Origin: Corynebacterium sp. | Lineage (GTDB): Bacteria; Actinomycetota; Actinomycetes; Mycobacteriales; Mycobacteriaceae | DNA length: 55,271 nt | Assembly: GCF_030538285.1 (NCBI RefSeq) | Contig: NZ_JAUNUG010000010.1 | Coordinates: 21,065 to 76,335 of the forward strand | Direction: 5' to 3' | Shown: piece after piece, positions 1 through 55,271 of the stretch | How positions within the stretch are numbered: the first letter of the stretch is position 1 | Layout: the number at the start of each line of letters is the position of its first letter | Position numbers and translations under genes: made by a program | Notes under the pieces: model-generated | The model's input: the letters and a program-made list of their open reading frames with translations, nothing else | What the model was told of the DNA's origin: nothing | Database searches by the model: none

Positions 1-3000
1 ATGAGGCGGGTAACGCTTCTACCGAGACGTTCACGATCACTGTTGAGGCGGCTGATACCACGGCGCCGGTGATTTCTCCGATTGAGGATGTCATTGGTAC
101 TGAGGGTGCGCTGATTGATCCGGTCACTGTGGTGACCGATGATCCGGATGCGACGGTGACGGTGGAGGGTCTGCCGGAGGGTGTGACCTTCGATCCGGCT
201 ACCGGTGAGATCACGGGTACTCCGACTGTTCCGGGTACGTATGAGGTGGTTGTGACGGCTACGGATGAGGCGGGTAACGCTTCTACCGAGACGTTCACGA
301 TCACTGTTGAGGCGGCTGAGACGACTCCGGATGAGCCGAGCATCAACCCGGGTACCGCTGTCGATGAGGTGCCGAATGATGGCACTGGCAAGGTCCTGGA
401 TGACACGATCACTAACCCGACGGATACCACGGTTGGTACGGTGGTTGACCAGGATGGCAACCCGATTGAGGGTGCCACGGTGGATATCGATGCTGATGGC
501 ACGATCACGGTGACGGTGCCGGAGGGTACTGATCCGGGTGATGCTGTTGTGGTGATCACTGATGGTGATACTGAGGTTGGCCGTATCCCGGTGGAGATCG
601 TGGATACGACTCCGACTCCGGAGGCGCCGAGCATTAACCCGGGCACGGTGGTCGATGAGATCCCGGCCGGTGAGCCGACCGACCTCGATGACACGGTGAC
701 CAACCCGACCGACAACATGGGTGGCACTATCACCGACGAGAACGGCAACCCGATCCCGGGCACTGTCGTGGTCGATCCGGATACCGGTGTCATCACTGTG
801 ACGGTGCCGGGCGACACCCCGGCCGGCCCGGTCACCATCCAGATCACCGATGATCAGGGCAACCCGGTCGGCGATCCGATCAACGCCACCGTCACCACGG
901 ACACCCCGACGGAGACGATTGCTGACACCCTCAACCCGTCTTACCCGACGGGCACCACGGTTCAGCAGGCTCCGGAAACCCCGGTTACCGTTGCGCCGAC
1001 TGAGAACGGCAACCCCCTTCCTGCTGAGCAGGTTGCAGGGTTTACCCAGATGGCAGGTTGGCCGGCTGATGCTGGGTGGGCTTCTCTTGATATCACCACC
1101 GGTGAGATCACCCTGAACCCGACCCTGGCTGTCGCTCCGGACACTTACGATTTCCCGGTCCAGGTGCGCTACACCGACGGCTCCACGGATCTCCTCGTCC
1201 TGACTGTCGAGGTCACAGAAGCTCCGGAGATCAACTCCGAAGCGGACCTCAACCAGCCGGTGTACAACGCGGACTCCGAGGTCGTCCAGGGCGGGGCCAT
1301 CGTTATCCCGGCCCCGGCCAACGCTGATGGAACTCCGCTGCCGGTCAGTGAGGACGGTCTGACTCAGACTACCTTCGATAGGACCGCCGATACCCCGGCG
1401 TGGGTCATTGTCAACACCGATGGTTCTCTGGCGGTTAACCCGCCTGCGGATCTTCCCGCTGGCGAGTACCTGATCCCGGTTCTGGTCACCTACCCGGATG
1501 GCTCCACCGAGACCATTACGGCCCCGGTGACTGTCACTGAGGTCGCTGACACGACTGCTCCGGTCATCGCCCCGATCGCGAACGTCACCGTCACCGAGGA
1601 CGAGCATATCGCTCCGATCACCGTCTCGACGGATGATCCGGATGCGAACGTGACTGTGGCCGGGCTTCCTGAGGGTCTTACCTTCGATGCGGTCACCGGT
1701 CAGATCACTGGTACCCCGACTGTTCCGGGAACCTCCACGGTGACAGTTACGGCCAGCGACGATGCGGGTAACTCTTCTACCGCAACCTTCACCATCACGG
1801 TGGAGGCTGCTGAGACGACTCCGGATGAGCCGAGCATCAACCCGGGTACCGCTGTCGATGAGGTGCCGAATGATGGCACTGGCAAGGTCCTGGATGACAC
1901 GATCACTAACCCGACGGATACCACGGTTGGTACGGTGGTTGACCAGGATGGCAACCCGATTGAGGGTGCCACGGTGGATATCGATGCTGATGGCACGATC
2001 ACGGTGACGGTGCCGGAGGGTACTGATCCGGGTGATGCTGTTGTGGTGATCACTGATGGTGATACTGAGGTTGGCCGTATCCCGGTGGAGATCGTGGATA
2101 CGACTCCGACTCCGGAGGCGCCGAGCATTAACCCGGGCACGGTGGTCGATGAGATCCCGGCCGGTGAGCCGACCGACCTCGATGACACGGTGACCAACCC
2201 GACCGACAACATGGGTGGCACTATCACCGACGAGAACGGCAACCCGATCCCGGGCACTGTCGTGGTCGATCCGGATACCGGTGTCATCACTGTGACGGTG
2301 CCGGGCGACACCCCGGCCGGCCCGGTCACCATCCAGATCACCGATGATCAGGGCAACCCGGTCGGCGATCCGATCAACGCAACCGTCACCACGGACATCC
2401 CGACGGGCTCCATCGCCGACAACACCACCCCGGTGTACATCGGTGGCGATGCTCAACCGGGCACCACGGTGACCATCCCGAACGTCGGCGACGCACTGCC
2501 CGCCGGCACGACGGTCACGGTCGATGAGTCCAACCTGCCTGATGGCTGGGAGGTCTCGGTGGGTGCCGATGGCACCATCACGGTCACTGTCCCGGATACC
2601 GCCCTGCCGGGTGAATCCGTGACGCTGCCGGTCACCATCACCTACTCCGACGGAAGCGTGGACACCGTAATGCCGGCTGTCAACGTCGCCGACGAGACCG
2701 GTGTGGTCCCGGGGGGTTCGAGCAGCGGCCGCTGCATCCTGACCGGTATGGCTGTGGGTCTCCCGTTGCTGTTCCTGATCCCGGTTGGTCTGGCGGATCA
2801 GCTCAACATCCCGGGCATGAACCCGATGATCAATGAGATCCAGCGTTCGCTGCAGGCATCTAACACGCAGCTGCAGAACAACCTGGGTATCTACAACGGT
2901 CCGCAGGCTCAGCTGATCGACCAGATCGGCGCGGAGCTGGGTCGTAACGAGGCGGTCCGCGGTGCTGGCCTGGTCCTGCTGGGTCTCCTCGCCGGCAAGC

Positions 3001-3101
3001 TGCTTCTCGACGCTTGTGCTCCCGGTTCTGCCGGTAGCTCCCTGAGCAGCGTGAGCTCGCTCAGCAGCACGGATGACGGTTCTGCCGTCTCCGACGAGTA
3101 G
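1..3101 (+). CDS. Large repeat-rich secreted surface protein, 5' end outside the window
   Basis: The reading frame is open from the first bases, so the true start lies upstream; an internal ATG at 69 is not the start. The protein is built of beta-rich modules: putative Ig-like (He_PIG) units ending in TFTITVEAA, SINPGT...VDE...TVTVPEGT units, and Rib/alpha-like YPDG units (YTDGST, YPDGSTETITAPV, YSDGS). Asp, Thr and Pro are abundant and the repeats have no Cys. The last about 130 residues differ: GGSSSGRC, a hydrophobic stretch (ILTGMAVGLPLLFLIPVGLA), an amphipathic Gln/Asn-rich part, a second hydrophobic stretch and a Ser-rich tail. There is no LPXTG sorting signal. I infer a cell-surface adhesin or wall protein held by this C-terminal module in the mycolate envelope. 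The repeats contain an exact internal DNA duplication (separate entry). Exact function unknown. Confidence 0.8.
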   Translation, partial: EAGNASTETFTITVEAADTTAPVISPIEDVIGTEGALIDPVTVVTDDPDATVTVEGLPEGVTFDPATGEITGTPTVPGTYEVVVTATDEAGNASTETFTITVEAAETTPDEPSINPGTAVDEVPNDGTGKVLDDTITNPTDTTVGTVVDQDGNPIEGATVDIDADGTITVTVPEGTDPGDAVVVITDGDTEVGRIPVEIVDTTPTPEAPSINPGTVVDEIPAGEPTDLDDTVTNPTDNMGGTITDENGNPIPGTVVVDPDTGVITVTVPGDTPAGPVTIQITDDQGNPVGDPINATVTTDTPTETIADTLNPSYPTGTTVQQAPETPVTVAPTENGNPLPAEQVAGFTQMAGWPADAGWASLDITTGEITLNPTLAVAPDTYDFPVQVRYTDGSTDLLVLTVEVTEAPEINSEADLNQPVYNADSEVVQGGAIVIPAPANADGTPLPVSEDGLTQTTFDRTADTPAWVIVNTDGSLAVNPPADLPAGEYLIPVLVTYPDGSTETITAPVTVTEVADTTAPVIAPIANVTVTEDEHIAPITVSTDDPDANVTVAGLPEGLTFDAVTGQITGTPTVPGTSTVTVTASDDAGNSSTATFTITVEAAETTPDEPSINPGTAVDEVPNDGTGKVLDDTITNPTDTTVGTVVDQDGNPIEGATVDIDADGTITVTVPEGTDPGDAVVVITDGDTEVGRIPVEIVDTTPTPEAPSINPGTVVDEIPAGEPTDLDDTVTNPTDNMGGTITDENGNPIPGTVVVDPDTGVITVTVPGDTPAGPVTIQITDDQGNPVGDPINATVTTDIPTGSIADNTTPVYIGGDAQPGTTVTIPNVGDALPAGTTVTVDESNLPDGWEVSVGADGTITVTVPDTALPGESVTLPVTITYSDGSVDTVMPAVNVADETGVVPGGSSSGRCILTGMAVGLPLLFLIPVGLADQLNIPGMNPMINEIQRSLQASNTQLQNNLGIYNGPQAQLIDQIGAELGRNEAVRGAGLVLLGLLAGKLLLDACAPGSAGSSLSSVSSLSSTDDGSAVSDE
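315..2380 (+). repeat. Exact 572-bp direct duplication inside the surface protein gene (copies 315-886 and 1809-2380)
   Basis: The two copies are offset by 1494 bp (498 codons, in frame) and appear identical base for base, including synonymous positions; the first difference downstream is C887 versus A2381. A second shorter exact repeat has bases 1-55 equal to 265-319 (offset 264 bp, 88 codons). Identity at silent sites points to recent duplication or gene conversion and makes the gene prone to length variation. Confidence 0.85.
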
Positions 3102-3113
3102 TTAGTTCGGCTG

Positions 3114-3153
3114 AAGCGCCCGGTTCCCTTCCTACAAGGGGGCCGGGCGCTTT
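3114..3153 (+). terminator. Rho-independent terminator of the surface protein gene
   Basis: A perfect 10-bp stem (AAGCGCCCGG / CCGGGCGCTT) with extra CCC/GGG pairing inside closes a short loop and ends in TTT. It begins 13 bases after the stop codon. Confidence 0.8.
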
Positions 3154-3189
3154 CGCATGTCCGGGCTACCTGCGGGTTAAGATCGGACC

Positions 3190-4215
3190 ATGACCTCACC
3201 CACCATCCTCCTGCTCGGGGAATCCGAGGAACTCGCGGCTGCTTTTCGACGTCTCGGTGCCCACGTCCACATCGCCCCCGCGGAGGTGGCGGGGGATGGG
3301 GAGGCGGTGCGGGGGATCGTCGATAAGCAGGGCGTTGACCATGTGGTGCCATTGACGGCCCATGTCGACGTCGCCGCACTGCAGGCCTTGGAGGAGGCGG
3401 GTATATCGGTGACTCCTTCGGCGCAGGGTTGCCGGTTGACGGTGGAGCGGGATTCGCTGCGCACGGTCGCCACCGAGGAGCTGGGCCTGCCGACCACTGC
3501 CTATCGTTTCGCGGACACGCGGGAGGAGTTCGCGGAGGCGGTGGCGGAGATGGGGTTTCCGTGCATCGTGAAGCCGGAGACTTTCGGCTCCGGGCACCGG
3601 GTCCTGCGCAGCCCGGAGGACGCACAGTGGCATGACCGGCGCGTGATGGTGGAGCGTTTCATCGATTTCGACCACGAGCTGACCCTGCTGGCCGTGCGCT
3701 CGATCGACCCGGGCACCGGGGAGCTGGCCACCTGGTTCTGTGCGCCTGTCGGGCATACCCACTCCGGTGGGGAGCTGGCGGAGGCGTGGCAGCCGATGGA
3801 GGTTAACCAGGTGGCACTGGAGAATGCGCGATCCCTGGCGGCGCGCATCACCAATGCTCTCGGTGGGCAGGGACTGTTCGCGGTGGAGATGTTCGTTGCG
3901 GGGGAGGATGTCTACTTCTCCGCGGTTACCCCCCGCCCCCATGATTCCGGTGCGGTGACCTTGTGTACACAGCGCTTTTCCCAGTGGGACCTGCACGCCC
4001 GCGCGATTCTGGGCCTGCCGATTGACACCACCCTGGTGTCCCCGGGCGCCTGCACCGTCATCCGAGAGGATCTGGATCTGGCGCGGGCCTTATCCGTCCC
4101 GGAGTCGGATGTCCGCCACTACACGGATTTCCCGCCCCTGGCCCTGGCCACCGCGGATACCGTTGATCAGGCGCGTGACCGGGCCGTTCAGGTGGCGGCC
4201 AGCACCATCGGCTGA
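3190..4215 (+). CDS. purT: PurT-like ATP-grasp protein (formate-dependent GAR transformylase family, divergent)
   Basis: 341 residues; PurT is usually about 390. Order: N-terminal Rossmann-like pre-ATP-grasp domain (about 1-95), ATP-grasp core with IVKPETFGSGH (126-136), the VEMFVAGEDVYFS strand (232-244) and the PRPHDSG loop (249-254), then a short C-terminal part with LALATADTV. These match PurT, which makes formyl-GAR from GAR, formate and ATP in purine synthesis. However, motifs that bind GAR in E. coli PurT look lost: GSGELGKE reads GESEELAA (10-17), the EIEAIAT stretch reads LTAHVDV, and GKPE...RRLG reads SVPE...HYTD. Synteny (a purT gene lies beyond fprA/pta-ackA in C. glutamicum) supports orthology, but the enzyme may have changed substrate. 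Convergent with the next gene; the ends overlap by 28 bp. Confidence 0.7.
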   Translation: MTSPTILLLGESEELAAAFRRLGAHVHIAPAEVAGDGEAVRGIVDKQGVDHVVPLTAHVDVAALQALEEAGISVTPSAQGCRLTVERDSLRTVATEELGLPTTAYRFADTREEFAEAVAEMGFPCIVKPETFGSGHRVLRSPEDAQWHDRRVMVERFIDFDHELTLLAVRSIDPGTGELATWFCAPVGHTHSGGELAEAWQPMEVNQVALENARSLAARITNALGGQGLFAVEMFVAGEDVYFSAVTPRPHDSGAVTLCTQRFSQWDLHARAILGLPIDTTLVSPGACTVIREDLDLARALSVPESDVRHYTDFPPLALATADTVDQARDRAVQVAASTIG

Positions 4216-4649
4216 CGCTGAATGCCACCCAGCTCGAAGGGCTCGCCCTCGGCCCGGAAGCCGTGGCGGGTGTAGAAATCGATCAGCGGGGCCTGCGCGT
4301 CGAGGACGATGTCCCGGTCGGGGAAGGTTTCCTTGGCCATGTTCACGGCGGCCTCCATGAGCTCAGTGGAGATGCCTGTCCCGCGGCCGGCGGGGGAGAG
4401 GCAGATGCGCCCCAGCTTGGCTTTGCCGTCCTCATCGATCACGCGCGCTGCACCGAGAAACGGCATGGGGCGTTCGGAGAGGTCATAGGCCAACAGGTGG
4501 CGGGAGGAGCCGTCGAGGTCTACGTCCTCGATATCGGTATGCGCCCATCCCTGCTCGGTGACGAAGACCTCGGCGCGGAGCTTGAGCAACGCGTGGATCT
4601 CGGAGGCGGAGAGGTCGAAGAAGCGGGACACGATGAAGTAGGTGTTCAC
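4188..4649 (-). CDS. GNAT family N-acetyltransferase, ElaA-like (copy 1)
   Basis: 153 residues from a GTG start at 4649 (an in-frame GTG at 4658 is the alternative; there is no early ATG). It shows the ElaA-like pattern: LLKLRAEVFVTEQ near the N-terminus, the acetyl-CoA loop LSPAGRGTGIS (about 84-94) and LDAQAPLIDFYTRHGF (about 116-131) near the end. It probably transfers an acetyl group from acetyl-CoA to a small molecule or amine; the substrate is unknown. It is the last gene of an fprA-GNAT-GNAT operon and is clearly paralogous to the GNAT gene just upstream. No terminator is seen after it. Confidence 0.8.
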   Translation of the reverse strand: MNTYFIVSRFFDLSASEIHALLKLRAEVFVTEQGWAHTDIEDVDLDGSSRHLLAYDLSERPMPFLGAARVIDEDGKAKLGRICLSPAGRGTGISTELMEAAVNMAKETFPDRDIVLDAQAPLIDFYTRHGFRAEGEPFELGGIQRQPMVLAAT

Positions 4650-4671
4650 ACCCCACACCGTATCCGTGAAA

Positions 4672-5100
4672 CTAGCTGCGTGCGCGGCGCATAGGCTGGT
4701 GGGGGACGCCGGCGTCGTCGAAAAGCGAGCCGAAGGCGTGGAAACCGTAACGCTCGTAGTAGGGGACGAGGGGGGCTTGGGCGTCGAGAAGCATTTCGCG
4801 CCCGGCGCCGAGTTCCAGCGCTTTAGCCATGATCTCGCCCGCCACCCCGGTGCCGCGCGCGGCCGGGACCAGGCAGAAACGGCCGAACTGCCAGGCATTG
4901 CCGACCGGGAATAACCGGGCCGTGCCGAGCAGCTGATCCCCGGACCAGGCGCAGATGTGCACAGTGTCGGGTAGGGCGTCGGTGTCGTCGATCTCGGCGT
5001 AGGTGCAGGCCTGCTCGTGGACGAAGACGTCGACGCGGAGCTTGTACAGCGCATGTACCTGCAGTGGACTCAGCTCGGTGAGCGGCCCGGCAGTGAGCAC
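4672..5100 (-). CDS. GNAT family N-acetyltransferase, ElaA-like (copy 2)
   Basis: 142 residues, GTG start at 5100, one base after the fprA stop, so probably translationally coupled to it. Motifs run parallel to the neighbouring copy: LYKLRVDVFVHEQ, LVPAARGTGVAGEI (acetyl-CoA loop) and LDAQAPLVPYYERYGF. The fold and cofactor are well supported; the substrate is not known. The tandem pair most likely arose by duplication, and the copies have diverged well beyond recent identity. Confidence 0.8.
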   Translation of the reverse strand: MLTAGPLTELSPLQVHALYKLRVDVFVHEQACTYAEIDDTDALPDTVHICAWSGDQLLGTARLFPVGNAWQFGRFCLVPAARGTGVAGEIMAKALELGAGREMLLDAQAPLVPYYERYGFHAFGSLFDDAGVPHQPMRRARS

Positions 5101-5101
5101 G

Positions 5102-6463
5102 CTAAGCCTCCGGCTGGGAGGAGGCGATCATCTCATCCCACTCGACGATCTTCTTGCGCTCTCGGCCCTCGGCCTCACCGAGTGCGCGCTCAGCGGCGTC
5201 CAGGTTATGCCAACCATCCCAGGTGGTCACGGCGATGCCGCGCTCCTTGAGCAGGTCGAGGATGGCGTCGGCCTCTGGGCGGGTGGGGGCGTCGAGCAGG
5301 CCGGCCGCGAAGTCCTCCAGCAGCATGCCGGTGGTGTCCTTCGCATCGGACTTCGTGTTGCCGATCAGGCCGACCGGACCGCGCTTGATCCAGCCGGTGG
5401 CGTACAGGCCCTTGACCGGAGCTTCCGTGGCGGGATCGAAGACGCGGCCACCATCGTTGGGGATCACGGCGGCCTCATCATCGAAGGGCACCCCCTCAAC
5501 AGCCTCGGAGCGGTAACCCACGGCGCGGTAGACGGACTGCACCTCCCAGGTGGTGAAATCGCCGGTGCCGCGGACGCTGCCGGTGCCGTCGAGCTCAGTG
5601 CGCTCGGTCTTCAGGCCCACGACATGGCCGTCCTCGCCGAGGATCTCCACCGGGGACTCGAAGAAGTGCAGGTAGAGCTTGTGCGGGGCACCCTTCGGCT
5701 CGCGGATGGCGTAGCCCTCCAGGGTCTGGCACACCAGATCCACGGACTTGGATTCGCGGCGGGCGGCCTCGGAGGCGGCGTCGTAATCGATGTCCTCCGG
5801 GTCCACGATGACCTCGACGTTGTCGGAGTGATCGAGCTCCTTGAGCTCCAGCGGCGTGAACTTCGCCTGCGCCGGACCGCGGCGGCCGAAGACGTGGACC
5901 TCCTTGACCGCGGAGCGGGACAGGTTCTCGTAGACGTTGTCCGGGATCTCGGTCACCTTGAGCTCATCCGCCGTCTTGGCCAGGATGCGGGCGATATCGA
6001 GCGCGACGTTACCCACGCCGATGACACCGACCTTCTCCGCCGTGAGATCCCAGTTGCGGGCGAAATCCGGGTTGCCGTCGTAGAAACCGACGAACTCGCC
6101 GGCACCGAAGGAACCATCCAGATCAGAACCAGGGATGCGCAGTTCGCGGTCACCGGTGGCGCCGGTGGAGAAGACGATCGCGTCGTAGTAGTCACGCATC
6201 TCGTCGACGGTGATGTCCTTACCGATCTCAATGTTGCCCAACAGGCGGATCTCCGGCTGATCCAGCACCTTGTGCAGCGACTTCACAATGCCCTTAATGC
6301 GCGGATGATCCGGCGCCACACCATAACGGATGAGGCCGAAGGGGGCGGGCATCCGCTCGAAAAGGTCGACGGTCACATCCTCCCCGGACTTCACCAGCAG
6401 ATCCGAGGCATAGATACCGGCGGGGCCGGCACCGACAACGGCGACGCGCAGGGGGCGGGACAT
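5102..6463 (-). CDS. fprA: Ferredoxin/adrenodoxin-type NADP+ reductase FprA
   Basis: 453 residues from ATG 6463 (MSRPLRVAVV), preceded by an AAAGGA ribosome site; the frame stays open further up but lacks family sequence there. FAD-binding GAGPAGIYAS at about 11-20, NADP-binding VIGVGNVALDIARIL at about 147-161, and the ATGDRELRIPG and GLYATGWIKRGPVGLIGNT stretches typical of mycobacterial FprA and adrenodoxin reductase. It moves electrons between NADPH and a ferredoxin in the cytoplasm. It is first in an operon with two acetyltransferases and divergent from pta-ackA, as in C. glutamicum. Confidence 0.92.
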   Translation of the reverse strand: MSRPLRVAVVGAGPAGIYASDLLVKSGEDVTVDLFERMPAPFGLIRYGVAPDHPRIKGIVKSLHKVLDQPEIRLLGNIEIGKDITVDEMRDYYDAIVFSTGATGDRELRIPGSDLDGSFGAGEFVGFYDGNPDFARNWDLTAEKVGVIGVGNVALDIARILAKTADELKVTEIPDNVYENLSRSAVKEVHVFGRRGPAQAKFTPLELKELDHSDNVEVIVDPEDIDYDAASEAARRESKSVDLVCQTLEGYAIREPKGAPHKLYLHFFESPVEILGEDGHVVGLKTERTELDGTGSVRGTGDFTTWEVQSVYRAVGYRSEAVEGVPFDDEAAVIPNDGGRVFDPATEAPVKGLYATGWIKRGPVGLIGNTKSDAKDTTGMLLEDFAAGLLDAPTRPEADAILDLLKERGIAVTTWDGWHNLDAAERALGEAEGRERKKIVEWDEMIASSQPEA

Positions 6464-6928
6464 GATGATGGGACATCCTTTGTGCTCGGGGCAGACTTTC
6501 CTGTCCATAGTACTGACCTCTTTCTACGTCGCCGCATTCCCTCACGGGGGTAACGCAGGGGTGTGCCCCAGGGCACTGTTTCGCGGTGGATTCGCGGAAA
6601 TTTGCAGGATTGTCACGCGGGTTGGGGAGGTGACCCACGCCTCGTGCCGCGGCGAGCGGGCACAATTCCAACCCTCCTGTGGGCTCGCGTGATGGCGGGG
6701 TGTTTATGCGGGTTTTCCAGGTCTTTGTTGTGCTTATCGACGTCCGCGTGGCCCCTTCCTTCCCTCTCGCCTTCTTGTGGATTGTCCGGTTATGTCGTGT
6801 TAAGTCTGAAAATTCCTCGCGGTACCAGTGTGGCGGAGGCGACATCCGTTATAGAATGGCGACCGATCCCACACGAGCGGCGATCTGTGTTGCCCCGGAC
6901 ACCCCGCTCAGCGACAGAAAGGTTACGC
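6464..6928. promoter_or_regulatory. 465-bp divergent regulatory region between fprA and pta-ackA
   Basis: No gene is supported here. On the plus strand TATAGAAT at 6850-6857 is a good -10 candidate for pta, without a clear -35. On the minus strand TACTAT near 6508 could serve fprA. G/C runs resembling RamA half sites (ACGGGGGT near 6544, AGGGGTGTGCCCC near 6557) are of interest because RamA, RamB and GlxR control pta-ackA in C. glutamicum, but these matches are weak. One copy of the iterated GRCGTCGATAAGC motif lies at 6732-6744. Confidence 0.4.
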
Positions 6929-8302
6929 ATGTCTGACCCTCGTTCAGCACTGCTCAGTGTCGTCAACCGCAACTTTGACGGTGTCGACGTTGACGGCCTC
7001 GCCGCTTCCCTCGGCCTGAGTGTCCGTCGACTCGACGACCACGAGCCCAAGGTCGGCTCCATCGTCACCGCCGGCATCCTCGACGACGGCCCCGCCCTCG
7101 TCGTCGGTACCGGCAACCTGCAGTTCGACGCCGAGATCGCCGCCGCCCTCGGACTGCCCATCATCCTGCTGACCGATGCCAAGGGCGCCCACGTCCAGCT
7201 GGCGGAACGCCAGATCAAGGCCGTCGACGCCGTCCTCGCGGCAGCTGTCACCGAGGACGGGCTGCGCGACGTCGTCAAGCTGCAGGAAGCCCTGAAGATC
7301 TCCGTCTCCCCGGTCATGTCCCCGCCCGTCTTCGAGTCCTGGCTGCTGGAGCGCGCCAAGGAAGCCAAGGCCCACATCGTCCTCCCCGAGGGCGAAGACG
7401 ACCGCATCCTCCTCGCCGCCGGCCAGCTCCTGGACCGCGACATCGTCGAGCTGACCATCCTGGGCAAGCCCGACGAGATCAAGAACCGCTCCGGCGAGCT
7501 CGGCGTCGACCTGGGCAAGGCCCACATCGTCGACCACCTCACCTCCCCGCTGCTCGACGAATTCGCCGCCGACTTCGCCGAACTGCGCAAGTCCAAGGGC
7601 GTGAGCATCGACGAGGCCCGCGAGACGATGAAAGACATCTCCTACTTCGGCACCATGATGGTCCACAAGGGCCTAGCCGACGGCATGGTCTCCGGCGCCG
7701 CCAACACCACCGCGCACACCATCAAGCCCTCCTTCCAGATCATCAAGACCACCCCGGACGCCTCCGTGGTCTCCTCGATCTTCCTCATGGTCATGCGCGG
7801 CCGCCTCTGGGCCTTCGGTGACTGTGCCGTCAACCCGAACCCCACCGCCGAGCAGCTCGGCGAGATCGCCGTCGTCTCCGCCAAGACCGCCTCCCAGTTC
7901 GGCATCGACCCCCGCGTCGCCATGCTGTCCTACTCCACCGGATCCTCCGGCTCCGGCCCGGACGTGGAGCGCGCCGTGGAGGCCCTCCACAACGCTAAGC
8001 GCATCGACCCCTCCCTCAAGGTGGACGGCCCGCTGCAGTTTGACGCGGCGGTGGACCCGGGCGTCGCAAAGAAGAAGATGCCCGACTCCACCGTCGCCGG
8101 CCAGGCCAACGTCTTCGTCTTCCCCGACCTGGAAGCCGGCAACATCGGCTACAAGACCGCCCAGCGCACCGGCTCCGCCCTCGCCGTCGGACCCATCCTG
8201 CAGGGCCTGAACAAGCCCGTCAACGACCTCTCCCGTGGCGCCACCGTCCCGGACATCGTCAACACCGTCGCAATCACCGCCATCCAGGCCGGAGGAAAAT
8301 AA
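6929..8302 (+). CDS. pta: Phosphate acetyltransferase
   Basis: 457 residues from ATG 6929, with AGAAAGG six bases upstream; the frame is open far upstream but carries no family sequence. It interconverts acetyl-CoA plus phosphate and acetyl phosphate plus CoA. The C-terminal two thirds is the PTA_PTB catalytic domain (SGAANTTAHTIKPS, LSYSTGSSGSG, LQFDAAVDP, ANVFVFPDLEAGNIGYK). Ahead of it is a reduced DRTGG-like domain. The protein is much shorter than the roughly 700-residue enterobacterial Pta and is the usual corynebacterial size. The TAA is followed directly by the ackA ATG, so the two genes form an operon for acetate activation and overflow. Confidence 0.95.
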   Translation: MSDPRSALLSVVNRNFDGVDVDGLAASLGLSVRRLDDHEPKVGSIVTAGILDDGPALVVGTGNLQFDAEIAAALGLPIILLTDAKGAHVQLAERQIKAVDAVLAAAVTEDGLRDVVKLQEALKISVSPVMSPPVFESWLLERAKEAKAHIVLPEGEDDRILLAAGQLLDRDIVELTILGKPDEIKNRSGELGVDLGKAHIVDHLTSPLLDEFAADFAELRKSKGVSIDEARETMKDISYFGTMMVHKGLADGMVSGAANTTAHTIKPSFQIIKTTPDASVVSSIFLMVMRGRLWAFGDCAVNPNPTAEQLGEIAVVSAKTASQFGIDPRVAMLSYSTGSSGSGPDVERAVEALHNAKRIDPSLKVDGPLQFDAAVDPGVAKKKMPDSTVAGQANVFVFPDLEAGNIGYKTAQRTGSALAVGPILQGLNKPVNDLSRGATVPDIVNTVAITAIQAGGK

Positions 8303-9502
8303 ATGACCTACGCACTCGTCCTGAACTCCGGTTCCTCTTCCATCAAGTTCCAGATCCTCGACCCCACCGCCGATGCCGCCGACGAGCCCTTCGTCTCCGG
8401 CCTTGTCGAGCAGATCGGTGAACCCGCCGGCAACATCGTCGTCAAGATCAACGGCGAAAAGCACACCTCCCAGGCCCCGATCCCGGACCACTCCGCCGGC
8501 CTCGAGATGGCCTTCGCCATCCTCAGCGAGCACGGTGCCGGCCCGACCGACGTCGACATCTCCGCCGTCGGCCACCGCGTCGTCCACGGCGGCAAGGTCT
8601 TCTCCAAGCCCGAGCTCATCAACGACCAGGTCGTCGAGATGATCCGCGACATCATCCCGCTCGCCCCGCTCCACAACCCCGCCAACGTCGACGGCATCGA
8701 GGTCGCCCGCCAGATCCTCCCCGACGTCCCCCACGTAGCCGTCTTCGACACCGGCTTCTTCGCCGACATGCCCCCGGCCGCCGCCCTCTACGCCATCAAC
8801 GCCGAAGTCGCCGGCGAAAACGGCGTCCGCCGCTACGGCTTCCACGGCACCTCCCACGAGTTCATCTCCGGACAAGTCCCCGCGCTGCTGGGCAAGGACC
8901 CGAAAAACGTCAACCAGATCGTCCTCCACCTGGGCAACGGCGCCTCCTGCTCCGCCGTCCAGGGCGGCCACGCCATCGACACCTCCATGGGCATGACCCC
9001 CCTGGCAGGCCTGGTCATGGGCACCCGCTCCGGCGACATCGACCCCGGCATCATCTTCCACCTCTACCGCACCGCCGGCTTAAGCATCGACGACATCGAC
9101 ACCCTGCTCAACCGCAAGTCCGGCATCAAGGGCATGTCCGGTGTCAACGACTTCCGCGAGCTGCGCCAGATGATCGAGGACGGCGACACCGACGCCTGGT
9201 CCGCCTACAACATCTACATCCACCAGCTGCGCCGCTACATCGGCTCCTACATGATCGCCCTCGGCCGCGTCGACGCCATCACCTTCACCGCCGGTGTCGG
9301 CGAGAACGCCAAGTTCGTCCGCGAGGACGCCATGGCCAACCTGGAGATGTATGGCATCCGCATCGACCCGGAGCGCAACGACCTGCCCAACGACGGTCCG
9401 CGCGAGATCTCCACCGATGACTCCGCCGTGAAGGTCTTCGTGGTGCCGACCAACGAGGAGCTGGCCATCGCCCAGAAGGCCACCGCACTCGCAGGTCTGT
9501 AA
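8303..9502 (+). CDS. ackA: Acetate kinase
   Basis: 399 residues, the full family length, with GGAGG eight bases before the ATG inside the end of pta. It interconverts acetyl phosphate plus ADP and acetate plus ATP, and works with Pta. Signatures: [10 protein letters not shown] at 8-17, [53 protein letters not shown] and the C-terminal [13 protein letters not shown]. One oddity: the usual DTxFHxxMP element reads DTGFFADMP, so the conserved His is Phe here. Followed by a terminator. Confidence 0.95.
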
Positions 9503-9514
9503 TACGTGAGGTGA

Positions 9515-9544
9515 GCCCCCGGTGCTTCGGTGCCGGGGGTTTTG
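9515..9544 (+). terminator. Rho-independent terminator after ackA
   Basis: A CCCCCGG ... CCGGGGG stem with a GGTGCTTCGGTG centre is followed by TTTT, 12 bases after the ackA stop. Confidence 0.75.
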
Positions 9545-9567
9545 GCATTGGTGCGGATTTGGTACCA

Positions 9568-9661
9568 CCTCGGGGTTCCCACGTGGATAAGGGCCCGAGC
9601 TTTGGGGTTTGCCCAGGTCGCTGCTTGAGGCCAGGCCCTTATCCGCGTGGGAACCCCGAGG
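9568..9661 (-). repeat. 94-bp palindromic repeat, copy 1 (inverted relative to copy 2)
   Basis: The outer arms pair over about 28 bases (left CCTCGGGGTTCCCACGTGG, continuing GATAAGGGCC). The centre, read on the minus strand, contains GCGACCTGGGCAAACCCC. The reverse complement of this element matches copy 2 (10679-10772) along its whole length, with the same 94-bp size. It lies between the ackA terminator and the nuclease-fold gene. Confidence 0.85.
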
Positions 9662-9702
9662 GGAGTTGAGCGCGCTAGGCCGGTGCCGGTTAGGGTGGCG
9701 GC

Positions 9703-10701
9703 ATGACACGGGTCGGGGGACCTCTCATCGACATCTCGGGGATGTCGGAGTGGGAGGCGAGGCAGGAATTCAAGAAGGCACGGCACATTAAGCTCGCGAA
9801 AGGCATCTACGTCCGCGAGAGCGACTGGGCTCGGCTGGATATTACGAAACGCGCCAAAGCGCAGATCGTGGCATCGGTGGTCGCGACGCCCAAAACTGTC
9901 GCGGCAGGGCAATCGGCCGCGATACTCCATGGCCTCCCGTTGGTGGGGCAGTTGGATCACCACGCGGTGGAGCTCGGGGGCTTCCGCGCCACGAAAGGTG
10001 GTCGGCGGCGGTATGACCACGTGTACCGGCATCTGTCGAAGGGGCAGGTGGCGGCGGCCGAAAAAGTGCAGACTCCGTTCGGCCGCGTCCTGGTTACCAC
10101 CCCTGCGGCGACGGGTTTGGACCTGGCCCGTTGGCATCAGCTGTCGCTCGGTGTCCGTTGTCTCGACAGTGCCCTGGCGCAGAAGCTGATGGTCCCCGCT
10201 GACATGGACGCACCTTTAAAGCTCGCCGCTGGTTGCGTGGGTATCGAGGACATGCGAAATGCCACTCGCCTGGCCTCGCCTTGGTCGGAGAGCCCACGCG
10301 AATCGGACATGAAGGTCGCGATGTGGAAAGCCGGACTGCCGCCCCCGCTCCAGCAGGTGAATCTGTATGACGCGTACGGGAAGTTTGTGGCGCGACTGGA
10401 CTTCTTCTGGCCGGATATCGGCTTCGGTACGGAGTATGACGGTGGGGGAAAATTCGCTGGCGAGTACGGAGTTCCGGTGGTGATCGCTGCGCGAGAGGAT
10501 GTGGAACGGCAGCACCGGATCAGCAATCTAGGGGTGAATAACTTCCGGGTGAATCATCGCACCGCGCGGACCGGCGCGGCGATGCGGAACCTCGCGGCGG
10601 CGTACCGGCGGGTGGCGGAACGCGGCGTGCCGCTCGACCCTGCACTGTGGAGATGCGTGGGTGGGCCGGCATGGTCCACCTCGAGGTTTCCACGCGGATA
10701 A
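9703..10701 (+). CDS. Hypothetical protein with AbiEi-like N-terminus and Vsr/DUF559-like nuclease fold
   Basis: 332 residues from ATG 9703; a later in-frame ATG (MSEWEARQ) is possible. The N-terminal third resembles the winged-helix region of AbiEi-type antitoxins (GQSAAILHGLPL). The C-terminal part carries the pattern of a Vsr/DUF559-type PD-(D/E)XK nuclease fold: SPRESDMKVAMWKAGLP, ARLDFFWPDIGF and EYDGGGKF, supplying E, D and E...K positions. Such single genes are common and uncharacterised in actinobacteria. Its last about eight codons and stop lie inside repeat copy 2, and repeat copy 1 sits just upstream, so the gene is bracketed by inverted copies. Possible roles are a defence or toxin-related protein, or a repeat-processing nuclease; no function is shown. 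Confidence 0.6.
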   Translation: MTRVGGPLIDISGMSEWEARQEFKKARHIKLAKGIYVRESDWARLDITKRAKAQIVASVVATPKTVAAGQSAAILHGLPLVGQLDHHAVELGGFRATKGGRRRYDHVYRHLSKGQVAAAEKVQTPFGRVLVTTPAATGLDLARWHQLSLGVRCLDSALAQKLMVPADMDAPLKLAAGCVGIEDMRNATRLASPWSESPRESDMKVAMWKAGLPPPLQQVNLYDAYGKFVARLDFFWPDIGFGTEYDGGGKFAGEYGVPVVIAAREDVERQHRISNLGVNNFRVNHRTARTGAAMRNLAAAYRRVAERGVPLDPALWRCVGGPAWSTSRFPRG

Positions 10702-10772
10702 GGGCCTGGCCTAATTAAGCGACCTGGGGAAACCCTAAAGATCGGGCCCTTATCCACGTGGGAACACCGAGA
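10679..10772 (+). repeat. 94-bp palindromic repeat, copy 2
   Basis: Arms CCTCGAGGTTTCCACGCGG (continuing GATAAGGGCC) and GGGCCCTTATCCACGTGGGA (continuing ACACCGAG) flank a centre with GCGACCTGGGGAAACCC. It supplies the stop codon of the upstream gene and lies between that gene and the convergent pknG, so it may also act as a two-way terminator. It is nearly identical to the reverse complement of copy 1. Confidence 0.85.
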
Positions 10773-10787
10773 GGGAGGGGACCAACC

Positions 10788-14193
<3,406 letters not shown>

Positions 14194-14194
<1 letters not shown>

Positions 14195-15747
14195 CACAGG
14201 TACTCCTGCAGGCGGGGGCGCACGCCGATCCACACGGCGAGGATGGCGAGCACGCTGAGCAGCAGCACGGCGGTGGAGACGAGCTGGGTGGCGGCCAGGC
14301 CGTCGTTGATGAAGGCGCGCATGGAGGAGCGGGCGTCGGCGATGAGGCGGGACAATGCCCCGTCGAGGCGGTCGTAGGAGGCGGCGGCGGTGGGTGGGGT
14401 ATCGGGCACCAGCGTGGTGGTGGTGGCCAGGCGGACTGCCTCGGGGTAGTCGCCGGAGTTCATGGAGACGACGAAACGGGCGTGGGCGCCTTCCCAGTCC
14501 TGCAGAGCGGAGCGGGCTTCGCCGATCTGGTCTCGGTTGGCTTCGGAGGCCAGCGGGTTGTGGCCTTCGGCCTGCTCGAAGTCGGTGAGGGCGAGGTTGA
14601 TGGCGTCGGCGGTTTCGGCGAAGGAGGTGGAGGTATCGGCGACGGATTGGCGGCGCACCAACGCCAGGGTTTCCAGGGTGCGGGCCTGTTGGGCCTGGAT
14701 ACGGGAGGCGGTCAGCGAGTCCCAGGGCATGGATGCCTCCTCGAAGCCGCGAGTGCCGGCCTGCCAGGTGGAGAAGTTGGAGGCGGAGACCCACAGGATG
14801 GCGATGAGCATGAGCCCGGTCGCGGTGAGGAAGCCGCGGTTGAGGCGGCGCCGGGTCATCCGCCACAGCAACCATTGGGCGATGAGCAGGAAGAACACGG
14901 CGGCGAACAGGCCGGACAGGGGCACCCACTGGGGGCGGGTGAGTTGGTGTTGCTGGTCGCGGACGTTGGAGGAGGTGGCGGCGAAGAGGGTCGCGGCGTC
15001 GGGAAGAATCTGTTCACGCATGAGCGAGGAGGCCTCCGCCATGTACGCCACGCCGACGGGGTTGCCCATGCGGTTGTTGGTGCGGGCGGTTTCCACCAGC
15101 CCGGTGTAGATGGGGATCTGTCTTTCGATGTCGGCGATGAGCTGGAGGGATTCCCGGTGGGAAAAAGGCACGCCGGCGGCGGATTCGGTGGCGGACATCA
15201 TGGCGCGGTCAATGGCGGCGTTGTAGCGGGCACGGGTGCCGGCGGATTCGACGCCAGCCTGCACGAAGCCGGTAGTGGCGATGGTGTCTGCCAACGATAA
15301 GGAGGTGTACAGGTTGTGCGCGGCGTAGCTCATCGGCTCGGTGGTGGTCAGCAGGACGTCGAGCTCCTGCTGTCGGTCCGAGGAGGACTGGGACATAGAC
15401 CAGCCGGCGGCAAAGATCGCCACCGACAGGACGACGGTGATGCCGACGAGTTTGCCGGGGGTGGTGGCCAGGAAGGCGAAGATGCGGCGGAACCACAGGT
15501 AAGGCACCGCGAAGGTGTCCATGATGCGGGCGGTGGCGCCGCGCCGGCGGTGTTCCTCATCGGAGGTGACTTCGTCGAGCCAGTGGTCGCGGGTGTCCTC
15601 GGGGACGTCGGCGCCGTCATCGTCCGGGATGCTTATCGACGCCCGCGTCGAACCGTTTCCGGGTGTGCGCAGGCGGGTGCGACGATAGTGCATGAGCGTG
15701 CCCGTCGGGCCGGAGCCACGCTCGGGGTTCTCCGTCGCGCCGGTCAT
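14194..15747 (-). CDS. glnX: Membrane protein GlnX of the GlnX-GlnH-PknG pathway
   Basis: 517 residues from ATG 15747 (MTGATENPER); the frame is open upstream but without family features. It has a cytoplasmic hydrophilic N-terminus, a first membrane helix (LVGITVVLSVAIFAAGW), a long extracytoplasmic helical part, a hairpin of membrane helices (FAAVFFLLIAQWLL and TATGLMLIAILWV), another extracytoplasmic part and a final helix (STAVLLLSVLAILAVWIG). This matches the transmembrane protein that passes the GlnH amino-acid signal to PknG. First gene of the operon, divergent from the Nudix gene with 54 bp between. An iterated motif copy at 15631-15643 encodes part of RASISIPDD. Confidence 0.85.
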
Positions 15748-15801
15748 TGCCACATGATAACCCGCTGAGTGTGTCGTGCGCCATGAGATAGGCTCGGGGC
15801 C

Positions 15802-16296
15802 ATGATCGGTGACGGAAATGGTTGGGCGCAGGGCCCCGGGGTGAAGGTGTGGGGTCGTTTCGGGGCGGCCGGGCTCATGCTGCTCGCCGACTCGCACGTC
15901 CTCATGCAGCACCGTGCGTTATGGACGAATAACGGTGGGACGTGGGCGCTGCCGGGTGGGGCGCGGGACTCGCATGAGACGCCGCGCGAGGCCGCGATCC
16001 GGGAGGCCGCGGAGGAGTGTTCGCTGGAGCCTTCACTCATTGAGGTGATGCACGAGGAGGTCACGGCGGGGCCATACCCGGGGGACGGGTGGACGTATAC
16101 GACGGTCATCGCGCGGACCACGACTGGCGAGCCGTTGAAGACTTTTGCCAATGAGGAATCTTTGGAGTTGCGGTGGGTGCCGTTGGGGGAATTGGAGGAA
16201 TTGCCTTTGATGCCTGCCTTCGCAGCATCCCTCCCGGCTCTCCTTCAGGTGATTGACAGGTTGCCTTGGCAAGATTGTCTGCATGATCCACGTTGA
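15802..16296 (+). CDS. Nudix (MutT-like) hydrolase
   Basis: 164 residues. The Nudix box is at about 53-74: GARDSHETPREAAIREAAEE, with the usual Gly after REAAEE replaced by Cys. It probably cleaves a nucleoside diphosphate-linked compound with Mg2+; the substrate cannot be read from the sequence. In C. glutamicum a similar gene sits beside glnX. The last 14 bases overlap the start of the downstream ABC ATPase gene. Confidence 0.85.
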   Translation: MIGDGNGWAQGPGVKVWGRFGAAGLMLLADSHVLMQHRALWTNNGGTWALPGGARDSHETPREAAIREAAEECSLEPSLIEVMHEEVTAGPYPGDGWTYTTVIARTTTGEPLKTFANEESLELRWVPLGELEELPLMPAFAASLPALLQVIDRLPWQDCLHDPR

Positions 16297-17191
16297 AGGG
16301 CTGACCAAGGATTATGGTCAGGTCCGCGCTGTCGACGATCTCTCTTTCACGGTGCAGCCGGGCATCGTCACCGGCTTCCTCGGCCCGAACGGGGCGGGCA
16401 AGTCGACGACGATGCGCATGATCGTCGGGCTTGATACCCCGACGGCCGGAACCGCTATGATCGACGGCCGCCACTACCACGAGTTCCCTCGCCCGCTCAC
16501 GCAGGTGGGCGCGTTGCTCGACGCCAAAGCCGTCCACCCCAACCGCTCCGCCGCCAATCACCTGCGGTGGCTGGCGCAATCCAATGGCATTCCCACCCGC
16601 CGCGTCGAGGAGGTGCTCGACCTGGTCGGGCTGTCGGGGGTGGCCAAGAAGAAGGCCGGGGGCTTCTCTCTCGGTATGGGGCAGCGCCTGGGCCTGGCGG
16701 GGGCGCTGTTGGGGGATCCGCGGGTGCTAGTCCTCGATGAGCCGGTCAACGGCCTCGACCCGGAGGGGATTCGCTGGGTCCGTGGGCTGCTCAAAGCTCT
16801 GGCGGCGGAGGGGCGCACGGTGCTGATCTCCTCGCACCTGCTCTCGGAGATGGCGTTGACGGCCGACCGCCTGGTGGTCATCGGGCGGGGTCGTCTGGTG
16901 GCGGATACGAGCACGGAGGAGTTCATCAGGCAGCACTCCGTGCAGACTGTGGTGGTCCGCGCCAGCGACACCGCCGGCTTGGCGGAGCACCTGCGCGCGG
17001 CGGGCCTGGACGTGACCACCGTCAACGGTCACGGCCTGGAGGTCAACGATTCGACGACCGAGCAGGTCGGTGAGCTGGCGTTTAGCGGCGGTTTCCAACT
17101 GCGGGAGCTGAGCACGCGGCAGGCGTCCCTGGAGGATGCGTTCATGGACTCAACCGGTGGCGCCGTGCAGTACCAGGCCCGGCAGGATTAG
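16283..17191 (+). CDS. ABC transporter ATP-binding protein
   Basis: 302 residues from ATG 16283 (MIHVEGLTKDYG). Walker A GPNGAGKST at about 41-49, signature SLGMGQRLGLA, Walker B VLVLDEPVNGLDP, and switch SSHLL. The C-terminal 90 residues form the extension usual in DrrA/CcmA-type exporters with separate permeases. It powers export or resistance together with the next gene, whose start follows seven bases later. The substrate is unknown. Confidence 0.9.
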   Translation: MIHVEGLTKDYGQVRAVDDLSFTVQPGIVTGFLGPNGAGKSTTMRMIVGLDTPTAGTAMIDGRHYHEFPRPLTQVGALLDAKAVHPNRSAANHLRWLAQSNGIPTRRVEEVLDLVGLSGVAKKKAGGFSLGMGQRLGLAGALLGDPRVLVLDEPVNGLDPEGIRWVRGLLKALAAEGRTVLISSHLLSEMALTADRLVVIGRGRLVADTSTEEFIRQHSVQTVVVRASDTAGLAEHLRAAGLDVTTVNGHGLEVNDSTTEQVGELAFSGGFQLRELSTRQASLEDAFMDSTGGAVQYQARQD

Positions 17192-17198
17192 GAGAGAG

Positions 17199-17960
17199 AT
17201 GTTCCTGAATACTCTGGCCGCAGAGTTCACCAAGCTGCGCACGACCAGATCCTTCTGGTGGACCAGCGCCCTGTTCATCCTCATCGGGTTGGCCTGGGCG
17301 GGAATGAGCGGAGCCAGCACGATGGAAGCCGACGGCGGTTTCCCCACCCTGTGGGCCCCGACCGTGGCCACCGCGGTGTACATCATCGGTTTCCCGGTGC
17401 TGATGATCCAAGCGGTCATGCTGATCACCACCGAGTACCGCTATCACCTGCAGGCTGCGACCTACCTGGCCACCCCGCGGCGCTGGACAGTGGCGTTGGC
17501 GAAGCTGCTGTTATACGCGGCCTTTGCCGCCGCGCTGACGTTCGTGGTGGTCTTCTTTGGTTTCTTCCTGGCCAAGGCGCTGGCCCCGGATTCGGCGGCG
17601 GCACTGTTCCACCCGCTCGAGGACCCGGACGCGCTGCGCATCATGTGGGTGTATCCGGCGGCGGCCGCACTGGTGGTCATGATCAGCCAGGGCATTGCCC
17701 TGCTCCTGCGGCAAACGGCAGGCACGGTCGCGCTCATGCTCATCTGGTTCATGGGTCTGGAGCAGATCTTCCGGCTGGTGCCCAAGTTCGGCTCCGACAT
17801 CGTCGGATACCTGCCCTTTGAAAACCTCAACGCCTTCGTCAATGAGCTCTCCCTCGATGGGGTTGGTTGGGGCCCAGGCGGTTCCGGCGGCTACTTCGTC
17901 GCCTGGGTGATTGCGGCCTGGGTAGCGGGTGTGGTGGTGTTGACGCGCCGTGACACTTAA
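17199..17960 (+). CDS. ABC transporter permease
   Basis: 253 residues from ATG 17199 with GGAGAG just before it. About six membrane helices are visible (for example TSALFILIGLAWAGM, TAVYIIGFPVLMIQAVMLI, LLLYAAFAAALTFVVVFF, AAAALVVMISQGIALL and the C-terminal VAWVIAAWVAGVVVL). The N-terminus, NTLAAEFTKLRTTRSFWW, is typical of ABC-2-type permeases of actinobacteria. Partner of the ATPase upstream. Its TAA overlaps the convergent nptA-type stop codon (shared TTAA). Confidence 0.85.
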   Translation: MFLNTLAAEFTKLRTTRSFWWTSALFILIGLAWAGMSGASTMEADGGFPTLWAPTVATAVYIIGFPVLMIQAVMLITTEYRYHLQAATYLATPRRWTVALAKLLLYAAFAAALTFVVVFFGFFLAKALAPDSAAALFHPLEDPDALRIMWVYPAAAALVVMISQGIALLLRQTAGTVALMLIWFMGLEQIFRLVPKFGSDIVGYLPFENLNAFVNELSLDGVGWGPGGSGGYFVAWVIAAWVAGVVVLTRRDT

Positions 17961-19168
17961 GACAGCAGCGTGTAGGCCAGGATGACCAGCGCGGGCAGCG
18001 CGAAGTAGAAGGCTGCCATGGTGGCGGCGGCAGTGAGATACCCGCGGGTGGCCAGTCGGCCGGACAGCTCCGCCAGGCGGATGAGCCATTCCCGCAGCGG
18101 CGGAAGAATGAGCACCAGAAGAGTGCCCAACACGTTGAAGGACACGTGGACCAGGGCTGCCTGCACCGCCAGAGCACCCATCGGGCCGGGCACGGCGAGC
18201 GCCGCCAACAGTGACATGAGGGTGGTGCCCACGTTCGCGCCGAGGATGATCGCCAGGGCTTCGCGCAGTTTGATGGCCTTCGACACCGCGAAAGGCAGCA
18301 GCGAGGACACCGTCACCGAGGACGCGTTGACTGCCATCGTCGTCAGCAGGCCCGACAGCACCCCCAAGGCGTCGGAGGTGCCGGTGGAACGCTCCAGCAG
18401 GGTCCGCGTGGTGGCGGCGGTGAGGATCGCCAGCTGCGCGTTGATCACCCGCACCGCGGCGAGGATGAGCAGAGTGCCCACCAGGATCGCCACCACCGCC
18501 GCGGCACGCGGCGGAAACAGTGAGCCGAGGAAACCGGCGGTGCCGACGGCGTCGATAAGCGGGGAGAACATGTCCGACAATTCGCGGGCGGTGTCCGTCG
18601 CCCCGTCGCCCACCACCGAATCGGAGACCATGCCCACGAACGTGCGAAGCGGATGAAACACCAGCTCCAGGACGAAAGCGAGCGCCACCATGAGGGCGTT
18701 GAACCACGTGTGCAACGAGGCTGAGGTGAAGGCGCGGCAGAAACTGCGGCGGTGGCCGAGGTAGCTGAACGCCACGATCTGCGGGGTGATCGTGGTGCCC
18801 AGGTTCGCGCCGAGGATGATCGGGATCGCCACCTCCACGGAGATGCCGCCGGTGCCCACCGCGGTGATCGTCAGGGCGGTGATCGTCGTGGAGGACTGGA
18901 TCGACGCCGTGGCGATGATGCCGATGAGCAGGCCGATGAGCGGATTCGTCGCCAGGCCGAAAAGGCGGTTGACGGCGGGGGCGCCGATGTCGAAGGCACC
19001 GTCGAGAATGAGGTAGACCGCCAGGAACAGCACGAACACCGCCGCGGCCACCACCGCCCAGCGCACGAAAGCGCCCAGCGGGGATAAGGCGACGAAGTCA
19101 CGTTCCGCCGGGATCTGCTTGGGGTTGATGAAGTGTTGGGTGCCGGGGAGCGAGTGGTCCACGGTCAT
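17957..19168 (-). CDS. Na+/phosphate cotransporter (NptA/PF02690 family)
   Basis: 403 residues from ATG 19168, with AGGAG nine bases upstream. It has the internal repeat of Na/Pi cotransporters: ASIQSSTTITALTI and NASSVTVSSL in the two halves, each followed by a re-entrant stretch with GANLGTTIT and GANVGTTLMS. About eight membrane helices are visible. It likely imports inorganic phosphate with sodium. It is divergent from the MFS gene. No PhoB- or PhoR-type box was recognised upstream. Confidence 0.9.
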   Translation of the reverse strand: MTVDHSLPGTQHFINPKQIPAERDFVALSPLGAFVRWAVVAAAVFVLFLAVYLILDGAFDIGAPAVNRLFGLATNPLIGLLIGIIATASIQSSTTITALTITAVGTGGISVEVAIPIILGANLGTTITPQIVAFSYLGHRRSFCRAFTSASLHTWFNALMVALAFVLELVFHPLRTFVGMVSDSVVGDGATDTARELSDMFSPLIDAVGTAGFLGSLFPPRAAAVVAILVGTLLILAAVRVINAQLAILTAATTRTLLERSTGTSDALGVLSGLLTTMAVNASSVTVSSLLPFAVSKAIKLREALAIILGANVGTTLMSLLAALAVPGPMGALAVQAALVHVSFNVLGTLLVLILPPLREWLIRLAELSGRLATRGYLTAAATMAAFYFALPALVILAYTLLS

Positions 19169-19249
19169 GGGCGCACTCCTTTACTTCCATGTCACCTAAC
19201 AGACAACTGACGTCCACCTGAATCTATCACCTGCGCTAAGGTCACCGGA

Positions 19250-20440
19250 ATGCGTCTCACGCTCCCGCTGCTGATGGCACTGGCGCTGCTCTCAGCCTCC
19301 GCGCCCTTCGCTATCGACATGTACCTGCCGGCGTTGCCGCAGATCACCGCCGACCTGGCCACCACCCAGCCGATGGTGCAGCTCACCCTGTCGTCGTTTC
19401 TCGCCGGATTAGCTGTCGGGCAGCTGCTCATCGGCCCGCTTTCCGACGCCCTGGGCCGCCACCGCCTCATGCTCATCGGCACGGTGATCGCGTTAGCGGC
19501 GGCGGTGTTCGCGGCCGTGGCCCCCAGCATCGAGATGCTCATCCTCGCCCGCCTCATCCAGGGGCTGGGCTCGGGGGCGGCGATCGTGTTATCCCGCGCC
19601 GTGATCCCCGACCTGGCGGTGGGACCGGCCGCCGCGCGGGCCTTTGCGCTGCTCATGACCATCCAGGGCGTGGCCCCCATCCTCGCGCCCGTGCTCGGCG
19701 GGTTGCTCACCGAACCGCTCGGCTGGCGCGGGCTGTTCTGGGTGCTCGCCGGGTTGGCCGCGCTGCAGGTCGTGGTGGTGCTCACCGTCATCCGCGAATC
19801 CCGCCCGCCGGAAAAACGCAGCCCGGCGACGGTGCGCGGCATCCTCGGCAACTACGCCTACGTGCTCGCCAGCCCCGGCTACCGCGGCTACCTGTTCACT
19901 TTCGCCGCGGCCTTTTCCGCCATGTTCTGCTACATCTCCGCCTCCCCCTTCCTCATGCAGGAACAACTGGGGATGTCGGTGCGTGGCTATGCCACCATGT
20001 TCGCCGTCAACGGGGTCGGCATTATCGCCGGCAGCCTGCTCAACGGCCGCCTCATCGGCAAGATCCCCACCGAAAAGCTGCTGCTCGCGGCGCTGACGAT
20101 ACAGCTTGTGTCCACGCTGTTGCTGCTGGGCGTCGTGGCGTGGCAGCCGTCAAAGTGGCTCATCATGGGGCTGCTGTTCGTGGCGATCGCCAACATCTCC
20201 ATCGTCATGGGCAACACCACCGCGCTGGGCACCGGGCTGGTGCGCGAACGCGCCGGGTCGGCCTCCGCGCTCATGGGCGCTGCCCAATTCGGCATCGCCG
20301 GGCTGGTCAGCCCCCTCATGGGGCTGGGATCCGATGCGGGCGTGACCATGGCGCTGGGCATGGCCGCCTGTTTTGCGGTGGCCTTGGGTGCGGCGGTCTA
20401 TGCCACGCGGGTTACTGCAGCGCCGACGTCAGCTTCATGA
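19250..20440 (+). CDS. MFS drug-resistance transporter, Bcr/CflA family
   Basis: 396 residues and about twelve membrane helices. The first helix, SASAPFAIDMYLPALPQI, and the loop motif GPLSDALGRHRLMLIG are hallmarks of the Bcr/CflA drug:H+ antiporters, as is ARLIQGLGSGAAIVLSRAVIPD in the fourth helix region. It likely exports small hydrophobic drugs; specificity is unknown. Its 3' end overlaps the convergent cardiolipin synthase gene by 29 bp, so no terminator fits between them. Confidence 0.85.
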   Translation: MRLTLPLLMALALLSASAPFAIDMYLPALPQITADLATTQPMVQLTLSSFLAGLAVGQLLIGPLSDALGRHRLMLIGTVIALAAAVFAAVAPSIEMLILARLIQGLGSGAAIVLSRAVIPDLAVGPAAARAFALLMTIQGVAPILAPVLGGLLTEPLGWRGLFWVLAGLAALQVVVVLTVIRESRPPEKRSPATVRGILGNYAYVLASPGYRGYLFTFAAAFSAMFCYISASPFLMQEQLGMSVRGYATMFAVNGVGIIAGSLLNGRLIGKIPTEKLLLAALTIQLVSTLLLLGVVAWQPSKWLIMGLLFVAIANISIVMGNTTALGTGLVRERAGSASALMGAAQFGIAGLVSPLMGLGSDAGVTMALGMAACFAVALGAAVYATRVTAAPTSAS

Positions 20441-21908
20441 CATTGTCCACGTAGCGTCGCAGGAAACTCCGGTCGTTCCACTCCTCCAGGGTGAGGCGGC
20501 GGGAGACGGCGAGGTAGGCGTCGGCAAGCTCATTGAGATCGCCGAGCAGGTCGCCGCGCACGATCATCAGCGTCGCCTCGTAGTTGAGGCCGAAGCTGCG
20601 CATATCCATGTTCGAGGAACCGACCGTGCCCATGGACGTGTCCGAACCCGGGTCCGCGATATTGAACTTCGAGTGCAACACATAGGGGGCGGGGAAAAGG
20701 TGGATGCGCACCCCAGCCTCCAGCAGCACCTGATAGTAGGAGGACTGCGCGTGGTGGACCATGAACTGGTCCGATTTCTCCGACACCAGAAGATCCACCT
20801 GCACGCCGCGGTAGCAGGCCGAGGTGACGGCCTCCAGGAGAGACTCGTCGGGGATGAAATAGGGTGAACACAGCACCAAGCGCTGCTTGGCGGCGTGGAC
20901 GATGGAGTTGAACATCCGCAGGTTCGGCTCCGTCGTATAACCCGGGCCCGAGGGCACCAACTGCACAATATTGTCGGAAGTCCCCGGCTCCGGGCAGGAG
21001 GGATCGAGGGCCTCGTGCTCCGGTGGGGGATCCACATCGAGGAGCTCATTGGTTTCTGCGTACCAGTCCACCGCGAAAAGGAAGGCCATCGACGCCACCA
21101 CCGGGCCCGAGACCTCCACCATCGAATCGACCCACTTGCGGCCCTTCCGCACATTCGCGCTCATGAGGTAGGAACGGTCAATCATGTTGATGGAGCCCAT
21201 GAAGCCGATGCGGTCATCGATAATCAGCAGTTTTCGGTGATTGCGCAGGTCAGGGCGGCGGAACTTCCAACGCCACGGCTTGAGGGGGAGCATGAGCTGC
21301 CAGTCGACGCCGATATCCGTCAGGCGCCGGCCCAGGCGGAAATATCCCGGATACTTCAGCGAGCCGATCTGGTCGAAGAGATAACGCACCTTCACCCCGC
21401 GGTCGACGGCGCGTTCCAGGGCGCGGAAGAACGGGTCGGTCGTGTCATCCCAGCTGGTGATGTAAATCTCGACGTGGACGTGATCCTGCGCCTTATCGAC
21501 GGCCGCCGCCATCCGCAGGATCGTCTCTTCATAGTCACCACAGACACCCTGGTTATGGGCGATGACAGCCGGCAGGTTGGTCAGCCGCCGGTTGAGTTTG
21601 ACGATGGACTGCATCTCTGGCCGCAGGTCACAGTTCTCCGGCCAGTCCGGCACATGGGCTTGGACGTCCTCGATCATGACGTTCGCCTCCCGCTGGATGC
21701 GGTGGCGACGCCGGTTGATGTACGGCGAACCCATGAGCAGGAACAGCGGCAGCCCGATGAAGGGCAACAGCAGAATGGCCAGCAGCCAGGCGGTGGAGGA
21801 ACTGGGGCGACGGCCCTCGGGGACCAGGCCGATCGCGATGATCTTGATGGCGTAGTCGATGATGAGGCCGGCCAGCTGCCAGCCATTGAGGTCGAGGGCG
21901 AAGGTCAC
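20412..21908 (-). CDS. cls: Cardiolipin synthase
   Basis: 498 residues. The GTG start abuts the xthA stop (TAAGTG), with GAGG upstream. Two N-terminal membrane helices are followed by two phospholipase D domains. The first has HRKLLIIDDRIGFMGSINM and the second HSKFNIADPGSDTSMGTVGS, each carrying the HxK(x4)D triad. It condenses phosphatidylglycerol units (or CDP-DAG with PG) to cardiolipin at the membrane. It is cotranscribed with the DNA-repair gene upstream. Confidence 0.92.
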   Translation of the reverse strand: MTFALDLNGWQLAGLIIDYAIKIIAIGLVPEGRRPSSSTAWLLAILLLPFIGLPLFLLMGSPYINRRRHRIQREANVMIEDVQAHVPDWPENCDLRPEMQSIVKLNRRLTNLPAVIAHNQGVCGDYEETILRMAAAVDKAQDHVHVEIYITSWDDTTDPFFRALERAVDRGVKVRYLFDQIGSLKYPGYFRLGRRLTDIGVDWQLMLPLKPWRWKFRRPDLRNHRKLLIIDDRIGFMGSINMIDRSYLMSANVRKGRKWVDSMVEVSGPVVASMAFLFAVDWYAETNELLDVDPPPEHEALDPSCPEPGTSDNIVQLVPSGPGYTTEPNLRMFNSIVHAAKQRLVLCSPYFIPDESLLEAVTSACYRGVQVDLLVSEKSDQFMVHHAQSSYYQVLLEAGVRIHLFPAPYVLHSKFNIADPGSDTSMGTVGSSNMDMRSFGLNYEATLMIVRGDLLGDLNELADAYLAVSRRLTLEEWNDRSFLRRYVDNVMKLTSALQ

Positions 21909-22715
21909 TTAGCGGACCTCGTCGAAGGTGGCCTTGTTGTAGTCCACCACCACCGGCGCGTGGTCCGAGGCGCCCTTACCGGAACGCTCCTCCACGTCGA
22001 CGAAGGCGGAGGTGGCCAGTTTCGCCAGGGCGGGGGTGGCCAGCTGAAAATCGATGCGCATGCCCTCGCCCTTCTGGAAACGCATCCCCTTGTAATCCCA
22101 GTAGGTGAAACGTTCGGCGGCCAGGGGGCGGGTGACTTCGCTGAGCCCGGCGTCGATAAGCCTGTCGAAGGCGATCCGCTCCGGTTCGGTCACATGGGTC
22201 TTGCCGGCGAAAAAGCCGATGTCCCACACGTCCTCATCGAACGGCGCGATATTGAAATCGCCCAGGTAAACGGCCTTTTCCGTGGTGTCGTGGCGGACGT
22301 GCTCGGCAAGTGCCTGGAGCCAGCGCAGCTTGTAGTCATAGTGCGGGTCGGCGATCTCGCGGCCGTTGGGCACATACAGGCTCCACACGCGCACCCCGCC
22401 ACACGTCGCACCGATGGCGCGCGCCTCGACGGCCTGCTCACTATCCGGGTTCTTGTCGAAGCCCGGCTGGCCCGGAAACTGCTTATCGACGTCCCCGAGC
22501 CCCACCCGGGACACGATCGCCACCCCATTCCACTGGCTGGTGCCAGCGTGGGCGACCTCGTAGCCGGCGGCCTCGAACACGGCGTAGGGGAACTTCTCAT
22601 CCGTGCACTTCGTCTCCTGCATCGCCAACACATCCACGTCATGGCGGTGGAGAAAATCGGTGATCCGCTCCGCGCGCGTGCGCACAGAATTGACGTTCCA
22701 GGAGACGATCCGCAT
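21909..22715 (-). CDS. xthA: Exodeoxyribonuclease III
   Basis: 268 residues from ATG 22715 (MRIVSWNVNSVRTRAERI); the frame extends upstream without family sequence. Active-site elements: WNVNS, AMQETKC (catalytic Glu), VYLGDFNIAPFDEDVW (Asp and Asn), GMRIDFQLAT and SDHAPVVVD (the terminal Asp-His pair). An AP endonuclease/3'-5' exonuclease of base excision repair. Upstream partner of cls, which starts at its stop codon. Confidence 0.92.
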   Translation of the reverse strand: MRIVSWNVNSVRTRAERITDFLHRHDVDVLAMQETKCTDEKFPYAVFEAAGYEVAHAGTSQWNGVAIVSRVGLGDVDKQFPGQPGFDKNPDSEQAVEARAIGATCGGVRVWSLYVPNGREIADPHYDYKLRWLQALAEHVRHDTTEKAVYLGDFNIAPFDEDVWDIGFFAGKTHVTEPERIAFDRLIDAGLSEVTRPLAAERFTYWDYKGMRFQKGEGMRIDFQLATPALAKLATSAFVDVEERSGKGASDHAPVVVDYNKATFDEVR

Positions 22716-22747
22716 GCAGTACACACTACCTGCGGTTAAGGGGCAGG

Positions 22748-23167
22748 TCAGTCCTCGGTCGCGTTGATCATCCACAGCACCCCGAACTGGTCGCGCACCT
22801 GCCCGTAGTGGTCACCCCACGGGGCCTGCTCGAAGGGCATCTCCACTTCGGCGCCACCGGCGAGGAACTTGTCGATGATGTCCTCTGCCTCGGCGACGGA
22901 ATCGAACTGGAGGAGCAGGGAGTAGACGTCGGAGCGCAGGCTCAAGGCGTCGGGTTCCATGGCGTCCCCGCCAGCCAGGCTCAGAGTGTCGGAGATAAGG
23001 GTGGCGTGGGCGACGGCGTCTGCGGGCGGATCGAAGGGCAGGCCCTCCATGGGCATGTCACCGTAGATGAGGAGTTCGAGCTCCCCGCCGAAGATGGACT
23101 CGTAGTGCCGGAATGCTTGCGCGGCGGTGCCGGGGAAGGAGATGTTGGCGCTGAACTGCATGGACAT
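22748..23167 (-). CDS. VOC/PhnB-like glyoxalase-fold protein
   Basis: 139 residues from ATG 23167, with GGGAG five bases upstream. Features of the PhnB (3-demethylubiquinone-9 3-methyltransferase-like) subfamily of the VOC superfamily: FSANISFPGTAAQAFRHYESIFGGELELL at the start, MEGLPFDPPADAVAHATL in the middle and WGDHYGQVRDQFGVLWMIN at the end. Such small proteins have no agreed function. A GlxR-like palindrome lies 20 bases upstream. Confidence 0.8.
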   Translation of the reverse strand: MSMQFSANISFPGTAAQAFRHYESIFGGELELLIYGDMPMEGLPFDPPADAVAHATLISDTLSLAGGDAMEPDALSLRSDVYSLLLQFDSVAEAEDIIDKFLAGGAEVEMPFEQAPWGDHYGQVRDQFGVLWMINATED

Positions 23168-23186
23168 GGCTGCTCCCAACGTTGTA

Positions 23187-23202
23187 TGTGGTTTGCATCA
23201 CA
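23187..23202 (-). promoter_or_regulatory. Candidate GlxR (CRP-type) binding site
   Basis: TGTGGTTTGCATCACA matches TGTGA-N6-TCACA at nine of ten defined positions and lies 20-35 bases before the VOC gene start. GlxR is the global cAMP-type regulator of corynebacteria. Confidence 0.4.
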
Positions 23203-23315
23203 GTATAGGCCTGGGTGGTGGGGTCGGGCAGAACGTGCCGGGGAAAGTGGCCACGGATGGGTATTTCTCCTGTGCATAAGCACAGTGGATATGCACCAAC
23301 GCAGTGCTGGCAGCC

Positions 23316-24308
23316 TCAGTCCTCCAGCCGCGCGTAGCGGTGCCGATGGTGCTCGATGAACCCGAGCTTCGAGTACAAGGCCCGGCCCGCCGCATTCGAC
23401 GCAATGACCTGCAGATAAGCGTCAGTCGCGCCGCGGGAGGCGCCCCAGGCGAGCATTTCGGCGCCGAGACGGGTGCCGAGGCCGCGGCGTCGATAAGCTT
23501 CCGCCACCTCGACGGCCGAATAACCGAGCCACACGCGGCCATCCTCGGAGGATGTGAGCGTGCCGCGGGTGATGGCGACGGTCTCCCCGGCGGGGGAGAG
23601 GAGGCGGCCGAAGCCCATCTCGCCGTCGATCTGATCCTGCAACAGGCGCAACGCGTGGACGGGCAGGGGCTGGCCGCGGAAGTGGTAGAGGGCGAGCCAG
23701 TCATCGTCGGGCTGGTCGTCGATGCGGAAGGTGTACTCGGCCTCCGGCAGCTCCAGGGGGCTGAGGTACCGGGTCATCACGATGATCTCCGGGCCCAGCT
23801 CCCAACCACCGGCCTCGACGAGCTTCTCCGCTGGCGCGCCGATGCGCTCCGGGATGAGGACTTTCACGGGCAGCGAGTGGCGCTCATAGAACGCCCGGAT
23901 CTCCTCCAGCGGCACCACCCCGAACCCTGCCGAGCGGCCCAAAGGCGCAGCCGAGTTGGAGCGCTCCGTGATGCCGTCACCAGCGCGCATGAGCCACTGG
24001 CCATCGCGCGTCCACGTGTGCTCGATGCCGGGGAAAGCCTTCGCGGTGGCCACCTCCACGGCACGGATATCCGAATTGCGGATCCGGCGCGGGGAGAGCT
24101 TTTTCACCACCTTGATCAGCTCATCCGGCACCTCTAGGGGCTCGGCGGTGGAGACGAAACCGCCGACGGACTGCGGGCGCAGTACCAGCGGCGACACACT
24201 CACCACGTGCCCGATGACATCACTGAGGTGCCCGGGGGTGTCGGGGAGGAGGCGGCGCACGACCACGCGGTCGCCCACCGCCACCTCATCAGAGCGGAAG
24301 ATACCCAT
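23316..24308 (-). CDS. GNAT-domain protein, probable corynebacterial N-acetylglutamate synthase
   Basis: 330 residues from ATG 24308. An N-terminal SH3-like part (SDEVAVGDRVVVRRLLP...IGHVVSVSPLVL) leads into a C-terminal GNAT domain with the acetyl-CoA loop EAYRRRGLGTRLG (about 284-296 from the start) and LQVIASNAAGRALYSKLGF. The arrangement and neighbours (xthA before it, def after it) match cg3035 of C. glutamicum, reported as a novel type of N-acetylglutamate synthase opening arginine synthesis. I infer the same role here. The def stop directly abuts this ATG (TAGATG), so the two are coupled. A copy of the iterated 13-bp motif lies inside the acetyl-CoA loop codons. Confidence 0.7.
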   Translation of the reverse strand: MGIFRSDEVAVGDRVVVRRLLPDTPGHLSDVIGHVVSVSPLVLRPQSVGGFVSTAEPLEVPDELIKVVKKLSPRRIRNSDIRAVEVATAKAFPGIEHTWTRDGQWLMRAGDGITERSNSAAPLGRSAGFGVVPLEEIRAFYERHSLPVKVLIPERIGAPAEKLVEAGGWELGPEIIVMTRYLSPLELPEAEYTFRIDDQPDDDWLALYHFRGQPLPVHALRLLQDQIDGEMGFGRLLSPAGETVAITRGTLTSSEDGRVWLGYSAVEVAEAYRRRGLGTRLGAEMLAWGASRGATDAYLQVIASNAAGRALYSKLGFIEHHRHRYARLED

Positions 24309-24893
24309 CTAGTGCCCGAAGGGGTCTTCGTCCTCGCCCGGCATCCAGGTCAGGCCGGGCTGCGTCCACCCGTTGGCCTTGATGGTCTTCTTGGCCTGGC
24401 GCTTGTAGCGGCCGATGAGGACGTCCGTGTAGAGAAAGCCGTCGAGGTGGCCGACCTCGTGCTGCAGGCAGCGGGCGAAAAATCCGGTGCCCTCGACCTC
24501 GATCTCCTTGCCGTCGGCGTCGAGGCCGGTGACTTTCGCCCAGGAGGCGCGGCCGGTGGGCCAGCCTTCGCCGGGCACGGAGAGGCAACCTTCGTCCTCG
24601 GTGCCGTCGTCGGCGGGCATGGTCTCGGGGATCTCGCCGGTTTCTAAGACGGGGTTGATCACGCAGCCGGTGTGCTGGACGCCGTCGTCGTCGGGGCAGT
24701 CGTAGACGAAGAGTCGCAGGCCCACGCCGATCTGGTTGGCGGCCAGGCCGACGCCGTTGGCCACGTCCATCGTCTCGTACATGTCGGCGACAAGCGTCTG
24801 GATCTCCTCTCCGGCGATATCGGCGGGGTCGACGGGGCTGGTGGGGTTGTGGAGCACGGGGTCGCCGTGGATCACAATCGGGCGGATCGTCAT
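24309..24893 (-). CDS. def: Peptide deformylase
   Basis: 194 residues. The three metal-enzyme motifs are present: [18 protein letters not shown] (Cys ligand) and QHEVGHLDG (His ligands and catalytic Glu; the usual HEVDHL reads HEVGHL). It removes the formyl group from nascent proteins in the cytoplasm. A few bases separate it from the divergent DUF3263 gene. It is translated just before the N-acetylglutamate synthase gene, which starts at its stop codon. Confidence 0.92.
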
Positions 24894-24909
24894 GTTCTAC
24901 AGTTTAAGC

Positions 24910-25152
24910 ATGTCCGGCCTGAGTGATTCCGATGCCCGCCTCCTCGCCTTCGAGGAGCGCGCGCCGCGTTCGGCGGGCGCGAAGGAGGAGCTTATTCGCG
25001 CGGAGTTGGGGATGAGTCCGGTGCGTTATTATCAGCGCCTTAATGTGCTTATCGACGTCCCCGCCGCCCTCGCCGCCCACCCCGTCCTGATGGGGCGTCT
25101 GCGGCGGATTAGGGACAGGCGGGCAACGGAGCGTTCCGGTGCTTTAGACTGA
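24910..25152 (+). CDS. DUF3263 small protein
   Basis: 80 residues from ATG 24910. The sequence LLAFEERAPRSAGAKEELIRAELGMSPVRYYQRLNVLIDVPAALAAHPVL... is typical of the actinobacterial DUF3263 family, a small helix-turn-helix-like protein of unknown role. It is commonly placed, as here, beside def and a LytR_C gene. An iterated motif copy (25047-25059) encodes LIDV. The next gene starts five bases after the stop. Confidence 0.8.
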   Translation: MSGLSDSDARLLAFEERAPRSAGAKEELIRAELGMSPVRYYQRLNVLIDVPAALAAHPVLMGRLRRIRDRRATERSGALD

Positions 25153-25157
25153 CCCCT

Positions 25158-25757
25158 GTGACGCATGTGAATCCGGAGAATGAGAACGAGCCCACCACCG
25201 ACACCCCGGCCGCTTCCGGCCTGCCGTTGCGCGGCCTGGCGATGGTGCTCATCGCTGTTGCGGTGCTGCTGGTGATGTGGGGCCTGTACGCCATGACGCA
25301 GAATAATGATTCTGCAGATCAGGCCGCCCCTGAGACCACCGCTGAGGTGGTGGCGACTCCTGAGGAAACCGCCGCGGAAACCACGGAGGAAGCCCCCGTC
25401 GAGGAGGAGACCACCGCCGCGGAGACCACCCCAGAGGAGCCGCCGGCCCCCGCCCCGGCTGAGGAGCCCGGGCGCCTCAACGTGCTCAATAACTCGACCG
25501 TGCCGAATCTGGCGGCGGATGTCGCCGATCAGCTGCGCGGCGATTTCGAGGTCGGCGAGGTGGGCAACATGGCCGACCATATCCTGCCGGAGAACACCGT
25601 CTTCTTCCAGCCCGGCAACGCCGAGGCGGAGCAGCGCGCCCGTGAGTTGGCCGATCGGGTCGGTGGCGTGGCCCGCGAGTACGAGGGCTTCCTCCCCGAC
25701 GGCACCGATGGCCGCAATGATCTGACCCTGGTGTTGGTGAATCAGGTGGCCCTCTAA
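25158..25757 (+). CDS. Membrane-anchored LytR C-terminal domain protein
   Basis: 199 residues from GTG 25158. A short cytoplasmic N-terminus is followed by one membrane helix ([20 protein letters not shown], about 29-48), a Glu/Thr/Pro-rich linker, and a LytR_C domain ([20 protein letters not shown]...GFLPDG...LTLVLVNQ). The domain therefore lies outside the membrane, in the cell wall zone. The family is linked to envelope assembly but its reaction is not known. The TAATG overlap couples it to the ligase gene. Confidence 0.8.
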
Positions 25758-26896
25758 TGAGGGTGGAGCCGATCCCCTTCCGTCGTTCCCTGGCGCCGAC
25801 GCTCGGGGTGGAGTGGGAGGTCGCGCTCGTCGACCCGGTGACCCGGGATCTGGCGCCGAAGGCCGAGGAGGTCATCGACCTCGTCCAGAGCAGCAATCCG
25901 GAGGTGCATCTGGAAAAGGAGTTCCTCCAGAACACCGTCGAGCTGGTCACCGGCGTGCATGAGACGGTGCCGCAGGCGATTGCCGAGTTGGCGCATGGGC
26001 TCAACGTGGTCCGCGACGCCGCCGATTCACTGGGTCTGCGCGTGTGGGCATCGGGTTCCCATCCGTTCTCGGATTGGCGGAAGAATCCGGTGAGCGCGAA
26101 GATGGCGTACGCGGAGATCATCAACCGCACCCGCTACTGGGGTTCGCAGATGCTCATCTGGGGCATTCATGTGCATGTCGGTATCTCGCATGAGGACCGG
26201 GTGTGGCCGATCATCAACGCGCTGATGACGAAGTACCCGCACCTGCTGGCGCTGACCGCCTCCTCCCCGGGGTGGGACGGCATCGACACCGGCTACGCCT
26301 CCAACCGCACCATGCTCTATCAGCAGCTGCCCACCGCCGGTCTGCCGTATCAGTTCAGCAGCTGGTCGGAGTGGGAGAGTTACATGCATGACCAGGGGAT
26401 TTCCGGGGTGATCAATCACACCGGGTCGATGCACTTCGATATCCGTCCGGCGCCGAAGTGGGGCACGGTGGAGGTCCGGGTCTCCGACGCCACCTCCAAT
26501 CTGCGGGAGCTGGCCGCCGTCGTGGCGCTCACCCACTGCCTGGTTGTCCACTATGACCGCATGCTGGACCGCGGGGAGACGCTGCCCACTCTGCAGCCCT
26601 GGCATGTCGCGGAGAATAAGTGGCGGGCCGCCCGCTACGGCATGGACGCCCTGGTGATCACCTCCCGCGACACCGATGAGCGCTGGGTCACCCAGGAGCT
26701 CAGCGATTTGGTCGACGAGCTCGCCCCCCTCGCCGAGGAGCTCGGTTGCCTGCATGAACTCCTCCTGGTCCCGGAGATCCTCGAGCGCGGTGCCGGTTAT
26801 CAGCGCCAGCGCCGCATCTTCGAGAAGACCGGCAGTTGGAGCGAGGTCATCGACGCCACCTGTGCGGAAATGGAGGAGTTGGTGCCCCGTGACTGA
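25757..26896 (+). CDS. Carboxylate-amine ligase of the YbdK/GCS2 family
   Basis: 379 residues. GCS2 signatures: [13 protein letters not shown] at the N-terminus, [32 protein letters not shown] (metal/ATP region), SASSPGWDG-like [18 protein letters not shown], and [10 protein letters not shown]. YbdK-type enzymes have weak glutamate-cysteine ligase activity and are widespread in actinobacteria; the true substrate here is unknown. It starts in the TAATG overlap with the LytR_C gene and its end overlaps the next gene by eight bases. Confidence 0.85.
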
Positions 26897-27299
26897 TCTC
26901 GTCCTCGTCCCCACCGCGGGCCGCATGCCGGATACCTGGACCGAGGTCATCCGGTTACTGCCCGCTGATCTCAAGCCCCGGCTGCCCAATCTCATGGCCG
27001 ACAAACTGGAGTCCTACCTGGACAAACACGAGTTGCGCCGCGTCGTCCTCGTCGGCCACGGCACCGGTGCCCTCGCGGCGCTTGAACTCGCCCGTTCGCA
27101 GCCGCAACGCGTCAGCCACCTCGTTCTCGCGGGGCTGCCGGACTCGCGGGTGGGGAAGTTCTTGTTGCGTCGCCGGGGCATTGATGTGCAGGATCTCCAG
27201 GTCGCCATGCCGACCCTGCTTATCGACGCCCCCTACGACAACGATCCCGCCGGCTTCGTCGCCGAGATCCGTTCCTTCCTCGCCTCCCACACCAGGTAG
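26889..27299 (+). CDS. Small alpha/beta-hydrolase-fold protein lacking the nucleophile
   Basis: 136 residues from GTG 26889, overlapping the ligase gene by eight bases. The core has the alpha/beta-hydrolase look: [14 protein letters not shown], then [19 protein letters not shown] at about 51-69, and a later strand [11 protein letters not shown] with a candidate acid. At the nucleophile elbow GxSxG reads GHGTG (56-60), so the usual Ser or Asp/Cys is missing. It is also shorter than most members. Possibly non-catalytic. Its 3' end overlaps the convergent GT87 gene by 67 bp. Confidence 0.65.
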
Positions 27300-28453
27300 C
27301 CGAGGATAAACGCGACGCCGAAGCCCGTGTAGGCCAGGCGCCACACGGGATTGGGGTGGCTGATCCACGGACCGGGGTAGGCGAGTGCCGGCCACAACAC
27401 GCCCGAGACATAGGGCAGGAGCATCACAAAAACCACACCACTGGTGAGCAGGGCGCCGAGCTGGGCGGTGAGGAAACCGCGGGCGTCGAAAAGCGAGGCG
27501 ATGCCGGCGATGACGGCGACGGCCAGCGGGACGATCCACACCCAGTGGTGGAACCATGAGAACGGGGAGACCAGGCAGGCGCCGATACCGGTGAGTGCGA
27601 TGGCGAGGGTGCGGTTGTCGCGGCGTAGCGCCAGCCAGGCGGCAGCCGCCGTGAGGGCGGTGACCACCAGGGCCAGGACCAGCCACAGCCAGGTGGAGTC
27701 CGCCCCCAGGCGCACGAGGACTGACCTGATGGACTGCGCGCCGGGATTCTCATGGACCCCGACGCGCTCGGAGTCGAAGATCGCTGAGCGCCAAAAGGCA
27801 CCGGCATCCGGGACGATGACAAAGCCGGCCACCACGGTGGCGACAAAAGTCGCCGCCGATACGCCGGCGGCCACAAAGCGGCGCTGCACCAGGAAGATGA
27901 TGACGAAAAACGCCGGGGTCAGCTTCAGCCCCGCTGCTATGCCGACGCCGATGCCCGCGAAACGGTGGTGACGCGGCAGGACATCTGCGGCCACCAGCAG
28001 CATGAGAATGAGGTTGATCTGCCCGTAGTGGAAGGAGCCACGGATCGGCTCCGTGGCGAACAAACCCACCGCCAGCAGGACCGCGAACAACCCCACCGGG
28101 CGGCGGCGCTCCGTGAAGCACATGAGGATGACGGCGATGAGGGCCACGAAGTTGCCGGTCTGCCAGATGATCGTGGCGATCTCGGGATTGAGGCTGGCTA
28201 GCCAGCCGAAGATACCGGCCGCGAAAGGTGGGTAGGTGAAGGGGAGGTCGCCGAGGAGGGGGGCGTCGTAAAGCAACCCACCCTCGTTGAGGCGTTGCCC
28301 GGCCAGCAAGTAGACCTGCAGGTCAGTGGGGACATGCAGGCCCAGATCCCAGCCATCGATGACGTAGGACTCCTTGTACGCCATCCACGCGCCCAGCCAC
28401 AACAGCGCCGCTATCAGAGTGGGGGCACCGAGCAGCGCGGGGCGGTGGGGCAT
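27233..28453 (-). CDS. GT87 (DUF2029) polyprenyl-phosphomannose-dependent mannosyltransferase-like membrane protein
   Basis: 406 residues and about ten membrane helices. The GT87 pattern is visible: DLQVYLLAGQRLNEGGLLYD after the first helix, FTYPPFAAGIF, SFHYGQINLILMLLV, GLKLTPAFFVI and SPFSWFHHWVW. GT87 enzymes add alpha-1,2-mannose from polyprenyl-phosphomannose to lipomannan or lipoarabinomannan on the outer face of the membrane in mycolata; the exact linkage here is not deducible. It starts six bases after mrpG and may be read with the Mrp operon. Confidence 0.75.
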   Translation of the reverse strand: MPHRPALLGAPTLIAALLWLGAWMAYKESYVIDGWDLGLHVPTDLQVYLLAGQRLNEGGLLYDAPLLGDLPFTYPPFAAGIFGWLASLNPEIATIIWQTGNFVALIAVILMCFTERRRPVGLFAVLLAVGLFATEPIRGSFHYGQINLILMLLVAADVLPRHHRFAGIGVGIAAGLKLTPAFFVIIFLVQRRFVAAGVSAATFVATVVAGFVIVPDAGAFWRSAIFDSERVGVHENPGAQSIRSVLVRLGADSTWLWLVLALVVTALTAAAAWLALRRDNRTLAIALTGIGACLVSPFSWFHHWVWIVPLAVAVIAGIASLFDARGFLTAQLGALLTSGVVFVMLLPYVSGVLWPALAYPGPWISHPNPVWRLAYTGFGVAFILGYLVWEARKERISATKPAGSLS

Positions 28454-28459
28454 GGCTAC

Positions 28460-28840
28460 CTAACGTCGGCGGATGGAACGATCGGCGGGGGCGTCGTTAC
28501 GTGACATATCCTGTGATACACCATAAAGGCCCTCACGGCGGGAGACGCGACCGAGACGTTGCGCGGTGACGGGGGAGGTCATGCCGGCGAAGATCACCAG
28601 CAGGATGAGCACACCCAGGTCGCCACGCTCCGCGATACCGAAGGACGGATCGCCCGTCACCTTGAGCAGTGCACCGAGGATGGTGAGGATCAGACCCGTG
28701 GTCTGCGGCTTGGTGATCGCGTGAATGCGCGACATCGTGTCCGGGAAACGGACGACGCCGACCGCCGCCGAGAACACCAGGAACGCGCCGGTGATGATGA
28801 GGACGAGTGAGGCAACGTCCGCGAACAGTGTGTATGACAT
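28460..28840 (-). CDS. mnhG: Na+/H+ antiporter subunit MrpG/MnhG
   Basis: 126 residues, three membrane helices. The family core is VLIITGAFLVFSAAVGVVRFPDTMSRIHA and KPQTTGLILTILGALL, followed by LLVIFAGMTSPVTAQRLGR. The hydrophilic tail of about 30 residues is longer than usual. The ATG abuts the mnhF stop (TAAATG). Last subunit of the Mrp operon, which exports Na+ (or other cations) in exchange for protons. Confidence 0.9.
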   Translation of the reverse strand: MSYTLFADVASLVLIITGAFLVFSAAVGVVRFPDTMSRIHAITKPQTTGLILTILGALLKVTGDPSFGIAERGDLGVLILLVIFAGMTSPVTAQRLGRVSRREGLYGVSQDMSRNDAPADRSIRRR

Positions 28841-29116
28841 TTAGCTACCGTCCCTCTTGCGGAAGCGGGCGACGGACACCGAGGCAATGAAACCGAGCAG
28901 CGCGATAACCAGCATCGCGTTGGCGACGGTGGTGTCCAACGTCCAGCAGATGTAGGTGGCCAGGGCGCACTGGAGCATCGCGACGAAACCATCGAGGCCC
29001 AGCATGCGGTCCATCGAGTTCGGGCCGACGATGATCCGCCACGTCATGATGATGAACGACACGGCGAAAAACGCCGCCGGGATGAGCAGGAAGGTGGTGT
29101 AGAGCTCGTGGTTCAT
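28841..29116 (-). CDS. mnhF: Na+/H+ antiporter subunit MrpF/MnhF
   Basis: 91 residues from ATG 29116 (MNHELYTTFLLIP). Three helices with the MrpF signature WRIIVGPNSMDRMLGLDGFVAMLQCALATY and VIALLGFIASVSVARF. The start lies two bases after the mnhE stop; the stop abuts the mnhG start. Confidence 0.9.
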   Translation of the reverse strand: MNHELYTTFLLIPAAFFAVSFIIMTWRIIVGPNSMDRMLGLDGFVAMLQCALATYICWTLDTTVANAMLVIALLGFIASVSVARFRKRDGS

Positions 29117-29118
29117 GC

Positions 29119-29628
29119 TCAGTTCCTCTCGAAGATGCGGATCATGCGGCGCTCCAGGGTGGCGATGGTCTCGATCTCGCGGGCCAGCGCGGCCTCGGTG
29201 CCGGCGTCGAGCAGGTGGACCGTCCACGTGCGGTTGGCGATGTCGATGTCACTGACCGCACCACCCGGCTGCAGGTTGTACAGCACCGTGGCAAAGGAGA
29301 GGACCAGCTCATTGGACACGCGCATCGGCACCGTGACGATCGCCGATTTCGGCGGTGCTGCCGGGCGCAGCGCCAGCCACGCCACCTTCACCGACGCCAC
29401 GGCGAGGTCCTTCAACCAGCCGAGCATGTGCCAGGCCAGCAGGCCCCAGTGCACGCTCAGGCCCGCGATCGGCATGGCCGGCAGAGGCAGGCCGAAGATG
29501 ATGAGTGAGCCGACCAGCAGGCCCGAGATGATATTCGCCCACGTGAACTCGCCCATGAGCAGACACCACATGACGGTGATCCACACGATGAACCACGGGC
29601 GGAAACGGCGACGGACTCCGGAGATCAT
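29119..29628 (-). CDS. mnhE: Na+/H+ antiporter subunit MrpE/MnhE
   Basis: 169 residues. Two or three N-terminal helices (FIVWITVMWCLLMGEFTWANIISGLLVGSLIIF) and the MrpE features WMLGWLKDLAVASVKVAWLAL-like region, VPMRVSNELVLSFATVLYNLQPGG, and HLLDAGTEAAL. The start overlaps the mnhD stop by four bases (ATGA). Part of the Mrp complex. Confidence 0.9.
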   Translation of the reverse strand: MISGVRRRFRPWFIVWITVMWCLLMGEFTWANIISGLLVGSLIIFGLPLPAMPIAGLSVHWGLLAWHMLGWLKDLAVASVKVAWLALRPAAPPKSAIVTVPMRVSNELVLSFATVLYNLQPGGAVSDIDIANRTWTVHLLDAGTEAALAREIETIATLERRMIRIFERN

Positions 29629-31379
29629 GACTGCTCCTCCTCGGTGGGGGCTTCCGTGGCGGTCTGGACGGCGGGCCGCGGCTCGGGCAGCTGGTGGTCG
29701 CGGTTGCGGAGGGTATCCGAACCATCGTCCAGGCGCTGCTGATCAAGGGTGCGGCTCGGGATATCCGCGGTGGTGCCCAACACGGCGGAGCGGTAGATGT
29801 TCACATCCTGGGCACTCTCGGCGGCGCGTCCGGTTACACCGGCGATGGGGCCGGCGAGGACGGTGACGGCCAGGGAAGCGGCGATCAGCGTCGTGGTGGA
29901 GGCGACCATGCCGACGGGCATACGGCCGACATCATCACGCTCGACGAACTCGACTTCGTCGGTGACATCCGCCAGCGGTGCCGGACGGGCCATGGCGACG
30001 TTGCCCTCGGGGGCATCCTTGCGGTCGCGCCAGAAGCCCTTGGACCACACGAGCACCATGACGTAGAGGGTGAGCAGGGAGGTGACCACCGCGCCGCCGA
30101 TGAGCAGCCACGCCATGAAACCGCCGACATTGGCACCGGCCTCGATGAGGATGATCTTGCCCAGGAACCCGGAGAACGGCGGGATGCCACCCAGGTTGAG
30201 GGCGGGGATGATGTAGAGCACCGCGATGATGGGGGCGGTGTAGGCCAGGGAGCCGAGGCGTCGCAAAGAAGAGGTACCCGCCTGGCGTTCGATGAGGCCG
30301 ACGACGAGGAACAACGCGGTCTGCACGAGAATGTGGTGCACGGCGTAGAAGATCGCCCCGGACAGGCCCTGGGCGGAACCCAGCGCGATGCCGAAGATCA
30401 TGTAACCGATGTGGCTGACCAGGGTGAATGACAATAATCGTTTGATGTCGTTCTGCGCCATCGCGCCGAGGATACCCATGATCATTGTCGCCAGACCCAC
30501 CCACATGAGCAGGCCGTCGAGTGAGCCGTCGGTGAACACCACCGAGCGCATGCGGATGATCGAGTACACACCGACCTTGGTCAAAAGGCCCGCGAACACG
30601 GCGGTGACCAGCGAGGGGGCGGTGGGATAAGAGTCCGGCAGCCAGGCATCCAGCGGGAACACGGCGGCCTTGATGCCGAAGGCGACGAGCAGGGTGCCGA
30701 AGATGGCGGCGCGGGTGCCGGAGGGAACATCCTCCATGCGCAGGCCGATCTGCGCCAGGCTCACGGTGCCCACCGCGGCGTACACCATGGCCAGGGCGAA
30801 GAGGAAGATCATCGAGGAGACCATCGAGACCATGACGTAGGAGACACCGGCGCGCACACGCGAAGGCGAGGCGCCAAGAGTGAGCAGCACGTAGGAGGCG
30901 ACGAGGAAGACCTCGAAACCGACGTAGAGGTTGAACAGGTCACCGGCCAGGAAGGACATGTTCACGCCCATGCTCAGCAACATGTAGGTGGGCAGGAACA
31001 CGGCGACCGGTTCGTCCTTGCCGCCGTCACGGACACCCTGGCTGATGGCGTACCACATGACGCAGAACAGCACGACGGAGGAGACCGTGAGCATGACGGC
31101 GGACAGGCGGTCAGCGACGAGCGTGATGCCAATCGGTGCATCCCACCCGCCGAGCTGCACCGTCTGGATGCCCTCCAAGTCGACGACCATGACCATGGAG
31201 GCGGTCAGGCCGATGAGGACCAGCAGGGTGCCCAGTGCGATGGTGCGCTGGATGTGCGGGTGACGTCCCGCGAGCAGTGCCAGGGCCGCGGCCACCGCCG
31301 GCAGGATCACCGGCAGAGGGATGAGGAAAGGCATGTACGGCATCAATGTGTCAACGAAGGGGGTGATCGTCTCACTCAT
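29625..31379 (-). CDS. mnhD: Na+/H+ antiporter subunit MrpD/MnhD
   Basis: 584 residues, about fourteen helices, related to NuoM/NuoN of complex I. Typical parts: FLAGDLFNLYVGFEVFLVASYVLL, FGIKAAVFPLDAWLPDSYPTAPS (the conserved Lys-containing helix), MAQNDIKRLLSFTLVSHIGYM and GGIPPFSGFLGKI. The C-terminal about 100 residues are an unusual hydrophilic extension beyond the last helix. It overlaps mnhC by eight bases and mnhE by four. Confidence 0.92.
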   Translation of the reverse strand: MSETITPFVDTLMPYMPFLIPLPVILPAVAAALALLAGRHPHIQRTIALGTLLVLIGLTASMVMVVDLEGIQTVQLGGWDAPIGITLVADRLSAVMLTVSSVVLFCVMWYAISQGVRDGGKDEPVAVFLPTYMLLSMGVNMSFLAGDLFNLYVGFEVFLVASYVLLTLGASPSRVRAGVSYVMVSMVSSMIFLFALAMVYAAVGTVSLAQIGLRMEDVPSGTRAAIFGTLLVAFGIKAAVFPLDAWLPDSYPTAPSLVTAVFAGLLTKVGVYSIIRMRSVVFTDGSLDGLLMWVGLATMIMGILGAMAQNDIKRLLSFTLVSHIGYMIFGIALGSAQGLSGAIFYAVHHILVQTALFLVVGLIERQAGTSSLRRLGSLAYTAPIIAVLYIIPALNLGGIPPFSGFLGKIILIEAGANVGGFMAWLLIGGAVVTSLLTLYVMVLVWSKGFWRDRKDAPEGNVAMARPAPLADVTDEVEFVERDDVGRMPVGMVASTTTLIAASLAVTVLAGPIAGVTGRAAESAQDVNIYRSAVLGTTADIPSRTLDQQRLDDGSDTLRNRDHQLPEPRPAVQTATEAPTEEEQS

Positions 31380-31866
31380 CGACTTCTCCCTTCACCGGAG
31401 CTTCGAAGGACTTCGGGCCGAAGGCATCGCCCTCGGAGGTGACGCGACCGGTGTCCGGGTCGTCGGAGGCGTCATGGTCGGGTGCGGCGCTCGCCGTGGC
31501 GGGGCGCGCCGCGATGGCGGCATCCTCGAGGTCATCCTCGATGACATCCGCGGTGCGGTAGCGGTACTGGCGGTAGGCCAGGGTGAGGATGAACGCCGTC
31601 AACGCCATCGCGATGACGATCGCGGTGAGGATCATCGCCTGGGCGAGCGGGTCCGCGACCTGCTCGTCAGGATGCTGCAGGGAGGTGCGTCCCATGATCG
31701 GCGGGGCGCCGGCGGAGCCGCCCGCCTGCAGGATGAGCAGGTTGGCGCCGTTGCCGATGAGCATGATGCCGAGCATCATCTTCGTCATCGCACGGTCGAG
31801 CACGAGGTACACGCCCGCGGAGATGAGGGTTCCTGCTGCCAGCAGCAGGACGAGGTTGGCTACCAT
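31372..31866 (-). CDS. mnhC: Na+/H+ antiporter subunit MrpC/MnhC
   Basis: 164 residues. Three helices as in NuoK: LVLLLAAGTLISAGVYLVL, MMLGIMLIGNGANLLIL and LAQAMILTAIVIAMALTAFILTL (with the DPLAQAMILTAIVI signature). A hydrophilic, Asp/Ala-rich tail of about 55 residues follows, longer than in most MrpC proteins. It begins at the mnhA stop codon and overlaps mnhD. Confidence 0.9.
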   Translation of the reverse strand: MVANLVLLLAAGTLISAGVYLVLDRAMTKMMLGIMLIGNGANLLILQAGGSAGAPPIMGRTSLQHPDEQVADPLAQAMILTAIVIAMALTAFILTLAYRQYRYRTADVIEDDLEDAAIAARPATASAAPDHDASDDPDTGRVTSEGDAFGPKSFEAPVKGEVDE

Positions 31867-34809
31867 CTACTTGTCTCCTTCCGGGCTGGTGGTACTCATT
31901 GCTTTGCGACGCTCCGCCGCCCGCGCCATCGACCGTGCCCTATCGCGGGCCCGCTGCTTGCGCATCTCTTCCTCTTGGTCGAGCTGGCCGCCCAGGGACG
32001 ACAGGATGTGCATCATGAGGCCGACGACGATGAGGTAGACGCCGGCGTCGAAAAGCAATGCCGAAGGCATCGACATGTTGCCGATCAACGGCAGATCCAC
32101 CGAGTCGTACCACGACGTCAGCGGCGGATGGCCGAGGAACATCGGCCAGATCGCCGCGGCTGCCGAGAGGATGAGACCGGTGCCCAGGATTCGGCCCGAA
32201 TCGACTGGGAGCGCCTCCTCCAACTCCGCGCGACCACCCGCGACATAACGCAGGGTGAACGCGAGTGCAGCGACGAGGCCGCCGGCGAAACCACCGCCCG
32301 GGGCGTTGTGCCCGGCGAAGAAGAAGTACATCGACAGGGCCATCATCGACGGGAAGAGGATGCGGGTGGCCACATCGACCATGAGGGAACGGTTCTGCGC
32401 GCGCTCGGTCTCCACTCCGGCGGCCAGCCAGCGGCGGCCGGTGACGGTGAGGGTCGGGCGGCGGGAGGAACGGTTGAAGGAGCGGGTGCGGTAGATCAGC
32501 GAGGCCACACCGGTGGCCGCGATGACCAGCACTGACACCTCGCCGAAGGTATCCCAGGCACGCAGGTCGACGAGCAGGACGTTCACGGCATTCGCACCGT
32601 GGCCGATGTCCTGCGCCAGATCCGGCATGAACGTAGAGATCGGCACGTGGACGCGGGCGTTGATGGCGAACATCGCCACCACGGTCACCGACAGGCCTAC
32701 CGCCACCGACAGCCACGCGCGGATCCGGTTCGCCTTCGCCCCCGGGGACCACTCGGTGTTGGTCGGCAGCTTGCGCAAAACCAGCATGAAGATGACCATG
32801 AGGACCGTCTCCACCAGCGTCTGCGTCAGCGCCAGATCCGGGGCACCCTGCAGCGCGAAGATCACAGCCAGGGCGTAACCGGTGACACCCACGAGGATGA
32901 CACCCGAGAGGCGGTTGTCCATGCGGGTGGCGGTGATCGCCGCGACGATGATGATCGCCGAGGCCAACGCCTGCCACGGCGAATCCCACAGCACCATGCG
33001 TACATCGGGGCGCTCGCCGATGACGAGCACCACCATCGGCAACACGATGAGCACCGTGAAGATGATGCCCAGGTTCACTGCCAGCGAACCACGCTGGGTG
33101 GAAGCCGTCAGACGCAGGGAGATGGTGCGCAGGTAGTTCAGCACCGAATCGTAGGCGGCGTCCGCGGAACCCAGGGCGGGCTCCTCGAACTGCGCCTTGG
33201 CAATGAGGTTGCGCTGCCAGTGCAGTGCCAGACCACCGAAGATGATGACGATGGACAGCAGCAGCGGGATGGTGAACCCGTGCCACAGCGCCAGGTAGAT
33301 GCTCTCCTCGCCCGGGGCCAGCGGCAGGACATTGTCCAGGTGCGTGGTGATCGCGTTCGACAGCGGCAGCGGGTAGATGCCGAAACCGACGGTGCAGGCG
33401 GTGAGGATGAGCGGGGCGATCCACAGGGTCGGGCCGATCTTGTGCATCTTCGCCACCGCCTCCGAGGTGCCGCCCCCGGACGCATGGTCCGCGGGCTTCG
33501 TCGCGAACGCACCGTAGAGGAAACGCAGCGAATACGCCATGGTCAGCGCGGAGCCGAAGACGACGGCCACGAGCATGAGGTTGCGCGGCATACCCACCAG
33601 CAGCTCCTCCTGCATGACTGCTTCCAGGGTGGACTCCTTGGCCACGAAGCCGAACAGCGGAGGCATGCCCGCCATCGACAACGCAGAGATGAAGGCCAGC
33701 GTGGTGATGAAAGGCTGCTTTTTCCCCAGGCCGGAGAGCTTGCGCAGATCTCGGGTGCCGGCGGTGTGGTCGATCGCGCCGACGATCATGAACAGCGTCG
33801 CCTTGAACAGCGAGTGCGCGAACGTCAGGGCCAGGCCGGCCAGCATGGCCTCCCGGGAGCCGACAGCCACCACCGCGGTGATGAAACCCAGCTGCGAGAC
33901 CGTGCCGTATGCCAGAACCAGCTTGAGATCCTTCTGGCGCAGCGCCATCCAACCGGCCATGAGCATGGTGAACAGGCCCAGCGGGATGACCACCAGGTGC
34001 CAGGTGGTGACGACGTTGAAATCGGGGGCCAGTCGCGCGACCAGGTAGATGCCGGCCTTCACCATCGCCGCGGAGTGCAGGTAGGCGGAGACCGGGGTGG
34101 GAGCGGCCATGGCACCCGGCAGCCAGAAATGGCCCGGGGCGATCGCCGACTTGGTCAGCGCACCCGCCAGGATGAGCACGATAGCGGCCGTGATGTGCGG
34201 GGTGCCCGCGACCTCGGTGAAGGCCGTGATCTCCGACAGGCGCCAAATGCCCGTCTGGCGGCCCAGCAGGATAATGCCCACCAGCATGGCCAGGCCACCG
34301 AGGGTGGTGACCATGAGGGCCTGCCCCGCGGAACGGCGCGAAGAGGCGCGCTCACCGTAGTAGCCCACCAGCAGGAAGGACAGTACCGAGGTGATCTCCC
34401 AGAAGATGTACATCAACAGGAAATTGTCCGAGGTGACCAGGCCGAACATGGCCATGGCGAAGGCCACCATCTGGGCACCGAAGATCGACAGGCGGCGTGG
34501 GTTCGAGTCGAAGTATCCCCAGCAGTAGAACAGCACGAGGGCGCCGACGCCGAGGATGATGAGACTGAACAAGCCCGCGAGGGAATCGAGACGGAACTCG
34601 AGGTTCAGGTGCGCCGCCGGCATCCACTCCATGGCGAACGTCAGGGCGCCGTTGTCGGCGAACGTGCCGGAGGTAAACAGGGAGAGCACCCAGAAGAAAC
34701 CCGCGGCCGGGACGAGTGCGAGCAGCCCGAAGGCGGCGCGACCCATGGCGCGGATGAGGATGGGGGCGACCAAGGAGGCGATGGTCAGGGCAACCAGAAG
34801 TAACAGCAC
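31867..34809 (-). CDS. mnhA: Na+/H+ antiporter subunit MrpA fused to MrpB (MnhA/MnhB)
   Basis: 980 residues from GTG 34809, with AAGGGG upstream; the frame runs on to 35046 but that part has no membrane or family features. The NuoL-like N-terminal half shows ILRAMGRAAFGLLALVPAAGFFW-type helices, SNRRLSIFGAQMVAFAMAMFGLVTSDNF-like region, LTKSAIAPGHFWLPGAMAAPTPVSAYLHSA and FVAKESTLEAVM. The C-terminal 150 residues are MrpB-like: RSLMVDVATRILFPSMMALSMYFFFAGHNAPGGGFAGGL. The operon has no separate mnhB, so subunits A and B are fused, as in other actinobacteria. First gene of mnhA-C-D-E-F-G, the multisubunit cation/proton antiporter for alkali and salt stress. Confidence 0.92.
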   Translation of the reverse strand: MLLLLVALTIASLVAPILIRAMGRAAFGLLALVPAAGFFWVLSLFTSGTFADNGALTFAMEWMPAAHLNLEFRLDSLAGLFSLIILGVGALVLFYCWGYFDSNPRRLSIFGAQMVAFAMAMFGLVTSDNFLLMYIFWEITSVLSFLLVGYYGERASSRRSAGQALMVTTLGGLAMLVGIILLGRQTGIWRLSEITAFTEVAGTPHITAAIVLILAGALTKSAIAPGHFWLPGAMAAPTPVSAYLHSAAMVKAGIYLVARLAPDFNVVTTWHLVVIPLGLFTMLMAGWMALRQKDLKLVLAYGTVSQLGFITAVVAVGSREAMLAGLALTFAHSLFKATLFMIVGAIDHTAGTRDLRKLSGLGKKQPFITTLAFISALSMAGMPPLFGFVAKESTLEAVMQEELLVGMPRNLMLVAVVFGSALTMAYSLRFLYGAFATKPADHASGGGTSEAVAKMHKIGPTLWIAPLILTACTVGFGIYPLPLSNAITTHLDNVLPLAPGEESIYLALWHGFTIPLLLSIVIIFGGLALHWQRNLIAKAQFEEPALGSADAAYDSVLNYLRTISLRLTASTQRGSLAVNLGIIFTVLIVLPMVVLVIGERPDVRMVLWDSPWQALASAIIIVAAITATRMDNRLSGVILVGVTGYALAVIFALQGAPDLALTQTLVETVLMVIFMLVLRKLPTNTEWSPGAKANRIRAWLSVAVGLSVTVVAMFAINARVHVPISTFMPDLAQDIGHGANAVNVLLVDLRAWDTFGEVSVLVIAATGVASLIYRTRSFNRSSRRPTLTVTGRRWLAAGVETERAQNRSLMVDVATRILFPSMMALSMYFFFAGHNAPGGGFAGGLVAALAFTLRYVAGGRAELEEALPVDSGRILGTGLILSAAAAIWPMFLGHPPLTSWYDSVDLPLIGNMSMPSALLFDAGVYLIVVGLMMHILSSLGGQLDQEEEMRKQRARDRARSMARAAERRKAMSTTSPEGDK

Positions 34810-35062
34810 GTCGGCGTTGTTCCCCTTCGCTGGTGGCGGGCAGGACAAAGCGCGGACCACGCGTCCCGGTTGTTGTCGTCGCCAACGTGCGTGCGGCCCC
34901 CAGCGGCACTGAGAAACACCCATCAATAAGGCGGCGTCGATAGGCGGCGCGGCCAACGTTAAGACAGTGTATATGAAGGCTGTATATATGGCCTTGTTGC
35001 GCTGCTCACGGGGGCACCTTCGGACATTAATGGGCGGGGTGGGCAAGTGCCGCCCCTGGCCT

Positions 35063-35156
35063 CCTTCGGCGTTCCCACGTGCATTTGGGCGGCCCTATTC
35101 CGCGACCTGGGGAAAAGGCGGTGCCCCGATAAAGGTACGTGGGAACACCGTGGGGA
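35063..35156 (+). repeat. 94-bp palindromic repeat, copy 3 (diverged)
   Basis: Arms CGGCGTTCCCACGTGCATTT and, at the right, ACGTGGGAACACCG flank a centre with the shared core GCGACCTGGGGAAAA. Same orientation as copy 2 but clearly more diverged and without a nuclease-fold gene beside it. It lies upstream of the Mrp promoter region. Confidence 0.65.
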
Positions 35157-35165
35157 GTGGCATAA

Positions 35166-35196
35166 GGAAAACTCCCCGCCACAGGGGGCGGGGAGT
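35166..35196 (-). terminator. Rho-independent terminator of the LeuA-domain gene
   Basis: On the minus strand a perfect 10-bp stem (ACTCCCCGCC / GGCGGGGAGT) with a 6-base loop is followed by TTTTCC, 12 bases beyond the stop codon. Confidence 0.85.
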
Positions 35197-35208
35197 GTCT
35201 GCGGAAGG

Positions 35209-35730
35209 CTAGCCGTAGATACGCTGCGCGCCCGAGGCCAGGGCGGCGGCGATGGAGGCCTCGTTGGTGGCGCCGAAGCCCATGGCCCAGGCGGTGCGGT
35301 TCTCGTTGTTCTGGTGGGCGACCTTGACGAAGGTGACGGTGGCCTCGAAGAGCTCGGTCTGGTGGAAGGCCAGGATCTCGACGTGGCGGCCAGCGTCGGC
35401 CAGCAGGTGGGAGGCGGCGGAGGTTGGGCCCATGGCGGTGATGTCGTGGGTGGAGGTGATCGGCTGCTCGGTCTTGGAGGTGCGGATCATCTCGGCGACG
35501 AAGTGCTGCTGACCGCCGCGGCCGCGGGTGGCCTCCAGGTGGGCGATGCGGATATCGGCGGCAGGGGCGTAGGTGGCGATGAACAGGGGCCAGGCCATGC
35601 CGGCGGCCTCATCACGCATACCGCGGGGCAGACGATGATCGTCGCCGAAGCGCGCGGTGAAGGGATCCTGCTGGATGTCAGCGGAAGCGTAGGTGGAGGT
35701 GGTGACGGGTGCGAAAGTAGCGTTGTACAT
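35209..35730 (-). CDS. Stand-alone 2-isopropylmalate synthase (LeuA) regulatory-domain-like protein
   Basis: 173 residues from ATG 35730, with AAAGGA seven bases upstream. The C-terminal half resembles the allosteric (leucine-binding, dimerisation) domain of LeuA: AMGPTSAASHLLADAGRHVEILAFHQTE, EATVTFVKVAHQNNENRTAWAMGFGATNEASIAAALASGAQR, equivalent to the GNGPVDA...V.L..Y...A...V......GVG...DIV.AS..A pattern. No catalytic TIM-barrel is present, so it is a free regulatory domain. It could bind a branched-chain amino acid or pair with LeuA; this is inference. It forms its own transcription unit, with a promoter, a possible leader peptide and hairpin upstream and a strong terminator downstream. 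Confidence 0.6.
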   Translation of the reverse strand: MYNATFAPVTTSTYASADIQQDPFTARFGDDHRLPRGMRDEAAGMAWPLFIATYAPAADIRIAHLEATRGRGGQQHFVAEMIRTSKTEQPITSTHDITAMGPTSAASHLLADAGRHVEILAFHQTELFEATVTFVKVAHQNNENRTAWAMGFGATNEASIAAALASGAQRIYG

Positions 35731-35819
35731 GATGCGGTCCTTTAAAGATTCTTCGGGAAGGAAGTGATTGTTTTTAAGTGGACCGACTCTTCAGCGGCGG
35801 AAAAAGCTTAACGACTACT

Positions 35820-35861
35820 ACCCCAGGGTGCGGGGAGTCAGTCCCTAGCCCGCACTGGGGT
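35820..35861 (-). promoter_or_regulatory. Candidate attenuator hairpin in the leader of the LeuA-domain gene
   Basis: On the minus strand ACCCCAGTGCGGG pairs with CCCGCACCCTGGGGT (two-base bulge). The leader peptide stop codon lies in its loop side. A smaller stem, GTAGC/GCTAC, precedes it, and GGCTAC..ACCCC could instead pair with GGGGTAGTAGTC just downstream, giving a mutually exclusive fold. A CTTTTT run follows about 16 bases later. Confidence 0.4.
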
Positions 35862-35907
35862 TCGTAGCCTCGGCTACTAGCTGAAGATCGATGTTGGTGT
35901 ACGTCAC
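35845..35907 (-). CDS. Putative 20-residue leaderless leader peptide
   Basis: GTG at 35907 opens a 20-codon frame reading MTYTNIDLQLVAEATNPSAG and ending in TAG. The GTG lies seven bases after a good -10 box, the position of a transcription start, so translation would be leaderless, which is common in corynebacteria. It contains the codons CTT-CAG-CTA-GTA (Leu, Gln, Leu, Val); CTT and CTA are rare in this GC-rich sequence. The last six codons lie in the arm of a strong hairpin. This is attenuator-like geometry, but no expression evidence can be given. Confidence 0.35.
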   Translation of the reverse strand: MTYTNIDLQLVAEATNPSAG

Positions 35908-35914
35908 GTCGATG

Positions 35915-35943
35915 ACTTTATGACGTGGCTCACCACTTTGCAA
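35915..35943 (-). promoter_or_regulatory. Promoter of the LeuA-domain gene
   Basis: On the minus strand -35 TTGCAA (35943-35938) and -10 TAAAGT (35920-35915) are separated by exactly 17 bases, a good sigma-A-type match. It lies just beyond the dipeptidase stop, so the LeuA-domain gene is transcribed independently. Confidence 0.6.
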
Positions 35944-35978
35944 CCCGTTCACCCAAATTAACCTCCCGTTCACCCCCC

Positions 35979-37313
35979 TTATCGGCCCCAGGCCTGCAGG
36001 AATGCCGCTTCCGCCACCGCCACGTTCATGATCTCGGTGGGGTCGACGGACTCGTCGGGGGAGTGGATGGTGCACTGCGGCTCTTCGACACCGAACAAAG
36101 CGATCTCGGCCTCCGGGAAGGTCTCCTGCAGGGCGAGGGTGAGGGGGATAGAGCCGCCGGAACCCAGCGCCACCGCATCCTCGGCACCGTAGGCATCCGC
36201 CAGGCACCTCCGCAGCAATGCGAGCGCCGGGCCGGAGGGGTCGGTGGAAAACGGCTGGTTCTTCTCCGCCACGTCGACGGTGATGTGCGCGCCCCACGGG
36301 GTGTGGGCCTTAAGGTGTGCGACCAACTTCTCCATGACGTCGTCGGCGTCCAGGCCCGCGGGCACGCGCACGTTGAGTTTGGCCTGCGCGGTGGCGGGTA
36401 CGGCGTTGACGGCCTCGTCCACCGGGGTGGAGGTGAAGCCGGTGACGGTGACCGCGGGCCGCGCCCACACCATGTCGGCCGGGGCGTCTGCGGATGTGCC
36501 CATGATATCGGTGCCTTCGAGCATGCTGGCCTCGCGGCGGAAGTCCTCCGGGGGATAGGGCTCGCCTTCCCATTTCCGCAGGCAGTCGACGCCGTCGATC
36601 ACCGTGCGGCCGTGCTCGTCACGCAGGGAGTCCAGCACGCGCATCAGCGCGGCGACGGCGTCCGGGGCGGCGCCGCCGAACTGCCCGGAGTGCAGCGGGG
36701 TGCGCAGGGTGTCCATGGTGACCACGACCTGGCCGCCGCCGCGCAGGGAGGTGGTCAGGGTGGGCACGCCGACGGCGGCGTTGCCGGAGTCGGCGATGAG
36801 GATGGCGTCGGCGCGGAAGAGTTCCGGCTGGGTCTGCAGCAGGTGGTCCAGGCCCTCTCCGCCGCACTCCTCGGAACCCTCGACCAGCACGATCAGCCCC
36901 AGCTCCGTGCCGCCGTTGGCTTCCAGCGCGCGCAGTGCGGCCAGGTGCATGACGAGGTTGCCCTTGCAGTCGGCGGCGCCGCGGCCGTACCAGCGGCCGT
37001 CGCGTTCGGTGAGTTCGAAGGGCGGGGAGGTCCACAGGCCGTGGTCCCCGGCGGGCACCACGTCGTGGTGGGAGTAGAGGAGAACGGTCGGCATCCCGGG
37101 AGCTGCTTCCCGACGCCCGATCACCGCCGTCGATCCATCGACGGTGTCGTGGGTGGTGACGTTGAGGCCGGCGTCGATAAGCGCCTGTTCGGTCCAGGAC
37201 GCGGCGCCGGGCGCATCGGGTGCGCCGTGGACGGAGTCGAAAGCCACGATCTCCTGGAGGTCCCGGAAGATGCGGTCGCGCTGTCCTTCTATATGGGTGC
37301 GGAGTTCATTCAT
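35979..37313 (-). CDS. M20 family dipeptidase/peptidase
   Basis: 444 residues from ATG 37313 ([16 protein letters not shown]). Zinc-site elements of the M20 family: [12 protein letters not shown] (His and Asp), [17 protein letters not shown] (bridging Asp), [13 protein letters not shown] (general-base Glu and ligand Glu), [11 protein letters not shown] (Asp) and TIHSPDESV near the end (His). The dimerisation domain lies between, with [10 protein letters not shown]. It is a cytoplasmic metallopeptidase of the PepV/CNDP-like group; the substrate is probably a dipeptide. It is divergent from groEL2. Confidence 0.88.
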
Positions 37314-37333
37314 GGCAACCACGTTACCGACGC

Positions 37334-37360
37334 CTTGCACTCGCCCGCCTCGACTGCTAA
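37334..37360 (+). promoter_or_regulatory. CIRCE-like HrcA operator 1 upstream of groEL2
   Basis: CTTGCACTC-N9-GACTGCTAA matches TTAGCACTC-N9-GAGTGCTAA at 15 of 18 positions, with the correct 9-base spacer. Confidence 0.55.
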
Positions 37361-37367
37361 AAACGGG

Positions 37368-37394
37368 TTAGCACTCAAAACGAATGAGTGCCAG
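37368..37394 (+). promoter_or_regulatory. CIRCE HrcA operator 2 upstream of groEL2
   Basis: TTAGCACTC-N9-GAGTGCCAG matches CIRCE at 16 of 18 positions with a perfect left arm. It lies seven bases after operator 1 and about 115 bases before the groEL2 start. HrcA repression with heat release is expected. Confidence 0.8.
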
Positions 37395-37493
37395 AAATCG
37401 TCTTCAGCGGGTGAGGTTGGTTCACACTCACCGACCGTGCCGTCGCGGGCGCCTGTTGAAGGGCAGACGTGAGTGACGTCCTCATATCTATAA

Positions 37494-39152
<1,659 letters not shown>

Positions 39153-39168
39153 GAAGCTACTTATCGAC

Positions 39169-39198
39169 GCCCCGTTTCCCTCGGAAACGGGGCGTTTC
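39169..39198 (+). terminator. Rho-independent terminator of groEL2
   Basis: An 11-bp perfect stem, GCCCCGTTTCC / GGAAACGGGGC, with loop CTC is followed by GTTTCCCC, 17 bases after the stop. A near copy of the iterated motif (CTTATCGACGCC, 39160-39171) runs into its left arm. Confidence 0.85.
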
Positions 39199-39353
39199 CC
39201 CTATTCGGGGGTAGTGGGACATTGCCCCCACTCATGGTGTGGGCGCTACATCGGGAAGGGTGCGGGGCGTGTTACGGGGGCCGCATGCTGTTAACCCGTT
39301 ATTAACCCGTAACATCCCGTTTCTGCAGGTCGCCACCAATGACCAGCAATAAC

Positions 39354-39369
39354 TGTGATGAAAGGCACA
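39354..39369 (+). promoter_or_regulatory. Candidate GlxR (CRP-type) site upstream of porH
   Basis: TGTGATGAAAGGCACA matches TGTGA-N6-TCACA at nine of ten defined positions. It lies about 55 bases upstream of the -35 box, a position that could suit activation. Confidence 0.45.
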
Positions 39370-39423
39370 ATGGGTAACTGGGGAGTCACGGATTTCTCTT
39401 CAAATGGAAACGGGGGTTATCGC

Positions 39424-39457
39424 TTGACGACAGCGGAAGATGTGCAAGAATATCTTC
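39424..39457 (+). promoter_or_regulatory. porH promoter with an overlapping inverted repeat
   Basis: -35 TTGACG at 39424 and a -10 in AAGAATAT (about 39446-39453), spacer 16-18. The inverted repeat GAAGAT (39436-39441) ... ATCTTC (39452-39457) straddles the -10 and could be an operator. Confidence 0.5.
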
Positions 39458-39533
39458 CGTGACGCCCTGAGGGTGTCAGTCAACTGGAAACTCACCGGCC
39501 CATGGGGGTCGGTCCCACACAAGGAGATATCTC

Positions 39534-39740
39534 ATGGATCTCGGTACCATTCAGGACGCATTCGCGGACTTCGCCACCTTCGGCAAGAACATCGGCAAGG
39601 CCTTCCAGGGCATCCCGGACAACGTTTCTCTTTTCGTTAACTTCTTCCAGAACTTCGAGACTCTGTCCTCCACCACTGAGACCGCTGGTGAGGGCGTCGA
39701 GGAGTCCGGCTCCACCCTCCTCGGTTCTTCCAACGACTAG
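39534..39740 (+). CDS. porH: Cell-wall channel subunit PorH
   Basis: 68 residues with AAGGAG nine bases before the ATG. The start, MDLGTIQDAFADFATFGKNIGKAFQGIP, followed by FVNFFQNFETLSSTTE, parallels C. glutamicum PorH (57 residues; MDL...NYETFGGNIGTALQSIP...LNFFDNFGDL). It has no signal peptide, is acidic and amphipathic-helical, and has a Ser-rich tail. With PorA it forms the main water-filled channel of the outer mycomembrane; both are O-mycoloylated on Ser in C. glutamicum. Position after groEL2 and before porA and ppk2 is the conserved order. Confidence 0.88.
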   Translation: MDLGTIQDAFADFATFGKNIGKAFQGIPDNVSLFVNFFQNFETLSSTTETAGEGVEESGSTLLGSSND

Positions 39741-39817
39741 AAGTAGCGGCTGGTTCTAGTTTAGAACCGCGCTCTGAAACATCGCACTGACACCCTTCTG
39801 ATCTAAGGAGATCAAAC

Positions 39818-39967
39818 ATGGACAACTTCTCTTCCAACCTGGTCGATTTCTCTGACTCCGTCGGTCAGCTCTCCGACTCCGGCGTCGTCGGCTCCGTTTT
39901 CGCCTTCCTGGCATCCGCTGGCGACTGGGCCGACGCTGTTGCCAAGCTCATCGGCCTGGTTGCTTAA
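39818..39967 (+). CDS. porA: Cell-wall channel subunit PorA
   Basis: 49 residues from ATG 39818, with AAGGAG eight bases upstream. It begins MDNFSSNLVDFSD and ends GVVGSVFAFLASAGDWADAVAKLIGLVA, which lines up with the end of C. glutamicum PorA (45 residues; ...GLIGYVFDFLGASSKWAGAVADLIGLLG). One short amphipathic helix and no signal peptide. It forms the hetero-oligomeric mycomembrane channel with PorH. It lies 77 bases after porH, in the same operon, and is closed by a very strong terminator. Confidence 0.9.
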   Translation: MDNFSSNLVDFSDSVGQLSDSGVVGSVFAFLASAGDWADAVAKLIGLVA

Positions 39968-39991
39968 GTGACCCGCTGACTACAGCTTCCA

Positions 39992-40027
39992 AAGAGAACC
40001 TCGATCCATACGGATCGAGGTTCTCTT
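39992..40027 (+). terminator. Strong terminator after porA
   Basis: A perfect 16-bp stem (AAGAGAACCTCGATCC / GGATCGAGGTTCTCTT) with a 4-base loop, 24 bases after the porA stop. It is the strongest hairpin in the window, fitting a highly expressed porin operon. Confidence 0.9.
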
Positions 40028-40107
40028 GCATTGGTGGGGGAGACGAGACGTCGATAAGCGGGCAGTTCGTCGCACCCGTCTGAGCGGGAGGGACTAGGAT
40101 TATCTAC

Positions 40108-41007
40108 ATGGCTGAGCACAAGGACGACGAACTCCCCGTTATCGATCTCGCGAAGACCGAAGGTTATGTCGTCGATGACTCCGACGAAGACGACCCGGTT
40201 CTGCTGCGCCCCGACGGCACCCCCATCGAAACGTGGCGGGAGAACTATCCGTACGACACGCGTATGACGCGTGATGAGTACGAGAAGACCAAGCGACAGC
40301 TCCAGATTGAGCTGCTCAAGTGGCAGAACTGGACCAAGGACACCGGCCAGCGCCACATCATCCTGTTTGAAGGCCGTGATGCCGCAGGCAAGGGTGGCAC
40401 CATCAAGCGCTTCAATGAGCACCTTAACCCCCGTGGCGCCCGCACCGTCGCCCTGGAGAAGCCCTCCCCACGCGAGTCCACCTCGTGGTACTTCCAGCGC
40501 TACATCTCGCACTTCCCGGCCGCCGGTGAGATCGTCTTCTTCGACCGCTCCTGGTACAACCGCTCCGGCGTCGAGCGCGTCATGGGTTTCTGCACCGAGT
40601 CCCAGCACGCCGAGTTCCTCCGCGAGGTGCCGATGCTGGAGAACATGCTCCTGGGATCTGGGATTTCGCTGACCAAGTTCTGGTTCTCCGTCACCCGCAA
40701 GGAGCAGCGCACCCGCTTCGCCATCCGCCAGGTCGACCCGGTGCGCCAGTGGAAGCTCTCCCCGATGGACCTCGCCTCCCTGGACAAGTGGGACGACTAC
40801 ACCCGCGCCAAGGAGGAGCAGTTCCGCTACACGGACACCGACGAATCGCCGTGGATCACCATCAAGTCCAACGACAAGAAGCGCGCCCGCATCAACGCCA
40901 TGCGTTACATCCTGTCGAAGTTCGAGTACACAAACAAGGACCATGAGGTGGTCGGGACACCGGACCCGCTCATCGTGCTGCGTGGACGCGATCAGATCGG
41001 TGACTAA
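40108..41007 (+). CDS. ppk2: Polyphosphate kinase 2 (PPK2 family)
   Basis: 299 residues. Walker A FEGRDAAGKGGTIKRF (about 88-103), lid region NPRGARTVALEKPSPRESTSWYFQRY, Walker B VFFDRSWYNRSGVERVMGF, and the C-terminal SPWITIKSNDKKRARINAMRYIL. Class I PPK2 enzymes move phosphate between polyphosphate and nucleotides (GDP/ADP to GTP/ATP). The N-terminal 40 residues are acidic and extra to the core. C. glutamicum has a PPK2 gene at the same place after porA. Confidence 0.92.
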   Translation: MAEHKDDELPVIDLAKTEGYVVDDSDEDDPVLLRPDGTPIETWRENYPYDTRMTRDEYEKTKRQLQIELLKWQNWTKDTGQRHIILFEGRDAAGKGGTIKRFNEHLNPRGARTVALEKPSPRESTSWYFQRYISHFPAAGEIVFFDRSWYNRSGVERVMGFCTESQHAEFLREVPMLENMLLGSGISLTKFWFSVTRKEQRTRFAIRQVDPVRQWKLSPMDLASLDKWDDYTRAKEEQFRYTDTDESPWITIKSNDKKRARINAMRYILSKFEYTNKDHEVVGTPDPLIVLRGRDQIGD

Positions 41008-41022
41008 GAGCTGAGCGAGTAC

Positions 41023-41054
41023 GGCCCGTCTCCCTGGTGGGGGAGGCGGGCTGT
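41023..41054 (+). terminator. Probable terminator after ppk2
   Basis: GCCCGTCTCCC ... GGGAGGCGGGC, with one unpaired T, is followed by TGTTTCG, 16 bases after the stop. Confidence 0.65.
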
Positions 41055-41091
41055 TTCGTTGGGCGGGGTGCGCGTAGAACTTGGCGTGGCG

Positions 41092-41781
41092 CTACCATCC
41101 CTCACGCGCGGACGGGATCGAAGTGGTGTCAGGGGAATCGGTCACCGTGTAACCCAGTGCCCGTAGGTTCTCTGCGGCCAAGGCGTGGTGGTGGCGGATC
41201 ACAGTTTCTGCCTGCTTGCGCCGAAACTCTGCTCGCCCCTGTTCGACGTGAGTTCGCCAACCATCACGACCGAGGAATCCGAGTTCATCTATGGCAAATT
41301 GGATGACGTCTTCGAGGCATATACGAAATCTGTGCCCTCCTGTTGGAAAATGGAGTTTGGATTGTTCATAACCCGAAGCACCGCGTCCGTTGCGTTCCAA
41401 TGACAAGGCGAGAGGCACGGAATCCGCGTGGACGTGTAAATGTGCTGAAGGGGAGTTGCGGGCCTGGCGCTCGTATTCATAGCGCACCACCGGTACAGCC
41501 TTCCGGCTATGAAGTAGGCGGATACTGAATTGGCTTGAATCGATCGCCAGATGCTCTTTCATGCGGTCGAGACCGATCTGATACGAAACGACGAGCTCTG
41601 CTGAGGGATGTGGCCGGTGTGCCGAAGCCAGGGAGACCGAAATCTTCAAGGCGGCACGGAAAGTCTCTTGACCCAGTGTGTGATTGACGATCTCGGGCTG
41701 GGCGTCGAAGCAGTTATCAAGGAGAAGGTGGGTGCGTTCGTGGAAAGCATTGACCATTTCTCCGAACTGCTCGGGGGTCAT
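41092..41781 (-). CDS. Uncharacterised protein of a two-gene orphan cassette
   Basis: 229 residues, not recognised beyond a generic actinobacterial family. N-terminus: MTPEQFGEMVNAFHERTHLLLDNCFD; middle: FRAALKISVSLASAHRPHPSAELVVSYQIGLDRMKEHLAI and SAHLHVHADS; then LHFPTGGHRFRICLEDVIQFAIDELGF and a charged helix ending in AAENLRALGYTV. There are several conserved-looking His residues (HLHVHADS) but no signal peptide or membrane segment. The ATG overlaps the stop of the small upstream gene (ATGA). The pair has more A/T-rich codons than its neighbours. It may be a toxin-antitoxin or defence-type unit; this is only a suggestion. Confidence 0.6.
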   Translation of the reverse strand: MTPEQFGEMVNAFHERTHLLLDNCFDAQPEIVNHTLGQETFRAALKISVSLASAHRPHPSAELVVSYQIGLDRMKEHLAIDSSQFSIRLLHSRKAVPVVRYEYERQARNSPSAHLHVHADSVPLALSLERNGRGASGYEQSKLHFPTGGHRFRICLEDVIQFAIDELGFLGRDGWRTHVEQGRAEFRRKQAETVIRHHHALAAENLRALGYTVTDSPDTTSIPSAREGW

Positions 41782-41972
41782 CTGTTGCTGTTGCCGATCA
41801 CATAGTCGAGTCCGAGTATCTCGTCGAGGACCCGTTCCTCATCGAGGGTGATGTGATCGATCGCGCGGAGATCAAGAAGATCCTGCACAGTCCGTGGTGC
41901 GAGAGAGGAAAGGAGCTCCTGGCGCCGTGCCCGGAGATCAGCGGTGGTCTGCGGAATGAATCCGGTCGTCAT
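41778..41972 (-). CDS. Small helical protein, first gene of the orphan cassette
   Basis: 64 residues from ATG 41972, with a strong AAAGGAG site. The sequence (MTTGFIPQTTADLRARRQELLSSL...DHITLDEERVLDEILGLDYVIG) is predicted all-helical and charged, with no recognised domain. It is translationally coupled (ATGA) to the 229-residue gene downstream. Small-plus-large coupled pairs like this are often antitoxin and effector, but no family match is claimed. Confidence 0.6.
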   Translation of the reverse strand: MTTGFIPQTTADLRARRQELLSSLAPRTVQDLLDLRAIDHITLDEERVLDEILGLDYVIGNSNR

Positions 41973-42026
41973 GGATAAGCTCCTTTCCCGTTAGTGTTAT
42001 CAGCAATCCTACTGGAACCGGTAGGA

Positions 42027-45000
42027 CTACCCCCGCTGCCACGGTTCGATCGGATTGCCCTGCCACACCGTGGAGGCGGGGACCTGGTCGCCGCGCATGA
42101 CGAGGGAGCCGGGGCCGACGGTGGCGGCGTCGCGAAGCATCGCAGCAGGTAGGGCCACCGAGTGGGCGGCGAGGGTGGCGCCGTCGGCGATGGTGACGGT
42201 GTCCAGGCTCATGACGCGGTCCTGGAACAGGTGCGTCTGCACGACGGTGCCGGGGCCGACGGTGGCGCCGCGGCCGACCACACACAGGTCGGTTTCGGGG
42301 AACCAGTAGGACTCGATCCACGCGCCGCGGCCGATCTTCGCACCGAGCGCACGCAGAGCGAGGTTGAGCTCCCCGGTGCCGAGCGACGGTACGAGGAACC
42401 ACGGGCCGGCGACGGCCTCGACGAAGGCGTCCTGCAGCTCGTTGAGCCACACGAACTCGCTCCACAGCGGGTGGTCGCCCGGCTTGTGCTTACCGACGCA
42501 GAACCACTTCACCACCACCGTGATCGCCATCGCCACCGCGCCCGCGGCCATGAGGACCGGGCCACCGAGCAGCCAGGCGAAGACAATGCCGTAGGTGGTG
42601 GCCAACCAGTAGAGCGTGCCGACGACACCGGCGAGCAGCATCGCAGACGTCATCGGGGCGAGCAGACGCATCGTCTCGATGAACCCACGGAAGAACTTCA
42701 CCTTCATACCCGGGTTGTAGGTCAGCGCCTCACCGCCATCCGCGTCAACCTGGACCCGGCGCATGCGCTCCGGCGGGGAACCCCACCAGTTGGTGTTCGC
42801 CTTCGCCTTCTTCGGCGTGGACGACAGCACCGCCACCAGGGAGTTCTTCGGCAGTTTGCGGCCCGGCCCGGTGATGCCGGAATTGCCGACAAACGAGCGC
42901 TTGCCCACGCGGGTTTCACCCGTGAGCATCCAGCCACCGCCGAGCTCGTAACCGCCGACGAGGGTGTCATCGGCGAGGAAGGCACCCTCGCGGATATCGG
43001 TGAGCGTAGGCACCATCACTGCGGTGGACACCTCCACGTTCTTGCCGATCTTCGCCCCCAGACTGCGCAGCCACAACGGAGTGAGCTGCCCGGCGTAGAG
43101 GGGGAAGAGATAGGTGCGGGCATCATCCATGAGCCGCTCGATGGTCCACAGCTGCCAACCCCGCAGGGAACGAACCGGGTAGACACCCGGCTGCAGTCCG
43201 ATCTGCAGGATGCGCACTCCGATCCACGTCGCCACCATGTAGAAGGCGAAGGCGACGAGGCCACCCAGCGGGGCGAAAACAAGGGCCCCGAGGAGGGGGT
43301 TGCCGCCGGTGGCGTCGATAAGCATGACAACAACGAACGCTGCCAGGGCGAGCGCGGCGAGCCCCTGCAAGCTCAACGCCACGGACGTCAGTCCGTATAT
43401 GGGTACCCAGCGCGAACGGCGCGGCGGGTGCTCATCCGGGAAGCGGTGCTTCGAGCGGCCCACTTTCGACGCCGGCGAGCCGGACCAGCGCGATCCCGGC
43501 TTGATGGTGCGGTCCCCGGTGACGGTGGAACCGGCCTCCACGTGGGCGTCCTCGCCGACAATCGTGCCTGGAAGAAGAGTGGAACGGGATCCGACGCGGG
43601 CCTCGGAACGCACCTCGATCGCACCGACACGGACGATGTCACCGTCGACCCAGTAGCCGGACATGTCGACCTCCGGCTCAATCGCGCAATGATCACCCAG
43701 GGTGAGCAGGCCCGTAATCGGCGGCAGGGAATGCAGATCAACGCCGCGGCCGACCTTCACGCCCAGTGCGCGGGCGTAGTAATTCACCCACGTCGCCCCC
43801 GAAATGGACTGCGAACCGGAAGCATCCGCCCACCGTTCGGCGGCCCAGATGCGCAAGTGTGTCGAGCCACCGCGCGGGTACTCGCCAGGCGTGATCCCGG
43901 CCGTGAGCAGGCGGGCGCCGAGGCCACCGAGCGGCAAGCGCCCGATGGGGGAACCGAAGACGATGAGCAGCAAAGCAACCAGCCACCAGGAGGTGTGCTG
44001 GGCCCACTCGAGCCCTGCGAGATGGGCAAGGTTGCCACCCAGAAGAATCCAACCCAGCCAGGTCGTGGCCTGCAACGTCATCATCGGGATCTGGATGAGG
44101 AACTGGGCCAGGCGCGTGCCCGGACCGACCGGGGTGACGGTGCGGGGCTCGGTGGAGGTGGTGCCATCAAGCGACACACCGGACTTCGCCGCAATCGACT
44201 CGACCGCCACCGCCAGGGAACCCAGACGGGGATGATCGTAGAGATCACGCACCGCGATCGTGGGAACCTGCTCGCGGATACGGCCCACGAGGGTCGCGGC
44301 GGCCAGGGAGGTGCCACCGAGCGAGAAGAAATCAGCGTCCGCGTCCTGCACCGAGGTGCCCAGGACATCCACCCACAGCTCGGCGAGCCAGGTCTCGGTG
44401 GGGGAGAGATTCGTGGCCTCCACGCCGACGCCCGGCAGCGGCCACGGCAGGGCAGCCTTGTCCACCTTGCCGGAGGTGCGGATGGGCAGCTCCTCCATGA
44501 CGCAGATGCGCGGGACGAGGGCCGCTGGCATGAGCTCCGCGAGTCGTTCGTGAGCGGCATCATGGTCGAACCCCATCGTGGGGTCATCGAGGGACACGTA
44601 GCCGACCAGAACCGACTGATTAGCGCCCGTCTTCTGCACCGCCACGGCCGAGTTGTACACGTTCGGCAGGGCGGCGACATTCGCCTCCACCTCACCGAGC
44701 TCGATGCGGCGGCCGCCGATTTTCACCTGATCATCCACACGCCCCACGAAGTAGAGGCCGTCCTCCTCCAGGCGGACATGGTCGCCCGAGCGGTAGGCGC
44801 GGGCCCAACCCACCGAGGGCATGGGGGCGTACTTCTCGGCGTCCTTGATCGGGTCAAGATAGCGGGCCAGGCCGACACCGCCGATGACCAGCTCACCGAC
44901 CTCGCCGACCGCCACGGGGTTCTCGGCCTCGTCGACGACGATGAGGTCCCAGCCCGCCAGAGGCAGGCCGATACCCACCGGCTGCCCGGGGTGCAGCTGG

Positions 45001-45914
45001 GTGGCGGAGGCGACGACCGTGGCCTCGGTCGGGCCGTAAGTGTTCCACATCTCGCGGTCCTCGGTGGCCAGGCGCTCGACGAGCTCCTGGGAGCAGGCCT
45101 CGCCGCCGACTATGAGCAGGCGGATGTTGTCCAGCGCCTCGGCGGGCCACAGGCCGGCGAGGGTGGGCACGGTGGACACGACGGTGATGTCGCGGCGGAT
45201 CAGCCAGGGGCCTAAGTCCATACCCGAGCGCACCAGCGAGCGCGGGGCGGGGACCAAGCAGGCGCCGTGGCGCCAGGCGAGCCACATCTCCTCACAGGAG
45301 GCGTCGAAGGCGACGGACAGGCCGGCCAGCACGCGGTCCTCCGGGCCGAGTGGGCCACCGGGGGAGTTGACGAGGAACATCTGGGCCTCGGCGTCGACAA
45401 AAGCGGCCGCGGAGCGGTGAGAGACTGCCACGCCCTTCGGCTTGCCGGTGGAACCGGAGGTGAAGATGATCCAGGCGGTGTCGCCCAGACGCGGGCGCTG
45501 CTTATCGCCGCCTGCGCGCGGGGAGAGCATGCGGAAACCGTCGTCGGTGAACACGCCGTTGATCGCGCCCTCGGAAAAGACCATCTCCGCGCGCTCATCG
45601 GGGTCATCGGCGTCGACAGGGACATACGCCGCGCCGGCGGCGATCGTGGCCAGGATGGCGATGTAGAGGTCACGGGACCCGGAGGTCATGCGGATGCCGA
45701 TGCGGTCGCCGCGGCGGATGCCGTTGGCATGCAGCTCGGCGGCGAGACCGTGGACCTCGTCCATGAGCTCGGCGTAGGTGAGGATCTCACCGTCGTCGAT
45801 GGCCGCCGCCTCCGGGTGGGCAGCGGCGGTAGCAGCGAGGATGTCGTAGAGCGTGCGCTTCGCGGGCGCGTCGCCCGCGCGCAGGAATTGCCGGGGGACC
45901 TGGTGAAGAGACAA
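42027..45914 (-). CDS. Pls/PosA-type single-module non-ribosomal peptide synthetase (poly-amino-acid synthetase-like)
   Basis: 1295 residues; start TTG 45914, four bases after the marR stop. Order: adenylation domain (about 15-500) with FTSGSTGKPKGVAVSH, FDASCEEMW (Asp that holds an alpha-amino group), NTYGPTEATV and YRSGDHVRLEEDGLYFVGRVDDQVKIGGRRIELGEVE; carrier domain (about 510-580) with DADFFSLGGTS, the Ser taking phosphopantetheine; then six or so membrane helices alternating with three hexapeptide-repeat (left-handed beta-helix) regions. There is no classical condensation or thioesterase domain. This is the layout and length of Streptomyces Pls, the epsilon-poly-L-lysine synthetase. I infer polymerisation or transfer of one amino acid at the membrane; the product is unknown. 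Confidence 0.85.
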   Translation of the reverse strand: MSLHQVPRQFLRAGDAPAKRTLYDILAATAAAHPEAAAIDDGEILTYAELMDEVHGLAAELHANGIRRGDRIGIRMTSGSRDLYIAILATIAAGAAYVPVDADDPDERAEMVFSEGAINGVFTDDGFRMLSPRAGGDKQRPRLGDTAWIIFTSGSTGKPKGVAVSHRSAAAFVDAEAQMFLVNSPGGPLGPEDRVLAGLSVAFDASCEEMWLAWRHGACLVPAPRSLVRSGMDLGPWLIRRDITVVSTVPTLAGLWPAEALDNIRLLIVGGEACSQELVERLATEDREMWNTYGPTEATVVASATQLHPGQPVGIGLPLAGWDLIVVDEAENPVAVGEVGELVIGGVGLARYLDPIKDAEKYAPMPSVGWARAYRSGDHVRLEEDGLYFVGRVDDQVKIGGRRIELGEVEANVAALPNVYNSAVAVQKTGANQSVLVGYVSLDDPTMGFDHDAAHERLAELMPAALVPRICVMEELPIRTSGKVDKAALPWPLPGVGVEATNLSPTETWLAELWVDVLGTSVQDADADFFSLGGTSLAAATLVGRIREQVPTIAVRDLYDHPRLGSLAVAVESIAAKSGVSLDGTTSTEPRTVTPVGPGTRLAQFLIQIPMMTLQATTWLGWILLGGNLAHLAGLEWAQHTSWWLVALLLIVFGSPIGRLPLGGLGARLLTAGITPGEYPRGGSTHLRIWAAERWADASGSQSISGATWVNYYARALGVKVGRGVDLHSLPPITGLLTLGDHCAIEPEVDMSGYWVDGDIVRVGAIEVRSEARVGSRSTLLPGTIVGEDAHVEAGSTVTGDRTIKPGSRWSGSPASKVGRSKHRFPDEHPPRRSRWVPIYGLTSVALSLQGLAALALAAFVVVMLIDATGGNPLLGALVFAPLGGLVAFAFYMVATWIGVRILQIGLQPGVYPVRSLRGWQLWTIERLMDDARTYLFPLYAGQLTPLWLRSLGAKIGKNVEVSTAVMVPTLTDIREGAFLADDTLVGGYELGGGWMLTGETRVGKRSFVGNSGITGPGRKLPKNSLVAVLSSTPKKAKANTNWWGSPPERMRRVQVDADGGEALTYNPGMKVKFFRGFIETMRLLAPMTSAMLLAGVVGTLYWLATTYGIVFAWLLGGPVLMAAGAVAMAITVVVKWFCVGKHKPGDHPLWSEFVWLNELQDAFVEAVAGPWFLVPSLGTGELNLALRALGAKIGRGAWIESYWFPETDLCVVGRGATVGPGTVVQTHLFQDRVMSLDTVTIADGATLAAHSVALPAAMLRDAATVGPGSLVMRGDQVPASTVWQGNPIEPWQRG

Positions 45915-45917
45915 GCC

Positions 45918-46382
45918 CTAGGCCCCCTTAGCTTCGTCGGGGTCCAGGTCCGAGACGAGGACGGCCTTGGTCAGCTTGCGCAGATGCTTGAGCTGCTTGC
46001 CGGTCGACTCATCGAGGGCCGCGCTTTCGGCGGCGGCGACAAGCTCCGCGAGCTCCGACTGCGCCTTCGTGCCCTTCTTCGTCGAGGTGACGATCTGGCG
46101 GCGGCGATCCTTCGGGTCGCGTTCACGCTTAGCCCAGCCCTGTTCCTCGAGGCCGTCGATGAGGCGCACCATGTCGGAGGCGTCGATGGCGAGGGTCTCG
46201 GAAAGTACGGACTGGGACGTGGCATCGCGCTCGGCGAGACACGTAAGAACCCAATAACCGCGCATGGTGGTGCCGCGCGTGGCCAGGGCGGATTCCACCT
46301 CGTCGCGGGTGCGGCGGCGGAGGCGCTCCAGTTGGAAGCTGGGGGACTCGAGGAGGGTGACAGGCACAGTTGTTTGTGGCAT
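45918..46382 (-). CDS. MarR family transcriptional regulator
   Basis: 154 residues. Winged-helix core: MRGYWVLTCLAERDATSQSVLSETLAIDASDMVRLIDGLEEQGWAKRERDPKDRRRQIVTSTKKG, with the DPKDRRRQI wing typical of MarR. It is directly upstream of, and probably cotranscribed with, the Pls-like synthetase gene, so it likely controls that unit and itself. A short inverted repeat lies next to its start. Confidence 0.88.
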   Translation of the reverse strand: MPQTTVPVTLLESPSFQLERLRRRTRDEVESALATRGTTMRGYWVLTCLAERDATSQSVLSETLAIDASDMVRLIDGLEEQGWAKRERDPKDRRRQIVTSTKKGTKAQSELAELVAAAESAALDESTGKQLKHLRKLTKAVLVSDLDPDEAKGA

Positions 46383-46391
46383 GCCACCAAT

Positions 46392-46406
46392 GGTAGTCCA
46401 CCTACC
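46392..46406 (-). promoter_or_regulatory. Possible MarR operator
   Basis: The inverted repeat GGTAG-N5-CTACC lies 10 bases before the marR start, where binding would block translation or transcription start. Short, so only suggestive. Confidence 0.3.
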
Positions 46407-46437
46407 GTAGCAGTGTTAAATCATGGGAGTAGCCCCA

Positions 46438-46728
46438 CTATTCGGTGGGTAGGCCCTTCTCTACCCAGGCCAGCGTGCCACCCTCAACATTGATGGCCTC
46501 AATGTCGTGGTTCTCCTTGAGGAAGTCACACGCCTTAACGGAGCGACCGCCCGAACGGCAGATCAGGTAAATATCGCGCTCGGTGTCCAGCTCAGAGACC
46601 CGGTCAGCGAACTCAGACAGGGGGATGAGGGTGGCACCAGCGGCGTGCACCTCGGCGAACTCGTCGGCCTCGCGGACATCGATAAGCTGCGCATCGGAAG
46701 GAACTTGAGTCACATTGACTGATTTCAT
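46438..46728 (-). CDS. Rhodanese-like (single-domain sulfurtransferase) protein
   Basis: 96 residues. LIDVREADEFAEVHAAGATLIPLSEF at the N-terminus and the active-site loop ICRSGGRS with Cys, followed by NVEGGTLAWVEKGLP. Single-domain rhodaneses (GlpE/PspE-like) carry persulfide sulfur in the cytoplasm; the physiological partner is not shown. Divergent from the small membrane protein gene with 24 bp between. Confidence 0.88.
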   Translation of the reverse strand: MKSVNVTQVPSDAQLIDVREADEFAEVHAAGATLIPLSEFADRVSELDTERDIYLICRSGGRSVKACDFLKENHDIEAINVEGGTLAWVEKGLPTE

Positions 46729-46752
46729 GTCACCGAGACTACCGTTAAATGA

Positions 46753-47115
46753 ATGGACACCCGCCGCCTCACCGGACCGATCGCCCTCCGACTCTGGGCC
46801 GTCGTCGTGGTCGTCGGCGCCGCAGGGGCAGGCCTGCTGTGGCTCGGCGTTGGGCTTGGCATGGCACTGGTGACCATCGCCGTGTTGTCCGCGCCTCTGG
46901 CGCTGGTGACCACGGTGGCGTGGATCGCGCGACGCCCCGCCGTGGCCGTGCCCCGTTGGCTTCTCTGGCTCGGCGCGATGGGATCGGTGCTCGGGTTGGT
47001 GTGGTTGCTTGTTTCACCGGGGGAGGTGCCGGCGATTCTGGTGCTGGCGATCGGCGTGTGGCTGGCGGTGGTGGGGCTGATCTCTTCGGTCGCCGTGGGG
47101 GTTGCGGGGCGATAG
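46753..47115 (+). CDS. Small membrane protein of unknown function
   Basis: 120 residues with four membrane helices (LRLWAVVVVVGAAGAGLLWL, GMALVTIAVLSAPLALVTTV, WLLWLGAMGSVLGLVWLLV and AILVLAIGVWLAVVGLISSV) and short loops. No family was recognised. Followed at once by three tandem palindromic repeats that may end its transcript. Confidence 0.6.
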   Translation: MDTRRLTGPIALRLWAVVVVVGAAGAGLLWLGVGLGMALVTIAVLSAPLALVTTVAWIARRPAVAVPRWLLWLGAMGSVLGLVWLLVSPGEVPAILVLAIGVWLAVVGLISSVAVGVAGR

Positions 47116-47120
47116 TCAGT

Positions 47121-47397
47121 CTGCCGAATGTCAGACGGGGTGTGGGGGTTAGGGCCAGCGGGCCGCACGTAAGGGAGTGGGGCCGTCTGACGTTGCGCAG
47201 AGCGGGGGCAGGGGGTGTGCCGAATGTCAGACGGGGTGTGAGGGTTAGGTATGCGGGTGCGGGCCTAAGGGGGTGGGGGTGTCTGACGTTGCGCAGAGCC
47301 GGGCCGGGGGTCTGCCGAATGTCAGACGGGGTGTGGGGGTTAGGGCCAGCGGGCCGCACGTAAGGGAGTGGGGCCGTCTGACGTTGCGCAGAGCGAG
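47121..47397. repeat. Three tandem 95-96 bp palindromic repeat units
   Basis: Units begin near 47122, 47218 and 47313 (offsets 96 and 95). Each has inverted arms: left TCTGCCGAATGTCAGACGG and right CCGTCTGACGTTGCGCAGA, which pair with about four mismatches. Units 1 and 3 are almost identical; unit 2 differs in the centre. No reading frame is convincing. Together with the ppa terminator they fill the 364-bp gap between the small membrane protein gene and ppa. Confidence 0.85.
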
Positions 47398-47439
47398 GGC
47401 GGGGAAGGTCGCTGGGGCCTGTCGGCGGCGTCGATAAGC

Positions 47440-47472
47440 AAAAAGCACCCCGCCGGCCAGGCCGACGAGGTG
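47440..47472 (-). terminator. Terminator of ppa
   Basis: On the minus strand GCACC..CGGC-CTGG-CCGGC..GGTGC forms a stem followed by TTTTT. The T-run is directly followed by a copy of the iterated motif (47427-47439). Confidence 0.8.
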
Positions 47473-47479
47473 CAGGAGG

Positions 47480-48034
47480 TTAGTTCTCCTCGAGCTGCTG
47501 CTCGACCTCGTTCTCCTTATCCTTCTCCTCTTCCAGGCCCTCGCGGGTGTTGTCGCCGACCTGCTTGTAGCGGTCGATGGACTCCTGGAGGATGCGCTCG
47601 GCCTCCTCGCGGCCCGCCCAACCGGAGCCGGTGACCTCCTTGTTCGGTTCGAGGTCCTTGTAGTGGACGAAGAAGTGCTCGATCTCGTCGAGGGTGAACT
47701 CGGAGATGTCGTCGAGCTCCTGGAAGTGGTCGAAGCGCGGATCGTCGAGGACGCACAGCAGCTTGTCGTCGCCGCCGGCCTCATCGGTCATCTTGAACAC
47801 ACCGACGATGCGAGCCATGACGACCACGCCCGGGAACACCGGCTCCGGCATGACGACGAGGGCGTCCATCGGGTCGCCGTCTTCGCCGAGAGTGTGCTCG
47901 ATGAAGCCGTAGTCCGCGGGGTACGCCATGGGGGTGAACAGGTAGCGGTCGAGGAAGACGCGGCCGGTCTCGTGGTCGACCTCGTACTTGTTGCGCGAAC
48001 CCTTCGGGATCTCGATGATGACTTCAACGCTCAT
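47480..48034 (-). CDS. ppa: Inorganic pyrophosphatase
   Basis: 184 residues from ATG 48034, with AAGGAG upstream. Family I motifs: [47 protein letters not shown] (the DxDPxD metal site) and [23 protein letters not shown]. It splits PPi to phosphate and pulls biosynthetic reactions forward. Actinobacterial enzymes are usually about 160 residues; this one carries an extra acidic tail of about 25 ([17 protein letters not shown]). Divergent from dacB, as usual in corynebacteria. Confidence 0.93.
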
Positions 48035-48110
48035 TGCGTCAGACTCCTTGTTGCGATGTCGGGGATTGGTGATCATCCTAGCGTCACGTCCAGGGGTTAG
48101 GGTGGACAGG

Positions 48111-49385
48111 ATGAGTGGAAAGAAGCTGTGGTGGTCGGTGGCTGCCGGTGTCACTGCGTTGGCGGTGTCCGGGGTGGCTGGTTTTGCTGTGGTCGCGGAC
48201 CGTTACTACGGCGATCTCACCCGCGAGCCTGGCTATGTTGCGCATTCCCCTACCCCGGTGCTGGAACCCGCCTCCGCCGAGGCGGTGGACAATGTCGCGC
48301 TGGGTGCCCGGCTGGCGGAACTCGCCGAGAACCCGGACCTGGGCACCGTGCACGGGCGCGTCACCGACACCGTCACCGGGGAGACGGTGTGGGAGCAGGC
48401 CTCGGCGCAGGCGCTGCAGCCGGCGTCGGCCACGAAGATTCTCACCGGCGCGGCCGCGATCCTGGAGCTCGGGGCCGATGATGTGCTGGTCACGGAGGTT
48501 GTCGAGGGGCCGGTCCCCGGCGCCGTGGTCATCCGCGCATCGGGCGATGTGTGGTTGACTGCTAAGCAGATGGACGATGTGGCCGCGCAGATCGGGTCGG
48601 CGGAGCAGGTAATCATCGACACTTCCGTGTGGGATGGGGATCGTTTCATGCCCGGTTGGGATCCCGTCGATGTGGATGCCGGTTATATCGCCCCGTTGGA
48701 GCCTGCCATGCTCTACGGCGCGCGCATCGACGACACCGCAGGCGATGTACCGCGCTCGCACACCCCGGCTCTCGACGTCGCGCAGGCGTTGGCTTCCCGC
48801 GTGGGTGCGTCGACCGTGGGTTTGGGGCCCGCGCCTGAGGGGGCCGCGGTGCTGGCGTCGGTGGAATCGCCGCTGCTCACCGAACGGCTCGAGGCCATGA
48901 TGATGGATTCCGACAACGTCATGGCCGAGGCCATCGGCCATGAGCTCGCCGTTCACCGCGGGCAGCCGGGTTCCGCGGCCGCCGCCACCCAGGCCACCCT
49001 GGATGTCCTCGCCGCGCACGGCTTCGACATCACCGGAGTCGCTCTCGCCGACAATTCCGGCCTGTCCGTACACAACCTCATCCCCCCGCGGCTTCTCGAC
49101 GATGTGCTAATCGACGCCGCCACCTCCCCCCAACTCCGCCCCCTCCTGGCGACCCTGCCGGTGGCGGGCGGTTCCGGAACACTCGCGGAGCGCTACGGGG
49201 ACCTGTCCGGTCGGGGCTGGGTCCGCGCCAAGACCGGCACGTTGACGGGTACCTCTGCCCTGGCCGGGGTGGTTACCGCCGAGTCCGGGCGCGTCTACTC
49301 CTTCGCGCTTTTGGTCAACGGGGCGGAGATCCTCGGGGCACGTGCGGCTCTCGACGAGTTCACCTCCGCCATCCGGGAGTCCTAA
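48111..49385 (+). CDS. dacB: D-alanyl-D-alanine carboxypeptidase/endopeptidase (PBP4, DacB type)
   Basis: 424 residues from ATG 48111. An N-terminal membrane anchor or signal ([22 protein letters not shown]) places it outside the membrane. Penicillin-binding motifs of the S13 family: SATK (Ser106, Lys109), SDN in [15 protein letters not shown], and KTGTL near the C-terminus. It trims or cleaves peptidoglycan stem peptides. It precedes tilS-hpt-ftsH in the usual order, though a toxin-antitoxin remnant has inserted between dacB and tilS. Confidence 0.9.
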
Positions 49386-49666
49386 GAGTTCAGGTCGACA
49401 CCCTCAACATCAAGCACCTCGGAAAGGGTGAAGCGTGCACCGTCGTCGGCTGCTCGGGCGGCACGGAGTTCCTCCACGTCAGCGCGGAGCTCGAGCTCGT
49501 CTAGGAGACGAAGGTCATCCACAGACACGATAGCGGCGACATGTCGACCGTTGCGCGTGATGATCAACCGCTCTCCGCCGAACGTCGCGCGGTTGATGAC
49601 CTCTCCGAGTGTCTTCCGGAGATTGCCCAGGGTGATCGAGGGCAGTCGGTTCAGCGCGGTACTCAT
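49382..49666 (-). CDS. Phd/YefM family antitoxin
   Basis: 94 residues from ATG 49666. The N-terminal Phd/YefM fold reads LPSITLGNLRKTLGEVINRATFGGERLIITRNGRHVAAIVSVDDLRLLDELE, followed by a charged C-terminal toxin-binding helix region. It overlaps the dacB stop convergently. The matching toxin remnant lies on the opposite strand and their starts overlap, an unusual divergent order; these pairs normally form one operon. Confidence 0.8.
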   Translation of the reverse strand: MSTALNRLPSITLGNLRKTLGEVINRATFGGERLIITRNGRHVAAIVSVDDLRLLDELELRADVEELRAARAADDGARFTLSEVLDVEGVDLNS

Positions 49667-49924
49667 GGCCCACAGTATTCCACTGGTCGGGGGCGTGTAT
49701 CGGATTGAGTTCACTCGTCAAGCGGCGAAAGATCTCCGGCGCCTGAAGAAGGGAGACCGGAAGCTGTTCATCCAGGTCGTGGAGGCTATCGAAGCACTGG
49801 GAGTGAACCCCGCGAGGGGTACAGGATAAGGGTGCGGGATTATCGTGTGCTGTACTCCGTCGACGGTTCGGTCCTGCTTGTGGAGGTTTTCCGTGTCGGG
49901 CCGCGTGGAGACGTCTACAAATAG
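49665..49924 (+). pseudogene. Broken RelE/ParE-type toxin gene
   Basis: The first frame reads YRIEFTRQAAKDLRRLKKGDRKLFIQVVEAIEALGVNPARG and stops at 49829. The typical toxin end, YRIRVRDYRVLYSVDGSVLLVEVFRVGPRGDVYK, continues in another frame to a stop at 49924. The residues that normally join NP.. to the YRIRVGDYRV strand (a KLKG-like stretch) are missing, so a small deletion with a frameshift has probably inactivated the toxin. A GTG at 49695 is an alternative start. Confidence 0.75.
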
Positions 49925-49985
49925 ACAGGCGAGAGGCCGGTCCTTTCGAATGTTGCCGCGACCGGCACCGATTAGCATCTTCCCC

Positions 49986-50867
49986 ATGGAACCTTTCTGG
50001 CCCCGGCGCAGCCCGCACTTCCTGGCGTGCCGGCGTGCGGTGCGCCCATTCCTCACGCCGGAAGAAGTGGTCATCGGGCTGTCGGGCGGGGCGGATTCGC
50101 TCGCACTGGTGGCCGCCGCGCGGGCGGAGGGGCAGGAGGTGCATGCCGTCGTCGTGGACCACCAGTTGCAGGCCGGTTCCGAGCGCGTCGCCGAACATGC
50201 CGCGCAGCAGGCCCGCCAGCTCGGCGCCCGCGCCTCGATCACCCGCATCACCGTCGCAGCAGGCAACCTGGAGGCGAACGCCCGCACCGCCCGCTACCGA
50301 GCTCTCCGTGCCTTTAACCAGCCGGTGTGGGTGGCGCATACCCGCGATGACCAGGCGGAAACCCTCCTGCTCCAGGCCCTGCGCGGCAACCCGGGCGGGA
50401 TGGCAACGCAACAGGATGGGATCACCCGGCCTTTCCTCAGCATCCGCCGCGCGGACACCGAAGCAGCCTGCGCCGAACTCCAGCTGAGCCCCTGGCACGA
50501 CCCGCACAACGATGACACGGACTTCCAGCGCGTCGCCCTGCGCAAGACCCTCCAGCAGATCCACGGCGACCCGGTCGAACCACTCGCGCAGACCGCCGAG
50601 CGCATCGCCGCGGATAACGCCCTGCTCACCGAGCTGGCTGGTCCGCCCACGGATGACTGCGCGGAACTGGCCGCCCAACCCGCGCCCCTGCGGCGCCGCC
50701 GGATCGCGGCCTGGTTGATTGAGCACAAGGTAAACCCGACGCGGGCGTCGATAAGCATGATTGAGGACATGTGCACCACCTGGCACGGGCAGGGAGCCGT
50801 GCGCGTGGGCGCAGGGTTGGAAGTCAGGCGCGTAGGTGGCAGACTGGCGTTATCCGTGGAGGCCTAG
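49986..50867 (+). CDS. tilS: tRNA(Ile)-lysidine synthase
   Basis: 293 residues from ATG 49986. PP-loop [15 protein letters not shown] (about 31-45), then [33 protein letters not shown] and [19 protein letters not shown], all TilS hallmarks. It makes lysidine at the wobble base of the AUA-reading tRNA-Ile. It is on the short side, lacking the full C-terminal domain of E. coli TilS. An iterated motif copy at 50744-50756 writes Ile with ATA (RASISM), the very codon this enzyme serves. Followed by hpt after 10 bases. Confidence 0.92.
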
Positions 50868-50877
50868 GAAAGGTGTC

Positions 50878-51471
50878 ATGACCGTGCACGACAACAAGGA
50901 TCACAACGTACCGGCCAGCTGTTACGGCGAGGACGTCGAGGCGGTGCTCATCAGTCAGGAGCAGCTCGCCACCCGCATCCAGGAACTCGCCGACAAGGTC
51001 TCAGCAACCTACCGCGACGCCGATGAAGAACTGATCCTCGTGTGCGTGCTCAAGGGCGCGGTGTTCTTCCTCACCGACTTCACCCGCGCACTCGACATCC
51101 CCTCCCAGATGGAATTCATGGCCGTATCCTCCTACGGCAACTCCACCACCAGCTCGGGAGTGGTCCGTATCCTCAAGGACCTCGACCGGGAGATCGAGGG
51201 CCGCGACGTGCTCATCGTCGAGGACATCATCGATTCCGGTCTCACCCTCTCTTGGCTGATGCGTAACCTGCGCGCCCGCAACCCGCGCTCCCTCGAGGTG
51301 ATCACCCTGCTGCGCAAGCCCGAGGTGGTCAAGGCCGATATTGAGCTTTTCGACGTCGGGTTCGACATCCCCAACGAATTCGTCATCGGTTACGGCCTCG
51401 ACTACGCCGAGCGCTACCGTGACCTGCCTTTCGTGGGCACCCTGCACCCGCGCGTCTACTCCGGGGAGTAA
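50878..51471 (+). CDS. hpt: Hypoxanthine phosphoribosyltransferase
   Basis: 197 residues from ATG 50878, with AGGAAAGG upstream. Purine PRTase features: [34 protein letters not shown] (flexible loop), the PRPP-binding [16 protein letters not shown], and [25 protein letters not shown]. It salvages hypoxanthine and guanine to IMP and GMP. Part of tilS-hpt-ftsH. Confidence 0.94.
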
Positions 51472-51565
51472 GCAGGGAACGAAACCACACGCCTGGGCGT
51501 TGTGGTGGGAAGAACGTAGAACGAAGACGAAAGGCACTGGTCGCGCTGCCCTGCGGCCTCAATAC

Positions 51566-53914
51566 ATGAGCAACAAGAGAATCCTCCAGATCGGCCTGAT
51601 CTCTGCGATCGCGCTGGTGACCATCTTCGTGTTCAGCCTGCTTACCGACGACACGCGCGGGTTCCAGCGGGTGGACACCTCCGTGGCCATGGCGCAGCTG
51701 AATGACGCCAACGCCAAGGAAGTGCAGATCGACGACCGCGAGCAGCGGATCCGCATCGAACTGCGCGAGCCGATCACCTATGAGGAACGCGAGGGTGTTG
51801 AGGAGATCATCGCCCAGTACCCCGCGCGCACCGCCCCGCAGGTGTTCGACGCCGTCCAGGCCGCTGAGCCGGACGAGTACAACACCACGGTGACGCAGGA
51901 CAGCTTCCTCATGGGCATGCTCGGCTTCCTGCTGCCGATGCTGCTGCTGTTCGGCCTGCTCTTCTTCTTCCTCACCCGCATGCAGGGCGGCGGCGGCATG
52001 TTCGGCTTCGGCGGCTCCAAGCACAAGGAGCTGACCAAGGACATGCCGACGAACACCTTCGCGGATGTCGCCGGCGCGGATGAGGCCGTCAGTGAGCTGG
52101 AGGAGATCAAGGACTTCCTGCAGGATCCCACCCGTTACCACGCCCTCGGCGCGAAAATCCCGCGTGGAGTGCTGCTCTACGGCCCGCCCGGCACCGGTAA
52201 GACCCTGCTGGCGCGCGCCGTGGCCGGGGAGGCCGGGGTGCCGTTCTACTCGATCTCCGGTTCCGATTTCGTGGAGATGTTCGTCGGTGTCGGTGCCTCC
52301 CGTGTGCGTGACCTGTTCAAGCAGGCCAAGGAGAACAGCCCCTGCATCATCTTCGTCGATGAGATTGACGCCGTCGGCCGCCAGCGCGGCTCCGGCATGG
52401 GCGGCGGACACGATGAGCGTGAGCAGACCCTCAACCAGCTGCTCGTGGAGATGGACGGCTTCGGCGACCGCGAGGGCGTCATCCTCATGGCGGCCACCAA
52501 CCGCCCCGACATCCTCGATCCGGCGCTGCTGCGACCGGGGCGTTTCGACCGCCAGATCCCGGTGACCGCCCCCGACCTGGCCGGGCGCGAGAAGATCCTG
52601 GCAGTCCACGCGAAGGGCAAGCCGCTGGGCCCGGACGCCGACATCAAGGCCCTGGCCAAGCGCACCGCGGGTATGTCGGGCGCGGACCTGGCCAACGTGC
52701 TCAATGAAGCCGCCCTGCTCACCGCCCGCATCGGCGGCAACGTCATCACCGCTGATGCCCTCGAGGAGGCCACCGACCGTGTCATCGGCGGCCCCCGCCG
52801 CGAGGGCAAGGTCATCTCCGAGAAGGAGAAGAAGGTCACCGCCTACCACGAAGGCGGGCACACGCTGGCCGCGTGGGCGCTCAAGGACATCGAGCGCGTG
52901 TACAAGGTCACCATCCTCGCCCGCGGCCGCACCGGCGGCCACGCCATGACGGCGCAGGAAGATGACAAGGGCATGTACAACCGGGATGAACTCTTCGCCC
53001 GCCTCGTCTTCGCCATGGGTGGGCGCGCCGCCGAGGAACTCGTCTTCGGCGAGCAGACCACCGGCGCCTCCGCCGACATCGAGCAGGCCACCAAGATCGC
53101 CCGCGCGATGATCACCGAGTACGGCATGTCACCCACCCTCGGCATGGTCAAATACGGCGAGGAGCAGGGTGATCCCTTCTCCGGCCGCCCCGGCGGCGGC
53201 ACGCTGACGGTCTCCCCGGCGGTGGCCGCCAAGATCGACGACGAGGTACACCTGCTTCTCGACGCCGCCCACCGCCAGGCCTACGACATCCTCCACCGCT
53301 ACCGCGACCACCTGGACACCCTCGCCGAGAAGCTTCTGGAGAAGGAGACGCTGCGTCGCCCGGACCTGGAGCTCATCTTCGACGACATCGAGCCGATGGA
53401 CGCCCCCGACATCTTCCCGCACGCCGAGAACCGCTTCCCGCAGCAGGAAGGCCGCGAGCCGGTGAAGACCCCCACCGAGCTGGCCATCGAACGCGGCGAG
53501 GAACCGCCTAAGCGTTTCTCCCTGCTCGAAGCCACCCAGCAGGCCCGCGCCAAGCGCCAGGCCGAAAAGGAAGCCCAGGCCGAGGCCGTACCCGCCCCGG
53601 TAGAGGATAGCGAAGGCAAGCACCGCGCCCCCGAGCCGGTCGGCGCCCGCTACGGCGGCACCCCGCCCCCGGCCGATTGGACCGCGCCGGGCTGGCCGCC
53701 GAAGGACAACCCCTACGCCACCGGCAACGAGCACCCGGGCATGAAGAACTACGGCCCGGAAAAGGCGCCTGAGGCCCCGGAGACGGAAGTCATCGGCTTC
53801 CGCCTGCCGGCGCATGAGCAGCCGGAGAATGTGGAGGGGGGCGTCGATAAGCAGCCGGAACAGCGACCGGAACCCGCCGCCGACGACGTCGCCGCACCAG
53901 AAAACAAGGAGTAG
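51566..53914 (+). CDS. ftsH: ATP-dependent zinc metalloprotease FtsH
   Basis: 782 residues from ATG 51566; the upstream open frame lacks family sequence. First membrane helix at 7-26, an extracytoplasmic domain, a second helix ([21 protein letters not shown]), then the AAA+ domain with [23 protein letters not shown] and [21 protein letters not shown], and the protease domain with the zinc site AYHEGGH. A Pro/Glu-rich tail of about 170 residues follows; it is probably disordered. It degrades membrane and regulatory proteins. One iterated motif copy lies in the tail (53840-53852; GVDKQ). The gap of 94 bp from hpt may hold a promoter, but I see no clear one. Confidence 0.95.
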
Positions 53915-53918
53915 CACG

Positions 53919-54488
53919 ATGACCACTTTCGACCAGGAGCGCGCGGAAGCCGCGGTGCGCGAGCTGCTCATCGCCGTCGGCGAGGACCCCGACCGCGAGG
54001 GCCTGCAGGACACGCCGGCGCGTGTCGCCCGGGCGTATCGGGAGGTTTTCGGCGGGCTGCACAGCGATCCGACGGACGTGCTCGAGCGGACTTTCGCCGA
54101 GGACCACCAGGAGCTGGTGCTCGTGCGTGACATTCCGATCTACTCCACGTGTGAGCACCACCTCGTGCCCTTCTACGGCACCGCCCACATCGGCTACATC
54201 CCGGGCAAGAACGGGCACGTCACCGGCCTGTCCAAGCTGGCGCGCCTGGCTGACATGTACGCCAAGCGGCCGCAGGTGCAGGAACGTTTGACCTCGCAGA
54301 TCGCCGACGCGCTGGTGGACAAGCTCGGCGCGCAGGCCGTCATCGTGGTCATCGAGTGCGAGCACCTGTGTATGGCGATGCGCGGGATCCGCAAGCCGGG
54401 TGCCACCACCACCACCTCCGCGGTGCGCGGCGGGTTCAAGACTTCCGCGGCGTCCCGCGCCGAAGTTCTCTCCCTGATCAGAGGTTAA
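53919..54488 (+). CDS. folE: GTP cyclohydrolase I
   Basis: 189 residues from ATG 53919, with AAGGAG eight bases upstream and four bases after the ftsH stop. Zinc and active-site motifs: [42 protein letters not shown] and [17 protein letters not shown]. It converts GTP to dihydroneopterin triphosphate, the first step of folate synthesis, and is read with ftsH and folP. Confidence 0.95.
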
Positions 54489-54493
54489 GTCGC

Positions 54494-55271
54494 ATGCGGG
54501 TCGCAGATCTCACGGTGCCGGGGCGGTGCCTGGTCATGGGCATCGTCAACGTCACCGAGGATTCCTTTTCCGACGGCGGACGCTGGCTGGACATCGACGC
54601 CGCCATCGCCCACGGCCGTGAGCTGGTCGAACAGGGCGCGGACATGATTGACGTCGGCGGTGAATCCACCCGCCCGGGTGCCACGCGTGTCGACGCCGCC
54701 GTCGAAGCCCAACGCGTCGCCCCCGTCATCGCCGCGCTTTCCGAGGAGGGCATTCCCACCTCGGTGGACACGATGCGCGCTTCCGTCGCGGCCGCCGCAG
54801 CGGAGGCCGGGGTGGACATGATCAACGACGTCTCCGGTGGCCTGGCTGATAAGGACATGTACCGCGTCATGGCGGATACGGAGCTGCCGGTGTGCCTCAT
54901 GCACTGGCGCACCGTCCAGTTCGGTGACGCTGCCGGGCAGGCCGACCACGGCGGGGACGTGGTCAGCGATGTGCGCGACACCCTGGCCCGCCTGGTGGAT
55001 AATGCACTGGCCGCTGGCGTGGCACGGGACAACATCGTGCTGGACCCGGGGCTGGGCTTCGCCAAATCCCGCGAGGACAACTGGGCGCTGCTGAACCACC
55101 TGCCGGAGTTTCTGGCCGCGGAGTTCCCGGTCCTGGTCGGCGCCTCCCGCAAGCGTTTCCTCGCCGGTGTGCGCGCCGACCGCGGACTGGAAGGCGTGCC
55201 CGCGGATGCCGATCCCGCCACCGCCGCCGTCACCGCCATCTCCGCGCAGATGGGCGCCTGGGGAGTGCGCG
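54494..55271 (+). CDS. folP: Dihydropteroate synthase, 3' end outside the window
   Basis: At least 259 codons from ATG 54494, five bases after the folE stop; the frame is open to the window end. Family signatures: MGIVNVTEDSFSDGGRW (pterin/PPi loop), GADMIDVGGESTRPGA, DMINDVSGG, LMHWRT, NIVLDPGLGFAKSREDNWALL and LVGASRKRFL. It joins p-aminobenzoate to dihydropterin pyrophosphate, the sulfonamide target. In corynebacteria folB and folK usually follow. Confidence 0.95.
   Translation, partial: MRVADLTVPGRCLVMGIVNVTEDSFSDGGRWLDIDAAIAHGRELVEQGADMIDVGGESTRPGATRVDAAVEAQRVAPVIAALSEEGIPTSVDTMRASVAAAAAEAGVDMINDVSGGLADKDMYRVMADTELPVCLMHWRTVQFGDAAGQADHGGDVVSDVRDTLARLVDNALAAGVARDNIVLDPGLGFAKSREDNWALLNHLPEFLAAEFPVLVGASRKRFLAGVRADRGLEGVPADADPATAAVTAISAQMGAWGVR

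Follow-up and report, generated by a model that had tools for sequence, protein, structure and literature searches.

A strand-asymmetric, highly iterated DNA element with species dialects in Corynebacterium, a candidate uptake sequence

Introduction

Why should a stretch of 55,271 nt from Corynebacterium sp. (hereafter the window) carry one 13-bp word, GRCGTCGATAAGC, over and over, within genes and between them? The original prediction, made from the letters of the window, placed the word in the class of highly iterated motifs that includes uptake sequences, HIP1, Chi and KOPS, and knew of no such motif in Corynebacterium; we likewise found no description of one among the papers listed by searches of an open-access library. 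The motif is carried by most of a genus to which skin commensals, industrial strains and pathogens belong.

Results

A recount of the window returned 14 copies of GRCGTCGATAAGC and a fifteenth copy of its core, CGTCGATAAGC, exactly where they had been reported. The 15 cores span positions 3318 to 53852, with the claimed mixture of 10 on the plus and 5 on the minus strand. Each of 100 dinucleotide shuffles contained 0 copies of GRCGTCGATAAGC and only 0.02 cores were expected, in line with the earlier estimate of less than one copy by chance. By a simple gene caller of our own, 4 of the cores were intergenic and the other 11 lay within genes, where they occupied five different frames; this agrees with the earlier account of copies in unrelated genes, different frames and intergenic DNA. 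The variant pattern CRTCGNNAMGC occurs 39 times in the window (Table 1), and the preceding 30-mer has a GC skew above 0.1 in 35 of these copies.

Table 1. Copies of the element in the window, with the GC skew of the 30 nt upstream
Site	Coordinates	Strand	GC skew	Context or remark
core CGTCGATAAGC	3318..3328	+	0.75	ATP-grasp gene 3190-4215; fifteenth copy, AT before core, not GR
core	6732..6742	-	0.52	within PTA_PTB gene 6563-8302
core	15631..15641	-	0.05	within ORF 14194-15912 (no Pfam match)
core	18550..18560	+	0.27	within Na/Pi cotransporter gene 17957-19168
core	22151..22161	+	0.22	within Exo_endo_phos gene 21909-22775
core	22481..22491	-	0.39	Exo_endo_phos gene 21909-22775; opposite to 22151..22161 copy
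core	23488..23498	+	0.20	within Rv0428c-like acetyltransferase gene 23316-24308
core	25047..25057	-	0.62	intergenic
core	27218..27228	-	0.43	intergenic
core	37172..37182	+	0.52	within M20 peptidase gene 35979-37340
core	40049..40059	+	0.53	intergenic
core	43313..43323	+	0.36	within ORF 42027-45914
core	47429..47439	+	0.42	intergenic
core	50746..50756	+	0.18	within TilS-domain gene 49845-50867
core	53842..53852	+	0.60	within FtsH-type (Peptidase_M41/AAA) gene 51341-53914
variant CATCGTGAAGC	3564..3574	+	0.62	
variant CGTCGAAAAGC	4716..4726	+	0.39	
variant CGTCGAGAAGC	4782..4792	+	0.62	
variant CGTCGTCAAGC	7270..7280	+	0.18	
variant CGTCGAGAAGC	11543..11553	+	0.53	
variant CGTCGGCAAGC	20519..20529	+	0.65	
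variant CGTCGAAAAGC	27484..27494	+	0.30	
variant CGTCGTAAAGC	28264..28274	+	0.73	
variant CGTCGAAAAGC	32046..32056	+	0.30	
variant CGTCGCGAAGC	42128..42138	+	0.42	
variant CATCGATAAGC	46677..46687	+	-0.09	may be chance
variant CGTCGACACGC	54685..54695	-	0.33	
variant CGTCGAGAAGC	53254..53264	-	0.55	
variant CGTCGGTAAGC	51640..51650	-	-0.05	may be chance
variant CGTCGAAAAGC	51345..51355	-	0.25	
variant CGTCGAGAAGC	49091..49101	-	0.50	
variant CGTCGGCACGC	42614..42624	-	0.16	
variant CGTCGGTAAGC	42488..42498	-	0.56	
variant CGTCGGGAAGC	37105..37115	-	0.30	
variant CGTCGCAAAGC	31901..31911	-	0.42	
variant CGTCGGAAAGC	19438..19448	-	0.36	
variant CATCGGTACGC	10834..10844	-	-0.08	may be chance
variant CGTCGAAAAGC	3241..3251	-	0.45	
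variant CGTCGAGAAGC	3002..3012	-	0.20	

The whole 2.95 Mb genome holds 574 copies of GRCGTCGATAAGC (293 forward, 281 reverse; reversed control 0) and 782 cores (389/393; control 1). A 389 kb sample of the same genome, consisting of the window and 20 further stretches, contained 110 cores, whereas a Markov model built from that sample predicted 1.6. With these genome-wide counts the motif is neither near its Markov expectation nor confined to the window, the two outcomes that had been named as speaking against it, and the 574 copies support its place in the highly iterated class. Selection acts on the DNA itself, a claim that was borne out by the codons used: CTT-ATC-GAC encoded 51 of the 88 Leu-Ile-Asp tripeptides (2.9 expected), TCG-ATA-AGC 13 of the 23 Ser-Ile-Ser (0.01 expected) and GTC-GAT-AAG 25 of the 36 Val-Asp-Lys (4.8 expected). 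A second species showed a similar codon excess at the motif tripeptides.

The anatomy of the element was worked out in two genomes, that of the window (G000) and a relative (G009). The element is strand-asymmetric: CRTCG-NN-A[A/C]GC follows a stretch of about 30 nt in which the strand is rich in G and poor in C. Over the 30 nt upstream of the core, divided into three 10-nt bins, the GC skew was 0.27/0.43/0.40 in G000, where the other bins examined gave at most 0.13, and 0.38/0.49/0.42 in G009, where the next bin out gave 0.17. The G-rich flank was present between genes and in every frame class with at least 10 copies; 124 pooled copies called intergenic had G and C contents of 0.43 and 0.23 upstream and 0.30 and 0.30 downstream, and G in their flank followed a three-nucleotide rhythm (0.50, 0.43 and 0.36 by phase). 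The leading GR of the 13-mer is not fixed (G 64, A 21, T 18 and C 7 among the 110 bases that precede a core), and core position 7 tolerates almost any base (T 110, G 51, A 19, C 16). One-mismatch copies were few at most core positions. Within genes there was no strong preference for position, with deciles of 65 to 116 out of 898 copies. Just two cores in the 389 kb started within 80 bp of each other, as a direct repeat, and one inverted pair was seen among the first 100 matches listed (contig C12, 6134 and 6157). The 13-mer is real and vastly enriched, and is the spelling that this genome prefers for a longer, widespread element; the original prediction had captured the core and overlooked the 30-nt G-rich tract, the free middle dinucleotide and the dialects described below.

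Polarity along the chromosome was examined in two relatives, G005 and G009, the genome of the window itself being in 94 contigs. The two halves of the G009 sample carried 21+/20- and 22+/26- sites (p 0.67). Those of G005 carried 19+/34- and 28+/26- (p 0.12), counted from the matches listed and with seven further reverse sites taken as lying at the end. No replichore polarity was significant in either genome, although 34 of 53 sites in the first half of G005 stood on one strand (p 0.05).

The generic word was enriched at least 4-fold in 185 of 242 Corynebacterium genomes, and many chromosomes of the genus hold the tag in hundreds of copies. Elsewhere in the order, 246 genomes all stayed at or below 2.2-fold as judged by eye. 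The positive genomes fell into two dialects, CATCG (18) and CGTCG (167), with none between 21% and 71%; TCG was constant across the sampled dialects except in G012. Two genomes with a weak Tad ATPase score that lack the common motif carried a related element with an A-tract. The proposed comparison of positions between related species showed that sites are conserved in place: at one locus, around tadA, 12/15, 13/14 and 10/13 sites were kept at about 82% identity, compared with 1/5, 0/2 and 0/4 composition-matched control words. At this locus all 10 sites of KPL1814 (CATCG) also kept their place in ACRPO (CGTCG), 9 of them with an A to G change. Six plasmids and two phages (370 kb) held 21 copies (control 10), whereas 27 chromosome loci (514 kb) held 259 (control 25); in this comparison, in which hosts were not matched, the motif was 9-fold rarer in the plasmids and phages and lacked the G-rich flank there (flank skew 0.02 versus 0.35).

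ComEC was present in 241 of the 242 genomes and a Tad ATPase above the family cut-off in 232, while all 30 genomes tested had a ComEA-like match that fell short of the family cut-off, in 29 of them in a short frame. Since the ComEC, ComEA-like and Tad genes also occur in genomes without the common spelling, this machinery does not explain the distribution of the motif. Weak Tad ATPase scores were seen in 30 of 52 motif-lacking and 9 of 185 motif-bearing genomes, uncorrected for phylogeny. Columns discriminating the dialects numbered 15 in TadB, 12 in TadA, 6 each in TadZ and Flp, 4 in the helicase and 1 each in TadE and TadF when 5 CATCG loci (3 near-identical) were set against 21 others, with TadC compared by identity only; in this small set, uncorrected for phylogeny, no protein of the tad locus stood out as tracking the dialect.

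Discussion

We see about an even chance that the tag is the DNA uptake, or self-recognition, sequence of the genus. As would suit such a sequence, the word is vastly over-represented genome-wide (574 against a control of 0; 110 against 1.6), stands in both orientations without replichore polarity in the two relatives, varies by species around a constant core (TCG, except in G012), keeps its place in orthologous segments at the locus around tadA and is rare in foreign DNA, as sampled by six plasmids and two phages with unmatched hosts. Competence machinery is present, though non-carriers have it too. The scarcity of one-mismatch copies counts against slow decay under uptake bias alone, which should leave more of them. 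Some protein very probably reads the tag and changes its specificity between species; this reader may act in DNA uptake, and the Tad/Com machinery might be involved. A cell-surface receptor would bind tag-bearing fragments, favouring DNA of close kin, the bound DNA would pass a Tad/Flp-type pilus to ComEA/ComEC, and uptake with recombination would spread and maintain the copies.

Natural transformation has not, to our knowledge, been reported in Corynebacterium, nor did we find such a report among the open-access papers listed, and as far as we know uptake sequences come from two Gram-negative families alone, Neisseriaceae and Pasteurellaceae. With somewhat less than even confidence, we suggest that the tag represents the first such system beyond these families, an actinobacterial one that is linked to the Tad/Flp pilus, crosses the mycomembrane and is coded in dialects. 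Its signal would be a new composite, in which a split core is read as double-stranded DNA jointly with 30 nt of a G-rich strand whose spacing is roughly triplet. If uptake is the function, natural transformation would have gone unrecognised in Corynebacterium, gene flow there would meet a barrier at the species level, and laboratory strains could gain a route to better genetic work; if not, a strongly selected genome-wide signal still stands. Dialect covariation across 185 genomes would offer a handle for finding the reader protein. Micrococcus luteus possesses comEA and comEC and requires Flp pili for transformation (excerpts of PMC6370729; also PMC6667448).

The tag resembles self-DNA recognition tags of some other bacteria, with a spelling that differs by species like a dialect. 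DUS of Neisseriaceae are also short non-palindromic words in hundreds to thousands of copies, but they measure 10-12 bp around a CTG core without a long G-rich tract, their receptor ComP is known, and the bacteria that use them are Gram-negative and bear type IV pili. They often form inverted pairs at terminators, whereas such pairs are rare for the Corynebacterium tag, a scarcity that counts against likeness to the uptake sequences of Neisseria and Haemophilus. Terminators of Haemophilus carry uptake words in inverted pairs (PMC5217627, in excerpt). The eight DUS dialects of Neisseriaceae keep the CTG core constant (excerpt of PMC3630211), a parallel that implies a coevolving receptor. USS of Pasteurellaceae likewise join a core to composition-biased flanks, and in Haemophilus the flanking AT-rich sequence contributes to uptake (PMC7811141, in excerpt). 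The USS core AAGTGCGGT has AT tracts, whereas the flank here is G-rich and upstream; an A-tract downstream was seen only in a divergent group.

It is rather unlikely that the tag is a Chi-like element, oriented and read by an enzyme of double-strand-break resection, with the G-rich tract as the preferred strand for RecA loading. A search for RecC found it in 0 of 242 genomes, so that RecBCD is absent and a Chi read by RecBCD was rejected; the enzyme in Corynebacterium would perhaps be AdnAB. Like Chi, the tag is an oriented word with a G-rich side that marks self DNA, its sites are conserved in place and few in the plasmids and phages examined, the flank rhythm is suggestive of RecA triplets, and the first half of G005 leans to one strand. 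Known Chi sites, however, are skewed in orientation, whereas the halves of G009 and of G005 showed no significant difference, and they are shorter and weaker in excess than this 11-bp tag with its free central dinucleotide and about 70-fold enrichment. E. coli Chi sits in G/T-rich islands, whereas the flank here is G-rich, not GT-rich, and its rhythm may leak from uncalled genes.

Unlikely, too, is a chromosome-organising site, bound chromosome-wide by a nucleoid or segregation protein. Copies do lie through and between genes without strong preference within them (the deciles above), and conservation and the dialect switch imply a binding protein. Yet the G-rich side is fixed on each copy without orientation along the chromosome, the plasmids examined have few copies, and the switch would require an altered housekeeping protein.

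That the tag is a methylation site, or marks self DNA for restriction-modification or some other defence system, is very improbable: few copies in the plasmids and phages examined would suit this reading, but defence systems usually deplete their own site in the host or leave it unenriched, and it is not typical of their sites to keep their positions or to have a compositional flank of 30 nt. HIP1 of cyanobacteria, also highly iterated and of unsettled function, is a palindrome of 8 bp that lacks strand asymmetry; the tag is non-palindromic with an asymmetric flank.

We assign an extremely low probability to KOPS, the polar guide sequences for FtsK. The element is dense, non-palindromic and asymmetric, and shares with KOPS and SRS (read by FtsK and SpoIIIE) an oriented, dense word, but no significant polarity was seen in G009 (21+/20-, 22+/26-) or G005 (p 0.12), which refutes KOPS provided that the assemblies and assumed origins are correct and upholds the earlier argument from mixed orientation. 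In all 30 genomes scored, which comprised both dialects and two non-carriers, FtsK gamma gave a uniform 86.0 to 88.9 bits. Negligible, finally, is the chance that the word arises as a side effect of codon usage or of a protein motif: Leu-Ile-Asp is the most frequent frame (47 of 110 cores) and itself over-represented (88 against 35.5 expected), but this origin is refuted by rare codons that prevail in several unrelated frames and by intergenic copies that carry the same flank as genic ones.

Abundance and anatomy of the element

The motif is real and far above chance. Within the window the 13-mer GRCGTCGATAAGC was present in 14 exact copies, with 0 in each of 100 shuffles, and its core CGTCGATAAGC in 15 (10 plus, 5 minus), figures that reproduce by direct count those of the original prediction. 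When the count was extended, as had been proposed there, to the whole genome containing the window (G000; 94 contigs totalling 2.95 Mb, with a listed contamination of 6.7%), 574 copies were found, 293 forward and 281 reverse, with 0 of the reversed control. Its Tad ATPase had only Corynebacterium proteins as best-scoring named relatives, in line with that genus. A 389-kb sample of G000, made up of the window and 20 stretches, held 110 cores, where a Markov model of the same sample predicts 1.6. The 10-mer GGTGACGGTG/CACCGTCACC was seen 13 times in the window, where about 1 was expected. One inverted pair of 13-mers, found among the matches listed for G000 (Table), resembles the paired copies that established uptake sequences form at terminators.

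Table. Positions of individual features
Feature	Sequence	Positions	Remark
Inverted 13-mer pair	G000, contig C12	6134-6169	10 bp between the copies
Gene annotated DprA	C. atrinae plasmid pJCM19266a (L291)	43260-44171	Transformation protein

Any single change at core positions 1-6, 8, 10 or 11 was present in at most 4 copies in a one-mismatch scan of G000; position 7 was nearly free (T 110, G 51, A 19, C 16), and position 9 tolerated C (12 versus 0.8). The upstream side carried a strand-asymmetric tract, as measured by GC skew in 10-nt bins: in G000 the skew was 0.27 at -30 to -20, 0.43 at -20 to -10 and 0.40 at -10 to 0, and outside the tract it was 0.08 at -40 to -30, about zero beyond and at most 0.13 downstream. 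The same three bins in a second Corynebacterium genome, G009, gave 0.38, 0.49 and 0.42, with 0.17 at -40 to -30. The tract was also there at 149 G000 copies with other middle bases (0.21 to 0.30) and at 52 G000 copies of CGTCGNNACGC (0.19 to 0.27); the decoy CGTCGNNAAGG (13 G000 copies) showed little skew (0.05 to 0.11), and a third decoy, CGTCGNNAACC, had 3 and 4 copies only, too few to inform. In G000 and G009 alike, the tract accompanied intergenic copies and those of every frame class represented by 10 copies or more, and at 124 copies called intergenic (six sets pooled) the G and C fractions were 0.43 and 0.23 upstream and 0.30 and 0.30 downstream. From the mismatch scan and the flank skew, therefore, the element is G-rich(30)-CRTCG-NN-A[A/C]GC, here called the tag; the window contains 39 cores of this form, 35 of them with an upstream skew above 0.1.

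When every 6-mer was scanned for a G skew on one side only, the search placed tag words at the top in G000 (z 9.1), G009 (z 7.7) and a third genome, G001 (z 4.7), and gave GCGTCG in G132 (z 4.0). Since unrelated words reached z 4.4 in a Rhodococcus and Nocardia set (25 of 53 loci), the results for G001 and G132 are not strong alone, and only those for G000 and G009 are clear. Over the pooled sets, G in the 30-nt upstream tract followed a rhythm by three (0.50, 0.43 and 0.36 per phase), also at copies called intergenic; this may be a leak from uncalled genes, because the 17% noncoding fraction of that gene calling is too high.

Codon choice at the tag

With our own gene caller, the 110 G000 cores were read as Leu-Ile-Asp (47, on the other strand), Val-Asp-Lys (19) and Ser-Ile-Ser (13), with 10 in two other frames and 21 intergenic. 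In G000 the tag spelling CTT-ATC-GAC was used for 51 of 88 Leu-Ile-Asp (2.9 expected from codon use), TCG-ATA-AGC for 13 of 23 Ser-Ile-Ser (0.01 expected) and GTC-GAT-AAG for 25 of 36 Val-Asp-Lys (4.8 expected); in G009 the tag spelled 41 of 69, 6 of 21 and 25 of 44 of these tripeptides, with 3.4, 0.02 and 3.7 expected, respectively. The Leu-Ile-Asp tripeptide was itself in excess alongside the tag (88 versus 35.5 expected). Biased codon choice at the tag tripeptides therefore shows that the constraint acts on the DNA, as originally suggested, and the test rules out a protein motif or a codon artefact as the source of the motif. Among 898 genic copies from six pooled sets, 591 were antisense and 307 sense to the gene.

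Distribution and dialects

The generic word GCRTCGNNAAGC was enriched at least 4-fold over its reversed control in 185 of the 242 Corynebacterium genomes (carriers) and less than 2.5-fold in 52, and the five intermediate genomes were assigned to neither class; G099 and G226 were classed negative by this word, yet have 270 and 48 cores, and G022 was classed intermediate, yet has 280. Across 249 genomes of the order, three from the genus were strongly enriched and the other 246 were mostly at or below control, with a maximum, read by eye, of 2.2-fold in G337. Named loci surrounding tadA were also counted: the 27 from Corynebacterium (514 kb) contained 54 cores, and the 53 from Rhodococcus, Nocardia, Mycobacterium and others (1.03 Mb) contained none; in the latter the generic word was counted 8 times versus 18 for the control. 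The tadA loci of C. pygosceleis and C. meridianum had no core and that of C. otitidis had one.

Carriers fell into two dialects: genome-wide, the CATCG share of the generic word was 71 to 99% in 18 of the 185 and no more than 21% in the remaining 167, with none in between. Preferred spellings in 100-kb samples were GCATCGRCAAGC in G001, CGTCGATARGC in G002 and GCGTCGGCAAGC in G014, and several middles were used in G005. Low-count genomes were sampled at 100-132 kb each. Two genomes without the common spelling carried GGCGTCG: G018 (L143-L147, L195) had 67 copies in 120 kb, G-rich on the leading side and A-rich on the trailing side (A fraction 0.51-0.57 over offsets 10-13), and G007 (L081-L085, L193) had a weaker form with the A-tract. 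The G018 element may be a more distant dialect. A different enriched word, CGCGRCGTCAT, which has GRCGTC in common with the tag and is without a G-rich flank, was found in G012 (L091-L095), where CGCGGCGTCAT occurred 16 times against 0.29 expected in 100 kb; in G206 (L138-L142, GC 75%) GCGGAAGGCAA had 7 copies in 100 kb, with 0.01 expected, and might be a repeat family or a further iterated word. In G132 the word was a weak GCGTCG, G-rich on one side. Nothing strong appeared in the samples of G011, G029, G043, G143, G216 and G227, among which G143 had GGCGTCGAA 10 times versus 1.3 and G043 had word families of 5-6 copies.

Conservation in place and a coordinated switch of spelling

Within one 20-kb locus around tadA, retention of CRTCGNNAMGC sites in pairwise comparisons of three species (about 82% identity; the pairs have members in common) was 12/15, 13/14 and 10/13, and that of four composition-matched control words, combined, was 1/5, 0/2 and 0/4. 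Site retention was 11/13, 9/9 and 6/9 in the tuberculostearicum group and 1/3 between the tag-poor C. meridianum and C. pygosceleis. Six cross-dialect pairs (L187, L209 and L211 against L214 and L216; 78 to 79% identity) kept 10/13, 10/12, 7/12, 10/10, 7/12 and 7/10. Each of the 10 sites of KPL1814 (L209) coincided in position with a motif in ACRPO (L216), with CATCG replaced by CGTCG at 9 of the 10, and ACRPO had two additional sites absent from KPL1814; between L211 and L214, A had become G at 7 of 7 shared sites. A coordinated switch of this sort at fixed places is difficult to account for unless the tag is read by a protein whose preference has changed.

Mobile DNA

In 370 kb of DNA from six Corynebacterium plasmids and two phages, 21 motifs were counted versus 10 for the control (5.7 per 100 kb), and the chromosome loci had 259 versus 25 in 514 kb (50 per 100 kb), a comparison with unmatched hosts in which longer plasmids and phages are represented by parts. 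The six chromosome loci with GC below 61% still had 40 per 100 kb. Mean upstream skew was 0.02 in mobile copies versus 0.35 in chromosomal copies. A C. atrinae plasmid is annotated with a gene for the transformation protein DprA (Table).

A proposed signal for self-recognition

The tag fits a self-recognition signal because of its strand asymmetry without polarity, its density, its dialects, its conserved places and its rarity in the foreign DNA examined. We infer that it would mark the cell's own DNA for recognition, as an uptake sequence. Among known kinds of iterated motif the uptake sequence matches most features, and this model would explain both orientations, the dialects and the foreign-DNA rarity together. 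Corynebacteria possess an outer mycomembrane, and for this reason the likeness to Gram-negative uptake systems may be deeper. By its title, a Liberibacter paper concerns Tad pili and DNA uptake (PMC8513845). The actinobacterium Micrococcus luteus has comEA and comEC, and its transformation requires Flp pili (PMC6370729; PMC6667448). Among the open-access papers listed, judged by titles and abstract starts (subscription journals mostly, and bioRxiv, outside), we found no description of the motif or of a Corynebacterium uptake sequence, in keeping with the original prediction, which knew of no described motif of this kind in the genus; the Corynebacterium motif pairs shown in PMC5217627 are CRISPR repeats.

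The leading alternative is a Chi-like role, for which AdnAB is a possible enzyme. A KOPS reading, in which the copies would be polar guides for FtsK, was rejected. In G009 (one contig, 20 evenly spaced stretches, with the sign of the GC skew taken to place the origin close to the contig start) the core was counted 21 plus and 20 minus in the first half and 22 plus and 26 minus in the second (p 0.67). G005, with 107 sites, 100 of them among the matches listed and seven further reverse sites assumed at the end, gave 19 plus and 34 minus, then 28 plus and 26 minus (p 0.12; p 0.05 for the first half by itself). The halves thus compared showed no KOPS-kind polarity along the chromosome in G009 or G005, which bears out the earlier argument against such a role, and the FtsK gamma domain scored uniformly (86.0 to 88.9 bits in all 30 genomes scored, from both dialects and two non-carriers), which speaks against a link with FtsK. 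Chi acting through RecBCD is ruled out, RecC being found in 0 of 242 genomes.

Candidate uptake machinery and readers

For the uptake-sequence reading, machinery was sought across the genus. ComEC was present in 241 of 242 genomes, and a Tad ATPase match in 239, above the family cut-off in 232. All 30 genomes tested had a ComEA-like match, always below the family cut-off; in 29 of them the frame measured 207 to 343 aa, and G129 had only a weaker match, in a 789-aa frame. The gene order in G000 is comEA-comEC-holA, and its tad cluster adjoins a DEAD-box helicase and, as read from sequence only, lies beside cspA and topA.

The Tad ATPase score was weak or missing in 30 of 52 non-carriers versus 9 of 185 carriers. 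TadA was 46-56% identical to that of G000 in the five weak-score non-carriers examined, 64-70% in four other non-carriers and 66-67% in two carriers. Because these five genomes form a divergent group and the nine exceptions include fragmented assemblies, we read the association as probable phylogeny, and the Tad cluster is on this ground a doubtful reader. Five CATCG loci (L187, L209 and L211, near-identical; L215, L228) were compared with 21 others, four of which, non-carriers or loci with an unclear dialect, were placed there by us (L189, L190, L206, L217). Raw counts of separating columns, with kinship ignored, were 15 in TadB, 12 in TadA, 6 each in TadZ and Flp, 4 in the helicase and 1 each in the pilin-like candidates TadE and TadF, in both near the N-terminus; many columns lay at ends or gaps and some were internal. 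No tad-locus protein was singled out by this comparison as tracking the dialect. The ankyrin and LysE genes beside comEC, absent in G011, were rejected as candidates, being also present in G132 and G043, both without the common spelling.

A gene with a weak secretory-lipase match (PF03583), not called in G000, G001 or G009, adjoins the tad-linked helicase in G007, G018, G216 and G227 (L193, L195, L196, L197). A VTT-domain gene was present in the tad locus of G000, G001 and G009 only, of 12 loci.
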